A DNA stretch of 51,918 bases, from positions 1 through 51,918 of the forward strand of contig NZ_JAFLDR010000029.1 of the NCBI RefSeq assembly GCF_017302275.1. The letters are read 5' to 3'. Position numbers and translations under genes: made by a program. This document shows, one piece after another, positions 1 through 51,918 of the stretch. Position 1 is the first letter of the stretch. Each line of letters opens with the position of its first letter. The notes beneath the pieces were generated by a model, which was not told the origin of the DNA, searched no databases, and saw only the letters and a list, made by a program, of their open reading frames with translations. This DNA is from Sulfuritalea sp. GTDB lineage: Bacteria > Pseudomonadota > Gammaproteobacteria > Burkholderiales > Rhodocyclaceae.

Positions 1-142
1 CGCGCGGGGTGATGGTGCCGTCGCGACCGTTGTAGTTGGAGACACAGCAGGCGCCATACTTGATGCGGTTCTTGACGGTGTATTTGCCCACGGTGCCCGG
101 CTTGAACAAATCCTTGAGCTTGGCTTCGCCTGGGCGGATCAT
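1..142 (-). CDS. OYE-family NADH:flavin oxidoreductase, N-terminal fragment cut by the window edge
   Basis: Only the first 47 codons are in the window. The visible residues include LFKPGTVGKYTVKNRIKYG and then a cysteine pair (ACCVSNYNGRDG). The LF.P...G..T.KNRI opening is the normal start of the TIM-barrel flavin oxidoreductases of the Old Yellow Enzyme / 2,4-dienoyl-CoA reductase group, which reduce activated C=C bonds. The ATG overlaps the TGA of the upstream membrane-subunit gene (ATGA), so translation is probably coupled. The frame stays open upstream of this ATG with no other good start codon. Whether the protein carries the Fe-S and NAD-binding domains of the long subclass cannot be seen. 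Family fairly sure, substrate unknown. Confidence 0.7.
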   Translation of the reverse strand, partial: MIRPGEAKLKDLFKPGTVGKYTVKNRIKYGACCVSNYNGRDGTITPR

Positions 143-1065
143 GCGTTGGTACTCCTGGGTGTATTCGAATTGGCTTGCCTTGTTCTGCGCAGACGAAGGC
201 TCTGCTCGGAAACGAGCGTATGTCCGGTCCGTGCAAGTGGGTGTCCGCGCTTGAGTGTTCCGAGGCCGTAGCCTTGAACGCGAGCAAGTCGGGTCACCAG
301 ATTCAACTTGAAATACCATCCGGATAGCAGCGCAAGAAAGGCCGCGGCGATGCTTGCCGGGAATCCAATCAGGGGCGCGATCCCGCCCAGGATCAATAGT
401 GCCAGGGGCAGGGCGTGCCCAGGCAGGGCAAAGCGCGAGCCCAGGCCCGGGAGTGCCGCCGCGACCTGCTTCGGAGGATCCGCAGCGAGCAGTGTCTTGC
501 GATACCAATGCCACGCCGCCAGACGCAGCGGCAGCAAGGCAAGCAACGCCAGCGACGAAACCCTGGTGTCCTGCGAAACAACTACCTGCACCAGGAGAAG
601 CATCGCCGCGCCTTCGGTCAGGCCTGTCGTCAGGATGAGCGGCTGCAATGACGCCTCGTGCCATGCCGGTACTCCTTTTGACGCATGCAGGATTCGCGCT
701 TGGCAGAAAAGGAAGGTCAATCCCACCACGCCCAGCGCGGGCGCGAGCCATGACCACCGCACAGGCAGCGCAGCCGCGACGAGGACGAATGCAGTCGCGG
801 CGACATAGGCCTCGCGTGTCATCCAAGAGTTTTGCGGCTTGAGCATGACATTGGCGGCGCGCCACGGGCGTCCGATTTCGAGCCAGACGGCCGTCAGTCC
901 GCCTCCCATCAGCGCAGCGCCGAGCAGCACCGCGCTGAACCAGACGGCAGATGCGGGATCGGTCCATGCCGAGGCTGCCAGCAATGCGCTGCCAGTACCC
1001 CCGAAGATGAAGTTGGCGGCCGCTCTCCAGTCCCAGCTTGTTTGAATCGTGCTCGCGTAGCGCAT
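139..1065 (-). CDS. NrfD/DmsC-type membrane anchor subunit of an Fe-S oxidoreductase
   Basis: About 308 residues, mostly hydrophobic, with roughly eight predicted membrane helices. The segment WLEIGRPWRAANVMLKPQNS around residue 85 is typical of DmsC/PsrC/PadD-type quinone-interacting anchors. These proteins carry electrons between the quinone pool and a four-cluster ferredoxin subunit, which is encoded immediately upstream (TGATG overlap, so the ATG at 1065 is preferred over the GTG three bases earlier). No molybdopterin catalytic subunit is present here. The gene runs instead into an OYE-family enzyme. It could belong to a phenylacetyl-CoA-oxidoreductase-like (PadD) set, but that is only a family resemblance. 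Confidence 0.75.
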   Translation of the reverse strand: MRYASTIQTSWDWRAAANFIFGGTGSALLAASAWTDPASAVWFSAVLLGAALMGGGLTAVWLEIGRPWRAANVMLKPQNSWMTREAYVAATAFVLVAAALPVRWSWLAPALGVVGLTFLFCQARILHASKGVPAWHEASLQPLILTTGLTEGAAMLLLVQVVVSQDTRVSSLALLALLPLRLAAWHWYRKTLLAADPPKQVAAALPGLGSRFALPGHALPLALLILGGIAPLIGFPASIAAAFLALLSGWYFKLNLVTRLARVQGYGLGTLKRGHPLARTGHTLVSEQSLRLRRTRQANSNTPRSTNA

Positions 1066-1718
1066 CACGTCTTGCTCTCATCCCAGAGATAGAAGAACCC
1101 CGGATTGGTGCCAAGGTGGTCATGCATCTGGAACCAGGGGTTGTCGGTGAGGAGCCCGGAAACATTGCTCTTCGGGTCCTCGATGTCGCCAAAGTGCAAG
1201 GCGTGGGCAATGCAGGCGTTCGAGCATGCCGGGCTTGCCTCAGGATCGATCCCCGGAATCAGGCCCGCAGCCTTGCCGGCATCGATCCGGTCGTGGCAGA
1301 AGGTGCACTTCTGGGCCACGCCCAGCTTTCGCTCATCGAAGCGCTGCGCCTCCTGGGCCGTCGGTTCGTCCCCGTAGGCGAATTTCGGTTCGTCAAGTTT
1401 GTAACGCGCCTGATAGGGACAGGCAACCACGCAGTAAGCACATCCAATGCAGAGGTCGTAGTCGATGGTGACGATGCCATCCACCCTCTGGTCGGTTGCG
1501 CCGCTGGGGCATACCTCCAGGCACGGCGGGTCGGTGCAATGCATGCAACCCACGGGCATGAATATCCGCTGGACGTCGGGAAACCGGCCGGTCTCGATAT
1601 CCAGTACCTTGCGCCACTGCACGCCGGGAGGCGTCGAATTGGTGTGTTTGCAGGCGGCGGTGCAGGTCTGACAACCAACGCACGCGCGCAAATCGGCAAC
1701 CATCGCGTACCGTGTCAT
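1065..1718 (-). CDS. DmsB/PadC-type ferredoxin subunit with four [4Fe-4S] motifs
   Basis: The 217-residue product starts MTRYAMVADLRACVGCQTC and has the full four-cluster pattern of the DMSO-reductase-type electron-transfer subunit: CVGCQTCTAAC near residue 13, CMHCTDPPCLEVCP near 60, CIGCAYCVVACP near 90, and CTFCHDR with a later cysteine after 130. Such subunits shuttle electrons between a membrane NrfD/DmsC anchor and a soluble catalytic partner. The open frame extends to 1928, but the ATG at 1718 is preceded by a GAGGG ribosome-binding site and begins right at family homology. The absence of a catalytic subunit next door is unusual. Its partner may be the downstream OYE enzyme or the divergent IorAB, which is inference. 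Confidence 0.82.
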   Translation of the reverse strand: MTRYAMVADLRACVGCQTCTAACKHTNSTPPGVQWRKVLDIETGRFPDVQRIFMPVGCMHCTDPPCLEVCPSGATDQRVDGIVTIDYDLCIGCAYCVVACPYQARYKLDEPKFAYGDEPTAQEAQRFDERKLGVAQKCTFCHDRIDAGKAAGLIPGIDPEASPACSNACIAHALHFGDIEDPKSNVSGLLTDNPWFQMHDHLGTNPGFFYLWDESKT

Positions 1719-1883
1719 CCGCCAGCCCTCGCTTCGTGCATTGCCATCAAGCTCGACTCCTGGTTTCTCGCTGGGTCGCTTCGCCATATCGAAAGACGGC
1801 GACAAGCCCGCGAATGGTTCGGATTGAAAGCTACGCGCCTTGCCGCCAACGCAACATCCGGTGAGCGCAGACTTTGTCCCGAT

Positions 1884-1969
1884 AGCGCAAACATTGCGCT
1901 TAAGGGAAGGCCGTGGTGGGGCGATCAATCTGTTGCGCTATCCGGATAGTCCTTGCGCTGAACAGATTG
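1884..1969. promoter_or_regulatory. Cluster of TTGCGCT repeats and dyads in the divergent ferredoxin / iorA promoter region
   Basis: The 304-bp gap between the divergent genes holds a perfect dyad AGCGCAA-ACA-TTGCGCT (1884-1900). Two more direct TTGCGCT copies start at 1933 and 1953, 20 bp apart and so on the same DNA face. The last two lie inside a perfect 9-bp inverted repeat, CAATCTGTT (1926-1934) and AACAGATTG (1961-1969). A 12-bp palindrome CTATCCGGATAG sits at 1938-1949. This looks like a multi-site operator controlling both directions. No regulator gene is adjacent, so the binding protein is unknown. Confidence 0.6.
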
Positions 1970-2022
1970 AATCCGCGCCTCGGCGGGGCCGACAATGAAT
2001 CCCATTAGCCGGACCCCGAGAA

Positions 2023-4176
2023 ATGGCAGAGCGATCCTTCAAACAGGAAGTCGAAAAACTACGGCTTGGCGCGGGAGCGGAATTCCGCGGCGAGGGGATT
2101 CTGGCCGTCACCAAGGCATTGCTTCAATCCGGCGTTTCCTATGTCGCCGGCTACCAGGGTTCGCCCATCTCCCACCTGATGGATGTCCTGGCCGATGCCA
2201 ATGATCTGCTGCTCGAACTTGGCATCCATTTCGAACACAGCGCTTCCGAAGCCACGGCGGCAGCTACCCTTGCCGCCTCGGTGAACTACCCGCTGCGCGG
2301 CGCGATAACCTTCAAGTCCACGGTCGGCACCAATGTCGCGTCCGACGCCCTGGCGAATCTCGCCTCCGGCGGTGTCAAAGGCGGCGCGTTGATCATTGTC
2401 GGCGAGGACTATGGCGACGGCTCCAGCATCATGCAGGAGCGATCCCATGCGTTTGCCATGAAGTCGCAGATGTGGCTGCTCGATCCCCGGCCCAACTTGC
2501 CATCCATCGTGAATGCCGTGGAGTTCGGCTTCCAGCTTTCCGAAGCCAGCAACACACCGGTGATGCTCGAGCTTCGCGTTCGCGCCTGCCACGTCCATGG
2601 GAGATTTGTCGCCAAAGACAACGTCCGTGCGAAATACTCCATAGCCGATGCGATGGAGAACCCTGTCCGCGACATCAACCGCATCGTGTTGCCGCCGGCG
2701 AGCTTTCTTCATGAGAAGGAAAAAGCGGATCAGCGCTGGCCCGCGGCGATTCGCTTCATTCGGCAGGCCGGAATCAACGAGTTCTTCGGAGCCGGTAGCG
2801 CGGATGTCGGCATCGTGGTCCAGGGCGGCCTGTACAACACCTTGAACCGGGCGCTGGAACTGCACGGACTTTCTGACGTGCTAGGGACGGTCGGCATTCC
2901 ACTTTACGTGCTGAACGTCACCTATCCGCTCGTCGATGACGAAATCGTCGAGTTCTGCGGTGGCAAGCGCGCGCTGTTGATTGTCGAAGAAGGCCAGCCG
3001 GAGTACCTCGAACACAATCTCAACACCATCCTGCACAAGGCCGATCTCGGGATTCGTATCTGCGGCAAGCAGTTCTTTCCCCAGGCGGGTGAATACACCG
3101 TCGTGGCCATGATGAAAGCCATTGCGGACTTTCTCGATGCGCATCAGCCGAACCTCTTGCGAAATTCCCAGGACTCGGCGCCAACCACCGACGGCAGGGC
3201 GACGCCGGATCCCTCCTTGAACGCGCTGGTTCATCCGCGGCCTCCCTCGTTCTGCACCGGTTGCCCGGAGCGTCCGATCTTCACCGCGATGAAACTGGTT
3301 GAGCGGGAACTTGGCCCGCACCATGTCAGCGGCGACATCGGCTGCCATCTCTTTTCGATCCTGCCGCCGTTCAACATCGGAGCGACCACCATGGGATACG
3401 GCCTCGGGTGGGCGAGCGCAGCGGCGTTCAACACCCCCGACACCGACCGCCGCACGATCTCCGTCATGGGCGATGGCGGGTTCTGGCACAACGGGCTCAC
3501 CAGCGGCGTCGGCAACGCAGTGTTCAACAAGAGCGATGGTGTGTTGCTGATCGTGGACAACAGCTACACGGCCGCTACGGGGGGACAGGATATCCTGTCG
3601 TCGTCGGCACACAATCCGCTGCGCGCCACCAACAAATCGATCGAAAACGCCGTTGCCGGCGTGGGCGTCAGCTGGATCCGGACGATCACCCGCACCTATG
3701 GCGTGGACGAGATGCGCGCGACCTTGCGGGAGGCCCTGACGACAAAATACAAGGGACCGAAGGTCATCATCGCCAGAAGCGAATGCATGCTCAACAAGCA
3801 GCGCCGGGTCCAGCCCTTGGTCCGGCAGGACATCCGCGATGGCAAGCGGGTGGTGCGGGAGAGATTCGGCGTCGACGCGGATGTATGCACGGGTGACCAC
3901 TCCTGTATCCGCCTGTCGGGATGCCCTTCGCTTACCATCAAGGACAGCCTGGATCCATTGCGCCGCAATCCGGTGGCCCATGTCATGGACTCCTGCGTGG
4001 GTTGCGGATTATGCGGTGAAGCCGTTCAGGCCGCCGCACTCTGTCCCTCATTTTTCCGTGCCGGCATCGTCAGCAATCCCTCCATTTGGGATCGCTTGCG
4101 TGGCGCGCTTGAGCGCCTGCTGATCGGTTTTCTTCAGGCAACCACCGATAGGCGGCTGGCGAGATATGAACAATAG
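2023..4176 (+). CDS. iorA: Indolepyruvate:ferredoxin oxidoreductase alpha subunit-like (IorA)
   Basis: This 717-residue protein has the layout of IorA: an N-terminal pyrimidine-binding domain (GYQGSPISHL near 45, then FEHSASEATAAA), a central region, and a TPP-binding domain with GDGGFWHNG and LLIVDNSYTAATGGQ near 485-525. A cysteine-rich tail carries CTGDHSCIRLSGCPSL and CVGCGLCGE...ALCPSF, probably housing Fe-S clusters. Family members oxidatively decarboxylate aryl-2-oxoacids such as indolepyruvate or phenylpyruvate to the acyl-CoA and reduce ferredoxin. It overlaps iorB by 11 bases. The substrate cannot be read from sequence. Anaerobic aromatic or amino-acid catabolism is the usual setting. 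Confidence 0.85.
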   Translation: MAERSFKQEVEKLRLGAGAEFRGEGILAVTKALLQSGVSYVAGYQGSPISHLMDVLADANDLLLELGIHFEHSASEATAAATLAASVNYPLRGAITFKSTVGTNVASDALANLASGGVKGGALIIVGEDYGDGSSIMQERSHAFAMKSQMWLLDPRPNLPSIVNAVEFGFQLSEASNTPVMLELRVRACHVHGRFVAKDNVRAKYSIADAMENPVRDINRIVLPPASFLHEKEKADQRWPAAIRFIRQAGINEFFGAGSADVGIVVQGGLYNTLNRALELHGLSDVLGTVGIPLYVLNVTYPLVDDEIVEFCGGKRALLIVEEGQPEYLEHNLNTILHKADLGIRICGKQFFPQAGEYTVVAMMKAIADFLDAHQPNLLRNSQDSAPTTDGRATPDPSLNALVHPRPPSFCTGCPERPIFTAMKLVERELGPHHVSGDIGCHLFSILPPFNIGATTMGYGLGWASAAAFNTPDTDRRTISVMGDGGFWHNGLTSGVGNAVFNKSDGVLLIVDNSYTAATGGQDILSSSAHNPLRATNKSIENAVAGVGVSWIRTITRTYGVDEMRATLREALTTKYKGPKVIIARSECMLNKQRRVQPLVRQDIRDGKRVVRERFGVDADVCTGDHSCIRLSGCPSLTIKDSLDPLRRNPVAHVMDSCVGCGLCGEAVQAAALCPSFFRAGIVSNPSIWDRLRGALERLLIGFLQATTDRRLARYEQ

Positions 4177-5662
4177 GGCGCCCGACAAGGCAATCAACAT
4201 TGCCATACTCGCCATGGGCGGCGAGGGCGGCGGCGTGCTGGCCGACTGGATCGTTGATCTGGCCGAACACCGGGGGTTCGTCGCGCAGACGACCTCGGTG
4301 CCCGGCGTTGCCCAGCGCACCGGTGCCACGATCTACTATGTCGAGATCTATCCGATATCCCATATGGCATCGAACGGACAGCTACCGGTGCTGTCGCTCA
4401 CCCCGGTGCCCGGACATGTGGATATCGTCATCGCTTCCGAACTCATGGAGGCGGCGCGTGCGGTGCAACGGGGTCTCGTGACGTCCGACCGGACGTTGCT
4501 GATCGCTTCGACCCACCGTATCTACTCGATTGGCGAAAAGTGTGCGATGGACGACGGCCGCGTCAACTCCACGCAATTGATCGAAGCGGCGTCGTCCGCC
4601 AGCAAGCGCTTCATCGGCAAGGACTACCAGCGGATTGCGCGCGAATCAGGCAGCGTCATCAGTGCGGCACTGTTCGGTGCCTTGTCCGGCGTGGAAGCGC
4701 TTCCATTTGCACGAGAAGACTATGTGGCGGCAATCGAGCGCGGTGGCATAGGAATCAAGTCCAGCCTGAAGGCGTTTGCGGCCGGGTTCGACTCCGTCGG
4801 CAACGCGAGTTCCGTGGCAGCCGGTCAAGCTGCCGCATCCGCCAGAAAGCCGGGTCCCGGCCTGATGCCGCTGGTCAAGCGCATCGAGCTGGAGTTTCCC
4901 GCGCTTGCCCGCGGCGTCCTGATCGAAGGCATCACACGTTTGGCCGACTATCAGGACGAGGCATATGCCGGCAAGTTCCTCGCGCGGCTAAGCCCTATTG
5001 CGGCTCTGGATAACGAGTTTGGCGACGACCAACACCGGCTTCTTGTCGACGCGGCGCGCAATCTGGCGCTCTGGATGAGCTATGAGGATGCCATCCGTGT
5101 CGCCGACCTGAAGACTCGGCATTCGCGCTTTCAGCGGGTGGCGAAGGAGGTCGGCTGCGGTGCCCGTCAGCAGTTGCAGATCGATGATTTCTTCCATCCG
5201 AGGATAAACGAGATTGCCGACATCCTGCCGGCTGCTCTCGGCCGATACCTGATGTCCTCGGGCTGGGCAAGGCGGGCGGTGCTCGGCGGGCGCATCGTCA
5301 GAACCACGTCGGTCGGAGGCTTTGTTCAACTCTTCCTGGTAGCCAGCCTCAGGCGATGGAGGCGGAGCTCACTGCGCTTCCAGGCTGAACAAGCCAGAAT
5401 CGAGTCCTGGCTACAAGCAGTAAAGCAGGCGGTCAGCGAAGACTATGACTTGGCGGTAGCGCTGTGCGATGCTCCCCGTTTGATCAAGGGCTACGGCGGT
5501 ACTCACGTGCGGGGAAATGGCAGTTATGACCGGATAGTCGCTGCGCTAGATTCCCTAAAGCGGACAACCAATCCCGCTGACGGACTGCGTGGCCTGATAG
5601 ATGCCGCCTCGCAAGACGAACGCGGTGAAGCGCTCGACCGCGCATTGCAGACTTTGCGTTGA
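4166..5662 (+). CDS. iorB: Indolepyruvate:ferredoxin oxidoreductase beta subunit-like (IorB, long form)
   Basis: The 498-residue product begins with the gamma-type domain of 2-oxoacid:ferredoxin oxidoreductases (NIAILAMGGEGGGVLADWIVD, then TSVPGVAQRTGATIYYVE, about residues 8-55). It continues as the long IorB form, whose C-terminal half is an uncharacterised helical domain found only in this subgroup; archaeal IorB is about 200 residues. The start codon lies inside the end of iorA, so the two chains are probably made in equal amounts. The pair would form the working enzyme. The C-terminal domain may add regulation or a redox-partner site, which is a guess. Confidence 0.83.
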   Translation: MNNRAPDKAINIAILAMGGEGGGVLADWIVDLAEHRGFVAQTTSVPGVAQRTGATIYYVEIYPISHMASNGQLPVLSLTPVPGHVDIVIASELMEAARAVQRGLVTSDRTLLIASTHRIYSIGEKCAMDDGRVNSTQLIEAASSASKRFIGKDYQRIARESGSVISAALFGALSGVEALPFAREDYVAAIERGGIGIKSSLKAFAAGFDSVGNASSVAAGQAAASARKPGPGLMPLVKRIELEFPALARGVLIEGITRLADYQDEAYAGKFLARLSPIAALDNEFGDDQHRLLVDAARNLALWMSYEDAIRVADLKTRHSRFQRVAKEVGCGARQQLQIDDFFHPRINEIADILPAALGRYLMSSGWARRAVLGGRIVRTTSVGGFVQLFLVASLRRWRRSSLRFQAEQARIESWLQAVKQAVSEDYDLAVALCDAPRLIKGYGGTHVRGNGSYDRIVAALDSLKRTTNPADGLRGLIDAASQDERGEALDRALQTLR

Positions 5663-5752
5663 GCAATCCTGCCGATTCATGTCGGTCAGTAACACCGCAC
5701 CGCGCCTCGTCCTGTCTTACCGAATCCCGGACACGCAGGTGACGTCCGGTGC

Positions 5753-5781
5753 TTCAACGTTGCCTGCGGTACCAATACAAT
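5753..5781 (+). promoter_or_regulatory. Weak sigma70-like promoter candidate
   Basis: The 200-bp gap after iorB holds TTCAAC (5753-5758) and TACAAT (5776-5781) separated by exactly 17 bp, about 80 bp ahead of the next gene. The -35 element matches poorly, so this is only a candidate start site for the 5863-8014 gene group. Confidence 0.3.
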
Positions 5782-5862
5782 CTCACTTGGCACGGCCACG
5801 ATGGTATCGTTCGCTCTCCCGACTCTTAGCTTGCATGGACCGGCCTTGGGCGACATAGACAC

Positions 5863-6330
5863 ATGAACGCGATCCTGGAATTCGGCGGCTTCGGCGAACT
5901 GTGCGACTGGCAGGCGATGCTCGACCGCCATCGCGAGGTGTTCACCGAAATGGACGACGGCGCCCGCATCGGCATCGTCTCGCGCGAGGCCTCGGGCATC
6001 CTGCCGGGCAAGCACCTCGAAGGCGTGCAGCGCGCCGCCGAAGTGGACATGCTGGCCTGGGAAGTGCAGGGCGGCGGCATGCAGGCCGCAATCGAGCGCT
6101 TTGCCGGCATGTCCACGGTGAAGGTTGACCTGTTGCTGGTGGCCGATGCCGAGGCGCTGGCGGCGGCGCGCGCCGACCTTGCCGGCAATGCGCTGACGAC
6201 GATCAAGAAGGCGATCCGGCGCGGCAACATCATGTTCTTCGTCTTCAAGAACAAGGCGCAGCTGCAGGACGCCGGCTACGAAGATTTCCTCGAATCGCTG
6301 GGCCTGGCCTTCCTCGGAGCCTGCCGGTGA
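5863..6330 (+). CDS. Uncharacterised 155-residue protein
   Basis: I do not recognise a family. The protein is soluble, begins MNAILEFGGFGELCDW, and ends FLESLGLAFLGACR. It has a mixed alpha/beta look with a hydrophobic strand KVDLLLVADAEAL near residue 88 and a basic segment TTIKKAIRRGNIMFFVFKNK near 110. There is no signal peptide, membrane helix or metal motif beyond two lone cysteines. It overlaps the next small gene by GTGA and lies two genes ahead of an OYE-family reductase, so these three probably form one transcript and may act together. Codon use and length support a real gene. Confidence 0.7.
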   Translation: MNAILEFGGFGELCDWQAMLDRHREVFTEMDDGARIGIVSREASGILPGKHLEGVQRAAEVDMLAWEVQGGGMQAAIERFAGMSTVKVDLLLVADAEALAAARADLAGNALTTIKKAIRRGNIMFFVFKNKAQLQDAGYEDFLESLGLAFLGACR

Positions 6331-6518
6331 TTTTCATCAACCCCCACGGTGCGCCGGAGCTGGCCTGCGACCACTGCGGCTGCCGCTGGGTTGATCGCCT
6401 CAAGGGCAAGGCCTATTGCTACGAGTGCGGCGAGGAAGTCAGCGACGAGGCGATCGCCGAATTCCAGGCGGCGGCGGTCGAGTATGCCGCCAAGCATTCG
6501 CCACCGGCTGCCTCTTGA
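6327..6518 (+). CDS. Small zinc-ribbon protein, 63 residues
   Basis: The product carries two CxxC knuckles, CDHCGC near residue 15 and CYECGEE near residue 33, spaced as in a rubredoxin-like or zinc-ribbon fold (one Zn or Fe site). The rest is a short helix-rich tail. The GTG start overlaps the TGA of the preceding gene (GTGA). Small ribbons like this often accompany an enzyme as a redox or structural helper. Here the candidate partners are the unknown upstream protein and the OYE-like reductase 48 bp downstream. Function not known. Confidence 0.65.
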   Translation: MIFINPHGAPELACDHCGCRWVDRLKGKAYCYECGEEVSDEAIAEFQAAAVEYAAKHSPPAAS

Positions 6519-6536
6519 GCCGAATCGCCGTGTCGC

Positions 6537-6549
6537 CAGCGCCGACTTT
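6537..6549 (+). repeat. Dispersed 13-bp motif, copy 1
   Basis: Exact CAGCGCCGACTTT with the longer upstream match ATCGCCGTG-TCGC. It falls in the 47-bp gap between the zinc-ribbon gene and the OYE-like gene, ending 17 bp before that ATG, where a ribosome-binding site would be expected but none is obvious. Confidence 0.7.
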
Positions 6550-6565
6550 CATCCGCTGCTGAACC

Positions 6566-8014
6566 ATGTGGCAGCCACCGCAGCGCATTCCCTTCAAAGC
6601 CGCGCCGGGGCGCATCCCGACTCGTGAGGAAGCCGAGGCCTCGCGCCTGTTCAGCCCGCTTGAGGCCGGCCCGCTGCATCTGACTTCGCGCACCTGGGTG
6701 CCGGCCATGGTGCCCTGGCGTGCCGATGCCGAGGGCAATGTCACCGATGCCGTGGTCGACTGGTATGCGCGGCTGGCCGAGGGCCAGCCCGGCGCCATCG
6801 TGATCGAGGCCACCGGCATCCGCGACCTGCCCAGCGGCCCGCTGCTGCGCATCGGTCACGACCGTTACGTCGATGGCCTGCGCCGCGTTAGCGAGGCCAT
6901 CCACCGCCACAGCGAGGGCCGTACGCGCGCCTTTGTGCAACTGATCGACTTCCTCGCGGTCAAGCGGCGGCCGCAGCGCGCGACGTATCTCGAACGCTTC
7001 CTGCGGCTTGCCGAGCGCCATCGCGTCGCGCTGGGCATGGTGGGCGCCGACGACGCCGCAGTGCGGTCGCGGCTGGCCACGCTCGACGATGCGACGCTGC
7101 AAGCCGTGCTCGATGCGCGCGAATGGGAGGCTCTGCAAATGGGTGCCCGCGAGCGGGTTACCGATGTCGGGCTGGCGCACATCCGCGACCTGCCCCTGCA
7201 CCTGCCGGGGCTGTTTGCCGACGCGGCGCGACGCGCGCGGGAAGCCAGCTTCGATGGCGTCGAATTGCACTATGCGCATGCCTACACCATGGCCTCTTTC
7301 CTGTCGGCGACCAACGCGCGCGCGGACGGTTATGGCGGCAGCGTGGCCGAACGCGCGCGCCTGCCGCTGGAGGTGTACGCGGCGGTGCGGGCGGCGGTCG
7401 GTACCGACTACGTGATCGGTTGCCGCATGCTGAGCGAGGAATGCATCGAGGGCGGCAGCGGCATCGATGACGCCGTATTCTTCGCCCTGAAATTCGCCAA
7501 GGCCGGGATGGACTTCCTTTCCTTTTCGCGCGGCGGCAAGTTCGACGACGCGAAGCAGCCGAAGGTGGGCGATGCTGTCTATCCCTACACCGGCGTCTCG
7601 GGCTACGAGTGCATGCCTTCGCATCTGTCGGACGAGCAGGGGCCCTTCGGCCGCAACCTGGAGCCGACCCGGGCGCTGCGCGAGGCACTGCGCGATGAGG
7701 GGCTCGCAACCCCCGTCGTGGCGGCGGGCGGCATCCACAATTTCGAACAGGCCGAACGCGTATTGGCCGACGGCATCGCCGACATCGTCGGCAGCGCCCG
7801 GCAAAGCCTGGCCGATCCGGGCTGGTGGAAAAAGCTGCGCGAGGGGCGCGGCGCGACGGTGCGCCAGTGCGAATACAAGAACTACTGCGAAGGCCTCGAC
7901 CAGAAACACAAGGAAGTCACCTGCCAGCTCTGGGACCGCGTTGGCCTCGACGAGCCTGGCGTCATGCGCAGCCGCGACGGCAGGCGAAGGCTGGTGGCGC
8001 CGAGGGACTGGTAG
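6566..8014 (+). CDS. OYE-family NADH:flavin oxidoreductase
   Basis: The 482-residue protein is a single FMN-binding TIM barrel of the Old Yellow Enzyme superfamily. Typical landmarks are GVELHYAHAYTMASFLS with the following ARADGYGGS (about residues 228-258), the strand AAGGIHNFEQAERVL and the phosphate-binding stretch ADIVGSARQSLADPGWW near 405-425. Past this point a cysteine-containing tail (QCEYKNYCEG...VTCQLW) recalls the cluster-binding linker of the long 2,4-dienoyl-CoA reductase class. No C-terminal NAD(P)-binding domain follows, so electrons may come from another protein. Likely reaction: reduction of an activated C=C bond, substrate unknown. It is a second member besides the fragment at the left edge. 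Confidence 0.8.
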   Translation: MWQPPQRIPFKAAPGRIPTREEAEASRLFSPLEAGPLHLTSRTWVPAMVPWRADAEGNVTDAVVDWYARLAEGQPGAIVIEATGIRDLPSGPLLRIGHDRYVDGLRRVSEAIHRHSEGRTRAFVQLIDFLAVKRRPQRATYLERFLRLAERHRVALGMVGADDAAVRSRLATLDDATLQAVLDAREWEALQMGARERVTDVGLAHIRDLPLHLPGLFADAARRAREASFDGVELHYAHAYTMASFLSATNARADGYGGSVAERARLPLEVYAAVRAAVGTDYVIGCRMLSEECIEGGSGIDDAVFFALKFAKAGMDFLSFSRGGKFDDAKQPKVGDAVYPYTGVSGYECMPSHLSDEQGPFGRNLEPTRALREALRDEGLATPVVAAGGIHNFEQAERVLADGIADIVGSARQSLADPGWWKKLREGRGATVRQCEYKNYCEGLDQKHKEVTCQLWDRVGLDEPGVMRSRDGRRRLVAPRDW

Positions 8015-8078
8015 GGTTGGAGCGCAATGCCACCGGGAGCAATGTTGATCCGCCAGGTAAGCCAAGCATAGGAAGCCC

Positions 8079-8097
8079 CCCCCGGCACTGCCGGGGG
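8079..8097. terminator. GC-rich hairpin between convergent genes
   Basis: CCCCCGGCA-C-TGCCGGGGG forms a perfect 9-bp stem with a one-base centre, between the OYE-like gene and the convergent SDR gene. There is no clear T-tract on either strand, so termination efficiency is uncertain. Its placement suggests a shared terminator. Confidence 0.5.
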
Positions 8098-8119
8098 ACG
8101 CTTGCTTCATTCTCGGCTG

Positions 8120-8881
8120 CTACCTAAACGACCTCCAACCTGCGTCCCACCCGAGGATCCCTGTGGCCTTCTCGGTCGAAACCGAGCCATCGTTCTCCGC
8201 GATGTTGTAGATACCTGGCGGTGCCATGGTGATGGCGAGTTGTGTGGCCTTCGCCGCGGCACTGACGTGTACCGACCCTGGAGCGATGGGCGCATCAAAC
8301 CCCGTGCCAGGACCGTAGAACAAGCCATATCTGAGAATAATTCCGTCAAGTGCGGCGTTGAGCACTTGGCGTTCGAGGCTTGCCACGCCCTGCACGGTTT
8401 CCCCATAGACAGGATGCGTTTCGGCCAGAAACGGATCCTCCTCGCGGTGTGGCAGGGGGCCATCAGCGTAGATGAATGAGATGCTCTGGGCAATCAATCG
8501 CTTTGCGCCGGCGCTTGCCGCTGCCTCAACCAGATTGCGCGTACCTTCGTCCCGCAGGCGGGCGTTGCGTACCAAGGCTGCCGTCATCTTGCTTGCCTCA
8601 AGTGCGTGAGGCAGATCGGTGAGCTGATGGATAACGATTTCCGGTTTGAATTCGTTCATTGCGCTGCGCAGCGCGGCCGCGTCATACACATCGACGACGA
8701 CAGGCTCGACTCCCATTTCGCGCAGTTGCGGCGCCTTGTCCGCGGAGCGGGTCGTGCCGACGACTTGCCATCCGTCAGCGATGAGAAGAGGCGCAAGCTG
8801 CCGGCCTATGGCGCCAGATGCTCCAGCGAGAAATATTTGCTTGCTGGTGAATGGATTTGCGGCTTCCGTTTTCTGAATCAT
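8120..8881 (-). CDS. Extended SDR / NAD-dependent epimerase-dehydratase family protein
   Basis: The 253-residue protein opens with a Rossmann dinucleotide-binding motif AGASGAIGRQL near residue 18 and a TTRSADKA segment consistent with NADP preference. A VVVDVYDAAALRSA acid strand follows. The usual catalytic YxxxK is not seen; the aligned stretch reads VYGETVQG, so it may be a redox-sensing or non-classical member. The C-terminus (STEKATGILGWDAGWRSFR) is the normal end of the family. The ATG at 8881 was chosen over upstream codons because homology starts there and GGGAAA precedes it. It lies downstream of the Rrf2 regulator gene, which may control it. Confidence 0.75.
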   Translation of the reverse strand: MIQKTEAANPFTSKQIFLAGASGAIGRQLAPLLIADGWQVVGTTRSADKAPQLREMGVEPVVVDVYDAAALRSAMNEFKPEIVIHQLTDLPHALEASKMTAALVRNARLRDEGTRNLVEAAASAGAKRLIAQSISFIYADGPLPHREEDPFLAETHPVYGETVQGVASLERQVLNAALDGIILRYGLFYGPGTGFDAPIAPGSVHVSAAAKATQLAITMAPPGIYNIAENDGSVSTEKATGILGWDAGWRSFR

Positions 8882-9014
8882 ATTTGGTTTCCCTGTATGC
8901 CGGACGATTGAAATCCACCCACGGGATGGATGTGCGACACCCGTCCCGGTGTCCGGCTGGTTACCGTTGGGGTGGTGTTTCCAAAGGAGGTGGCGCCGTT
9001 GCGCCAAGGGTTTG

Positions 9015-9554
9015 TTACGGGATGCCGGGAGGCTTCATGGGCGGACGGGTTGCCCGTCCCTTTGTTCTTTCGTTAAGCCATCCCCGCACTTCGACGGGAA
9101 AACTTTTCGGTGCTTTGCGTTCCACTACGGCGGCAATTTCCGCCAGCGTTTCCCGCGCAAGACTCTCGCGCATCGCCTGTTCCGCGCGCAACATCGCGGC
9201 GTGAATCGCGCATACGCCGGCTGTCGCCCAACCCGGCGCATCGTTTTCGAACACGGCGCAACGATCCCGAATCTCCTGGCAATCGAACAGGGGTTTGTGG
9301 CCTTCGATCGCATCGACGATATCAAGCACCGAAATATCAGTTGGCAACCTGGCCAAGCGATACCCACCGCGTACGCCCGCCGCCGCTTGGACTATGCCGG
9401 CCTTCTCCAGCTTGGGGAAAATCTTGGCGACAAACGAGGGTGAGATGCCTTGTAATTCGGCAAGGTCGCGGCTACTTGGTTGCCCGCTCGCCGGGTCGAC
9501 CAGCCAAAGAAGGCAGTGGATGCCGTATTCGACGCTGTTGGTTATGTGTGCCAT
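9015..9554 (-). CDS. Rrf2-family transcriptional regulator, probably Fe-S sensing
   Basis: The 179-residue protein has the Rrf2 winged helix at residues 1-80 (NSVEYGIHCLLWL, SPSFVAKIFPKLEKAGIV, GVRGGYRLAR). Three cysteines follow in a DCQEIRDRCAV...AGVCAIH arrangement near residues 96-120, the loop that holds a [2Fe-2S] or [4Fe-4S] cluster in NsrR, IscR and RirA. This suggests sensing of NO, oxidants or iron-sulfur status. The basic Pro-rich tail is unusual. The start ATG lies inside a perfect inverted repeat, so autoregulation is likely. The SDR gene 133 bp downstream is a likely target. Confidence 0.85.
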   Translation of the reverse strand: MAHITNSVEYGIHCLLWLVDPASGQPSSRDLAELQGISPSFVAKIFPKLEKAGIVQAAAGVRGGYRLARLPTDISVLDIVDAIEGHKPLFDCQEIRDRCAVFENDAPGWATAGVCAIHAAMLRAEQAMRESLARETLAEIAAVVERKAPKSFPVEVRGWLNERTKGRATRPPMKPPGIP

Positions 9555-9581
9555 AACGCGGATAATATTAGTCCGCGTTAT
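9553..9581 (-). promoter_or_regulatory. Rrf2 autoregulatory operator spanning the start codon
   Basis: A perfect 10-bp inverted repeat, ATAACGCGGA - 9 bp - TCCGCGTTAT, spans 9553-9581. The spacer is AT-rich and contains TAATAT, and TATAAC overlaps the outer arm, so the operator covers the probable -10 element. The ATG of the regulator lies in its inner arm, which implies a very short or absent 5' leader. Confidence 0.75.
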
Positions 9582-9658
9582 AAAGCGCAAGCCCAGGTTA
9601 CGTGTCCAATACGCCTCGCCCCGGGTGTTACTCAACACCGGGTGCCAGCGAATCAATG

Positions 9659-9681
9659 AAAAAGGGGGCTTGCGCCCCCTT
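9659..9681 (-). terminator. Rho-independent terminator of the TrpB2 gene
   Basis: Read on the minus strand: an 8-bp stem AAGGGGGC with a 4-base loop GCAA and GCCCCCTT, ending in TTTTT, 20 bp past the stop codon of the TrpB-like gene. Confidence 0.75.
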
Positions 9682-9701
9682 GCCGTTCGCCGTCGCGACA
9701 A

Positions 9702-11084
9702 TCAGGCGGCTTTGGGTGGCCAGTCGACGTTCGGCAGGGTCTTCAGCGATTTTTGCAGGTCTTCATCGGAGTAGGCGAAGTCCTGCATGTTGCCGGAGAA
9801 GTAGTTCTCGTAGGCGGCCATGTCGAAGTGGCCGTGGCCGGAGAGGTTGAAGAACAGGGTCTTCGGCTCGCCGCTGGCCTTGCAGCGCAGCGCCTCGTCG
9901 ATGCAGGCGCGGATGCCGTGGGCCGATTCGGGCGCCGGGATGATGCCCTCGGCACGGGCAAACATGACGCCAGCCTCGAAGGTGGCGGTCTGCGGCACGG
10001 CCACGGCCTCAATCAGCTTCTCGTGGTAAAGCTGCGAGATCAGCGGGCTGTCGCCATGGTAACGCAGGCCGCCGGCGTGGATGCCGGGGGGCATGAAGTC
10101 ATGGCCGAGGGTGTACATCTTCATCATCGGCGTGAAGCCCGAGGCATCGCCGTAGTCATAGGCATACACGCCCTTGGTCAGGGTCGGGCAGGAGGCCGGT
10201 TCGACGGCAACCATGCGGATCTTCTGCGCGCGCTTGTCGCCCGCCGCGGCATCGCCGAGGAAGGGGAACACGGCGCCGGCGAAGTTGCAGCCGCCGCCGC
10301 AGGGCGCGAACATCATGTCGGGGTATTCACCGATCTTCTCGAACTGCTTCTTGGCTTCGAGGCCGATCACGGTCTGGTGCAGCAGCACGTGGTTGAGCAC
10401 CGAGCCCAGCGCGTACTTGCTGCCGGGATTGCTGACCACGGCTTCGATCGCCTCGGAAATCGCGATGCCCAGGCTGCCCGGGTTGTTCGGATCGGCGGCC
10501 AGGATGTCGCGGCCGGTCTTGGTGCGCTCGGACGGGCTGGCCACCACGTCGCCGCCCCAGGTCTGCATCATCAGGCGGCGGTAGGGCTTCTGGTTGAAGC
10601 TGACCTTGACCATGTAGATTTCCACGGGCAGGCCGAAGCACTGGCCGGCGAAGGACAGCGAGGAACCCCACTGGCCAGCGCCGGTCTCGGTGATCAGGCG
10701 CTTGGTACCGGCGATCTTGTTCAGGTAGGCCTGCGGCACGGCCGAGTTCGGCTTGTGCGAACCGGCCGGCGAAACGCCTTCATACTTGTAGAAAATTTTC
10801 GCCGGGGTGCCCAGCATCTGCTCCAGGCGCTCGGCGCGGCACAGCGGGCTGGGGCGCCACAGCGCGTAGATCTTGCGCACTTCCTCGGGGATGGCGATCC
10901 AGCGCTCGGCGGACATTTCCTGCTCCAGTACCGGGCCGGGGAAGATCGCCAGCATCTGCTCCGGCGACACCGGATTGCCGTCACCGCCCAGGGGCGGCAG
11001 CGGCGGCGTCGTCAGGTCGGCGGCGATGTTGTACCAGTGGGTCGGGATTTCGCTTTCATCAAGTACGACGCGGGTTCTGCTCAT
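9702..11084 (-). CDS. TrpB2-type tryptophan synthase beta-like PLP enzyme
   Basis: This 460-residue protein is of the long TrpB2 class rather than the 400-residue TrpB1 paired with TrpA. The PLP lysine lies in AGSHKPNSA (about residue 113), the glutamate-containing [11 protein letters not shown] follows, and the phosphate-binding CGGGCNFAG is near 265. It would join serine and indole to make tryptophan, or act as a serine deaminase-like enzyme. No trpA or other trp gene is nearby, which is common for TrpB2. The ATG at 11084 has an AGAGGAG ribosome-binding site. The gene diverges from the xdhC operon. Link to the IorAB indole-side chemistry 6 kb away is speculative. Confidence 0.85.
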
Positions 11085-11299
11085 GTCTTCAGTCTCCTCT
11101 ATTTTGTCTTGGTCGCTTAAGGCTGCGCTAGGATCATGGATCAGAGATGGCCGGAAGGCATTTCGACAATGCATCGCGCCGCCGGCTGGCAGGTCCAATT
11201 CAGGATACGGTACACTGTATGCAAAGAACCGGCGGAATGTCAATCCGTCGGTGAGGGTTTTTTTGAAGATGGGCATTGACTGGTTGTTTCGATACCGAC

Positions 11300-11623
11300 A
11301 TGCACGCAGACGACGATAGGCTTTTTGCAACCCTGCGCGACTGGTGCGCCGCCGGAAAGCCCGCGGCATTGGCCACCGTGGTCAGCACCTGGGGCTCTTC
11401 GCCGCGGCCCGAGGGTAGCCATCTCGCCGTCGATGGCGATGGGCATTTCATTGGTTCGGTTTCCGGCGGCTGCATCGAGGGGGCGGTGATCGAAGCCGCG
11501 CTGCAGGTCATGCAGAGCCGCCAGCCGCGCCTGCTTGAATTTGGCGTCAGCGACGAACAGGCCTGGCAGGTCGGGCTGGCCTGCGGCGGCCGCGTGCAGG
11601 TCTTCGTGGAGGCGGTGGAATGA
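11300..11623 (+). CDS. XdhC/CoxI family N-terminal domain protein
   Basis: The 107-residue product covers only the first domain of XdhC ([21 protein letters not shown], then [16 protein letters not shown]). XdhC proteins bind molybdenum cofactor and help its sulfuration and insertion into xanthine-dehydrogenase-family enzymes. The second domain is encoded by the next gene (ATGA overlap). The two-gene arrangement is intact, not a frameshift, because the junction has a proper stop and start. The ATG at 11300 is preferred over a TTG 24 bases earlier. It is the first gene of a six-gene overlapping operon ending at 16183. Confidence 0.8.
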
Positions 11624-12315
11624 AGGCGGCGGCGCTCGCGCGCCTTGCCGAGGCGCAGGCGAAGCGCCAGGCGCTGGTGGTGGTGACGCGGCTGGCCGAC
11701 GGCGCGCAGTGCCTGGTCGATGCCGCCGGCTGCAGCGGCGACCTGCAATTGGCGACCGAGGCCGTCGCCGAGACCGCCGCACTCCTGCTGTCGGGGCGTA
11801 GCGCCTCGCTGGCGAGTGCCCCCGGCTGTTTCGCCCGCGCCTATGTGCCGTCGCCGCGCCTGCTGATCGTCGGGGCGGTGCATATCGCCCAGGCGCTGGC
11901 GCCGATGGCCGCCACTGCGGGTTACGAAGTCACGGTGATCGATCCGCGCGGCGCCTTCGCCTCGCCCGAACGCTTTCCCGGGGTGCCGCTCAGCGACGAA
12001 TGGCCCGATGAAGCGCTGGCGCGCCTCGGCCTCGATGCGGCCACCGCGCTGGTCGCGCTGTCGCACGATCCCAAGCTGGACGACCCGGCGCTGGAACTGG
12101 CGCTGCCGAGCACGCTTTTCTACATCGGTGCGCTGGGCAGCCGCCGCACCCACGAAAAGCGCCTGGAGCGCCTGCGCGCGGCGGGCCTGGGCGAACTCAC
12201 CGGGCGCATCCATTCGCCGATCGGCCTCGACCTCGGCGGTCGCGCGCCGGCCGAGATCGCCGTATCCATCCTCGCCGAGATCATCCAGGTTCGCCATCGG
12301 GGCGCCGCCGCGTGA
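11620..12315 (+). CDS. XdhC family C-terminal Rossmann-domain protein
   Basis: The 231-residue protein holds the NAD-binding-like half of XdhC: RLLIVGAVHIAQALAPMAA near residue 82, VTVIDPRGAFASPERFPG near 108 and the conserved FYIGALGSRRTHEKRLERL near 168. In most relatives this is fused to the domain encoded just upstream. The usual glycine-rich GAGHVA is here GAVHIA. Together the two proteins probably act as a molybdenum-cofactor chaperone. The start overlaps the previous stop and the end overlaps the MocA-like gene, so translation is coupled along the chain. Confidence 0.8.
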   Translation: MKAAALARLAEAQAKRQALVVVTRLADGAQCLVDAAGCSGDLQLATEAVAETAALLLSGRSASLASAPGCFARAYVPSPRLLIVGAVHIAQALAPMAATAGYEVTVIDPRGAFASPERFPGVPLSDEWPDEALARLGLDAATALVALSHDPKLDDPALELALPSTLFYIGALGSRRTHEKRLERLRAAGLGELTGRIHSPIGLDLGGRAPAEIAVSILAEIIQVRHRGAAA

Positions 12316-13931
12316 TTTTCGGCGAATTCCCTGTCGAGGAATGCGAAGGCCTGCTGCTGGCGCACAGCCTGCGCCTCGCCGGACGCACGCTGAAGAAAGG
12401 GCGCCGTGTCACCAGCGCCGACTTTCCCGAACTGATCGCCGCCGGCCACCGGCGCATCCACGGCGCACGCCTTGGCGCCGGCGACCTGACCGAGGATGCG
12501 GCCGCGGCCGCGGTGGCCGCCCTGTTGCAAACCGACGGCATCGTCGCCCGCAAGGCCTACACCGGTCGCTGCAACCTGCACGCGACGCGCCGCGGCCTGG
12601 TCACGGTCGATGCCGGAATCATCGACCGGATCAATGCCGTCGACGCGGCCGTCACCGTCGCCACGCTGGCGCCGCTTGCGCCGGTGCGCCCCGGCGGCGT
12701 GGTGGCGACGGTCAAGATCATTCCGCTGGCGGTGGGGCAGGCGGTCATCGATCGCTGCGCGGGCGAGGCTGGGCGCGGCGTGGCGCTGGGTCTGCGTCCC
12801 TTCGCGCAAAAGCGTGCCGCGCTGATCGTCACCGAACAGGCGGGTGACCCGGAAAAGAACTACGCCTCCGCCGTCACCAGCAGCCGGCGCCGCATCGAGG
12901 ACCTCGGCAGCCACCTCGGCCTGGTGCAGCGCTGCGCCCACCGGCGCGATGCAGTGGCGCTGGCCCTGCGCGAAAGCCTGGTGGCCGGTTGCGACCTGCT
13001 CATGATCGCCGGCGCGACGGTGCCCAAGGACAGGGCCGACACCATTCCGTCGGCAATCGTCGCCGCCGGGGGCGAGATTGTCCATTTCGGCATGCCGGTG
13101 GAGCCTGGCAACATGCTGCTGCTGGCACGGATCGGCGTGGTGCCGACGATCATCCTGCCCGGTTGCGCGCGTTCGCGTCGCACGAACGGCCTCGACTGGG
13201 TGCTGCAGCGCATGCTGGCCGGCTTGGCCGTGGGTGCTGCCGAGATCAAGGCGATGGGCGTCGGCGGTCTGATCCGCAGCGCGCCCGAGGCCGAGGAAGA
13301 CCCCGAGGCGGTGGAGCCGACGCCGCAGCGCGTCGCTGCCGGTCGCCGCGTCGCCGCCCTGATGCTTGCCGCCGGCAGCAGCCGGCGTATGCAAGGAGGC
13401 AACAAGCTGCTGCAGCCGGTGGCTGGCGTGCCCATGGTGCGCCGCGCGGCAAATGCGGCGCTGGCCTCGCGCAGCGTGGCCATGGTCGTCGTCACCGGTT
13501 TCGCCGCGGAGGCGGTGCGCCAGAGCCTGGTCGGGCTGGACCTCGAATTCGCCCACAACGCCGACCACGAGAGTGGAATGGCCTCGTCGCTGCGCGCCGG
13601 ATTGCGGGCGCTGCCGGCCGACACCGATGCGGTGGTGGTGGTGCTGGGCGACATGCCGTTCGTCAGCGCGGCGCACATCGACCGCCTGATTGCCGCCTTC
13701 GACCCCGCGCGCGGCAACATCGTGGTGCCGATGAAGGACGGCCGGCGCGGCAACCCCATCGTCTGGCCGCGCGCCTACTTCGCGGAAATGGAACAGGTGC
13801 AGGGCGATGTCGGCGCCCGGGAACTGCTGCAACGCCATGCCGGTCGCGTCGATGTCGTGGATTTTGACGACGACGCCATCTTCGCCGACGTCGATACGCC
13901 GGAAGCACTACGCGCGCTGGAGCCGCGATGA
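12312..13931 (+). CDS. Molybdopterin-binding domain fused to a MocA/MobA-like nucleotidyltransferase
   Basis: The first half (about 1-340) is a MoeA/MoCF-like molybdopterin-binding domain with GATVPKDRADTIPSAIVAAG and HFGMPVEPGNMLLLARIG...PGCARS near 230-290. The second half (about 350-539) is an NTP transferase with LMLAAGSSRRMQGGNKLL and VVVVLGDMPFVS, the nucleotide and metal sites of MocA. Such fusions attach CMP to molybdopterin, giving the dinucleotide cofactor used by xanthine-dehydrogenase-family hydroxylases. The operon partners XdhC, SufS and SufU fit delivery of a sulfurated cofactor, but no hydroxylase gene is seen in the window. A copy of the dispersed motif lies near the N-terminus and encodes VTSADF. 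Confidence 0.82.
   Translation: MIFGEFPVEECEGLLLAHSLRLAGRTLKKGRRVTSADFPELIAAGHRRIHGARLGAGDLTEDAAAAAVAALLQTDGIVARKAYTGRCNLHATRRGLVTVDAGIIDRINAVDAAVTVATLAPLAPVRPGGVVATVKIIPLAVGQAVIDRCAGEAGRGVALGLRPFAQKRAALIVTEQAGDPEKNYASAVTSSRRRIEDLGSHLGLVQRCAHRRDAVALALRESLVAGCDLLMIAGATVPKDRADTIPSAIVAAGGEIVHFGMPVEPGNMLLLARIGVVPTIILPGCARSRRTNGLDWVLQRMLAGLAVGAAEIKAMGVGGLIRSAPEAEEDPEAVEPTPQRVAAGRRVAALMLAAGSSRRMQGGNKLLQPVAGVPMVRRAANAALASRSVAMVVVTGFAAEAVRQSLVGLDLEFAHNADHESGMASSLRAGLRALPADTDAVVVVLGDMPFVSAAHIDRLIAAFDPARGNIVVPMKDGRRGNPIVWPRAYFAEMEQVQGDVGARELLQRHAGRVDVVDFDDDAIFADVDTPEALRALEPR
12413..12425 (+). repeat. Dispersed 13-bp motif, copy 2
   Basis: Exact core preceded by GCCGTG-TCAC, inside the molybdopterin-binding gene at codons 34-38, read in the frame that gives SADF. 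Confidence 0.7.
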
Positions 13932-15139
13932 GCGAGGCCTCCGCGCTGCGCGCAAAGTTTCCGCTGCTGGTGGCGAATCCCGGCCTGCATTACCTCGACA
14001 GCGCGGCAACGGCGCAGTTGCATCGCAGCGCGCTCGACGCCGTCGTGGCGCATGAAACCGGGGCGCGGGCCAACGTGCTGCGCGGCAGCTACCGCCTGGC
14101 CGAGGCGGCCGACCGCGCCTACGAGGCGGCGCGGCAAAGCGCGGCGCGCTTCCTCAATGCGGCCTCCGCCGACGAGATCGTATTTACCGGCGGCACCACG
14201 GCGGCCCTCAACCTGGTCGCGCAATCCTTCGGCAGCCTGATCGAACCCGGCGACCGGGTGGTGATTTCGCAGGCCGAGCACCACAGCAATTTCGTGCCCT
14301 GGCAGATGCTGCGCGAACGCTGCGGCGTCGAACTTGCGCTGATCCCTGTGCTGCCCGACGGGACGCTCGACCTCGCCTGCCTGGCGCAGGTGATCGACGG
14401 CCGCACCCGGCTGGTCGCCGTGACGCAGTGTTCCAACGTCACCGGGGCGCGCACCGATGTTGCCGCCATCGCCGCCGCCGCGCGCAAGGTGGGCGCGAAG
14501 GTGCTGCTCGATGGCGCGCAGGCGGTGCAGCACGGTCCGCAGGACGTGCAGGCAATGGGCGTGGACTTCTATGCCTTTTCCGGCCACAAGTGCTTCGGCC
14601 CCGGCGGCATCGGCGTGCTCTGGGCGCGCGCGGAGCTGCTGGCGGCGATGCCGCCCTTCCATGGCGGCGGCGGCATGATCGGCGCGGTGACGGCGGAGGG
14701 CTACACCTGGGCCGAGCCGCCGCGGCGCTTCGAAGCCGGCACGCCGCCGATCGCGCAGGCGGTGGGTCTCGGCGCCGCGCTCGACTGGATGATGGACCTC
14801 GACTGGGTGCCGATCCACGCCCGCGAAGGCGCCATGTGCGAGGCATTGATCGACGGCCTGCGGCGCATCCCGGAAGTGCGCCTGCTCGGCCCGGAGCCAT
14901 CTTCCGCGCGCGCGCCCATCGTGTCCTTCGACATCGCCGGCCTGCACCCGCACGACATCTGCCAGGTGCTCGATGCACAAGGCCTCGCCTTGCGCGGCGG
15001 CCACCACTGCGCCCAACCCCTGCTGGCGGCGCTGGGGGTCGAGGCCTGCACGCGTGCCAGCCTCGCGCTCTACAACGACGAGGCCGATGTCGCCGCTCTG
15101 CTGGCCGGCATCGTGCGCGCCATCGGGGTGCTCAGGTGA
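13928..15139 (+). CDS. sufS: SufS-type cysteine desulfurase
   Basis: A 403-residue class V aminotransferase-fold protein of group II desulfurases. The PLP lysine is in FYAFSGHKCFGPGG near residue 222, EHHSNFVPW near 118 binds PLP, and the catalytic cysteine lies in RGGHHCAQPL near 358. It would take sulfur from cysteine as a persulfide and hand it to SufU, encoded next. Within a Mo-cofactor operon its likely task is sulfuration of the cofactor rather than bulk Fe-S assembly, as no sufBCD is present. It overlaps the upstream gene by ATGA. Confidence 0.85.
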   Translation: MSEASALRAKFPLLVANPGLHYLDSAATAQLHRSALDAVVAHETGARANVLRGSYRLAEAADRAYEAARQSAARFLNAASADEIVFTGGTTAALNLVAQSFGSLIEPGDRVVISQAEHHSNFVPWQMLRERCGVELALIPVLPDGTLDLACLAQVIDGRTRLVAVTQCSNVTGARTDVAAIAAAARKVGAKVLLDGAQAVQHGPQDVQAMGVDFYAFSGHKCFGPGGIGVLWARAELLAAMPPFHGGGGMIGAVTAEGYTWAEPPRRFEAGTPPIAQAVGLGAALDWMMDLDWVPIHAREGAMCEALIDGLRRIPEVRLLGPEPSSARAPIVSFDIAGLHPHDICQVLDAQGLALRGGHHCAQPLLAALGVEACTRASLALYNDEADVAALLAGIVRAIGVLR

Positions 15140-15147
15140 GCGGCGAA

Positions 15148-15627
15148 ATGAATGGTGCAATGAGCGGCATCGACGCGCTTTACCAGGAGGCCATCAAGGA
15201 CTACGCGCGCGCCGACCACGGCCACGGCCGGCTCGACGCGGCCAGTGCGGCAGTGAGGCTGGACAATCCGTTGTGCGGCGATCGCATCAGCTTGCAGGTG
15301 AGCCTCGCCGCCGGCCGTATCGTCGCCATCGCCCATGAAACGAAGGGCTGCCTGCTGTGTCGCGCCGCCGCTTCGCTGCTCGGCAAACGCGGGCCGGGAC
15401 TCGACGCGACTGGCGTCACGGCGACGACGGCGGCGCTCGAAGCCATCCTCGAGCAACGCAGCCCGCCGCCGACCGACTGGCCTGAACTGGGCATGTTCGC
15501 GCCGGCGGGCGGGCATCCAAGTCGCCACAAGTGCGTGTTGTTGCCGTTTCGTGCCCTCGCGCAAGCCATCCAGCAGGCAGACGCGGTTTCCCCCGCAAAC
15601 CAAGGAGCAGATCATCGTGAGCACTGA
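15148..15627 (+). CDS. SufU-like sulfur-transfer protein
   Basis: The 159-residue protein opens with GIDALYQEAIKDYAR and keeps the three cysteines of SufU: NPLCGDRI near residue 40, GCLLC near 66 and SRHKCVLLPF near 128. SufU binds zinc and accepts persulfide from SufS by swapping ligands. The stretch GCSISxASASMM of typical SufU is replaced here by GCLLCRAAASLL with an extra cysteine. The ATG at 15148 has AGGTGAG seven bases upstream; a GTG at 15136 overlapping the sufS stop is possible too. Confidence 0.78.
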   Translation: MNGAMSGIDALYQEAIKDYARADHGHGRLDAASAAVRLDNPLCGDRISLQVSLAAGRIVAIAHETKGCLLCRAAASLLGKRGPGLDATGVTATTAALEAILEQRSPPPTDWPELGMFAPAGGHPSRHKCVLLPFRALAQAIQQADAVSPANQGADHREH

Positions 15628-16183
15628 CGAGTCACGCCAACTGGTGCATACCCGCCAGATCACCTGTCGCGCCTACCGCCTGGGCAACGGCCTGCTGGAG
15701 ATCGAGGCTACTTTGGGCGACGAAAAGGGCCAGCAGGTGGATTTCCGCTCGCGGCCATCGGTGCCGCCCGGCGAGTTCATGCACCGCATGGCGCTGACGC
15801 TGGCCATCGACGACGACTACACCATCCGCGACGTGCGTGCCAGCACGCTGGTCGCGCCGTGGCCGATGTGCGGCGGCACGGACGATGGCTACCGCAAGCT
15901 GATCGGCCTGCGCATCGGGCCCGGTTTCTCGCGGCAGGTGAAGCAACTGCTGGGCGGCGTGCAGGGCTGCACCCATGTCACCGAGCTGGTGGCGCAGGCC
16001 GCCAACACCTACATGCAGGCATCCTGGCCCGACCGCATCGCGCGCCAGATCGCGGTCAGCGCCGACCCGCGGGGTTGGCCGGACAAGAGCACGCTGGGTT
16101 TCGTCAATCACTGCCACGCCTGGCGCCAGGACGGCACGACGCTGGCGCAGGAGTACCCGGAGCTGGTGCCGCCCAAGCCATAG
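15617..16183 (+). CDS. DUF2889 family protein
   Basis: The 188-residue protein starts at a GTG preceded by AAGGAG and inside the end of the SufU-like gene. It has the DUF2889 features: RQITCRAYRLGNGLLEIEATL near the start, FRSRPSVPPGEFMHRMALTLAID, and GCTHVTELV near residue 117. There are no membrane helices. The biochemical role of this family is unknown. Its place at the end of an overlapping Mo-cofactor/sulfur-transfer operon suggests an accessory part in maturation of a molybdenum hydroxylase. Confidence 0.78.
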   Translation: MSTDESRQLVHTRQITCRAYRLGNGLLEIEATLGDEKGQQVDFRSRPSVPPGEFMHRMALTLAIDDDYTIRDVRASTLVAPWPMCGGTDDGYRKLIGLRIGPGFSRQVKQLLGGVQGCTHVTELVAQAANTYMQASWPDRIARQIAVSADPRGWPDKSTLGFVNHCHAWRQDGTTLAQEYPELVPPKP

Positions 16184-16364
16184 CCGGCGCCGCCCGTGCT
16201 GCGGTGATGGGTGCGAGTTGGCGCTCCACAGGGACTTCCCCCGGTCGCTGGCGACACGGCGTCGGAGGAAGGGGGCTTCGGTCCATCTGTTCCGTGCTCG
16301 CGACGCCACGCCCATCGGCTAGTCTGCGTACCCATGGGCAAATCGATCGATGTAGACGCACGTG

Positions 16365-17273
16365 ATGGAACGCGCTGAGGCCATCGGTAGCGGCGACACA
16401 TACGCCGAGCGCGACGCGGAAGCGGTGGCGCTGGCCCGGGCCGCCTCGGAAGAAAGGCAGCACCGCGCCAGCGAAGCCCGGCGTCATGCCGACGCGGGTT
16501 TCCTCGATGCCCTGCGACGCAAGCAGGCCGCCGAGGAACTCGCGATCCGCCAGGCGCAGCAACGATCGGAAGCGGACACCGCGGCAGAGGCCGCCGCGGC
16601 CGAGCGCGCCCATGCCGAGCGCATGCTTGAACTGGCGGCCCGCAGCAGGGTCGATGCCGAGGCGCGCGCCCTGGCGGACGCGAAACGCCATGAATTTGCC
16701 GCCGCCGAGCTGGCGAAGGCGACGCGCGCGCGACTGGCGCGCGAACAGGAAGCCGAGTCCATGGCGCGCCAGCGCGCGGATTCCGAGCGCGGCGCGGCGG
16801 AACTGCTGGCGGAAAGGATTCGCGGCGAACAGGCGCTGGAAGCGCGCGTGCTGGCCCGCGTCGCCGCCGAGCGTGATGCCGCCTTGCAGGCGGCACGCCG
16901 CCAGGAGAAGGATGAGGAACTTGCCGACGCTGGCCGGGCGCGGGCGTGCGCCGAGCAGGAACTGGCGCGCCAGGCAGCGGCAAGGCATTCGACGCAGGTG
17001 ACGGTCGCGGAAGCCCAGGCTCCGGCGGGACCGACGGCATCAGCCCGCGTTGAGATTCCGGTGACGAAGAGTGTCCCGCTGCCCGCAGGCAACACGCCCG
17101 AGCCGCGCCGCCGTTGGCGCGCTGTCCTTCTGCTTGGCCTGGGCATGGCGATCGGCGGCGCGGCTTGCTACCTGATCGCGGTGGGCGGCGACAGGTCGCT
17201 TTCCTCTTTTCCCCAAGATGCGTGGCAACTCAAGCTCGATCGAGCCCTGCCGGCACGGTCCGGGAGTCGCTAG
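16365..17273 (+). CDS. Long coiled-coil protein with a C-terminal membrane helix (TolA-like composition)
   Basis: Residues 10-210 are an almost uninterrupted Ala/Glu/Arg/Gln-rich helix (for example ARAASEERQHRASEARRHAD, EELAIRQAQQRSEAD), strongly suggesting a coiled coil. A Pro-rich linker follows (VPLPAGNTPEPRRRWR), then one hydrophobic segment AVLLLGLGMAIGGAACYLIAV near residue 255 and a short polar tail. This would place the long helix in the cytoplasm, tethered at its C-terminus. Composition alone gives matches to TolA or IncA-like proteins, so no function is assigned. The ATG at 16365 is used; a GTG three bases earlier is equally possible. Confidence 0.6.
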   Translation: MERAEAIGSGDTYAERDAEAVALARAASEERQHRASEARRHADAGFLDALRRKQAAEELAIRQAQQRSEADTAAEAAAAERAHAERMLELAARSRVDAEARALADAKRHEFAAAELAKATRARLAREQEAESMARQRADSERGAAELLAERIRGEQALEARVLARVAAERDAALQAARRQEKDEELADAGRARACAEQELARQAAARHSTQVTVAEAQAPAGPTASARVEIPVTKSVPLPAGNTPEPRRRWRAVLLLGLGMAIGGAACYLIAVGGDRSLSSFPQDAWQLKLDRALPARSGSR

Positions 17274-17365
17274 GAAGGTAAGGCGGCAGGGGCAGGGGTG
17301 GCGTGCTACCATTTGCTTGAGGACTTCCGCATTGCCTGAATCGGCGTGTTCAGGAGCCTCCCGCG

Positions 17366-19558
17366 ATGAAACAACAATCCACTTTTCTCCGCCCAGGCAT
17401 CGACAGCACGGTTCGCGGCGATTTTTCCGTGCGTTTTTTCCAGCACGCGATTGCCGCCTTGGTGCTGGGCATCGTGCTCTTCTCCGTCGTCATTCGGGTC
17501 GCGGAGCCGGACCAGACCGGGCGCCTGGTCGGTCCTATGGTAGGCATGGTGCTGCTGGCGGTGATCTGGTGGCTGATCGGTCGTGGCCGGTTGCAGGCGG
17601 CCGCCAACCTGTTCGCCGGCGGCGCGTGGCTGGTGGTCACCAGTATCTGCGTTTTCTTTGGCGGCGTGCACACCGCGATCTTCATCGTCTATCCGCTGCT
17701 GATCGTCTATGTCGGCTGGGCGATAAGCATGCGCGCGGCGGCCCTGTTTGCGGGCCTGACCGTTTCGGCGATCACCGGCCTGGTGCTGGCCGAACACCTG
17801 GGGACGTTGCCGCTGGTGCCGCCGACGCCGCTGTTGGTATTCTGGGTGATCCCGGTCCTGTACGTGAGCGTCGCCCTGGCCCTTGTCGGCTCGCTGGTAT
17901 CGGTTTATCAGCGTCGCGTCGGCGAACTGGAGCGCGAACGGCAATTCTCGGCGGAGATCATCAATTCCCTGCCCGGCATGTTCTACATGTTCGACGCAGA
18001 CGGACGCTTCGTGCGCTGGAATCGCCGGTTCAACGATGCCACGACCTACACCGACCAGGAACTGGCGGCGATGAAGGCCGCGGATTTCTTTCGCGGCGAC
18101 GACAAGAAACGCGTCGCGGAGGCCGCGCGGCGAGTGTTCGCCGAGGGGCTCGCCGATATCGAGGCCGACCTCGCTCCCGCAAAGGGGCCGACCATCCCCT
18201 GCCGCTTCACCGGCGTCCGTGCCACGATAGGAGACGAATCCTTCCTGCTCGGTGTCGGCCTCGACATCAGCGAAAACAGGCGGAACCTGGCCAAACTTGA
18301 GGAATACCGCCAGCACCTCGAACAGATGATCGAGGCACGCACGGCCGACCTGTCGGTCGCCAAGGAGGCTGCCGAAGCCGCCAACCGGGCCAAGAGCACC
18401 TTCCTTGCCACCATGAGCCACGAACTGCGCACGCCGATGAACGCGATCATGGGCATGACCAGCCTGGCGATGCGACGCACCATGGATGCCCGGCTGCTGG
18501 ACCACCTCGAAAAGATCGACCATGCCTCGCACCACCTGCTGGCGGTGATCAACAGCATCCTCGACATCTCCCGGATCGAGGCCGATCGGCTGGTGCTGGA
18601 ACAGATCGACTTCACGCCGGCGGCCGTGCTGGAAAAGCTGCCGGCGCTGATCGGCTACAAGGCGGCGGAAAAAGGCCTGACGCTGGAGATCGACGTTGCG
18701 CCCGAGGCGGAACGCCTGAGCTTGCGAGGCGACCCGATGCGCGTCGGCCAGGTCCTGCTCAACCTCGCCGACAATGCCGTCAAGTTCACCGAGCGGGGCA
18801 AGGTTGTCGTACGCCTGCGACTGGCCGGGGATGCCGCGGACCATGTGCTGTTGCGCTTCGAGGTCGAGGACACGGGCATCGGCATTTCGGAAACGGACCG
18901 GAAGCGGGTGTTCGCCGCCTTCGAACAGGCCGACGGCTCGATGACGAGGAAGTATGGCGGCAGCGGCCTGGGACTGGCGATCAGCCGGCGCCTCGCGCGG
19001 CTGATGGGCGGTGACATCACGGTCGACAGCCGGCCGGGCGAGGGCAGTTGTTTCGTGTTCACCCTGCTCTTGCCCAGGTCGACGGGTGCCGTCGCGCCAG
19101 CGCCGACTTTTGGACCCGGGACGGCCGGCGACCGGCTGAGGAACGAGTTTTCCGGCATCCGGGTCCTGCTGGCCGAGGACGAACCGGTGAACGGCGAAGT
19201 CGCACGGACGCTGCTGGAGGCCCAGGGACTGGTGGTCGATGTCGCTGTCGACGGTGTCGAGGCCGTGGCGCTGGCGCGGCAGACACCGTACGCACTGATC
19301 CTGATGGACATCCAGATGCCGAACCTGAACGGCGTTGACGCGACGCGGGCGATCCGTGCGTTGCCGCCCCACGCGCGCACGCCTGTCCTGGCCATGACGG
19401 CGAACGCCTTTGCCGAAGACCGCAAGGTCTGCCTTGCCGCCGGCATGGACGATCACCTGCCCAAGCCCGTCATTCCGGATCGCCTGTATGAGGCGGTGTT
19501 GACCTGGCTCTTGCGTGCGCGCGCGCCGACGGTTTCCGGCACGGCCGCGGCGCGATGA
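17366..19558 (+). CDS. Hybrid sensor histidine kinase with N-terminal multi-helix membrane domain
   Basis: The 730-residue protein has about six membrane helices (20-190), a PAS domain (200-310, SAEIINSLPGMFYMFDADGRF), a coiled linker, the phospho-acceptor helix MSHELRTPMNAIMG near 352, an HATPase domain (NAVKFT, DTGIGIS, GGSGLGLAIS, about 450-570) and a receiver (VLLAEDEPVN, LILMDIQMPNLNG, about 600-720). The membrane domain clearly resembles that of the kinase at 24883. It has AGGAG ahead of its ATG. The domain order points to phosphorelay signalling from a membrane cue. The target is unknown. Confidence 0.87.
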   Translation: MKQQSTFLRPGIDSTVRGDFSVRFFQHAIAALVLGIVLFSVVIRVAEPDQTGRLVGPMVGMVLLAVIWWLIGRGRLQAAANLFAGGAWLVVTSICVFFGGVHTAIFIVYPLLIVYVGWAISMRAAALFAGLTVSAITGLVLAEHLGTLPLVPPTPLLVFWVIPVLYVSVALALVGSLVSVYQRRVGELERERQFSAEIINSLPGMFYMFDADGRFVRWNRRFNDATTYTDQELAAMKAADFFRGDDKKRVAEAARRVFAEGLADIEADLAPAKGPTIPCRFTGVRATIGDESFLLGVGLDISENRRNLAKLEEYRQHLEQMIEARTADLSVAKEAAEAANRAKSTFLATMSHELRTPMNAIMGMTSLAMRRTMDARLLDHLEKIDHASHHLLAVINSILDISRIEADRLVLEQIDFTPAAVLEKLPALIGYKAAEKGLTLEIDVAPEAERLSLRGDPMRVGQVLLNLADNAVKFTERGKVVVRLRLAGDAADHVLLRFEVEDTGIGISETDRKRVFAAFEQADGSMTRKYGGSGLGLAISRRLARLMGGDITVDSRPGEGSCFVFTLLLPRSTGAVAPAPTFGPGTAGDRLRNEFSGIRVLLAEDEPVNGEVARTLLEAQGLVVDVAVDGVEAVALARQTPYALILMDIQMPNLNGVDATRAIRALPPHARTPVLAMTANAFAEDRKVCLAAGMDDHLPKPVIPDRLYEAVLTWLLRARAPTVSGTAAAR
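19098..19110 (+). repeat. Dispersed 13-bp motif, copy 3
   Basis: Exact core with upstream GCCGTCGCGC. It sits in the kinase gene in the linker between ATPase and receiver domains, in the frame that reads APAPTF, followed by TTGGACCCGG, which resembles the flank of copy 6. Confidence 0.7.
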
Positions 19559-20020
19559 TCAATCCGTAGCGGCGATCCAGTCGGCGGCGGCTTCCAGTGC
19601 CGCCGCGAGGTTGTCTTTTGCGGCGGCGCTCAGTGGCTCGCCGAGTTCGAAGCGCTCGGCGCGGATCGCCAGCAGCCAGCACGGCGGTGGCTCGCCGTCG
19701 TCGATATCGGCAAAGACCTTGAGCACGGCCTGTGGGCTCATGGCGTGGGTGGTGAAGCTGGTATCGCGCGCGGCCTCGATGCGGGCCAGTGTATAGGGCG
19801 GGGCGGCGTCGAGGCTGGCATCGACGAACAGCACGCGTCGGCGGCCCTGCAGGTCGAGCGCGTGTTCCACCTGCAACTGGAAGTCCGTGAGGCAATCGAT
19901 CGCGCCCCATTCCGGGTGCCGTGCCGCGAGCGCGATGAAGTGTTCGACGAACAGCGGCCCCAAGGCATCGTCGCCGCGGCTGGGATTGCCCCAGCCGAAG
20001 ACCAGCGTCGGTGAAATCAA
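19559..20020 (-). CDS. hoxW: [NiFe]-hydrogenase maturation protease HoxW-like
   Basis: The 153-residue protein begins LVFGWGNPSRGDDALGP, the GxGN..R.DD.xG nickel-site motif of the HyaD/HybD peptidases (Asp near residue 17 as ligand), and later has VDASLDAAPP near 68. These enzymes cut the C-terminal tail off the large subunit after nickel is inserted. The start is probably TTG, overlapping the hoxH stop (TTGA), with the motif beginning within ten residues. Last gene of the hox operon and dedicated by position to HoxH. Confidence 0.85.
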   Translation of the reverse strand: MISPTLVFGWGNPSRGDDALGPLFVEHFIALAARHPEWGAIDCLTDFQLQVEHALDLQGRRRVLFVDASLDAAPPYTLARIEAARDTSFTTHAMSPQAVLKVFADIDDGEPPPCWLLAIRAERFELGEPLSAAAKDNLAAALEAAADWIAATD

Positions 20021-21507
20021 ACGACTTCCCGCGTCAGCCCGCGATGGTCGCGCGTGGCCGCGTCAATCACCGTGCCGTCGGCGCCGACTATGGCCACTTC
20101 CAGCGGCATCTGTCCCAGGGCATGGGTGGCGCAGGACAGGCAGGGGTCGAAGGCGCGGATGGCGATCTCGATGTGGTTGAGCAGGCCCTCGGTGACCTCG
20201 ACGCCGTCGAGGTATTGCCTGGCCACTTCCCGCACCGCCGTGTTCATCGCCTGGTTGTTGTGCGTGGTGGAGACGATCAGGTTGGCGCGGATCACCTGGT
20301 CGTTCTCGTCGACGCGGTAATGGTGGATCAAGGTGCCACGCGGCGCCTCGATGACGCCGACGCCGCGCTCCTGACGCTCGCCGGTGGCCATGAGTTCGGT
20401 GCCGGTGATGTCGTCGTCGTGCAGCAGGTCCTTGATGCTCTCGGCGGCGTGCAGCATTTCGATCATGCGCGCCCAGTGATAGCCCAGGGTCGCGCCGGCG
20501 GCACTGCCGCCGTCGAAGGCGAGGAAGGTTTCGCGTTCCTTGTCGGCCAGCGGTGTCGGGATGCTGTCGCACATCGTGACCCGTGACAGCGGACCGACGC
20601 GGTAGGAGCCGTCCTCGGTGCCCAGCGCCTTGAAGTATGGAAACTTCATGTAGGACCAGGGTTTGACGTCCTCGGCGATGACATCCCAGTAGCGGCCGTA
20701 GTCGAAGTGGTCGAACAGGGTCTTGCCCTCGATGTCGCGCGCGCGCAGGCCACCGTGGTACAGGTCCATGGCGCCATCGGCCCGCACCAGGCACATGCCG
20801 GCGGAGCGGAAGCGGCCGAAGGCGTTGTACTCGGCGAGGTTCTGCTCGAACAGGCCGCGGATGATGCCGACGGCCTCGCGGCTCCAGGCCACCATCTGGT
20901 AGATGTCCTTGAGCAACTCCGCGCGCTCCTCGGCGGCAAGCGACTTGTTTACCCCGCCCGGAATCGAGCCCGTGCCATGCACGCGCTTGCCGGCGGTCAT
21001 GCGGATCACCTCCTGGCCGTACTTTCTCAGCAGCACGCCTTTCTTCGCCACCTCGGGGTGGGCCGCGACCACGCCGACGATATTGCGGGAGGCCGGGTCC
21101 GAGCCGAAACCGAACAGTAGGTCGGGCGATGAGAGGTGGAAGAAGTGCAGGGCATGCGACTGCAGGATCTGGCCAGCGTGCATCAGGCGGCGCATTTTCT
21201 CGGCGGTGGACGTTAACTGCTTGACGCCGAGGATCATGTCCAGCGCCTTGGATGCCGCGAGGTGGTGCGAGACCGGGCAGATGCCGCACAGGCGCTGCAC
21301 CATCACCGGCACTTCCCAGTAGGGGCGGCCCTGGATGAATTTCTCGAAGCCACGGAATTCGACGATGTGCAGGCGCACCTGGTGCACCTTGTTGTCGTCG
21401 TCGAGCAGGATGGTGACCTTGCCGTGGCCCTCGACCCGCGATACCGGATCGATGGCGACGCGGCGCAGCTTTTCGGGGTGCCTGGCGGTTTCGAGTTCGA
21501 ATGTCAT
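20017..21507 (-). CDS. hoxH: NAD-reducing [NiFe] hydrogenase large subunit HoxH
   Basis: The 496-residue protein has both nickel-binding cysteine pairs: RLCGIC (C74, C77) and DPCLSCATH (C456, C459). The 34 residues after His462 are the tail removed by the maturation protease, whose gene follows. DPVSRVEGHGK near residue 20 is the usual N-terminal signature. With HoxF, U and Y it forms the soluble cytoplasmic bidirectional hydrogenase that couples H2 and NAD+/NADH. A degenerate relative of the dispersed motif lies in the tail coding region (around 20077-20099). Confidence 0.95.
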   Translation of the reverse strand: MTFELETARHPEKLRRVAIDPVSRVEGHGKVTILLDDDNKVHQVRLHIVEFRGFEKFIQGRPYWEVPVMVQRLCGICPVSHHLAASKALDMILGVKQLTSTAEKMRRLMHAGQILQSHALHFFHLSSPDLLFGFGSDPASRNIVGVVAAHPEVAKKGVLLRKYGQEVIRMTAGKRVHGTGSIPGGVNKSLAAEERAELLKDIYQMVAWSREAVGIIRGLFEQNLAEYNAFGRFRSAGMCLVRADGAMDLYHGGLRARDIEGKTLFDHFDYGRYWDVIAEDVKPWSYMKFPYFKALGTEDGSYRVGPLSRVTMCDSIPTPLADKERETFLAFDGGSAAGATLGYHWARMIEMLHAAESIKDLLHDDDITGTELMATGERQERGVGVIEAPRGTLIHHYRVDENDQVIRANLIVSTTHNNQAMNTAVREVARQYLDGVEVTEGLLNHIEIAIRAFDPCLSCATHALGQMPLEVAIVGADGTVIDAATRDHRGLTREVV

Positions 21508-21525
21508 GATGGTGTCGTACCCAAC

Positions 21526-22095
21526 TTAGTCGTAGTGGAGCAGCCCGTGGCCCAGCGTTGGCGTGCGGCCGGCGAGCAGGTCGGTCAGCAGTTTCCAGAA
21601 GGCGTCGGCGGGCGGCGGGCAGCCGGGCAGGAAGTAATCCACCTTCACCACTTCATGGATCGGGTGTACCTTGTTCAGCGGCAGCGGCAGTTCCGGGTCA
21701 TTGGGAATGCCGGCGCGGCCAAGCAGGTATTCGGTCTGGTACACCTCCTCAAGGATGTCGCGCAGGTCGAGGTGGTTGCGCTGGGCCGGCAGGCCGCCGT
21801 TAATGGCGCAGGCGCCCACCGCCACCAGGATCTTGCAGTTCTTGCGGAATTCGCGCAGCACGTGCACGTTCTCGGCGTTGCACAGGCCGCCTTCGATGAG
21901 GCCGAGGTCGCAGGGACCGCAGTGCTTGATGTCGGTCAGCGGCGAGCGGTCGAACTCGACCAGTTCCAGCAGCTTGAGGATGCGCTCGTCGATGTCGAGG
22001 AAGGACATGTGGCAGCCGAAGCAGCCGGCGAGGCTGGTGGTGGCGACCTTGAGCTTTTTCGCCGCGACCGGCGCGGCAGTCATGGGCGCGTTCAT
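21526..22095 (-). CDS. hoxY: NAD-reducing hydrogenase small subunit HoxY
   Basis: The 189-residue protein carries the proximal [4Fe-4S] ligands TSLAGCFGCHMSFLD (C25, C28), CGPCDLGLIEGG, VGACAINGG and LPGCPPPAD. It is the short form typical of group 3d hydrogenases, with no Tat signal, so it works in the cytoplasm. It links the nickel site of HoxH to the diaphorase module. The ATG overlaps the hoxU stop by four bases. An 18-bp gap leads to hoxH. Confidence 0.94.
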   Translation of the reverse strand: MNAPMTAAPVAAKKLKVATTSLAGCFGCHMSFLDIDERILKLLELVEFDRSPLTDIKHCGPCDLGLIEGGLCNAENVHVLREFRKNCKILVAVGACAINGGLPAQRNHLDLRDILEEVYQTEYLLGRAGIPNDPELPLPLNKVHPIHEVVKVDYFLPGCPPPADAFWKLLTDLLAGRTPTLGHGLLHYD

Positions 22096-22811
22096 GGCGC
22101 GGTCTCCTTCAGGGGTTCCTTGACCTGTTCGTTGATCGGCGCCTTGTCGTAGCGGCGCTCGCCGATGGGCACGGCGAATCCCTTGCGCTTGGGCAGGATC
22201 ACGCCGACCGGGCAGATATGGGCGGCGCGGTCGGTGAGAGCGAAGTTGGTGTCGGCCAGCCTGCCCGATTCGCTGTTGATGTGGATGCGGCGGCCGAGGA
22301 TTCCGCGTCCGCCCATGGCGAAGACGTTTTTCTTGTCCACGTCGCGCGAGGCGGTGACGCACAGGCTGCACATGATGCAGCGGTTGAAGTCGAGCAGCAC
22401 GTCGGGATGCGAGGCATCGACCGGGCGGTCGGGATAGAACATGTCGAAATGCGGCGACATCATCTTCAGCTCGTAGGCCGTCGCCTGCAGAGTGCAGTTG
22501 CCGCTCTTTTCGCAGGAGGGGCAGAAGTGATTGCCCTCGACGAAGAACATCTGCAGCAGGGTGCGGCGCTTGTCATCGAGTTCGGCGGTACGGTTCTCGA
22601 CGCTCATCCCGGCCTGGGCTTCCATGGTGCAGCTGGAGCCGAAGCGGCCGTTGGCCTTGACGGTGCACAACTTGCAGGAGCCATGGGCCGGAAAATCCGG
22701 ATGCCAGCACAGGTGGGGGATATACACGCCCGCCGCCTTGGCGGCCTGCATGATGGTTTGCCCCGGCGTGAAGGCGATGTCTTCGCCGTCGAGCTGAAAG
22801 GTCGGGCTCAT
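22092..22811 (-). CDS. hoxU: Hydrogenase diaphorase subunit HoxU
   Basis: The 239-residue protein resembles the N-terminal part of NuoG. It has a [2Fe-2S] set (CWHPDFPAHGSCKLC...SSC, residues about 34-62), the His-ligated cluster loop HFCPSCEKSGNC near 97-108, and CIMCSLC near 147 with a final CP further on. It carries electrons between HoxF and HoxY. Overlaps with both neighbours are ATGA, which is consistent with fixed stoichiometry. Confidence 0.94.
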   Translation of the reverse strand: MSPTFQLDGEDIAFTPGQTIMQAAKAAGVYIPHLCWHPDFPAHGSCKLCTVKANGRFGSSCTMEAQAGMSVENRTAELDDKRRTLLQMFFVEGNHFCPSCEKSGNCTLQATAYELKMMSPHFDMFYPDRPVDASHPDVLLDFNRCIMCSLCVTASRDVDKKNVFAMGGRGILGRRIHINSESGRLADTNFALTDRAAHICPVGVILPKRKGFAVPIGERRYDKAPINEQVKEPLKETAP

Positions 22812-24607
22812 GTCGTTTCCTCGTTGCTCAGGTGGGCGGCGGCATCGTCGCGCCCGGTCATCTGCCTGGCCTGCGACAGCGCGGCGTCGAGGTCGAAGGC
22901 CGGTTCGTAGTCGAGCGACTTCAGGCGCCGCTCGTAGGCCGGGCGGAACTTGTTGAGCGTGTCGAACACCGGGTTGCAGGCCGAGTTGCCCAGCCCGCAG
23001 TGGCTGGCGCCCTGCATCACGCGGTGCAGCTTGAACAGCTCGTTGATGTCGTAGGGCGAGCCCTGGCCGCGCGAAATCTTGTCCATCATGTTGCGTACCA
23101 GGGTCGTGCCGACGCGGCAGGGGGTGCAGAAGCCGCAGGACTCGTGGGCGAAGAAGTGGGCGAAGTTGCGCGCCACCTCGAACAAGTCGCGCGTCTCGTC
23201 GAAGACCATGAAGGCGCCGGCGGTGGGCAGGTCCTCGAAGGCGATCCTGCGGCCGAATTCTTCGGCGGCGACGCAAATGCCGGAAGGCCCGGAGATCTGC
23301 ACCGCCTGCGAATCCGTGGCGCCGCAGTCCTCCAGCACCTGGCGCACCGTGACGCCATAAGGATATTCATAGATGCCGGGGCGCTCGCAGTCGCCGCTCA
23401 CCGAGAGAATCTTGCTGCCGGCGGACTTCTCGGTGCCATGCCCCGCGTACCAGGCGCCGCCATGCGCGGCGATCAGGCAGGCTGCGGCAAGGGTCTCGAC
23501 GTTGTTCACCGTGGTCGGCTGGTCGAGGTAGCCGCGCGTGACGGGGAAGGGCGGGCGGATGCGCGGCCGGCCGGGCTTGCCTTCGAGTGATTCGATCAAC
23601 GCCGATTCCTCGCCGCAGACATAGGCGCCTGCGCCAAGGTGGATCTCGATATCGAAGTCGAAGCCCTTGCCGAGGATGTTGGCACCGAGCAGTCCTGCCG
23701 CACGCCGTGCCGCCAGCGTCGACTCCATGGGTTCCAGCAGGTAGCGGTATTCGCCGCGCAGGTAGATCAGGCCCTTCTTCGCGCCGACCACATAGCCGGC
23801 GATGCTCATGCCTTCGAAGACGAGGTCGGCATACGAGTTCAGTAGCACGCGGTCCTTGAAGGTGCCGGGCTCGCCCTCGTCGGCGTTGCACACCACGTAA
23901 TGCGCCGGACTTCCGCCTGTGCCCACCGCGTTGCGGCAGGCCTCCCATTTCATGCCCGTTGAGAAGCCCGCGCCGCCGCGGCCGCGCAGCTTGCCGGCCT
24001 TGATTTCGTCGAGCGTGCCCTGCGCTCCGCGCTCCAGCGCCGTCTTCAGCGCCTGCCCGTTGCTCAGTTCGTGGCCGAGCAGGATGTCCTTGCGCCGGAT
24101 GTTGTCCTCGACCTCGAACCATTCGGCCGGCCATTCGGCGACGGGCTTCTGCTCGCGGATCAGTCCGACCAGCTCGCCGAGCCGTGCCTGGGTCATGCGG
24201 GGTATGGCGCGGTAATTGACCAGAACCGCCGGGCCCTGGTCGCACATGCCGGTGCAGGACGTCGTGTTGACGCTGACCAGACCGTCCTCGGAAACACGGC
24301 CGGGTTCGAGCCAGAGCTTCTTGCACATCGCGTCCATCAGGTCGGTGTTGCCCAGCATGCGGTCGGTGATGTTGTCCGACCAGAGCACGCAATACTGGCC
24401 ACGCGGCCGGGTGTGGAAGAAGCTGTAGAAGGATGCCGTGCCACTGACCTCGGCGCGCGGCCGGCCGATCCCGGTGGCGATGCGGCTCAGGGTGGCCGGC
24501 GACAGCCAACCCAGTTGCTCCTGGGTTTCTCGCAGGATCTGCACCAGGCGCGTGCCATTGCGATCGTGGCGATCGAGAACGGCGTCGATTCGGGAGAAAT
24601 CGGTCAT
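22808..24607 (-). CDS. hoxF: Hydrogenase diaphorase subunit HoxF (NuoE-NuoF fusion)
   Basis: The 599-residue protein joins a NuoE-like thioredoxin fold (1-150; cysteines in GQYCVLWSDN and TTSCTGMCDQGP) to a NuoF-like core. The core has FMN-binding GRGGAGFSTGMKW near 213, the NADH loop GAGAYVCGEESALIESLEGK near 328 and the [4Fe-4S] ligands ESCGFCTPCR...SHCGLG near 495-540. This fusion is the form in Ralstonia-type soluble hydrogenases and replaces a separate HoxE. It is the first gene of the operon. The promoter must lie in the 275-bp gap shared with the divergent kinase gene. Confidence 0.94.
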   Translation of the reverse strand: MTDFSRIDAVLDRHDRNGTRLVQILRETQEQLGWLSPATLSRIATGIGRPRAEVSGTASFYSFFHTRPRGQYCVLWSDNITDRMLGNTDLMDAMCKKLWLEPGRVSEDGLVSVNTTSCTGMCDQGPAVLVNYRAIPRMTQARLGELVGLIREQKPVAEWPAEWFEVEDNIRRKDILLGHELSNGQALKTALERGAQGTLDEIKAGKLRGRGGAGFSTGMKWEACRNAVGTGGSPAHYVVCNADEGEPGTFKDRVLLNSYADLVFEGMSIAGYVVGAKKGLIYLRGEYRYLLEPMESTLAARRAAGLLGANILGKGFDFDIEIHLGAGAYVCGEESALIESLEGKPGRPRIRPPFPVTRGYLDQPTTVNNVETLAAACLIAAHGGAWYAGHGTEKSAGSKILSVSGDCERPGIYEYPYGVTVRQVLEDCGATDSQAVQISGPSGICVAAEEFGRRIAFEDLPTAGAFMVFDETRDLFEVARNFAHFFAHESCGFCTPCRVGTTLVRNMMDKISRGQGSPYDINELFKLHRVMQGASHCGLGNSACNPVFDTLNKFRPAYERRLKSLDYEPAFDLDAALSQARQMTGRDDAAAHLSNEETT

Positions 24608-24789
24608 GGATGAACCTCGGATGAATGGCCTGCGGAACGGCTAGTGCATTGCAGCATATCGCCTTTAAATACATGCAGCTTAATCTGGATCAAGACTTCT
24701 CCTCGAACAGAACCTTGACGGCCGCGACCGCGTGAAGTTGATTGGCGCGAATGGCTGCGAAGCGGCAATCGGTGTCATATTACGTTTGT

Positions 24790-24795
24790 TATAAT
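24790..24795 (+). promoter_or_regulatory. Consensus -10 element ahead of the large hybrid kinase
   Basis: A perfect TATAAT lies in a short AT-rich patch 88 bp before the chosen kinase start. No good -35 is seen at 17 bp, so an activator may be needed. Its position argues against translation starting at the upstream ATG at 24742. The rest of the hoxF-kinase gap (24608-24882) shows no other clear site. Confidence 0.45.
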
Positions 24796-24882
24796 TTACC
24801 GATTTCCAAAGTGGGTAATTCACCCGACAGCAACGCGCGTCCGGCTGCAACAGGACCGGCGCGAAACCATCCAGACTACTTC

Positions 24883-27800
24883 ATGGGCCCATCGAACCGC
24901 GCCTCCGCCGAGGGGCCTGAAGGCATCGCCGAGCCGATGTACTGGGTGCCATCGCGCCGCTTCCTGCGTCGCGCCATACTCGCCATCTGCGTCGGCGCCA
25001 TCGGATTCCTTGCCGTGGTACTGCTCTACGCGCCAGAGCAGCATGCGCGCATGGTTGGGCCCGGTATTCTGCTGCTGGTCGGGGTGGCGGCGTGGATGTT
25101 CGAGGCGAGCGGACGGGTCAGGACCAGTGTGCTGGTGCTGGTCGTCGGTTCCTGGATCGTTGCCACGACGATTTGCGTCTTCAATGGCGGTGTGCGCACG
25201 CCGGTGGTAATTGCTCTTCCCTTGCTCGTCGTCATGGCCGGTTGGCTGCTTGGTACGCGCAGCGCAATGGTGATGGCGGCGCTCAGCATGACGGCCACCC
25301 TGGGCTTCGTCATCGCGGAATCGCGGGGCGTGCTGCCGGCGCAGCCGCCGACGCCGCCAGCCATGTACTGGGTGGTACAGGCCACTGTCATGGTGATCTC
25401 GGCCATCCTGATCCGCTTTTTCATAGGCTCGTATCGGCAGCGAATCGAGGAAGTGCGGGGCTTGAGCGGCAACCTCGCCCGGCTCGAGGCCGAGGCGGCG
25501 ATGGCCGAGACGATACGCCGCAACAGCCACCTGCTGGACAGTACCGGCCGGATGGCCAAGGTCGGTGGCTGGGAACTCGACCTGGCGAGCCGCAAGCTGA
25601 CCTGGACCACCGAAGTGTTTCGCATCCATGAGATCCAGCCCGGAGTTGCGCCCGCTGTGGACGAGGCCACCGGCTATTACGCCGCAGAAGCGCGCCCGAT
25701 GATCGAGTCCGCCTTGCGCGATGCCACCGAGCGGGGCATTGCCTATGACCTTGAACTGCCACTTGTCACCGCCGGCGGCCGCCGTATCTGGGTGCGAACC
25801 ATCGGCGAACCGCAGTTCGTCGATGGTAAGGTGCGACGCCTGAGCGGCACGATCCAGGACATCAGCGACCAGAAGCAGGCGGCGCAGGCCCTGAAGATCA
25901 GCGTCGATAACCTGCACCGCACGCTGGAGAGCATTGGCGAGGGCATCTTCGCCTATGACGGCCGCGACCCGAGCGGGCACCTGCTGTTCGCCAATGACGA
26001 ATTCTTCCGCATCTGGAAAATTCCGCTGGAGGAGGCGCCGAATACCGGTCGCGCCGAGATCATTTCTGCGGCGCGCAAGCTGTTCATCGATCCGGATGCC
26101 GAAGTCGCCCGCATCGGCGAAATCCTCGCCTCGTCGACGCCCCACGAAGATCGCGTGCCGCTCAACGACGGCCGCATGCTCTTGCGTCGCAGCGCACCCA
26201 TCATGGGCAACGGCGGCGTGTCGCGGGTCTGGACCTTTCGCGACATTACGAACGAGGAGCAGGCGCTGGTTGCATTGCAGGAGCGCGAGGAGCAACTGCG
26301 CCGTGCGCAGGAAATCGCCCACCTCGGCAGTTTCGACTGGGACCCTGTTTCCGGCGCACTGCGCTGGTCCGAGGAGCATTTCCGGCTGTGGGGCCTGGAG
26401 CCGGGCGTTGCGACGCCGGAATACGCGCTGTTCCGTGCCGGTGTTCATCCGGACGACGTGGCGCAGCTGGAGGCGGCTCTGCAGACGGCCATCGGGGGCG
26501 GGCGCTGGTACGACTGCAAACACCGGGTGGTCTGGCCGGATGGCGGCGTGCGCCACATTCACGGCCGCGGCGAGGTGATGTTCGACGGCAGTGGGCAGGC
26601 CGTACGCATGCTGGGTACCGTGCAGGACATCACCGAGCGCGTGGCGGCCGAAGAAGCCCTGATCGCCGCGCGCGACGAAGCCGACGATGCGAAGAAGGAG
26701 GCCGACGCAGCCAACGCCGCGAAATCCGAATTCCTCTCCAACATGAGCCACGAGATACGCACGCCGCTCAATGCCGTGCTCGGCCTGGCCCAGGTCGGCC
26801 AGCGCGAAACGGAAGGAGCGCCGGTGCGCCGATTGTTCGACCAGATGCTCGACTCCGGAAAACACCTGCTCGGCATCATCAACAACATCCTTGATTTCTC
26901 CAAGATCGAGGCCGGCAAGCTTTCGGTCGAAACGGAAGCCGTCAGCCTGCGGCGACTCACGGAACGCGTCCTGGGCTTCTGTGCGGCGCGCGCGGAGGAA
27001 AAAGGGCTGATCCTGCGCTTCGAACGTGGCGCGGATCTGCCCGAGGCCTTTCAGGCCGACTTCCTGCGACTGTCCCAGGTGCTTGGCAACCTGCTTGATA
27101 ACGCGATCAAGTTCACGTCTCGGGGCGAAGTCGTGCTTGCGGTCGACCGGATTGGCGACACGCTGCGTTTCCGGGTGCGCGACACCGGAATCGGCATGAG
27201 CGCCGAGCAAGTCGCCCGTGTCTTCCTGCCCTTCGAGCAGGCCGACGGATCGACCACGCGCCGCTACGGCGGAACCGGCCTCGGGCTGGTGATCTGCAAG
27301 CGATTGGTGGAACTCATGGGCGGCACGCTGCAGGTCGAGAGCGCCGCCGGCAGCGGCAGCCAGTTCGAATTCGTGCTGCGCCTGGTCGCGGCTGCCGCGC
27401 CGGCAGCCGTCGATGCGGGTGACGTCCTCCCTGCAGTCGCCGACGTGACGCGTTTGACGCGGAGCCTCGACGGCATGCGCATCCTCGTCGCCGAGGACAA
27501 TCCGGTGAACCAGGCTGTTCTCAAGGAATTGCTGGGGCAGGAAGGCGCGCAGCTGATCTGTGCCGACGACGGCTTGCAGGCGCTGGAACGCATTGCCGCC
27601 ATGCCCGCGGACGGGCCCGACATAGTCCTCACGGACATCCAGATGCCGAACATGGATGGCCACCAGCTGGCCAGGCGCCTGCGCGAGTTGCATCCCTCGC
27701 TACCGGTGATCGGACTCACCGCGCATGCCTTTGCCGAGGAGCGCCAGCGCTGCTTCGACAGCGGCATGAAGGAGCACATGACCAAGCCGATCGAGTTGAA

Positions 27801-28281
27801 CAGCCTGGTTCGCGTGCTGCGCCGGCATGCCCGTTGGTGGGCGCCGCCGGTGGCGGACGACATCGTGCCGCCAGCGACCGAAGCAAGTGCCCGTGGGGCG
27901 CCGGCTCTTGCGACAGGCGGCGGACTGGTGGACTGGGATGCCATGCTCGGCAAGTACCAGGGCCGCCAGGCCTTCGTAGACAAGCTGGTCGGCATCGCCC
28001 TCGCGTCGCAGGCGACGGCTCCCGTCCGGCTGCGCGACGCCGCCGGGCGGCTGGACTTCGACGCCCTTGCCTTCACCGCGCACAGCATCAAGGGCATGAG
28101 CGCCAATTTCAGCGCCGCTCGCTTGCACAGCTTGGCGGTGGAAACCGAAGCGGCCGCCCGCGAACGCCGCGACGATGCCGGGGCCATGGCGCTGCGCCTC
28201 GCGGACCTCATGGACGAGTTCCTCGCGGCACTTGCTGCCCGGATGGGCAAGGCGACGGGTGCCGTGCCGTCGGCCTCGTGA
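24883..28281 (+). CDS. Large hybrid sensor histidine kinase with three PAS regions, receiver and HPt
   Basis: The 1132-residue protein starts with about six membrane helices (20-190), homologous to those of the kinase at 17366 (TICVFNGGVRTPVVIALPLLVV versus SICVFFGGVHTAIFIVYPLLIV). Then follow three PAS-type segments (GRMAKVGGWELDL; ESIGEGIFAYDGRD; EIAHLGSFDWDPVSG), MSHEIRTPLNAVLG near 620, an ATPase domain (NAIKFT, DTGIGMS, GGTGLGLVI), a receiver (ILVAEDNPVN, IVLTDIQMPNMDG, near 865-990) and a C-terminal HPt domain (FTAHSIKGMSANFSAARL, His near 1067). This is a complete in-protein phosphorelay. It diverges from hoxF, so a link to hydrogenase control is possible. Confidence 0.88.
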   Translation: MGPSNRASAEGPEGIAEPMYWVPSRRFLRRAILAICVGAIGFLAVVLLYAPEQHARMVGPGILLLVGVAAWMFEASGRVRTSVLVLVVGSWIVATTICVFNGGVRTPVVIALPLLVVMAGWLLGTRSAMVMAALSMTATLGFVIAESRGVLPAQPPTPPAMYWVVQATVMVISAILIRFFIGSYRQRIEEVRGLSGNLARLEAEAAMAETIRRNSHLLDSTGRMAKVGGWELDLASRKLTWTTEVFRIHEIQPGVAPAVDEATGYYAAEARPMIESALRDATERGIAYDLELPLVTAGGRRIWVRTIGEPQFVDGKVRRLSGTIQDISDQKQAAQALKISVDNLHRTLESIGEGIFAYDGRDPSGHLLFANDEFFRIWKIPLEEAPNTGRAEIISAARKLFIDPDAEVARIGEILASSTPHEDRVPLNDGRMLLRRSAPIMGNGGVSRVWTFRDITNEEQALVALQEREEQLRRAQEIAHLGSFDWDPVSGALRWSEEHFRLWGLEPGVATPEYALFRAGVHPDDVAQLEAALQTAIGGGRWYDCKHRVVWPDGGVRHIHGRGEVMFDGSGQAVRMLGTVQDITERVAAEEALIAARDEADDAKKEADAANAAKSEFLSNMSHEIRTPLNAVLGLAQVGQRETEGAPVRRLFDQMLDSGKHLLGIINNILDFSKIEAGKLSVETEAVSLRRLTERVLGFCAARAEEKGLILRFERGADLPEAFQADFLRLSQVLGNLLDNAIKFTSRGEVVLAVDRIGDTLRFRVRDTGIGMSAEQVARVFLPFEQADGSTTRRYGGTGLGLVICKRLVELMGGTLQVESAAGSGSQFEFVLRLVAAAAPAAVDAGDVLPAVADVTRLTRSLDGMRILVAEDNPVNQAVLKELLGQEGAQLICADDGLQALERIAAMPADGPDIVLTDIQMPNMDGHQLARRLRELHPSLPVIGLTAHAFAEERQRCFDSGMKEHMTKPIELNSLVRVLRRHARWWAPPVADDIVPPATEASARGAPALATGGGLVDWDAMLGKYQGRQAFVDKLVGIALASQATAPVRLRDAAGRLDFDALAFTAHSIKGMSANFSAARLHSLAVETEAAARERRDDAGAMALRLADLMDEFLAALAARMGKATGAVPSAS

Positions 28282-28405
28282 CCGGGTTCCTGCGGCAGGA
28301 GCTCGGAGCCGGAAAGCAGGTCCGATACGCTGATCCGGCCGGATTGGTTGCTACCATGCGCGCTGCGCCCCGTCATTGCGAATTCACAGCGAGAAGACGC
28401 ATTTC

Positions 28406-29317
28406 ATGACTATCGACAGTCCCTTCGCCGCGCTCGGCAATGTCAGCGATACCGAAGAGGTGGAAGCCCAGGTGGACGCCATCGTCCGCCGCTTTGCGCC
28501 GGGACACGACCTGACGCGTGTCGATGCGGCCTTTTCCCTGCTGGATCGCGCCTTTGCCGGCGACCTGCCAGGCTACCAGAAGCTCAAGACCCTTTACCAC
28601 AACCGCACCCACACCAACGAAGTGGTGCTGTGCACGGCGCGCATGCTGCACGGCATGCAGCTCGCGGGACAGGGGCTGGATGGCGACCATATCGACGCCG
28701 CACTGATAGGCGCCCTGATGCACGACGTCGGTTACCTGATGCGCGATGACGAGGCGAGCGGGACCGGCGCCCAGTTCACCGACAACCACGTGCTGCGCGG
28801 CGTAGAGTTCGCACGCCGCCACTTGCAGGATATGCCGGCCAAGTTAGTGGACGTGACGGTGAAAGTGATCCTGCTCACCGACCATCGCAAGCACCCGGAC
28901 TGGGTGCGGCTGGACAACGTGCAGCAGCAACGGGCCGCCTATGCCACGGCAACCGCCGACCTGATCGGCCAGATGGCCAATCGCGAATACCTCGAACGCG
29001 TGCTGTTCCTCTACTACGAGTTCGAGGAAGCGCAAATGGGCGGCTTCGCCGACATCCACGACCTGCTGGAAAAGACCACTGCCTTCTACCGCGCCACCAA
29101 GACGCGCCTGGAGCAGGATCTGAATGGCTTGTCTGCCCATCTGGGTCGGCACTTCGACCAGCAGACCGGCATCGGGAGAAACTTCTACCAGGAATCGATA
29201 GACCGCAACCTGGGCTACCTCGAGCGCGTGGTCGCGGTCGAACGCGACCATCGCCTGGAACATCTGCGCCGTGGGCAAGTGGTTGAAAAGCTGCTGGATA
29301 TGAAGGGCGGGAGATGA
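28406..29317 (+). CDS. HD-domain metal-dependent phosphohydrolase-like protein
   Basis: The 303-residue protein has the HD signature: YHNRTHTNEV near residue 64 supplies the first His, and ALMHDVGYLMRDD near 108 supplies the HD pair. TDNHVLRGVEF and LLTDHRKHP add further possible ligands. HD proteins of this shape hydrolyse phosphate esters, including cyclic nucleotides. No PDEase HYD-GYP motif is seen, so cyclic-di-GMP is not implied. It follows the large kinase gene by 124 bp and precedes nikR, and could be the kinase output or an independent gene. Confidence 0.7.
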   Translation: MTIDSPFAALGNVSDTEEVEAQVDAIVRRFAPGHDLTRVDAAFSLLDRAFAGDLPGYQKLKTLYHNRTHTNEVVLCTARMLHGMQLAGQGLDGDHIDAALIGALMHDVGYLMRDDEASGTGAQFTDNHVLRGVEFARRHLQDMPAKLVDVTVKVILLTDHRKHPDWVRLDNVQQQRAAYATATADLIGQMANREYLERVLFLYYEFEEAQMGGFADIHDLLEKTTAFYRATKTRLEQDLNGLSAHLGRHFDQQTGIGRNFYQESIDRNLGYLERVVAVERDHRLEHLRRGQVVEKLLDMKGGR

Positions 29318-29363
29318 CGACAAAGACATATTGCGCAAGGCGCATGGCCTGGCAGGAATCCTG

Positions 29364-29846
29364 ATGGAGCGCATCACCATTTCGCTGGATGCCGACCTTG
29401 CCGCGGAATTCGACCGGCTGATCGCCGAACGCGGCTACCAGAACCGTTCGGAGGCGGTGCGCGACCTGCTGCGCGCCCACCTGGAAAGCTCCCGCCAGCT
29501 GCGCGGCGAGGCGACGCATTGCGTAGCCAACCTTTCCTACGTGTACAACCACCATGAGCGCGACCTGGCCGAGCGGCTGACGGCCTTGCAGCACGGCCAG
29601 CACGACCTTACCGTGGCGACGCTGCACGCCCACCTCGACCACGAGAACTGCCTCGAAAGCGTGATCCTGCGTGGGCCGACTGCCGCCGTGCGCGGCTTTG
29701 CCGATTCGCTGATCGCCGAGCGCGGCGTGCGCCACGGCCAGCTCAACCTGATCGACGTCGAGATCGACACCGGCCACGGCCACGGCCACGGCTACCGCCC
29801 CGCCGGCAGCGGCCATGGCCACGTCCATCTGAAGCCGAAAACCTGA
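29364..29846 (+). CDS. nikR: Nickel-responsive regulator NikR
   Basis: The 160-residue protein has the ribbon-helix-helix DNA-binding start MERITISLDADLAAEFDRL and the NikR ACT-like domain. All four high-affinity nickel ligands are present: His77, His88 and His90 in TLHAHLDHENC, and Cys96. A His-rich tail (GHGHGHG, GHGHVH) is an unusual addition that could buffer nickel. Nickel-bound NikR represses uptake genes. The NiCoT permease 1.5 kb away has a matching operator, and the main nickel client, the Hox hydrogenase, is 5 kb to the left. Confidence 0.93.
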   Translation: MERITISLDADLAAEFDRLIAERGYQNRSEAVRDLLRAHLESSRQLRGEATHCVANLSYVYNHHERDLAERLTALQHGQHDLTVATLHAHLDHENCLESVILRGPTAAVRGFADSLIAERGVRHGQLNLIDVEIDTGHGHGHGYRPAGSGHGHVHLKPKT

Positions 29847-29853
29847 TCGCGCC

Positions 29854-30489
29854 GTGGCGGTTCCCGATCACCTCGTCCTCGCAGCGCGTGACCTCGTCGC
29901 CGGCGCCGCATGGCTGGAACGGCAACTCGGTGCGACACTCACCGGCGGCGGGAAACACGCGCGGATGGGCACCCACAATCGCCTGCTGAAGCTCGGCGAG
30001 CGCTTCTATCTCGAACTGATCGCGATCGACCCGCAAGCGTCGCCGCCGGGGCGGCCGCGCTGGTTCGACCTCGATCGCCTTGAGCTGCCGGTGGATCGTC
30101 CGCGCCTGATCCACTGGGTGGCGCGCAGCGACGACATCGTGCGCGACACTGCCGCATGCGGCGAGGCGTCCAGCGAAATCCTGGACATGGAACGCGGCGA
30201 TTTTCGCTGGCGGATAAGCGTTCCTCGTGGCGGCAGCCTGCCGGGCGACGGCCTGGTGCCGACCTTGATCCAGTGGGATGTGCCGTTCCATCCCGCCGAC
30301 CGGCTGCCGGGCGCGGATTGCGCGCTGATGAAACTGGAAGCCTTTCATCCCGGACCGGCGGATATTCGCATCCGACTCGCTGCGCTCGGCCTTGATACCC
30401 GGCTGGACCTGCAGCCCTGCGCTGCCGGCGAAGCGGCAGAAATGGTGGCCTACGTACGCTGCCCGCGGGGCCTCGTCGAACTCGATTGA
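29854..30489 (+). CDS. Glyoxalase-like (VOC superfamily) protein
   Basis: The 211-residue protein begins PDHLVLAARDLVAGAAWLERQLGA, the usual first strand-helix of the glyoxalase-like domain, with a candidate metal His in it, and has YLELIAIDPQA near residue 52. It ends in a second half-domain with LKLEAFHPGPADIRIRLAALG-type sequence. Members bind a metal and small ketoacids or epoxides, but no specific reaction can be named. It starts at a GTG seven bases after the nikR stop, so it is probably co-transcribed with nikR, although a nickel role is not implied. Confidence 0.68.
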   Translation: MAVPDHLVLAARDLVAGAAWLERQLGATLTGGGKHARMGTHNRLLKLGERFYLELIAIDPQASPPGRPRWFDLDRLELPVDRPRLIHWVARSDDIVRDTAACGEASSEILDMERGDFRWRISVPRGGSLPGDGLVPTLIQWDVPFHPADRLPGADCALMKLEAFHPGPADIRIRLAALGLDTRLDLQPCAAGEAAEMVAYVRCPRGLVELD

Positions 30490-30504
30490 TGTGGCGCGAG
30501 GGCG

Positions 30505-31332
30505 TCAGTTCGCCGTGCCGCCGGCGGCGGCCAGTCGCGTGCCGCGCGCCAGCCAGTTGCCGAGCACGAAACTGGCGCCGATCAGGACGATCACGCCGCA
30601 ACCGACCAGCAATTCCTTGCCTTCGTACCACTGGGCAATGTCCGCCTGCCGCCAGCGCGCGAGGCCGAATCCGGCGACGGCGAAGCTGATGGCGGCGACC
30701 ATCAGCCCCATGACTCGCGAGGCGATGCGCGCGCGATGGTCGGCGCGGCGCAGCAGGCGGGCGATCCACAGGCCGTTGGCGCCGTCCGCCAGCAGCATGC
30801 CGGCGGTGAAGGCGAAGCCCAGGGCCAGGCTGTGGCCGACGCCGCCGTGCCGGGTCGCGGTCACGGCGAACAGCGCGGCTTGGCTCACGGTATCGAAGGA
30901 CAGCGCGAACAGCGCGCCGACAGCGGCGATCGCCAGCGGATGCGAGGTCGCCTGCAGGCGGCTGAGCAGGCCGGCCTTGATGCCGAGCGGCGCCACGATG
31001 GCGTCGGCCGGGGCGGTGAGCACGGCATGCAGGTTGAGCAGGCCGAGCAGGGTCAGGAAGGCGATGGAAATCCAGGTGCCGAGGTCGTCGAGCCATTCCG
31101 GAACCTGCCAAGCGGCGGAGGCCAGGCCGACGCCCAGTGCGATCATCATGACCACGACGCCGTGGCCCAGCGAGAACAGCGAGCCGCACCAGCGGGCGCG
31201 TGCCGGCATGCAGCGCAGGTTGTGGCGGGTCAGGCCGTCGATGGTGGCGAGGTGGTCGGCGTCGAGACCGTGCTTGGCGCCGAGGATGAAAACCAGCCCG
31301 AGCAGGGCAAACCATTCAGTGGGCAGATCCAT
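30505..31332 (-). CDS. NiCoT-family nickel/cobalt permease
   Basis: The 275-residue membrane protein has the NiCoT signature H-x4-DH in AKHGLDADHLATID (His21, Asp26, His27) and SLGHGVVVMM near residue 55, and about seven to eight helices. NiCoT proteins import nickel or cobalt with high affinity. Presence of a NikR-like operator 25 bp before the start and of nikR and [NiFe] hydrogenase genes nearby argues for nickel. It is convergent with the nikR transcript, with only 15 bp between the glyoxalase-like gene and its stop. Confidence 0.88.
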   Translation of the reverse strand: MDLPTEWFALLGLVFILGAKHGLDADHLATIDGLTRHNLRCMPARARWCGSLFSLGHGVVVMMIALGVGLASAAWQVPEWLDDLGTWISIAFLTLLGLLNLHAVLTAPADAIVAPLGIKAGLLSRLQATSHPLAIAAVGALFALSFDTVSQAALFAVTATRHGGVGHSLALGFAFTAGMLLADGANGLWIARLLRRADHRARIASRVMGLMVAAISFAVAGFGLARWRQADIAQWYEGKELLVGCGVIVLIGASFVLGNWLARGTRLAAAGGTAN

Positions 31333-31356
31333 GTCGCGGGTCCTCGTTGGAAGTCG

Positions 31357-31383
31357 GTATGAAGTCTATTGAAAACCTCATAC
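31357..31383 (-). promoter_or_regulatory. NikR-box-like operator in front of the nickel permease
   Basis: The palindromic half-sites GTATGA (31357-31362) and TCATAC (31378-31383) match the Escherichia coli NikR operator half-sites exactly, but the spacer is 15 rather than 16 bp. The site lies 25-51 bp upstream of the permease ATG, where bound repressor would block transcription. Confidence 0.72.
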
Positions 31384-31431
31384 AAAATCCATGCCCGGCC
31401 GTAGCCACGGAACAACTGCTTGTGCACCAGT

Positions 31432-31498
31432 GGGTTAGCTGCGATCCATCGATCTTGGCCGGTTAGTCGCTATGCGGCGTTTTCAGACAAGCTAACCG
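31432..31498. repeat. Alternative-pairing inverted repeats in a non-coding gap
   Basis: GGGTTAGC (31432-31439) and CGGTTAG (31460-31466) can both pair with the single right arm GCTAACCG (31491-31498), giving two mutually exclusive hairpins. The segment lies between the permease promoter region and the stop of the 81-residue gene. No T-tract follows. Nothing else was seen in this 170-bp gap apart from the NikR-like site. Confidence 0.45.
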
Positions 31499-31503
31499 CC
31501 GAA

Positions 31504-31749
31504 TCAGTCCAGCCAGCGCACCAGGTAGTACAAGCGAAAGCCCTCGGACGAGCGCGACGGCCCCATCACCTCGGCGGCATGGAGGTTGCCCGCCGGGTCG
31601 GCCATGGCCAGCGCCGTGGCCTCGTCTGCCACGATATCGACGCAGGTCTCGGCAAAGCGTTTGCGCGATCCGCGCCGCGCATGGACCACGGCGAACTGCG
31701 CGCGCACCAGTTGCGGCGCCTCGGCATCCAGATACACGCCGCCCTTCAT
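31504..31749 (-). CDS. Small uncharacterised protein, 81 residues, end of the MoxR-VWA operon
   Basis: The product (MKGGVYLDAEAPQLVRAQFAV..., ending RLYYLVRWLD) has no cysteine motif beyond one Cys, no membrane helix and no family I recognise. It begins within the stop codon of the preceding gene (ATGA), so it is very likely translated together with it. Being the fourth gene of an overlapping MoxR ATPase set, it may be an accessory of that complex. Confidence 0.6.
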   Translation of the reverse strand: MKGGVYLDAEAPQLVRAQFAVVHARRGSRKRFAETCVDIVADEATALAMADPAGNLHAAEVMGPSRSSEGFRLYYLVRWLD

Positions 31750-32783
31750 GGTGGGCTCCCGCGCAGCACGCGCAGATGATCCTGCAGCGGCGCAAACAGC
31801 GGTTCGAGGTGGCGCCGCATCAGTGCACCGACCGCGCTGGTTCGGGTCAGGATGGGCGCGGCGGAGGCGTCCGACAGGCCCGCCAGGGCGGCCATCGCCT
31901 GCGCGTCCGGCAGGCGCTCTCCCTTCATGTGGGGCGGAACTTCGAGCCCGCGCAGCGCGGCGAAATAGTTGCCGACGATGTCCAGCAGCAGGTACACCGC
32001 GTCCGGTGCCGGCGGTTTTTCCATGACCAACTCGGTCGCCGCGAGGAAACTCTGGCCGCTCGCCGAGCGGCAACGGGCCAGCAACCGCGCCCAGGGTTCG
32101 CCGGCCGCAGCCAGCGCCAGGAGGTCGCCCGGCAGCTCGCGTGGCGTGCCGCCCGGCAACGCATCCGGACGGTGTTCGAGGAAGCCGATGAAGTAGTGTG
32201 GGCGGCGCCGGGCTTTCGCCCAGAGTTGTTCGGCGGCGGTGTCGTCGAGCAGATCGGCGCCGATCACGGCGCGGATCGAATGCATGGCGAGGATCGGGTC
32301 CTCCTCGAATGGCAGGTGTTCGATCAGGAATCCGGCCAGCACCGGCCCCATCCTTCCCTGCCGCACGGCGGCATGTTCGAGCATGCTGCGCGCCACTTCC
32401 ATGGTCGGCAGCGCCCACCAGGCGCGGCGCGCCAGTTCGTCGTCAAGAGTCGGCGCCAGCGCCACGGCGGTGACCGCCTCCGGTTCGCCGAGCTTGAGCA
32501 GGGCGGCCAGGTTTTTCGGGCTGGCATGCCCCATGCGCGTCCAGTGCCGCAGGTGCACCGGGTAGCCACCGGGCGAATCCAGGGCATGGCCACCGAGCAG
32601 TTCGCGCACCCGCATCAGGTACAGGTCGGCGCGGCAATTGCGATTCAGCGTGATGCGCGCCTCGCCCTTCGGTGTCAGCGCATGCAGCGTCATCGTTCCC
32701 TCGTCGATGCGCACCGCGTGCAGCTCGCCGGCCAGCAGGATATTGAGGCGCAGTGCGTCCTCGGCGGCGAGTTCGGCCTTCAA
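31746..32783 (-). CDS. Uncharacterised 345-residue protein of the MoxR-VWA operon (DsrS-like?)
   Basis: An alpha-helical soluble protein. It has an N-terminal beta-rich part (LHALTPKGEARITLNRNC, near residues 33-50) and a helical repeat-like remainder with many Ala/Leu positions (ALAPTLDDELARRAWWALPTMEVARSMLEH). The arrangement beside MoxR and VWA genes, and the size, resemble proteins annotated as DsrS in sulfur-oxidising bacteria, but I cannot confirm that. It overlaps the VWA gene by four bases upstream and the 81-residue gene downstream. A degenerate copy of the dispersed motif (32444-32468) encodes LAPTLDD. Confidence 0.55.
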   Translation of the reverse strand: MKAELAAEDALRLNILLAGELHAVRIDEGTMTLHALTPKGEARITLNRNCRADLYLMRVRELLGGHALDSPGGYPVHLRHWTRMGHASPKNLAALLKLGEPEAVTAVALAPTLDDELARRAWWALPTMEVARSMLEHAAVRQGRMGPVLAGFLIEHLPFEEDPILAMHSIRAVIGADLLDDTAAEQLWAKARRRPHYFIGFLEHRPDALPGGTPRELPGDLLALAAAGEPWARLLARCRSASGQSFLAATELVMEKPPAPDAVYLLLDIVGNYFAALRGLEVPPHMKGERLPDAQAMAALAGLSDASAAPILTRTSAVGALMRRHLEPLFAPLQDHLRVLRGSPP

Positions 32784-34018
32784 TTGAGCTGGATCCTGAG
32801 GCCCCAGGGTACCGGCGCCTTGCCCTTGACCAGCCAGAGCACCGGGTAGTCCGGTGCCAGTTTGGGAAAATCGCCCTCGGCGTCGGTGAAATACACCAGG
32901 GCATCGGGCCGCGCGCCTACGCCCTCGATCCAGTCGAAGACCGGCGCGAACGAGGTATCGCCGCCCCCTTCGAAGCGGCGCGGCAGGTGCAGCTCCTGCC
33001 AGGGCTCGCAGATCCAGGGTGCATCGGGTGCCAGCGCCGCGTCACAGGCAAGCAGGCTGATGCGCACCGGCAGCGTACCCTTGAGCGCGTTGAGCTCGCC
33101 GACGAAGGCGGCGAGGTCGGCGTCGGAAATCGAGCCGGAGGTGTCGAGCGCCACCACGATGTCGCCGGCGCGGCTGCGCAGGCTGGGCAGGAGGGCGTCG
33201 CCCGGACTTTCCCCGCTGCGCCGCGAGGGCCGCGCCCAGCTGTAGTCGTCGCGCGCCGCCTGCGACAGGTATTGCGCCAGCGCCGCGCGCCACGAGACTT
33301 GCGGTGCCAGGGTGGCGTCGGCGAGGCGGGCAAGGATGGCGGAGAGCTTTCCCGACTCGCGCGCGCGCTGCGCGGCGGCGGCGAGATGCCGCTGCCATTG
33401 CTGCTGCAGTTGGTCCTTTTCCCGCGCCGACAGCGGGGGCGGTGGCGCTGCCGCGGATTCGTTCGCCGTGTCGCCAGCGCCGACTTTCTGCGGGGCATCG
33501 TTGCCTGAGCCTTCTCCGCTTCCGCCCTGGCCATCCCCCTGCCCACCGTCGTCGCCGTCCCAGGCGTGGTCGTCCAGGGTTTCCTGGTCGAGGCTGTCGT
33601 CGAGGCAGGGATAAATCTCTTCGGCGGCCATGCCGTGGTACAGGCTCAGCACCTGCGCTCCGGGCGGCGGCTTGAGGCCTTCGTCCAGCAGCAGCGGGTT
33701 GACCGCGAAGTCGCAGGCCAGATCCCACAGCCGCTGCACCCGGTGGCCGCGCCGCGCGAAATGGCCCAGCGCACAATGCAGCGCCTCGTGGGCCAGCGCG
33801 AACCGCACCTCGGCCGCGCTCAGGCCGGCGATCCATTGCGGGTTGTAGTAGAGCTTGCGCGCGTCGGTGCCGGTGGTGCGGCACCATTCGCCGGCGGCGA
33901 CCAGCGGCAGGCGCAGCACCAGCGCGCCGAGGAAGGGCTTGTCCAGGATCAGCCTCGCTCGTGCGGCGGCGAGCATCGCCGCGGCGCGGGTGGCGGCCGG
34001 TTCCGGGACTTCAGTCAT
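32780..34018 (-). CDS. VWA-like protein with zinc-peptidase-like N-terminal domain
   Basis: The 412-residue protein combines an HExxH-type site (FALAHEALHCALGHF near residue 76) with an acidic, Gly-rich linker (160-195) and a C-terminal VWA-like domain. The VWA MIDAS DxSxS is seen in VVALDTSGSISDAD near 290. This two-domain layout is found beside MoxR ATPases, where the pair is thought to act as a metal-dependent chaperone on protein complexes. It overlaps the MoxR gene by eight bases. The linker contains a copy of the dispersed motif on the opposite strand, reading KVGAGDTA. Confidence 0.8.
   Translation of the reverse strand: MTEVPEPAATRAAAMLAAARARLILDKPFLGALVLRLPLVAAGEWCRTTGTDARKLYYNPQWIAGLSAAEVRFALAHEALHCALGHFARRGHRVQRLWDLACDFAVNPLLLDEGLKPPPGAQVLSLYHGMAAEEIYPCLDDSLDQETLDDHAWDGDDGGQGDGQGGSGEGSGNDAPQKVGAGDTANESAAAPPPPLSAREKDQLQQQWQRHLAAAAQRARESGKLSAILARLADATLAPQVSWRAALAQYLSQAARDDYSWARPSRRSGESPGDALLPSLRSRAGDIVVALDTSGSISDADLAAFVGELNALKGTLPVRISLLACDAALAPDAPWICEPWQELHLPRRFEGGGDTSFAPVFDWIEGVGARPDALVYFTDAEGDFPKLAPDYPVLWLVKGKAPVPWGLRIQLN
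33475..33487 (+). repeat. Dispersed 13-bp motif, copy 4
   Basis: Exact core with the long upstream match TTCGCCGTG-TCGC. It lies within the VWA gene but on the non-coding strand, in the low-complexity linker. Confidence 0.7.
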
Positions 34019-35063
34019 ACAGCATCAGGTCGGCCACCGCATGGGCCCAGCCGGAGAACTGCGGCACCGCGAACAGCTTGGCGCCGACGCCGCGATGCAG
34101 GTCGGACACCAGCATCACGCCCATCTCGCGCAGGGGCAGGCGTTGCGCGTAGTCGAGGATGTGGCCCCAGACCTCGGCCGCCTGCGGCGTATCGCGGGCG
34201 CGCAGCGCACGGCCGACGAGGGCGGCGGCCACGGCGTATTGCAGGTCGATTTCGGTCGGCACCGCCGCCGGGCGTCCGGCGACGATGGCATCGAGGTCGG
34301 GCAGGCGGTCGACGCTTTCCACGTAGGCTGCGCACTCGATCCCCGCCGCCTGGCCGACGCAGGCCGCCAGCGCGCCGCCGAGCAGGTCGAGGCGGTCGCC
34401 GAACTTTGTCAGTGCACGATGCGCGAACTCCCACGAGCGCGGGCTGGGAAAGGCCATTTCACCGGCAAGCGAGCGTGCCGGGTCGAAGTCGAAGATCAGT
34501 TCCGGCTTGAAGCGCAGGAAGCCGATGATGCGCTCATCGATGCCGCTGGCGTAGGCCCAGCTCACCCAGTCGTCGAGGTTCACGTCCAATTCGAAGTGCG
34601 AAAAGCGGTTGGCCAGCGGCGCCGGCATGGCATAGGTGACGCCGCGGTCGCCCTGGCGGTTGCCAGCGGCGAAGATGGCCCAGCCCGCGGGGATGTGGTA
34701 GTCGCCGAGGCGCCGGTCGAGGATCAGCTGGTAGGCGGCGGCGGCCACGGCGGGCGGCGCCGAGGTGATTTCGTCGAGGAACAGCACGCCGCGCGGACCG
34801 TGGCGCGTCGCGTCGGGCAGCAGCGCGGGCACCGCCCAGTCAACCGTGTCGCCGGTGCGAAAGGGGATGCCGCGCAGGTCGGAAGGTTCCATCTGCGAGA
34901 GGCGCAGGTCGATCACCGGCACGGCATGGCGCGCGGCGACCTGGGCCACGATCTGCGACTTGCCGACACCGGGCGGACCCCAGAGCATGACCGGCGTGTG
35001 GTGGCCCTCGGCGGTGCTGAGGAATTCGCGTTCGAGGACGAAGGAAAGTTGTGCGGGACGCAT
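34011..35063 (-). CDS. MoxR-family AAA+ ATPase
   Basis: The 350-residue protein has Walker A GPPGVGKSQIVAQVA near residue 31, Walker B GVLFLDEITSAPP near 91, sensor 1 FAAGNRQGD near 130 and an arginine-containing PLANRFSHFELD near 148. MoxR ATPases remodel or load cofactors into target complexes with a VWA partner, here encoded next with an 8-base overlap. The ATG at 35063 is used since homology begins there; the frame opens ten codons earlier. The 280-bp upstream gap contains an AT-rich stretch (about 35158-35200) and no other clear element. Confidence 0.85.
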   Translation of the reverse strand: MRPAQLSFVLEREFLSTAEGHHTPVMLWGPPGVGKSQIVAQVAARHAVPVIDLRLSQMEPSDLRGIPFRTGDTVDWAVPALLPDATRHGPRGVLFLDEITSAPPAVAAAAYQLILDRRLGDYHIPAGWAIFAAGNRQGDRGVTYAMPAPLANRFSHFELDVNLDDWVSWAYASGIDERIIGFLRFKPELIFDFDPARSLAGEMAFPSPRSWEFAHRALTKFGDRLDLLGGALAACVGQAAGIECAAYVESVDRLPDLDAIVAGRPAAVPTEIDLQYAVAAALVGRALRARDTPQAAEVWGHILDYAQRLPLREMGVMLVSDLHRGVGAKLFAVPQFSGWAHAVADLMLYD

Positions 35064-35344
35064 CGGCAGGGTCCGGAATCGTTGGGTTCGCAAAAAATCG
35101 GCGGGGAGGTGCGGTACCGCGCGCGCCGGGCGGATAGCCTAAACGAATTCCGCGTCACTTGATTTAAAACATATTTTTATCAATGGCTTGAAAAAAGTAA
35201 TCGGACGAACGGAAGGGGCGTCGCGAATGCCGCGGGTGCTCGCATAGTCCTCTAGCGCCTCGCCCGCATCGTTCGCGAAAAACCTTCCGCCGGCGGTCTG
35301 TGCTAAGGTCATCGACCCGCCCGATTCCCGAGTCCAAGCCGCGC

Positions 35345-38300
35345 ATGTCCGCCATTCCGATTTCTCAAAGCGATGTTCCCGCCGACTTCGAAGACCAGTT
35401 CGACGCCAGGACCATCGAACGCGGCCGGACTTATGCCGCCGAAGGCCGGGTGCGCATCGTCCGTGTTGCGCGGGCGCCGGGCGAAGTCCATGTCGAAGCG
35501 GAAGTGCAGGGGACGCGAGCGCGTCCCTATGAAGTCGATCTCTGGCTTGAAGTCGACCCAGAGGGCGCGGTCGTCGACCTCGACAACGTCTGCATGTGCC
35601 CGGTCAAGGAGAACTGCAAGCATGTCGTCGCGACCTTGCTGAGCCTGGGGCAGGGTGCCGATCTCGCGACCCTGGCTGCTGGGTATGGCGCCGTCCCGCC
35701 GCAAGGGGGCGACTTTCCGGAGCCGGGCGTGGCGGTGCTGAACTGGATCGCCGGACTGGACATTCCGGAAGCCCGCCCGCGACCGGAATCGCGTCCGCAG
35801 CCTCGGGTGGTCTATCTGCTGCAATCGGGAAATCCGCCCAGCCTCACGTTGGGCAAGAGCCGTCCGCTGAAGAAGGGCGGCTACGGCAAGCCGGCCAGCT
35901 ACCGCCCGCAGCCCTACGACCTCGGCGCCGCGCGCAGCCACCGCGACTTCATCCTCGACGAGGATATCGCGCCGCTGCGCCTGTTCCTCGCGCTGCAGGC
36001 CGGCGGCGGCTATTACTACAACGAGGCGGTGGATGTGACCGGTGAGACCGGCGCGCTGCTGCTGCGACTGGCATTGCGCACCGGTCGGCTCTATCTTGCG
36101 GGGCTGGTCGAGCTGCCGCTGGCGGCCGGTGCGCCACTGCCGCTCGAACTGCACTGGTTGCACAACGCGGCCGGCCTGCAGCAACTGGCGATCGACCTGC
36201 CGCCGGGCCTGCAACGGATTCCGACCACGCCGCTGTTCTACCTTGACACGGCGAGCGGCAGCATGGGCGAACTGCGCAGCGAGATTTCCGGACACCTGCT
36301 GCGGGAACTTCTGCACGCGCCGCCGCTGAACGAAGCCGAGGCGCCGCTGGTGCGGCAGAAGCTGGCGCAACTGGCGCAGCAGCGGCGGCTGTCGCTGCCG
36401 CTGCCCGATGCCTCCGACGCCGTGCCGGCGGGCCAGCCCGCCGCACGCGTGGTGCTCACCCTGGGACGCTTCCGCCACCTGGCCATGAGCCGCCTGCACG
36501 ACGAGATGGCGCTTGCCGTGCTGCATTTCGACTATCCGCAGGGCCTCGACGTGCTCGGCAGCGAACAGCCGTCGCCCTTCATGCGGCAGCGCGTCGATGG
36601 CCAGTGGCGCACGCTGCAGCGCGACCTGGAAACGGAAGGCATTGCCTGGCGCCAATTGCAATCGGTCGGACTCGAAAGCTGGCAGCGCGCCCTGGGCAGT
36701 TACCAGCGCATCGAAGGCACGCCCGACGGCCTGATGCCGCGCCGCAGCGACGTCGTCGGCTGGCTCGGCTTCCTCAATGAAGGCGTCCCCGAACTGGAAC
36801 GGCAGGACATCAAGGTAGAGTTCGCGGCGGACTTCCCATATCGCCTGGCGCAGGCGGAAGACTGGTTCGTCGCGGTCGAGGAGAGCGTCGGCAACGACTG
36901 GTTCGATCTCGACCTCGGTGTCAGCGTCGGCGGCGAACGCGTCAGTCTGGTGCCGCCGCTGCTGCGCCTGCTGCGCGAACAGCCGGACCTGCTTGGCGTG
37001 GTACGCAGCCTCGACGACGCCGATCATTTCCCCGTCGCGCTGGATGCACGGCGCATCCTGCCGGTGCCGGCCGGCCGGCTCAAGGCCTGGCTGCTGCCGC
37101 TGCTCGAATTCCTCGACGAGGAGCGGCCGCGCCTCTCGCGCCACCACGCCGCGGCGCTGGCCGGGCTCGACGACCTGCCGACGCACTGGATCGGCGGCGA
37201 GGAACTGCGCGCGCTGGGGCGCCGCCTGCGCGACTTCTCCGGCATCACCCGCCGCGAGCCGGCGCCCGGTTTCACCGCGACCCTGCGCCCCTACCAGCAG
37301 GACGGCCTCGACTGGCTGCAGTTCCTGCGCGAATACGGCCTGGCCGGGATACTGGCCGACGACATGGGTCTCGGCAAGACGGTGCAGACGCTGGCCCACC
37401 TGCACCTCGAGAAAGCCTCCGGGCGTGCGGACCGTCCCAGCCTGGTGGTCGCCACCACCAGCCTGATGGCCAACTGGCGCGACGAGGCGGCGCAGTTCGC
37501 GCCCGAACTCAAGGTGCTGACGCTGCACGGCAAGGACCGCGCCGACCTGTTCGCCGACATTGCCGGCGCCGATCTGGTACTGACGACCTACCCGCTGCTG
37601 GTGCGCGACCGTGAGACCCTGCTGGCACAGCAATGGCACCTGCTGGTGATGGACGAGGCGCAGTTCATCAAGAACCCCAAGGCGCAGTCGCACCAGGTGG
37701 CGCGCCAGTTGAAGGCGCGGCATCGCCTGTCGCTGACCGGCACGCCGCTGGAAAACCACCTCGGCGAACTCTGGGCGCAGTTCGATTTCCTGCTGCCCGG
37801 CCTGCTCGGCAACGGCAAGCGCTTCGTCCAGGTCTATCGCACGCCGATCGAGAAGCTCGGCGACGAGGACATGCGCAGCCAGCTTGCGGAGCGGGTGCGG
37901 CCCTTCCTGCTGCGGCGGACCAAGGAGCAGGTGCTGAAGGATCTGCCGCCACGGACCGAGATGGTGCGCTGGGTCGAGATCGAGGGCGGCCAGCGCGACC
38001 TCTACGAATCCCTGCGCGTCGCCTTCGACCGCAAGCTGCGCGTGGCGCTGACCGAGCAGGGCGTCGGCCGCAGCCAGATCATGATTTTCGACGCACTGCT
38101 CAAGCTGCGGCAGATCTGCTGCGATCCGCGCCTGGTCAAGCTGCCCGCCGCGGAGGCGCTGGTGAAAAAGGGCCACGCGCATTCGGCCAAGCTGGCCACG
38201 CTGATGGAAATGCTGGTTGAACTGCTCGACGAGGGGCGCAAGGTGCTGTTGTTCTCGCAGTTCACCTCGATGCTGGCATTGATCGAAGTCGAGCTGGAAA

Positions 38301-38710
38301 AGCACGGCATTCCCTACGCGCGCCTCACCGGCCAGACCCGCGACCGCGAAACCCCGATCGCCGATTTCCAGCAGGGCCGCGTGCCGCTGTTCCTGATCAG
38401 CCTCAAGGCCGGCGGCACCGGCCTCAACCTGACCGCCGCCGACACCGTGATCCACTACGACCCGTGGTGGAACCCGGCGGTCGAGGAGCAGGCCACCGCG
38501 CGCGCCCATCGCATCGGCCAGGACAAGCCGGTGTTCGTCTACAAGCTGATGACGCAGGGCACGGTCGAGGAAAAGATCCTTGCCCTGCAGGACCGCAAGC
38601 GCGGCCTGGCCGACCAGTTGATGCGCGGCCCCAGGGGCGAGGAGGTCGTCGCCGGCAGCCGCCTGATCACCGCAGGCGACCTCGACGTGCTATTCCAGCC
38701 GCTCGGATAG
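35345..38710 (+). CDS. SNF2-family helicase with N-terminal SWIM zinc finger
   Basis: The 1121-residue protein has a SWIM finger near residue 80 (VCMCPVKENCKHVVATLL, CxC...CxH). A long helicase-associated region follows, then an SNF2 ATPase core with motif I DDMGLGKTVQTLAHLH near 672, motif II MDEAQFIKN near 770 and motif III SLTGTPLENHLGELW. The C-terminal lobe has LFLISLKAGGTGLNLTAAD and ARAHRIGQDKPV. These proteins move along duplex DNA and act in repair or transcription restart, besides RapA. It stands alone on its strand, starting 280 bp from the divergent MoxR gene. Confidence 0.9.
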   Translation: MSAIPISQSDVPADFEDQFDARTIERGRTYAAEGRVRIVRVARAPGEVHVEAEVQGTRARPYEVDLWLEVDPEGAVVDLDNVCMCPVKENCKHVVATLLSLGQGADLATLAAGYGAVPPQGGDFPEPGVAVLNWIAGLDIPEARPRPESRPQPRVVYLLQSGNPPSLTLGKSRPLKKGGYGKPASYRPQPYDLGAARSHRDFILDEDIAPLRLFLALQAGGGYYYNEAVDVTGETGALLLRLALRTGRLYLAGLVELPLAAGAPLPLELHWLHNAAGLQQLAIDLPPGLQRIPTTPLFYLDTASGSMGELRSEISGHLLRELLHAPPLNEAEAPLVRQKLAQLAQQRRLSLPLPDASDAVPAGQPAARVVLTLGRFRHLAMSRLHDEMALAVLHFDYPQGLDVLGSEQPSPFMRQRVDGQWRTLQRDLETEGIAWRQLQSVGLESWQRALGSYQRIEGTPDGLMPRRSDVVGWLGFLNEGVPELERQDIKVEFAADFPYRLAQAEDWFVAVEESVGNDWFDLDLGVSVGGERVSLVPPLLRLLREQPDLLGVVRSLDDADHFPVALDARRILPVPAGRLKAWLLPLLEFLDEERPRLSRHHAAALAGLDDLPTHWIGGEELRALGRRLRDFSGITRREPAPGFTATLRPYQQDGLDWLQFLREYGLAGILADDMGLGKTVQTLAHLHLEKASGRADRPSLVVATTSLMANWRDEAAQFAPELKVLTLHGKDRADLFADIAGADLVLTTYPLLVRDRETLLAQQWHLLVMDEAQFIKNPKAQSHQVARQLKARHRLSLTGTPLENHLGELWAQFDFLLPGLLGNGKRFVQVYRTPIEKLGDEDMRSQLAERVRPFLLRRTKEQVLKDLPPRTEMVRWVEIEGGQRDLYESLRVAFDRKLRVALTEQGVGRSQIMIFDALLKLRQICCDPRLVKLPAAEALVKKGHAHSAKLATLMEMLVELLDEGRKVLLFSQFTSMLALIEVELEKHGIPYARLTGQTRDRETPIADFQQGRVPLFLISLKAGGTGLNLTAADTVIHYDPWWNPAVEEQATARAHRIGQDKPVFVYKLMTQGTVEEKILALQDRKRGLADQLMRGPRGEEVVAGSRLITAGDLDVLFQPLG

Positions 38711-38777
38711 GCGCGGCGGAATCGCATGCGAAAATCCGCCATCGTTTGAATCACCACCCAACAGAGGAGTCACCACC

Positions 38778-39434
38778 ATGCTGAAGCTGTATTACGGTCC
38801 CGGCGCCTGTTCCTTCGTGCCCCATGCCGCGCTGGAAGTGGTCAAGGCCGCCACCGGCGCGGAGTTCGAGACCCAGTCCGTCAAGCTGCACAAGGGCGAG
38901 CAGCACACGCCCGAGTACCTGGCGCTGAATCCGCTGGGCCTGGTGCCGGTGCTGGTGGAAGACGGCAAGCCGCTGACCCAGATCGTGGCCATCTGCGACT
39001 TCCTCGACCGGCGCTTTCCGCAGGCAGGCCTGCTGCCCGTCGATCCCTGGCAGCGCGCCCAGGCGTTATCCACCTTCGTCTGGATGAACAACACCGTGCA
39101 TCCGACCTTCACCCATGTCTTTCGTCCGGCCGCTTTCGCCGCCGGCGATGATGCGCAGGCCGATGTCAGGACCCAGGCCGTGACGAAGTTCCGCGAACAC
39201 CTGGAGCGCATCCAGGCCATGACCGCCCATGCTGCCCCATGGCTGTTGGGCGACAAGCCTTCCTTCGTCGATTTCTATGCGCTGGTGTTCCTGCGCTGGG
39301 GCGGGTTGGCCGGCATTGATCCGGCCACGCTGCCGGCCTACCAGGCATTCGTCGAGCGTGTCGCCGCGCATCCCGCGGTGGCGGCCGCGATGGCGCGCGA
39401 AGGCATCCGGCTCGACACCTACAAGCCCAGGTAG
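38778..39434 (+). CDS. Glutathione S-transferase family protein
   Basis: The 218-residue protein has the thioredoxin-like N-domain of a bacterial GST ([20 protein letters not shown], with a Ser/Cys pair at the usual active-site turn), [27 protein letters not shown] near 50-75 that binds glutathione, and an all-helical C-domain. An AGAGGAG ribosome-binding site precedes the ATG. The following gene is a haloacetate-dehalogenase-type hydrolase 28 bp later, so the two may share a detoxification role. Confidence 0.88.
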
Positions 39435-39462
39435 CGCGCCGGACGGCAGACGGGAGCAGGGC

Positions 39463-40377
39463 GTGGCTCTCTTCGACGCATCCTTCGCCGCGCGGCGCAT
39501 CGTTGTCGGCGGCACGGAAATCCATCTGCGGCTGCGGCCCAACCCGCGCCAGCCGGCGCTGCTCCTGCTGCACGGCTATCCCGAAACGCATGCCATGTGG
39601 CACGCGCTGGCGCCGCTGCTCGCCGCCGACTACGCGCTGGTCATCCCCGACCTGCGCGGCTATGGCGACTCGGGAAAGCCGCCTTCGCGGCCCGACGCCG
39701 CCAACCAGTCCAAGCGCGCGATGGCGCAGGACATGGCCGAGCTGATGACGGCGCTCGGCCACCCGCGCTTTCACGTCGCGGGGCACGACCGCGGCGCGCG
39801 CGTCACGCACCGGCTTTGCCTAGACCACGAGGCGCGCATCCTGAGCGCCTGCGTGATGGACATCGTGCCGACGCTGACCACCTTCGAGCTGACCAACCAG
39901 GCGTTGGCCACCGCCTACTTCCACTGGTTCTTCCTGATCCAGGCGGCGCCGCTGCCCGAGCGCATGATCGCCGCCGATCCGGCTGGCTGGCTGCGCGGCT
40001 GCCTCTCGCGCTGGAGCATGGGCAACGATGCAGCATTTGCCGACGCAGCGGTCGCCGAGTTCGTCCGCTGCTTTTCCGACCCCGAGGCGATCCGTGCCAG
40101 TTGCGACGACTACCGCGCCGCGGCAGGCATCGACCTGGTCCATGACCGCGCCGAAGGCGGGCGCCGCCTGCATGTGCCGCTGCTGGTGCTGTGGGGCGCG
40201 CGCGGCTTCGTCGGGCGAAACTACGATGTGCTCGCGCTGTGGCGCGAAAAAGCGGCCGATGTGCGCGGCGCTGCACTGGATTGCGGCCACTTCCTGCCGG
40301 AGGAAGACCCGGCGCAAGTCGCCGATCGCCTGCGCGGATTCATCGCCTCGCTTGCCGGCGCGCCTCCCGGCCATTGA
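39463..40377 (+). CDS. Probable fluoroacetate/haloacetate dehalogenase (alpha/beta hydrolase)
   Basis: From the GTG at 39463 (GGAG six bases before), the 304-residue protein keeps the full active-site set described for fluoroacetate dehalogenase: nucleophile Asp109 in [11 protein letters not shown], carboxylate-binding Arg110 and Arg113, Asp133, His154-Trp155 in YFHWFFL, Tyr217 in [12 protein letters not shown], and catalytic His276 in CGHFLPEE. These align one or two residues off the Asp110/Arg111/Arg114/Asp134 numbering of the characterised enzyme. It would replace halide by hydroxyl to give glycolate. Epoxide hydrolases share the fold but lack the two arginines. Confidence 0.82.
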
Positions 40378-40400
40378 TAGCGCCTTGCAGCGGATCGCGT

Positions 40401-40766
40401 TCAGGCATACACCGGCGAGACATCGGCATAGATGCGGTATTCGCGTGCCAGCCCGGCGTCGAGCCGCATGATGTTGGCGAAGGGCAGGACGACTTCGCGG
40501 CCGTCGTGGCGGATGTACGCGACCGTGCCGCGGCAAATCAGGGTGTCGCCGGCGGCCCATGATCCGAGCCGGGTGTGGCGCAGTCCGCGCAGTCCGGCGA
40601 AGAATCCAGCGACCATGGCCGTCACCTGCGCCGTGCCGTTCGCCGGCGGCAGGTTGCCGAACTGGAATTCGACATCCGGAGCAAGGTGCGCGACGAAGCG
40701 CTCGACATTCATGGCGTCGATGCTGGCAAACAGGCTGGCGAGCCAGGATTCTTGATCCGTTTTCAT
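40401..40766 (-). CDS. SnoaL-like / NTF2-fold protein
   Basis: The 121-residue protein has the NTF2-like order: an N-terminal helix (SWLASLFASIDAMNVERFVAHLAPDVEFQFG), then LPPANGTAQVTAMVAGFFAGL and a curved sheet (DTLICRGTVAYIRHDGREVVLPFANIMRL). This fold serves as isomerase, cyclase or ligand-binding domain. The specific role is not inferable. It is convergent with the dehalogenase gene. The frame is open 69 codons upstream, but the ATG at 40766 starts the homology. Confidence 0.7.
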   Translation of the reverse strand: MKTDQESWLASLFASIDAMNVERFVAHLAPDVEFQFGNLPPANGTAQVTAMVAGFFAGLRGLRHTRLGSWAAGDTLICRGTVAYIRHDGREVVLPFANIMRLDAGLAREYRIYADVSPVYA

Positions 40767-41118
40767 GATGGTGGTTGGGTGGTTGTGGATTGAGGAGTCC
40801 GGATTATGGGGGCGCCCGGCATTTTTGGTCGGGACGAGCCGGATTCGCCGTATCGCCAGCGCCGACTTTTTGTTGGCCGCAATTCGTGCTGGGCGGCTGC
40901 GGATTGCCGGGGCAATCGTCCGCCGCAATTCTGAATCCTTGTGGCGCGGGACGTTGCAGAAAGTGACGCGCACGATCGCTGGCGCCGATGCAAAAAGCCA
41001 AGCAGGCGAGACCCGTGGTCAAGCGCGCAGCGCAGGATCCCCGGTTAATCGCTGCGGCCGAAGCTGAAGCCGAGGTCCTGGCCCTTGATGGTCAGTGCGG
41101 GGAACGCCGCGAATCGTG
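40767..41118. other. Non-coding gap of 350 bp carrying a motif copy
   Basis: No convincing gene is seen between the SnoaL-like gene and the hflX stop codon. The gap holds the best-preserved extended copy of the dispersed motif and some imperfect GC-rich repeats (GCAATTCGTGC and GCAATTCTGAAT flank a stretch GGCAATCGTCCGCC). No terminator with a T-tract is evident. Confidence 0.5.
40857..40869 (+). repeat. Dispersed 13-bp motif, copy 5
   Basis: Exact core with upstream GGATTCGCCGTA-TCGC, in the non-coding gap 91 bp upstream of the SnoaL-like start codon. This is the only copy far from any reading frame on the same strand. Confidence 0.7.
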
Positions 41119-42474
41119 CTACGGCGTGCCGGCGAACTTCTCCCGCAGCGCCGCCACGGTGTCACGCTCGCCGCGCACGCGCAGGAAGGCGCCGTTCTCG
41201 TCGGCGCGTTCGCCCAGCACCTCGCAACTGGCGAAGACGGTCCCGCGCTGCTGCTGCGCCGACCAGGGCAGGAACAGTTCGGCTTCGACCTCGTCCTGGC
41301 GGAAGGCGGCGAGGATAGCCTCGCGCAGGGTGGCGACATCGTCGGCGCGGCGCGCGCTCATTACGATGCAATCGGGATAGAGCGCGCGCAGTTCGGCTTC
41401 GCGGGCCGCCTGCGCGGCGTCGTCGCCAACGTGGTCGACCTTGTTGAAGACGCGGATGCGCGGCACCTCCTGGGCGCCGATCTCGGCCAGCACCTTGTCG
41501 GTCACCGCCAGCTGCCGCTCGAAGCCGGGATCGCTGGCGTCGATGACGTGCAGCAGCAGGGCGGCGTCGAGCGCCTCCTCAAGGGTGGACTTGAAAGAGG
41601 CGACCAGGCCGTGCGGCAGGTTCTTGATGAAGCCGACCGTATCGCTGACCAGCACGCGCGGCCGGCTCTCGGGTTGCAGCGCGCGTACGGTGGTGTCGAG
41701 CGTGGCGAACAGCTTGTCCTCGACCAGCACGTCGCTGCCGGTCAGCGCGCGCATCAGGGTCGACTTGCCGGCGTTGGTGTAGCCGACCAGCGCCACGCTG
41801 GCCAGCCCCTGGCGCTCCAGTCGGCGCGCGCGCTGGGTCTTGCGCTCGGCGTCCATGGCGACGATTTCCTGCTGCAACTCGGCGATGCGGTCGCGGATCT
41901 TGCGCCGGTCCATCTCGGTGTGCGATTCGCCGGCACCGCGCCCGCCGGTGCCGCTGCGCTGCCGGCCTTGCGGCCCGGCCAGCTTGGCCGCCTCGCGCAG
42001 GCGCGGCGCCATGTAGCCCAGTCGGGCGATTTCGACTTGGGCGCGCGCGGCGCGCGAAGTGGCGTGGCGGTGGAAGATTTCGAGGATGACCATGGTGCGG
42101 TCCATCACCTCGCAGCCGAGCTCCTTTTCCAGATTGCGCGCCTGCGAGGGCGAAATCTCGTGGTCCACGAAAATGGCGTCGATCCTGCCGGCGTTCGGGT
42201 CGGCGGCGGCATGGCGCGCCGGCTCGAAGGCGCCGGGCGCCGGTTCCATGTCGATGAACGCCTTGATTTCCTCGCGTTTGCCGGTGCCAAGGTAGGCCGT
42301 CGCGTCGAAGCTGGAGCGCTTCTGGGTGAAGGTGGCGACGATCTCGAAGCCGAGCGTCTTGGCGAGGTCGCGCAGTTCGGCCAGCGAGGCCTCGAACTCG
42401 ATATCGCTCACGGATGGCAGTTGCACGGCCGCGACCACGGCGTTGATGGGCTTGTCCTTGACTTCTTTTTGCAT
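41119..42474 (-). CDS. hflX: Ribosome-associated GTPase HflX
   Basis: The 451-residue protein has the HflX N-terminal domain (AYLGTGKREEIKAFI near 62, IFVDHEISPSQARNLE near 103, RTMVILEIFHRHA), a coiled helix pair, and a G domain with P-loop VGYTNAGKSTLMRAL near 230, SDTVGFIKNLPH near 275 and NKVD near 345. HflX splits stalled ribosomes under stress. Most betaproteobacteria have hfq just upstream; here the upstream region is instead a non-coding segment with strong secondary structure. Confidence 0.93.
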   Translation of the reverse strand: MQKEVKDKPINAVVAAVQLPSVSDIEFEASLAELRDLAKTLGFEIVATFTQKRSSFDATAYLGTGKREEIKAFIDMEPAPGAFEPARHAAADPNAGRIDAIFVDHEISPSQARNLEKELGCEVMDRTMVILEIFHRHATSRAARAQVEIARLGYMAPRLREAAKLAGPQGRQRSGTGGRGAGESHTEMDRRKIRDRIAELQQEIVAMDAERKTQRARRLERQGLASVALVGYTNAGKSTLMRALTGSDVLVEDKLFATLDTTVRALQPESRPRVLVSDTVGFIKNLPHGLVASFKSTLEEALDAALLLHVIDASDPGFERQLAVTDKVLAEIGAQEVPRIRVFNKVDHVGDDAAQAAREAELRALYPDCIVMSARRADDVATLREAILAAFRQDEVEAELFLPWSAQQQRGTVFASCEVLGERADENGAFLRVRGERDTVAALREKFAGTP

Positions 42475-42540
42475 GCGGAAAGGGCTGCTATGGTTTGGGC
42501 GAAGGCGGATAGTACCCGTCCCAGCACCATTGTCGAGAAT

Positions 42541-42718
42541 GCCGGCGATGAGCCTTCGGTAGCAACCGCCAAGGTCGAGTCGGACAAGCGCAACCTCGAC
42601 TACAACGCGGCTACCGGGGCCGTCGGCGCCCGGCTTGAAATGAACTACTCAGTCCGTCGCGGCAAACGGCCGCACGCCGGTGAGAGCAGGACGATCCGCC
42701 GGCGTGCGGCTTTTTTTT
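42541..42718 (+). ncRNA. Candidate structured RNA ending in a strong terminator
   Basis: Between divergent hflX and the binding-protein gene lie nested complementary arms: GCCGG (42541-42545) with CCGGC (42630-42634), CGGTAGC (42557-42563) with GCTACCG (42610-42616), and GTCGAG (42574-42579) with CTCGAC (42595-42600). The terminator at 42669-42718 follows. No gene on the + strand would need that terminator, so a short transcript from this segment is plausible. It could also be a leader or attenuator of the downstream gene. I recognise no known RNA family. Confidence 0.4.
42669..42718 (+). terminator. Strong rho-independent terminator
   Basis: A perfect 12-bp stem GCCGCACGCCGG (42669-42680) and CCGGCGTGCGGC (42699-42710), an 18-base loop and eight T residues (42711-42718). 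It acts on + strand transcripts only. Confidence 0.88.
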
Positions 42719-42852
42719 GGGGGTGCGTGGAAGATCGCGCTGAAGCGGGTTGCGGCTCGCAATCGGGTCTGTGCTGCCATTCGTCGTATCCGTTTCGAGT
42801 TCACAAAGGTGACCGGTACACTTTGAAACCGGCCTTTCAAGATCAGCGCTGC

Positions 42853-42864
42853 TACTCCGGAGTA
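42853..42864. promoter_or_regulatory. Perfect 12-bp palindrome before the binding-protein gene
   Basis: TACTCCGGAGTA lies 38 bp upstream of the ATG at 42903, after the terminator. Its placement near the presumed promoter suggests an operator. No regulator gene is adjacent. Confidence 0.4.
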
Positions 42865-42902
42865 ATATCGCGTTTCACCATTGATGTTTTCTGGGGCGGG
42901 TG

Positions 42903-43880
42903 ATGAAGCGTCGCGAGGTCTTGGCAATTTTGGGTTCGTCACTCACGCTGGCGACTTTGCCCGCATGGGGCCAAAAAAAGCGTATTCCCCGCGTAGCGTG
43001 GTTCAGTTACGGTGATGCACGCTCGGTAGAAGGCATGCTTGCCGCCTTTACCAGAGGCATGCAGCAGCAAGGCTACGTTGCCGGCAAAAATGTCACCATC
43101 GATGTGCTCATGGGCGAGTTCTCCCAGGAGAAGACCTATCAACTGGCCGCAGAGCTTGTGGCTAACCCACCGGACCTGATCGTCACTCAGGGATTTGCCG
43201 TTCGAGCCGTCATGCAGCGGACCAGGACCATCCCGGTGGTCAGCGGTTTCAGTGGCGACATGGTCGAAGGCAAACTGGTTGCGAGCCATGCCCGGCCGGG
43301 TGGCAACGTAACAGGAATTCAGTTCCTTGCCCCAGAGCTGGTCGGCAAGCGCATGGAAATGCTGAAGGAACTCTTGCCGAAGCTCAATCGTGTTGCTGTA
43401 ATCGCCGACCCCGGGCACGCCGGGGAGCTGCTTGAACGAGCCGCCTCCCAGGCCGCTGCTGACAAGCTGCAGATTCGGATGGATTACTACCCGGTAAGAA
43501 GCCTGCCAGAAATCGATGCAGCATTGGAGTCGGCGCGAGCGGGTGGGGCTCAGGCGCTCGTGGTGTTCCCCGATTCCGTTACTTTGACAGGCAAGGAGCG
43601 AATTGCCGCCTATGCCATCAAGCATCGCCTGCCCTCGGTGTCAGGATGGGATGTTTTTGCCGAAGCCGGCCTGTTGCTCATGTACGGCCCTAACCTCAAT
43701 GCCTGCTGGAGCCGCCTCGCCTACCACGTTGATCGAATTCTCAAGGGCGCGAAACCGGCCGAACTGCCGGTCGAGATGCCGACGACCGTTGAGGTGATCG
43801 TTAACCTCAAGACAGCGAAGGCACTGGGCATCGCAGTGCCCCAGTCTTTCCTCCTGCGCGCCGACCGTGTTATCGAGTAG
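42903..43880 (+). CDS. Periplasmic binding protein of the ABC_sub_bind (TrpX-like) family
   Basis: The 325-residue protein starts MKRREVLAILGSSLTLATLPAWGQ, an export signal with a paired arginine (Sec or Tat) and likely cleavage after the Ala-Trp-Gly region. The mature part matches the ABC_sub_bind family: FTRGMQQQGYVAGKNVTIDV near 55, PDLIVTQG near 90 and ARPGGNVTGIQFLAPELVGKRMEML near 128. Such proteins bind amino acids or small aromatics. No permease or ATPase gene is present. The next gene, nine bases on, is a membrane adenylate cyclase, so this protein may serve signalling rather than uptake. Confidence 0.82.
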   Translation: MKRREVLAILGSSLTLATLPAWGQKKRIPRVAWFSYGDARSVEGMLAAFTRGMQQQGYVAGKNVTIDVLMGEFSQEKTYQLAAELVANPPDLIVTQGFAVRAVMQRTRTIPVVSGFSGDMVEGKLVASHARPGGNVTGIQFLAPELVGKRMEMLKELLPKLNRVAVIADPGHAGELLERAASQAAADKLQIRMDYYPVRSLPEIDAALESARAGGAQALVVFPDSVTLTGKERIAAYAIKHRLPSVSGWDVFAEAGLLLMYGPNLNACWSRLAYHVDRILKGAKPAELPVEMPTTVEVIVNLKTAKALGIAVPQSFLLRADRVIE

Positions 43881-43889
43881 GCAGACCGT

Positions 43890-45644
43890 ATGCTGCATAG
43901 GGCGCGGCTTTTCCAAAAATATGCAGTTTTGCTTGTGTCCCTGGTGGGTGGCGCGCTGCTCGTTAGCGGAGCTCTAAGCCTCTATTTTTCATACCAGGAA
44001 ACACGTGCAGCCCTGCTCGTCCTGGAGCATGAAAAGGCGCAATCTGCGGCAGTCCGTATTGACCAGTTCGTCCGGGAAATTGAGCGCCAGCTCGGCTGGA
44101 CGACCTTTCCCCAGTTCGGCGAGGGTTCCAGCGCCATCGAACTGAGACGGCTCGACCTGGTGAAGCTGCTGCGCCAGGTGCCGGCGATCATGGAAGCTTC
44201 CTACATCGATGGAAACGGCCTGGAGCAGGTGCGGCTGTCGCGTTTGGCCCTGGATGTGATCGGTGCCAGCCGGGACCGGTCTGGGGATGCATCCTTCATC
44301 CAGGCAGGCAAGAGCGGAACCTATTTCGGGCCCGTCTATTTTCGCAAGGATAGCGAACCCTACATGTCCATTGCATCCCGGGCCGGACGTGGCAGCGGCG
44401 TAACAGCGGTCGAGGTCAACCTCAAGTTCATCTGGGATGTCATTACCCAGATCCGTATTGGCAAGACCGGACTCGCCTACGTCGTCGATAGAAATGGCGC
44501 CCTGATCGCGCACCCGGACATCAGCCTGGTGTTGAGGAAGACGGACATGTCCGTGCTTCCTCAAGTCAAGGCCGCACTCTCCGCAAGTTTCATTGAATTG
44601 GGCCGATCCGTCGAAGACGATGCCCGTGACAGTAGTGGGCGCAAGGTGCTAACGGCGTACGCGCGGATCGAACCGCTGGGCTGGACCGTATTTGTCGAGC
44701 AGTTGCAGGAAGAAGCGCTGGCGCCCCTCTATATCTCCATGCTTCGCAGCGCGATGGTGCTATTGGCCGGCCTGCTGCTGGCGGTACTGGCCAGCCTGCT
44801 GCTGGCGCGGCGCCTGATGCGCCCGATCAATGCCCTGCGTGAAGGGGCAGCCGCCATTGGTGCAGGCGAACTCGGCCACCGGATCGATCTCGTCACCGGC
44901 GACGAACTGCAGGAGCTGGGAGAGCAGTTCAACAAGATGGGCGCGGACCTAAGTGCCTCGTATTCCCAGCTTGAGCAAAAGGTGCAGGAGCGCACTGCCG
45001 AGCTGCAGAAGGAACAAAGACGTTCCCAGAGCTTGCTGCACAACATGCTCCCGGTTGAAATTGCCGCGGAGCTATCGCTGACCGGTCATGTGCGTCCGGT
45101 TCGTTACGAGTCGGTCACCATCCTATTTACGGATTTCAGCGGCTTCACGCAGGCGGCCTCGGCAATGCCCGCAGACCGGATGGTTGCGGAGTTGAATGAG
45201 ATATTTGCCTCGTTTGACGACATCACGGAGCACTTCGGCGTCGAGAAGATCAAGACGATCGGCGACGCTTACATGGCGGTAGCGGGATTGCCGGTACCAT
45301 GCGCGGATCATGCGCAACGCTGTATCCGGGCCGGCCTTGCGCTGGTGGAATTTCTGGACCGGCGAAACGCCACTGCTGCGTTCAAGTGGTCAGTCCGTGT
45401 CGGTATTCATTCCGGGCCGGTGGTTGCGGGGATCGTCGGCAGAAAGAAGTACGCGTTTGACATCTGGGGCGACACGGTCAATATCGCTTCCAGGATGGAG
45501 AGTTCCGGTCAGGTCGGGCGGGTCAATGTATCGGCCTATACCTATGACCTGGCTTGCAATGAATTCGATTGCGAATACCGGGGAAAGATTGCTGCCAAGG
45601 GCAAAGGCGAGATCGACATGTATTTTGTCATTGGGCCGAAATGA
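43890..45644 (+). CDS. Class III adenylate cyclase with extracytoplasmic Cache-like sensor and HAMP
   Basis: The 584-residue protein has a membrane helix (10-35), an extracytoplasmic Cache-like domain (45-275, with IGKTGLAYVVDRNGALIAHPD near 190), a second helix (285-308), HAMP (RRLMRPINALREGAAAIG), a coiled linker and a class III cyclase domain (385-575). Metal ligands lie in TDFSGFT and IGDAYMA. The Lys of EKIKTIGDAY and Asp of FDIWGDTVNIASRMES are those that select ATP, so cAMP is the expected product. Co-transcription with the binding protein suggests that ligand-loaded binding protein reports to the sensor domain. Confidence 0.88.
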   Translation: MLHRARLFQKYAVLLVSLVGGALLVSGALSLYFSYQETRAALLVLEHEKAQSAAVRIDQFVREIERQLGWTTFPQFGEGSSAIELRRLDLVKLLRQVPAIMEASYIDGNGLEQVRLSRLALDVIGASRDRSGDASFIQAGKSGTYFGPVYFRKDSEPYMSIASRAGRGSGVTAVEVNLKFIWDVITQIRIGKTGLAYVVDRNGALIAHPDISLVLRKTDMSVLPQVKAALSASFIELGRSVEDDARDSSGRKVLTAYARIEPLGWTVFVEQLQEEALAPLYISMLRSAMVLLAGLLLAVLASLLLARRLMRPINALREGAAAIGAGELGHRIDLVTGDELQELGEQFNKMGADLSASYSQLEQKVQERTAELQKEQRRSQSLLHNMLPVEIAAELSLTGHVRPVRYESVTILFTDFSGFTQAASAMPADRMVAELNEIFASFDDITEHFGVEKIKTIGDAYMAVAGLPVPCADHAQRCIRAGLALVEFLDRRNATAAFKWSVRVGIHSGPVVAGIVGRKKYAFDIWGDTVNIASRMESSGQVGRVNVSAYTYDLACNEFDCEYRGKIAAKGKGEIDMYFVIGPK

Positions 45645-45760
45645 CCAATGGCCATAATGGCCGGGAACCCGTTGCGTGACTGTGCAGGCCATTCTGTCCG
45701 GTTTGCGCACTTTGCCGAGGTCGCGCCAAGGCAATGCAAGCTGCTTTCGACTTGGCCCGT

Positions 45761-46531
45761 TTATCCGGCGATCCCGTCGTAGATCAGCTTGGCGCCCGCC
45801 GCCAGCAGCGTCCAGGCAGTGACGAGGTTGAAGCCGCGCATGTCGACGGCGTGCAGCAGGCGGTAGCCAAGAAAGTAGCCGAGCGGGATCGCCGGTGCCA
45901 GCAGCAGCGATACGCCGAGGTTGGAGAGGTCGATCAGGCCGAGCTGGGCATAGGGTCCGAGCTTGGCGAAATTCACCACCGAAAAGAAGATTACCGTGGT
46001 GCCGACCATGCGCATCTTGTCCATGTTCTGCGGCATCAGGTATTGCATGATCGGCGGGCCGCCGGCGTGCGAGACGAAGCTGGTGAAGCCCGCGACGCTG
46101 CTCCAGAATATGCCGGGACCAAAAGTCGGCGCTGACAACACGGCGTTGGCGGTGCTGCGCGCGGCGCGGAAGCGATCGAGGGCGAAGGTCACGGCCTCGA
46201 TGCCGATCAGCAGCTTGATCCAGCGCCCGTCGACATGGCCGAAGGTGAGCCAGCCCAAGGCGATGCCGAGCATCGCGCCGGGCAGGATGATGCGCAGGTT
46301 GGCCGCATCGGCGCGGCCGCGGAACACCACCAGTCCGATGAGGTCGATCGTCAGCAGGATGGGCAGCATCACGGCGGAGGCGAAGGGTGCAGACACGGCC
46401 AGCGCCATCAGCGGCACGCCGAGGCTGCCGGCGGCGCCGCCGAAGCCGGCCTTGGACATGCCGAACAGCAGCGTGGCGATCGCGGCGAGCAGCCAGAAGG
46501 CGGGCGGCAGGGTGGCGGCATGGTCGAACAT
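45761..46531 (-). CDS. TauE/SafE family membrane permease
   Basis: The 256-residue protein has about eight helices and two family repeats: LLFGMSKAGFGGAAGSLGVPLMAL near residue 22 and GFTSFVSHAGGPPIMQYLMPQ near 150. TauE/SafE proteins export or import sulfur-containing organic anions such as sulfoacetate or sulfite. The substrate here is unknown. A copy of the dispersed motif sits between the two halves and reads LSAPTFGPG. The family normally has a short variable loop there. Confidence 0.82.
   Translation of the reverse strand: MFDHAATLPPAFWLLAAIATLLFGMSKAGFGGAAGSLGVPLMALAVSAPFASAVMLPILLTIDLIGLVVFRGRADAANLRIILPGAMLGIALGWLTFGHVDGRWIKLLIGIEAVTFALDRFRAARSTANAVLSAPTFGPGIFWSSVAGFTSFVSHAGGPPIMQYLMPQNMDKMRMVGTTVIFFSVVNFAKLGPYAQLGLIDLSNLGVSLLLAPAIPLGYFLGYRLLHAVDMRGFNLVTAWTLLAAGAKLIYDGIAG
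46122..46134 (-). repeat. Dispersed 13-bp motif, copy 6 (the only exact minus-strand copy)
   Basis: Exact core on the coding strand of the TauE-like gene, upstream GCCGTG-TTGT and downstream TGGTCCCGG. The following peptide GPG matches that after copy 3, so similarity extends beyond the core. Confidence 0.7.
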
Positions 46532-46803
46532 CGGGTGATGATCACCCAGTTCCCGCCGCCGATCCAGTCGACCGCGGCGGAATCTCGGCCTGAACCGGAC
46601 GCCGGCATGCCGCCTCTATGAATGTGAAATACTTTGTACGGAGTCCCCAGTGACAAACGCGCGTAGCGCACCGAACGGTAACCCCCCGCGAGGGGGGGAA
46701 GGGGGGCGGGCGAATATTTGGCTTTTCGCGTGTTTCATCTCTGCGGGTGGCGCTTGGTACCATGAGTGTTAGGCTGCGACCAGGAAAACCGGGAGGAGCG
46801 CTC

Positions 46804-47076
46804 ATGACCAACAAGATTACCGTGGCGGCGTCCGAGGTACGGGTGAACGACCACATCTACAACGGCACCGGCAGCAATGCCCATCCCACCTTCGCTTGGG
46901 AAACCGTGACCGAGGTGCGCCACGAGGAGGGCCTGATCCTGCTGATCACCGGCAACGCCAAGGGGCCGCATGGCGAGTTCTGGCTCGAAGCCGAGGAGCA
47001 GATCGTGGTGATCCGTTATCCGCAGCCGCCGGCGCCGACTCCGGCGGCGAAGCCGAAGGCCGGCCACGGTCGCTGA
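46804..47076 (+). CDS. Uncharacterised 90-residue protein
   Basis: A GGGAGGAG ribosome-binding site precedes the ATG. The sequence (MTNKITVAASEVRVNDHIYNG, TFAWETVTEVRHEEGLILLITGN, GEFWLEAEEQIVVIRYPQPPAP) looks like a small all-beta, SH3-like fold with a Pro/Ala/Lys tail. I know no function for it. It diverges from the TauE-like gene across a 270-bp gap that has only a G/C-run hairpin (CCCCCC-GCGA-GGGGGG, 46682-46697). It is separated from chrB by about 90 bp and lies on the same strand. Confidence 0.65.
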   Translation: MTNKITVAASEVRVNDHIYNGTGSNAHPTFAWETVTEVRHEEGLILLITGNAKGPHGEFWLEAEEQIVVIRYPQPPAPTPAAKPKAGHGR

Positions 47077-47132
47077 TTGCCACGCCGGAAAGGTCAGATG
47101 GTGTTTTTGTTATAAGGTTACGAAATATGTTA

Positions 47133-47161
47133 TTGATGTTACATCAACACGACGATGTAAC
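47133..47161 (+). promoter_or_regulatory. Overlapping dyads in the chr operon promoter
   Basis: TTGATGT-T-ACATCAA (47133-47147) overlaps a second perfect dyad, GTTACATC (47138-47145) with GATGTAAC (47154-47161). They end five bases before the chrB ATG, in an AT-rich upstream region, so a bound repressor would block the operon. ChrB proteins are known regulators of chr genes and are the obvious candidate. Confidence 0.65.
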
Positions 47162-47166
47162 CGCCC

Positions 47167-48078
47167 ATGGACTTCCTCGCCCTGTTCGTCAGCCTGCCGA
47201 CGCGTCAGACCGCCGGGCGCATGCGCATCTGGCGCGCGCTGCGTGCGCTGGGCTGTGCCACCCTGCGCGACGGGGTGTATCTGCTGCCCGACTCGGGAAA
47301 ACATGTCGCGGCGCTGGATGAAGTGGCCGCCGAAGTGCGTGCCGCACAGGGCATGGCTGATGTCTTCCTGCTCGGCGGACGCGACGAAAGCCAGCAGGCC
47401 GCCATCATCGCGTTGTTCGATCGTGCAACGGATTACGCCGCGCTGCTGGCGACGATGGGCCGGACCGATGGCAATGACGGCAAGGCCTTGCGCGGCCTGA
47501 AACGCGACCTGGCGGCGCTGGTCGCCATCGATTATTTCCCCGGCGAGGCGCAGCGCCAGGCCCGGGCGGCGCTGGCGGCGCTCGAAGCGGCGGCCAACGG
47601 CGAACCGGCGACGACGGCCGGAGAAATTCGCCGTCTCGCCAGCGCCGACTTTCAGGGCCGCACCTGGGCGACGCGCAAAAACCTCTGGGTCGACCGCATG
47701 GCCTCGGCCTGGCTGATCCGCCGCTTCATCGACCGCAAGGCGAAGTTCCTCTGGCTCGACAATCCGAAGAAATGCCCGAAGGCCGCGCTCGGCTTCGACT
47801 TCGACGGCGCCGCATTTACCCATGTCGGCGGACGCGTCAGCTTCGAGGTTCTCGCCGCGAGTTTCGGCCTCGACGCCGATCCCGCGCTTTCGCAAATTGC
47901 AGCGATCGTGCATTGCCTCGATGTCGGCGGCGTGCCGGTGGCCGAGGCGGCCGGCGTCGAAGCCGTGCTGGCCGGCCTGCGCGCCGCGTCCGAAGACGAC
48001 GACAAACTGCTCACTGCCGCCGCGCGCGTGTTCGACGGCCTCTATCAGCACTACCAACAGGAGCCCACGAATGGCTGA
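47167..48078 (+). CDS. chrB: Chromate resistance regulator ChrB
   Basis: The 303-residue protein has an N-terminal winged-helix-like part (LFVSLPTRQTAGRMRIWRALRALGCATLRDGVYLLPD, about 5-42) and the C-terminal ChrB domain (TWATRKNLWVDRMASAWLIRRFIDRKAKFLWL near 172-200, then GFDFDGAAFTHVGGRVSFEVLAASFGL). ChrB controls chromate-induced expression of chrA. It overlaps chrA by eight bases. The junction of the two domains carries an exact copy of the dispersed motif, read as LASADF. Confidence 0.85.
   Translation: MDFLALFVSLPTRQTAGRMRIWRALRALGCATLRDGVYLLPDSGKHVAALDEVAAEVRAAQGMADVFLLGGRDESQQAAIIALFDRATDYAALLATMGRTDGNDGKALRGLKRDLAALVAIDYFPGEAQRQARAALAALEAAANGEPATTAGEIRRLASADFQGRTWATRKNLWVDRMASAWLIRRFIDRKAKFLWLDNPKKCPKAALGFDFDGAAFTHVGGRVSFEVLAASFGLDADPALSQIAAIVHCLDVGGVPVAEAAGVEAVLAGLRAASEDDDKLLTAAARVFDGLYQHYQQEPTNG
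47640..47652 (+). repeat. Dispersed 13-bp motif, copy 7
   Basis: Exact core with upstream ATTCGCCGTC-TCGC, in chrB at the linker between its two domains. Confidence 0.7.
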
Positions 48079-49483
48079 TTCAAATAAGGATTCACCTTCC
48101 ACGGCTGGCTTTGCACAGCCAGCCGGCTCCGCGGGCGCGGAGCAATGCTCCGCGAATTCCCCGCTCCGCCCATCAGCGCCGACTTTCATGGAAGCCCTGC
48201 GCTTCTGGTTCAAGCTCGGTTTCATCAGCTTCGGCGGCCCGGCCGGACAGATCGCGATCATGCACCAGGAGCTGGTCGAGCGCCGGCGCTGGATTTCCGA
48301 GCACCGCTTCCTGCATGCGCTCAACTACTGCATGCTGCTGCCGGGGCCGGAAGCCTGCCAGCTGGCGATCTATACCGGCTGGCTGCTGCACGGCTTGCGC
48401 GGCGGATTGATGGCGGGCCTGCTGTTCTTCCTGCCGGCCTTCTTCCTGCTCTCCCTGCTGGCCGGGCTGTATCTGGCCTTCGGCGACCTGCCGCTGGTGC
48501 AGGGCGTGTTCTACGGCATCAAGCCGGCCGTGGTGGCCGTAGTGCTTTTCGCGGCCTGGCGCATCGGCTCGCGCGCGATCAAGAACGGCCTGCTGCTGGC
48601 GATCTCCGCCGCCGCCTTCGTCGGTATTTTCTTCTTCGACATCGGCTTTCCCTGGATTGTGCTGGCGGCGGGCATCCTCGGCGCGATTGGCGGCAAACTG
48701 CTGCCGGGGAAGTTTTCCGGCGGCGGCGGCCATGGCGGCAGCAACAAGGGCTACGGCCCGGCGCTGATCGACGACGACACGCCGCCGCCGCCGCACGCGA
48801 AGTTCTCCCTGGCCAAGCTGGCCCTGACCACGTTCGCTTTCGTTGCCGTCGGCGCCGCAACGCTGCTGGCGCTGCGCGGTAATGCCGACCTCTACCACAT
48901 GGGCGAGTTCTTCACCAAGGCCGCCTTCCTCACCATCGGCGGCGCCTATGCGGTGCTGCCCTACGTGTATCAGGGCGGCGTCGAGCAGTACGCCTGGCTC
49001 ACCGGCCCGCAGATGATGGACGGCCTGGCGCTGGGCGAAACCACACCGGGACCGCTGATCATGATCGTCACCTGGGTCGGCTACCTCGGCGGCGTGGCCA
49101 AGGCGGCGGCCGGCGGCTCGATTGCCTCGGGCCTGGCGGGTGCAACGGTGGCGACCTTCTTCACCTTCCTCCCCAGCTTCCTGTTCATCATCGCCGGCGG
49201 ACCGCTGGTCGAGGCCTCGCGCGACGACATCAAATTCACCGCGCCGCTGACCGGCATCACCGCCGCCGTGGTCGGCGTGATCGTGAACCTGGCCGCCTTC
49301 TTCGCCTGGCATACCTTCTGGCCGCAGGCCACCGCCGCCGCGCCCTTCGGCGGGTCCTTCGAGGGCCTAGCCGTGCTGATCGCCGCCGCCGCCTTCGTCG
49401 CGCTGTGGAAGTACAAGCAGGACATCATGAAAGTAATCGGCGTCTGCGCGCTGCTGGGCCTGGCGCTCTCGTTCATCCGCTGA
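48071..49483 (+). CDS. chrA: Chromate transporter ChrA
   Basis: The 470-residue protein has the two homologous CHR halves: FWFKLGFISFGGPAGQIAIMHQELVERRRWIS near residue 45 and FFTKAAFLTIGGAYAVLPYVYQGGVEQ near 280, each followed by PGP-type motifs (LLPGPEACQLAIYTGW; GETTPGPLIMIVTWVGYLGG). It exports chromate from the cytoplasm. The first 39 residues are not part of the family; the internal ATG at 48188 would give the normal start. The extension is encoded by two hairpins and a copy of the dispersed motif, suggesting insertion. Confidence 0.93.
   Translation: MADSNKDSPSTAGFAQPAGSAGAEQCSANSPLRPSAPTFMEALRFWFKLGFISFGGPAGQIAIMHQELVERRRWISEHRFLHALNYCMLLPGPEACQLAIYTGWLLHGLRGGLMAGLLFFLPAFFLLSLLAGLYLAFGDLPLVQGVFYGIKPAVVAVVLFAAWRIGSRAIKNGLLLAISAAAFVGIFFFDIGFPWIVLAAGILGAIGGKLLPGKFSGGGGHGGSNKGYGPALIDDDTPPPPHAKFSLAKLALTTFAFVAVGAATLLALRGNADLYHMGEFFTKAAFLTIGGAYAVLPYVYQGGVEQYAWLTGPQMMDGLALGETTPGPLIMIVTWVGYLGGVAKAAAGGSIASGLAGATVATFFTFLPSFLFIIAGGPLVEASRDDIKFTAPLTGITAAVVGVIVNLAAFFAWHTFWPQATAAAPFGGSFEGLAVLIAAAAFVALWKYKQDIMKVIGVCALLGLALSFIR
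48103..48154 (+). repeat. Tandem hairpins at the 5' end of chrA
   Basis: Two perfect inverted repeats in a row: GGCTGGCT-6 bp-AGCCAGCC (48103-48124) and CGCGGAGCA-A-TGCTCCGCG (48136-48154). They are translated as part of the non-conserved ChrA extension and end 19 bp before motif copy 8. Confidence 0.75.
48174..48186 (+). repeat. Dispersed 13-bp motif, copy 8
   Basis: Exact core with a diverged upstream flank (CCGCCCAT). It is followed directly by the internal ATG of chrA at 48188, in the frame reading APTF. Confidence 0.7.
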
Positions 49484-49495
49484 AAGGAAATCACC

Positions 49496-50086
49496 ATGCC
49501 CTACGAACTGAAGCCCCTTGCCTGCGACCCCGGCGCCATCGCCGGCATGTCGGAAAAGATCATCGTCAGCCATTACGAGAACAACTACGGCGGCGCAGTC
49601 AAGCGCCTCAACGCCATCGAGGCGCAACTGGCCGCGCTCGACTGGCCCGCGGCCCCGGTGTTCGCCATCAACGGCCTCAAGCGCGAGCAGATGGTGGCAA
49701 TGAACTCGATGCTGCTGCATGAGGTGTTCTTCGACAGCCTGGGCGCGAGCCAGGCATCCGGCGCGCTGGCCGCACGCTTCGACACCGACTTCGGCGGCGT
49801 CGACAAGTGGGCGGCGCAGTTCGCCGCCATGGGCAAGGCGCTGGGCGGCGGTTCGGGCTGGGTGCTGCTGGCCTGGTCGCCGCGCGATGGGCGCCTCATC
49901 AACACCTGGGCCGCCGACCATACCGGCAACCTCGCCGGCGCGACGCCGCTGCTGGCGCTGGACATGTACGAGCACAGTTACCACATGGACTTCGGCGCCA
50001 AGGCCGGCGCCTATGTCGATGCCTTCATGAACAACGCCAACCTCGCCGCCGCGTCGCGCAAGTTCGCGGCGCTCGCCGGAGCCTGA
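49496..50086 (+). CDS. chrC: Fe/Mn superoxide dismutase of the chr operon (ChrC-like)
   Basis: The 196-residue protein has the four metal ligands of the Fe/Mn superoxide dismutase family: His26 in KIIVSHYENNYGGAV, His in MNSMLLHEVFF near 75, and Asp and His in LLALDMYEHSYHMDFG near 155-163. The first motif differs from the HxxxxHxxYV of housekeeping enzymes, as in ChrC of chromate-resistance clusters. It would remove superoxide formed as chromate is reduced. It starts 13 bp after chrA with an AAGGAAA ribosome-binding site. Confidence 0.88.
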   Translation: MPYELKPLACDPGAIAGMSEKIIVSHYENNYGGAVKRLNAIEAQLAALDWPAAPVFAINGLKREQMVAMNSMLLHEVFFDSLGASQASGALAARFDTDFGGVDKWAAQFAAMGKALGGGSGWVLLAWSPRDGRLINTWAADHTGNLAGATPLLALDMYEHSYHMDFGAKAGAYVDAFMNNANLAAASRKFAALAGA

Positions 50087-50088
50087 TC

Positions 50089-50397
50089 ATGGAGCGCACG
50101 ATCAAGCCGCAGGACCTGAAGCTCGCCGGCAAGCACCTGATCGACGTCAGGCGCGCCGCCGATCGCGATGTGTCGGCCGAACAAATCCCCGGCGCACGCT
50201 GGCACGATCCCGCGCAGATCGCGGAGTGGGTGGGAGCCTTGCCGAAGGACAAGGAAATCGTCCTCTATTGCGTGCGCGGCGGCTCGGTGTCGAACGGCGT
50301 GGTCGATACCCTGCGCGCCGCCGGACTCGATGCCGGATTCATCGAGGGCGGCATGGAAGCCTGGAAGGCTGTTGGCGGGGAGGTAAATGCAAAATGA
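50089..50397 (+). CDS. chrE: Single-domain rhodanese of the chr operon (ChrE-like)
   Basis: The 102-residue protein is one rhodanese domain. The active-site loop is IVLYCVRGGSVSNG with Cys61, and HLIDVRRAADRDVSAEQIPGARW near residue 16 is the usual strand. Rhodanese-like ChrE proteins occur in chromate clusters and may break down chromium-thiol adducts or move sulfane sulfur. It starts two bases after the dismutase stop and overlaps the next gene by ATGA. Confidence 0.85.
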   Translation: MERTIKPQDLKLAGKHLIDVRRAADRDVSAEQIPGARWHDPAQIAEWVGALPKDKEIVLYCVRGGSVSNGVVDTLRAAGLDAGFIEGGMEAWKAVGGEVNAK

Positions 50398-50849
50398 AAT
50401 GGATCACCCGCGAACGTCCCAAGATCGACCGCATCGCCTGCCCCTGGCTGGTGGCGCGCTTCGTCGACGAAAGCCCCGAGTTCCTCTACGTGCCGGGTGG
50501 CGATGTCATGAAAATTGCCGCCGAAACCGGCGCGATTCCCTATGACGTGCCGGGCGTCGAGCTCGGCCACCATGGCGACCGGTGCAGCTTCGATGCCTTC
50601 ATCGCCAAATACGCGCTGAAGGATGCCGCGCTGGACAAGCTGGCGTTGATCGTGCGCGCCGCCGACTGCGGCGCGCCGCAACTGGCGAAGGAATCCCACG
50701 GCCTGCTGGCGATCTCGAAAGGGCTCTCGCTCAACTTCGAGAACGACCACGAAATGCTGAAGCACGGCATGGTCATCTACGACGCGCTTTACGCCTGGTG
50801 CGCCGACACGCCCTTGAAGCAGATCGGGCGTTTTCTTGGGATGAAATGA
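50394..50849 (+). CDS. Stand-alone ChrB C-terminal domain protein (chromate resistance, PF09828-like)
   Basis: The 151-residue protein corresponds to the C-terminal half of ChrB only: ITRERPKIDRIACPWLVARFVDESPEFLYV near the start, then YDVPGVELGHHGDRCSFDAFIAKYAL. It lacks the DNA-binding half, so it is not a repressor. Conserved Cys and His residues (ACPW, HHGDRC, ADC) hint at metal or chromate binding. Overlaps on both sides place it firmly in the operon. Confidence 0.8.
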   Translation: MKWITRERPKIDRIACPWLVARFVDESPEFLYVPGGDVMKIAAETGAIPYDVPGVELGHHGDRCSFDAFIAKYALKDAALDKLALIVRAADCGAPQLAKESHGLLAISKGLSLNFENDHEMLKHGMVIYDALYAWCADTPLKQIGRFLGMK

Positions 50850-51918
50850 GCGCCGCCCGCCGCGAGCTGCGCCTGCTGCTGTTCGGGCGCGGCCTGCGTG
50901 CCGGGGTCGATGGCTGCGTCGCGGTGCTGCTGCCGGCCTACTTGCTGGCGCTCGGCCATGGCGTCTGGGAAGTCGGCGTGCTGAGCACCGCGACCCTGCT
51001 TGGTTCGGCGCTGGCGACGCTGGCGCTGGGCGCCTGGGGCCATCGCGCGCCGCAGCGCTCGCTGCTGCTCGGCGCGGCCCTGCTGATGGCCGCCACCGGG
51101 CTGGCCTTCGCCGGGCTGACGAGCTTCTGGCCGCTGCTGCTGGTGGCCTTCCTCGGCACGCTGAATCCCGGCTCGGGCGATGTCAGCGTGTTCCTGCCGC
51201 TGGAACATGCGCGCCTGGCGCAGGTGGGCGAGGGCATGGACCGCACCCGCATCTTTGCGCGCTACAGCCTGGTCGGGGCCCTGTGCGCTGCGGCAGGCGC
51301 CTTGGCCGCCGGCCTGCCGGACCTGCTCGCCGAAGCCGGCGTCGACCGGCTTGAAGCCCTGCGTGGCATGTTCCTTGTCTATGCCGGTGTCGGCCTGCTG
51401 ATCTGGCGACTGTATGTGCGCATTCCAATGCCAGTGGCGCAGGCAGAGGCGACACCGCCCATGCCGCTGGGCCCTTCGCGCGGCATCGTCGTCCGGCTCG
51501 CGCTGCTGTTCTCGGTGGATGCCTTCGCCGGCGGGCTGGTGGTGAATTCGCTGCTGGCGCTGTGGCTGTTCGAAAGCTTCGGGCTCTCGCTGGCGGCGGC
51601 GGGCGCCTTCTTCTTCTGGTCCGGACTGCTGGGCGCGATCTCGCAACTCGCGGCCCCCTGGCTGGCCCGCCGCATCGGCCTGATCAATACCATGGTGTTC
51701 ACCCACATCCCGGCCAGCCTCTTCCTCATCCTTGCCGCGCTGGCGCCAGACATGATCTGGGCCATGGGCCTGTTGCTGGCCCGCGCCGCGCTGTCGCAGA
51801 TGGATGTGCCGGCGCGTTCGGCCTATGTCATGGCGGTGGTCACGCCCGGCGGGCGCGCGGCGGCGGCGAGCTTTACGGCCGTGCCGCGCAGCCTTGCCGC
51901 TGCGCTGGGCCCGGCCTT
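50846..51918 (+). CDS. MFS transporter, cut by the right edge
   Basis: The visible 357 codons begin MSAARRELRLLLFGRGLRAG and run in frame off the window. There are about nine to ten hydrophobic helices, with an MFS-like loop ALGAWGHRAPQRSLLLGAAL between helices 2 and 3 and a central polar loop (PPMPLGPSRG near residue 207). The start overlaps the previous stop by ATGA. MFS proteins are often found at the end of chr operons, but the substrate is unknown. Confidence 0.82.
   Translation, partial: MSAARRELRLLLFGRGLRAGVDGCVAVLLPAYLLALGHGVWEVGVLSTATLLGSALATLALGAWGHRAPQRSLLLGAALLMAATGLAFAGLTSFWPLLLVAFLGTLNPGSGDVSVFLPLEHARLAQVGEGMDRTRIFARYSLVGALCAAAGALAAGLPDLLAEAGVDRLEALRGMFLVYAGVGLLIWRLYVRIPMPVAQAEATPPMPLGPSRGIVVRLALLFSVDAFAGGLVVNSLLALWLFESFGLSLAAAGAFFFWSGLLGAISQLAAPWLARRIGLINTMVFTHIPASLFLILAALAPDMIWAMGLLLARAALSQMDVPARSAYVMAVVTPGGRAAAASFTAVPRSLAAALGPA

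Follow-up and report, generated by a model that had tools for sequence, protein, structure and literature searches.

Results

A 24-bp motif around a repeated 13-bp word

The window that we analysed, 51,918 nucleotides of a Sulfuritalea genome, contains one 13-bp word, CAGCGCCGACTTT, eight times, inside and outside genes. What has placed this word there, and what keeps it? An earlier note on this DNA had listed the eight copies and offered three readings: an uptake signal, a segregation signal or the scar of a small mobile element. All eight exact copies were recovered at the positions and on the strands given (Table 1), and the claim that far fewer than one would be expected by chance also holds: 100 dinucleotide shuffles of the window gave a mean of 0.01 copies and never more than 1, and an order-3 Markov model of the genome sample predicts 0.008. 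The window is contig 22 of the source genome (G000; 4,409,354 bases in 88 contigs). In the 4.4 Mb of G000 we counted 249 copies of the 13-mer, against 0.70 expected under the order-3 Markov model and 0 for the reversed pattern used as control. As 129 of them are forward and 120 reverse, the 7:1 strand ratio noticed in the window is real but local. The copies lie on both strands, in several frames and in unrelated genes, some deep within long genes, which bears out the proposal that selection or spread acts on the DNA and not on protein motifs.

An alignment of 30 genome copies, limited to distinct ones with full flanks, showed that the 13-mer forms the 3' core of a larger motif of 24 bp, CGCCGTNNCGCCAGCGCCGACTTT. 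This motif is not a palindrome and has sharp bounds: the next base is usually a pyrimidine, and neither flank shows any conservation. The longer upstream match that several copies had been seen to share is part of this single unit, and seven of the eight exact cores in the window carry the 24-mer at 0-2 mismatches. Beyond the exact cores, the window has two copies with 3 mismatches (23703 and 32446) and one with 4 (20068), of which those at 20068 and 32446 match the degenerate relatives reported near 20077 and 32444.

Table 1. Copies of the 24-bp motif and of its core in the window
Feature	Coordinates	Strand	Mismatches to CGCCGTNNCGCCAGCGCCGACTTT	Context
Motif copy	6526..6549	+	0	Outside genes of the simple caller
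Motif copy	12402..12425	+	1	Within gene 12312-13931 (+), read RRVTSADF
Motif copy	19087..19110	+	1	Within gene 17366-19558 (+), read AVAPAPTF
Degenerate copy	20068..20091	+	4
Motif copy	23703..23726	+	3	Antisense within gene 22808-24607 (-)
Motif copy	32446..32469	-	3	Within gene 31746-32783 (-)
Motif copy	33464..33487	+	0	Antisense within gene 32780-34018 (-), read KVGAGDTA
Motif copy	40846..40869	+	0	Outside genes of the simple caller
Motif copy	46122..46145	-	2	Within gene 45761-46531 (-)
Motif copy	47629..47652	+	0	Within gene 47167-48078 (+), presumably ChrB-like, read RRLASADF
Exact 13-bp core without upstream half	48174..48186	+	7 over 24	Membership doubtful

Throughout G000, CGCCGTNNCGCCAGCGCCGACTTT occurs 715 times at up to 3 mismatches (359 and 356 on the two strands) and its control once. 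The mismatch histogram is bimodal in a sample of 834 kb, made up of the window and 40 further stretches of G000: 109 copies have 0 to 3 mismatches (18, 33, 39 and 19, respectively; control 0), 10 have 4 (control 1) and 12 have 5 (control 10), and from 5 mismatches upward the count merges with the control. The density of the motif is about 1 per 6-8 kb. Among the 119 sample copies with up to 4 mismatches, CGT and GCCGAC are 96-100% fixed and the remaining positions are variable, with particular changes tolerated (position 13 of the motif accepts A or G, and position 23 accepts T, C or A). A near-fixed core with position-specific tolerated changes is typical of a recognised site and not of even decay. 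When the seven full copies of the window were folded as single strands, six were no more stable than their shuffles (z between 0.2 and 0.9), and the seventh (12400) reached a z of -2.1 with another fold. Close inverted pairs are rare, the nearest spacing being 294 bp in the sample; one pair 150 bp apart was found among the matches listed genome-wide.

Placement in genes, on strands and in stretches of different GC content

Of the 119 copies, 83 lie inside called genes (51 antisense, 32 sense), 34 are intergenic and 2 partial. The intergenic excess is modest, 80% of the sample being called coding by a home-made gene caller that under-calls low-GC stretches and that called two whole 20-kb stretches as one gene each. 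Thirty intergenic copies could be classified by their neighbours, 11 as convergent, 16 as tandem and 3 as divergent. Within genes the same readings recur, KVGAG-TA in 43 of the 51 antisense copies, AV-PAPTF in 18 and RR-ASADF in 11 of the 32 sense copies, and the genes that carry them include those that we take to be LeuS, ProS, TsaD, PlsY, LpxD and MoeA. On G000 contig 1, at about 20-75 kb (L165-L167), giant minus-strand open frames fill whole 20-kb stretches, perhaps as one very long adhesin-like gene; six motif copies lie in L165 and L166.

The strand of the copies was compared between replichores in a closed relative (G002, a single contig of 3,802,648 bases), using 20 evenly spaced stretches (400 kb) and a replichore assignment from GC skew, which is noisy. 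We found 20 plus and 13 minus copies on one replichore and 12 and 12 on the other, with 3 and 5 in two stretches left unassigned, a result that speaks against the segregation signal suggested earlier. An apparent replichore bias beyond 2.4 Mb, seen among the matches listed for this genome (52 of its 65 places on the plus strand and 48 of its 69 on the minus strand), proved to be an artefact of that listing; the evenly spaced sample is unbiased.

The distribution of the motif follows GC content closely. In the G000 sample, stretches below 60% GC have 5 copies over 236 kb and those above it 104 over 598 kb (Poisson 1.5e-12), or 0.21 versus 1.74 per 10 kb, so that the motif is about eight-fold rarer in low GC. 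Across L167-L173, 140 kb lack any copy. Low-GC DNA would be acquired DNA, a view to which the gene content of four low-GC stretches lends support, with proteins that we take to be integrase-like, Wadjet-like and plasmid-segregation-like among their products. A low-GC, motif-free part of G000 contig 1 (L171, 6755-13465) contains four consecutive overlapping genes, presumably with the look of a Wadjet-type defence operon. Viral contigs gave 45 extra copies in 80 loci taken from at least 120 matching stretches, 0.62 per 10 kb versus 1.39 in 80 named loci, which is no clean test because viral contigs may include host flanks. On one IMG/VR contig (L319), perhaps within a repetitive gene, there are five exact copies, all with the same strand and the first four at intervals of exactly 316 bp.

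Origin of copies at orthologous sites

Six sites within a single region were checked against the genomes of up to seven members of the same genus. At three coding sites, all 17 comparisons were gapless with graded mismatches, and at a fourth site the motif was gapless in 6 of 6 with flanks that were mostly gapped. A site at a gene's stop codon was mostly gapped, and the sixth was gapless in 4 of 7, the remaining three genomes having diverged there. In an alignment of proS from 30 genomes, 28 are gapless over the motif codons; the motif is antisense in six genomes (0-3 mismatches), and in three genomes of genus g43 it lies in the same linker with the other orientation (2-3 mismatches), probably as an independent origin at a tolerant site. 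The proS genes of G002 and G005 (L205, L207) share a 24-bp in-frame insert inside the motif. We considered this insert as a second repeat and rejected it, its exact sequence occurring in G002 and G005 only, among 268 loci; a shorter form is absent from the window at up to 3 mismatches.

Over 70.6 kb aligned between G000 and G002 (leaving out alignments below 400 bases, below 72% identity or overlapping a better one), 23 of 29 rows were gapless, with an identity in these of 92% within the motif and 80% in the flanks. The rows count both directions and so are not independent, and choosing sites by their match in one genome gives an upward bias. Point substitution, without insertion, thus accounts for most of the gain and decay of motif copies at the orthologous sites compared. 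The graded point differences, with no insertion at most compared sites, do not agree with the scar of a small mobile element that the earlier note had envisaged.

Two longer repeats were seen on G000 contig 2 (L178). One of roughly 143 bp, at about 11284-11426, has well over ten copies in G002 at 76-84% identity; the other, of roughly 110 bp at about 10182-10291, has many copies in several same-genus genomes.

Distribution among genomes

In a set of 61 genomes the 13-mer was present in all 30 other genomes of the same genus (6 to 328 copies), and the other 30 had at most 3 copies. Within the GTDB family, 21 of the 199 sampled genomes, from six genera, reach 100 or more copies when up to 2 mismatches are allowed; the genomes next below these carriers have 32, 26, 14 and 13. 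Outside the family, the maximum was 5 copies in 290 genomes of the order (300 sampled), 14 of which have 1-5. Submitters' names on contigs with at least one copy include, among the matches listed, Sulfuritalea, Sulfurisoma, Rugosibacter and others, and these three genera belong to the NCBI Sterolibacteriaceae. Judged from such names, the carriers appear to be the Sulfuritalea lineage (NCBI Sterolibacteriaceae). The carriers do not form one clade in a ComEC tree, which requires 5 changes, 4 of them forced by supported branches, the positions of two long non-carrier branches being unsure.

Small clusters of the motif occur in some non-carriers. In G135, 5 of the 6 copies fall within 41 kb (L525, L526), beside genes that we take to be RND metal-efflux-like, transposase-like and dihydropteroate-synthase-like, and this cluster is a candidate island received from a motif carrier. 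In a ranking of words in the non-carriers G035, G073 and G103, motif words were not top-ranked; other GC-rich 12-mers occur up to 14 times in G073, and judged on word counts only, the motif is not unique.

A variant in one genus and a probable loss in another genome

In G098, which belongs to another genus, the frame of the motif is unchanged and a T replaces a C of the core (GCGTCGAC). A search with CCGTNNCGCCAGCGTCGACTTT, allowing 1 mismatch, gave 99 copies in this genome, the T being retained among the matches listed. In 16 sampled copies, from stretches chosen mainly for copies already found there, the T has a frequency of 93%; a second change, from G to C, affects motif position 10 with a frequency of 56%. 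A lineage-specific dialect is therefore seen in one genus, represented by one genome, with one near-fixed and one preferred change.

G017, a member of the same genus placed among the same-genus carriers in the ComEC tree, has 6 copies of the 13-mer. When five orthologous sites were compared with G000 (excluding alignments below 250 bases), the motif was 58-75% identical at the three gapless ones and the flanks 84-86%, and going by these alignments the G017 lineage has probably lost the motif. In 120 kb of G017, motif words were absent from the top-ranked words; the top word, GCCGGCACCGGC, which may be a replacement, has 8 copies, and in a G000 sample of the same size the leading word has 11.

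Competence machinery and candidate receptors

ComEC was found in all 30 genomes searched, carriers and non-carriers. G000 encodes 15 prepilin-type N-termini, including PilE-like and FimT-like pilins side by side at C6:72-74 kb. As ComEC and pilins are also present in non-carriers, the machinery is there and does not discriminate. We considered both pilins as the receptor and could take neither as demonstrated. The PilE-like pilin does not track the motif, the carriers G008, G177 and G091 matching it at 33-36%, and the FimT-like pilin has C-termini that are alike in carriers and non-carriers where seen. FimT of Legionella is described as binding DNA by means of a C-terminal region in which a GRxR motif is conserved (PMC8897410); the G000 FimT-like protein reads GGIARLCDP at that region. 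None of six pilins tested reached the NCBIfam equivalog cut-off, and a phmmer search of the PDB with the PilE-like protein returned 17 sequences, none named ComP. On G000 contig 12 (L234, L235), two adjoining pilin-like open frames of 59 residues from the chosen start resemble the short PilA-N pilins of Geobacter.

Discussion

We propose that the motif serves natural transformation in the Sulfuritalea lineage as a DNA uptake sequence, a reading to which, from sequence comparison, we give a probability of roughly 0.68. A surface receptor, probably a type IV minor pilin, would bind double-stranded DNA bearing CGCCGTNNCGCCAGCGCCGACTTT; retraction of the pilus would draw the bound DNA in, and one strand would cross the inner membrane through ComEC and then recombine. 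Mutations toward the motif would spread at tolerated sites, genome-wide, because fragments with a better match would be taken up more often (molecular drive), and the motifs so accumulated would mark the DNA of relatives as self. What the sequences show is over-representation, sharp bounds, position-specific constraint, an origin mostly by substitution at the compared sites, conservation above the flanks, scarcity in low GC, the variant, the near-loss and the presence of ComEC and type IV pilin genes; the role in uptake and the kind of receptor are inferred. Of the readings in the earlier note, the uptake signal is the one that fits the tests run; the segregation signal and the mobile-element scar are not supported.

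A motif that occurs genome-wide, is spread over the chromosome, acts at the level of DNA and is more conserved than its flanks could also be a chromosome-organising or repair signal, bound inside the cell by a nucleoid, segregation or recombination protein, and a genus-specific variant could equally reflect co-evolution with such an intracellular protein. We regard this as unlikely, given an evenly spaced sample without replichore strand bias, the near-loss in a genome of the same genus, which is hard to reconcile with an essential function, and the scarcity in low-GC stretches, where the same segregation would be needed; the specificity would also exceed what one binding site needs. Self-specific abundance and low-GC scarcity would likewise follow if a nuclease or restriction-like defence system spared motif-bearing DNA as self. 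Such a system would leave the 140-kb copy-free stretches unmarked, and we consider it improbable.

Of still lower standing is a REP-like or other small inserted mobile element, to which the interspersed copies and their modest intergenic excess might point and which we can hardly credit: homologous sites are mostly gapless with graded mismatches, most copies are inside called genes, six of seven window copies fold no better than shuffles, and the variable positions are specific rather than spread as in decay. Just as implausible is a regulatory or termination signal. The intergenic copies, with 11 convergent, 16 tandem and 3 divergent, count in its favour, but most copies are in genes, in both orientations and several frames, six of seven have no stable hairpin and close inverted pairs are rare.

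REP elements are short dispersed repeats present in hundreds per genome, and are inserted hairpins that are mostly intergenic. The motif shares their dispersal, shortness and number, and differs in being mostly genic, without a stable hairpin in six of the seven copies tested and of substitution origin. KOPS, Chi and similar polarised motifs, of about 8 bp, are strand-biased and over-represented genome-wide, the last of which holds here without the replichore bias. HIP1 of cyanobacteria is a lineage-specific, highly iterated word, as is our motif, which in contrast to that short palindrome is long and non-palindromic.

On paper, the motif more closely recalls the DUS of Neisseriaceae or the USS of Pasteurellaceae, with the tested sequence-level features present, if with exceptions. 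DUS are described as coming in dialects (PMC3630211) and as lacking in genomic islands (PMC7371117), and as with DUS we find a genome-wide word, genic and intergenic, with lineage dialects and scarcity in putative islands. The sequences are unrelated; ours has 24 bp in two parts and DUS 10-12 bp, copies number hundreds here and thousands in DUS, close inverted pairs are rare, and no ComP homologue was recognised here. Published uptake sequences are described as originating by accumulation of point mutations and not by insertion, in a paper that also brings in the HIP1 palindrome for comparison (PMC1939737), and USS as having a lower density in strain-specific segments (PMC7811141). With USS our motif has in common a strongly fixed core with a weaker flank, a point-mutation origin and a lower density in part of the genome; its sequence is unrelated and GC-rich, its copies are fewer and its carriers environmental. 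It is longer and rarer than either DUS or USS.

Open-licence PubMed Central yielded neither a paper containing the string CGCCAGCGCCGAC nor one in which 'DNA uptake sequence' occurs together with Rhodocyclaceae, or natural transformation together with Sulfuritalea hydrogenivorans. The one paper that combines 'DNA uptake sequence' with Betaproteobacteria and 'overrepresented' deals with Neisseria, and the lineage was absent among the 12 of 48 papers listed for a further query. Among open-licence papers, which give no proof of absence, we thus found no report of an uptake sequence in this lineage. On balance we think that the motif is probably an uptake language that evolved independently, the third besides those known from Neisseriaceae and Pasteurellaceae. 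On this reading at least six environmental betaproteobacterial genera would share a two-part tag of 24 bp, which would have a dialect of its own and have been lost recently in one lineage, and motif-marked islands would reveal transfer to relatives that are not carriers.

According to a 2020 paper, strong uptake preferences occur in species that belong to two families and live mainly in mucosal environments (PMC7811141). A third, environmental case, if true, would test whether the evolution of such tags needs a host life or competition with host DNA. It would also be an independent replicate of molecular drive, with loss and dialect inside one family, and would pose a new problem of recognition between pilus and DNA at an unusually long site. 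The motif is in addition a marker for tracing gene flow from carriers into their relatives.
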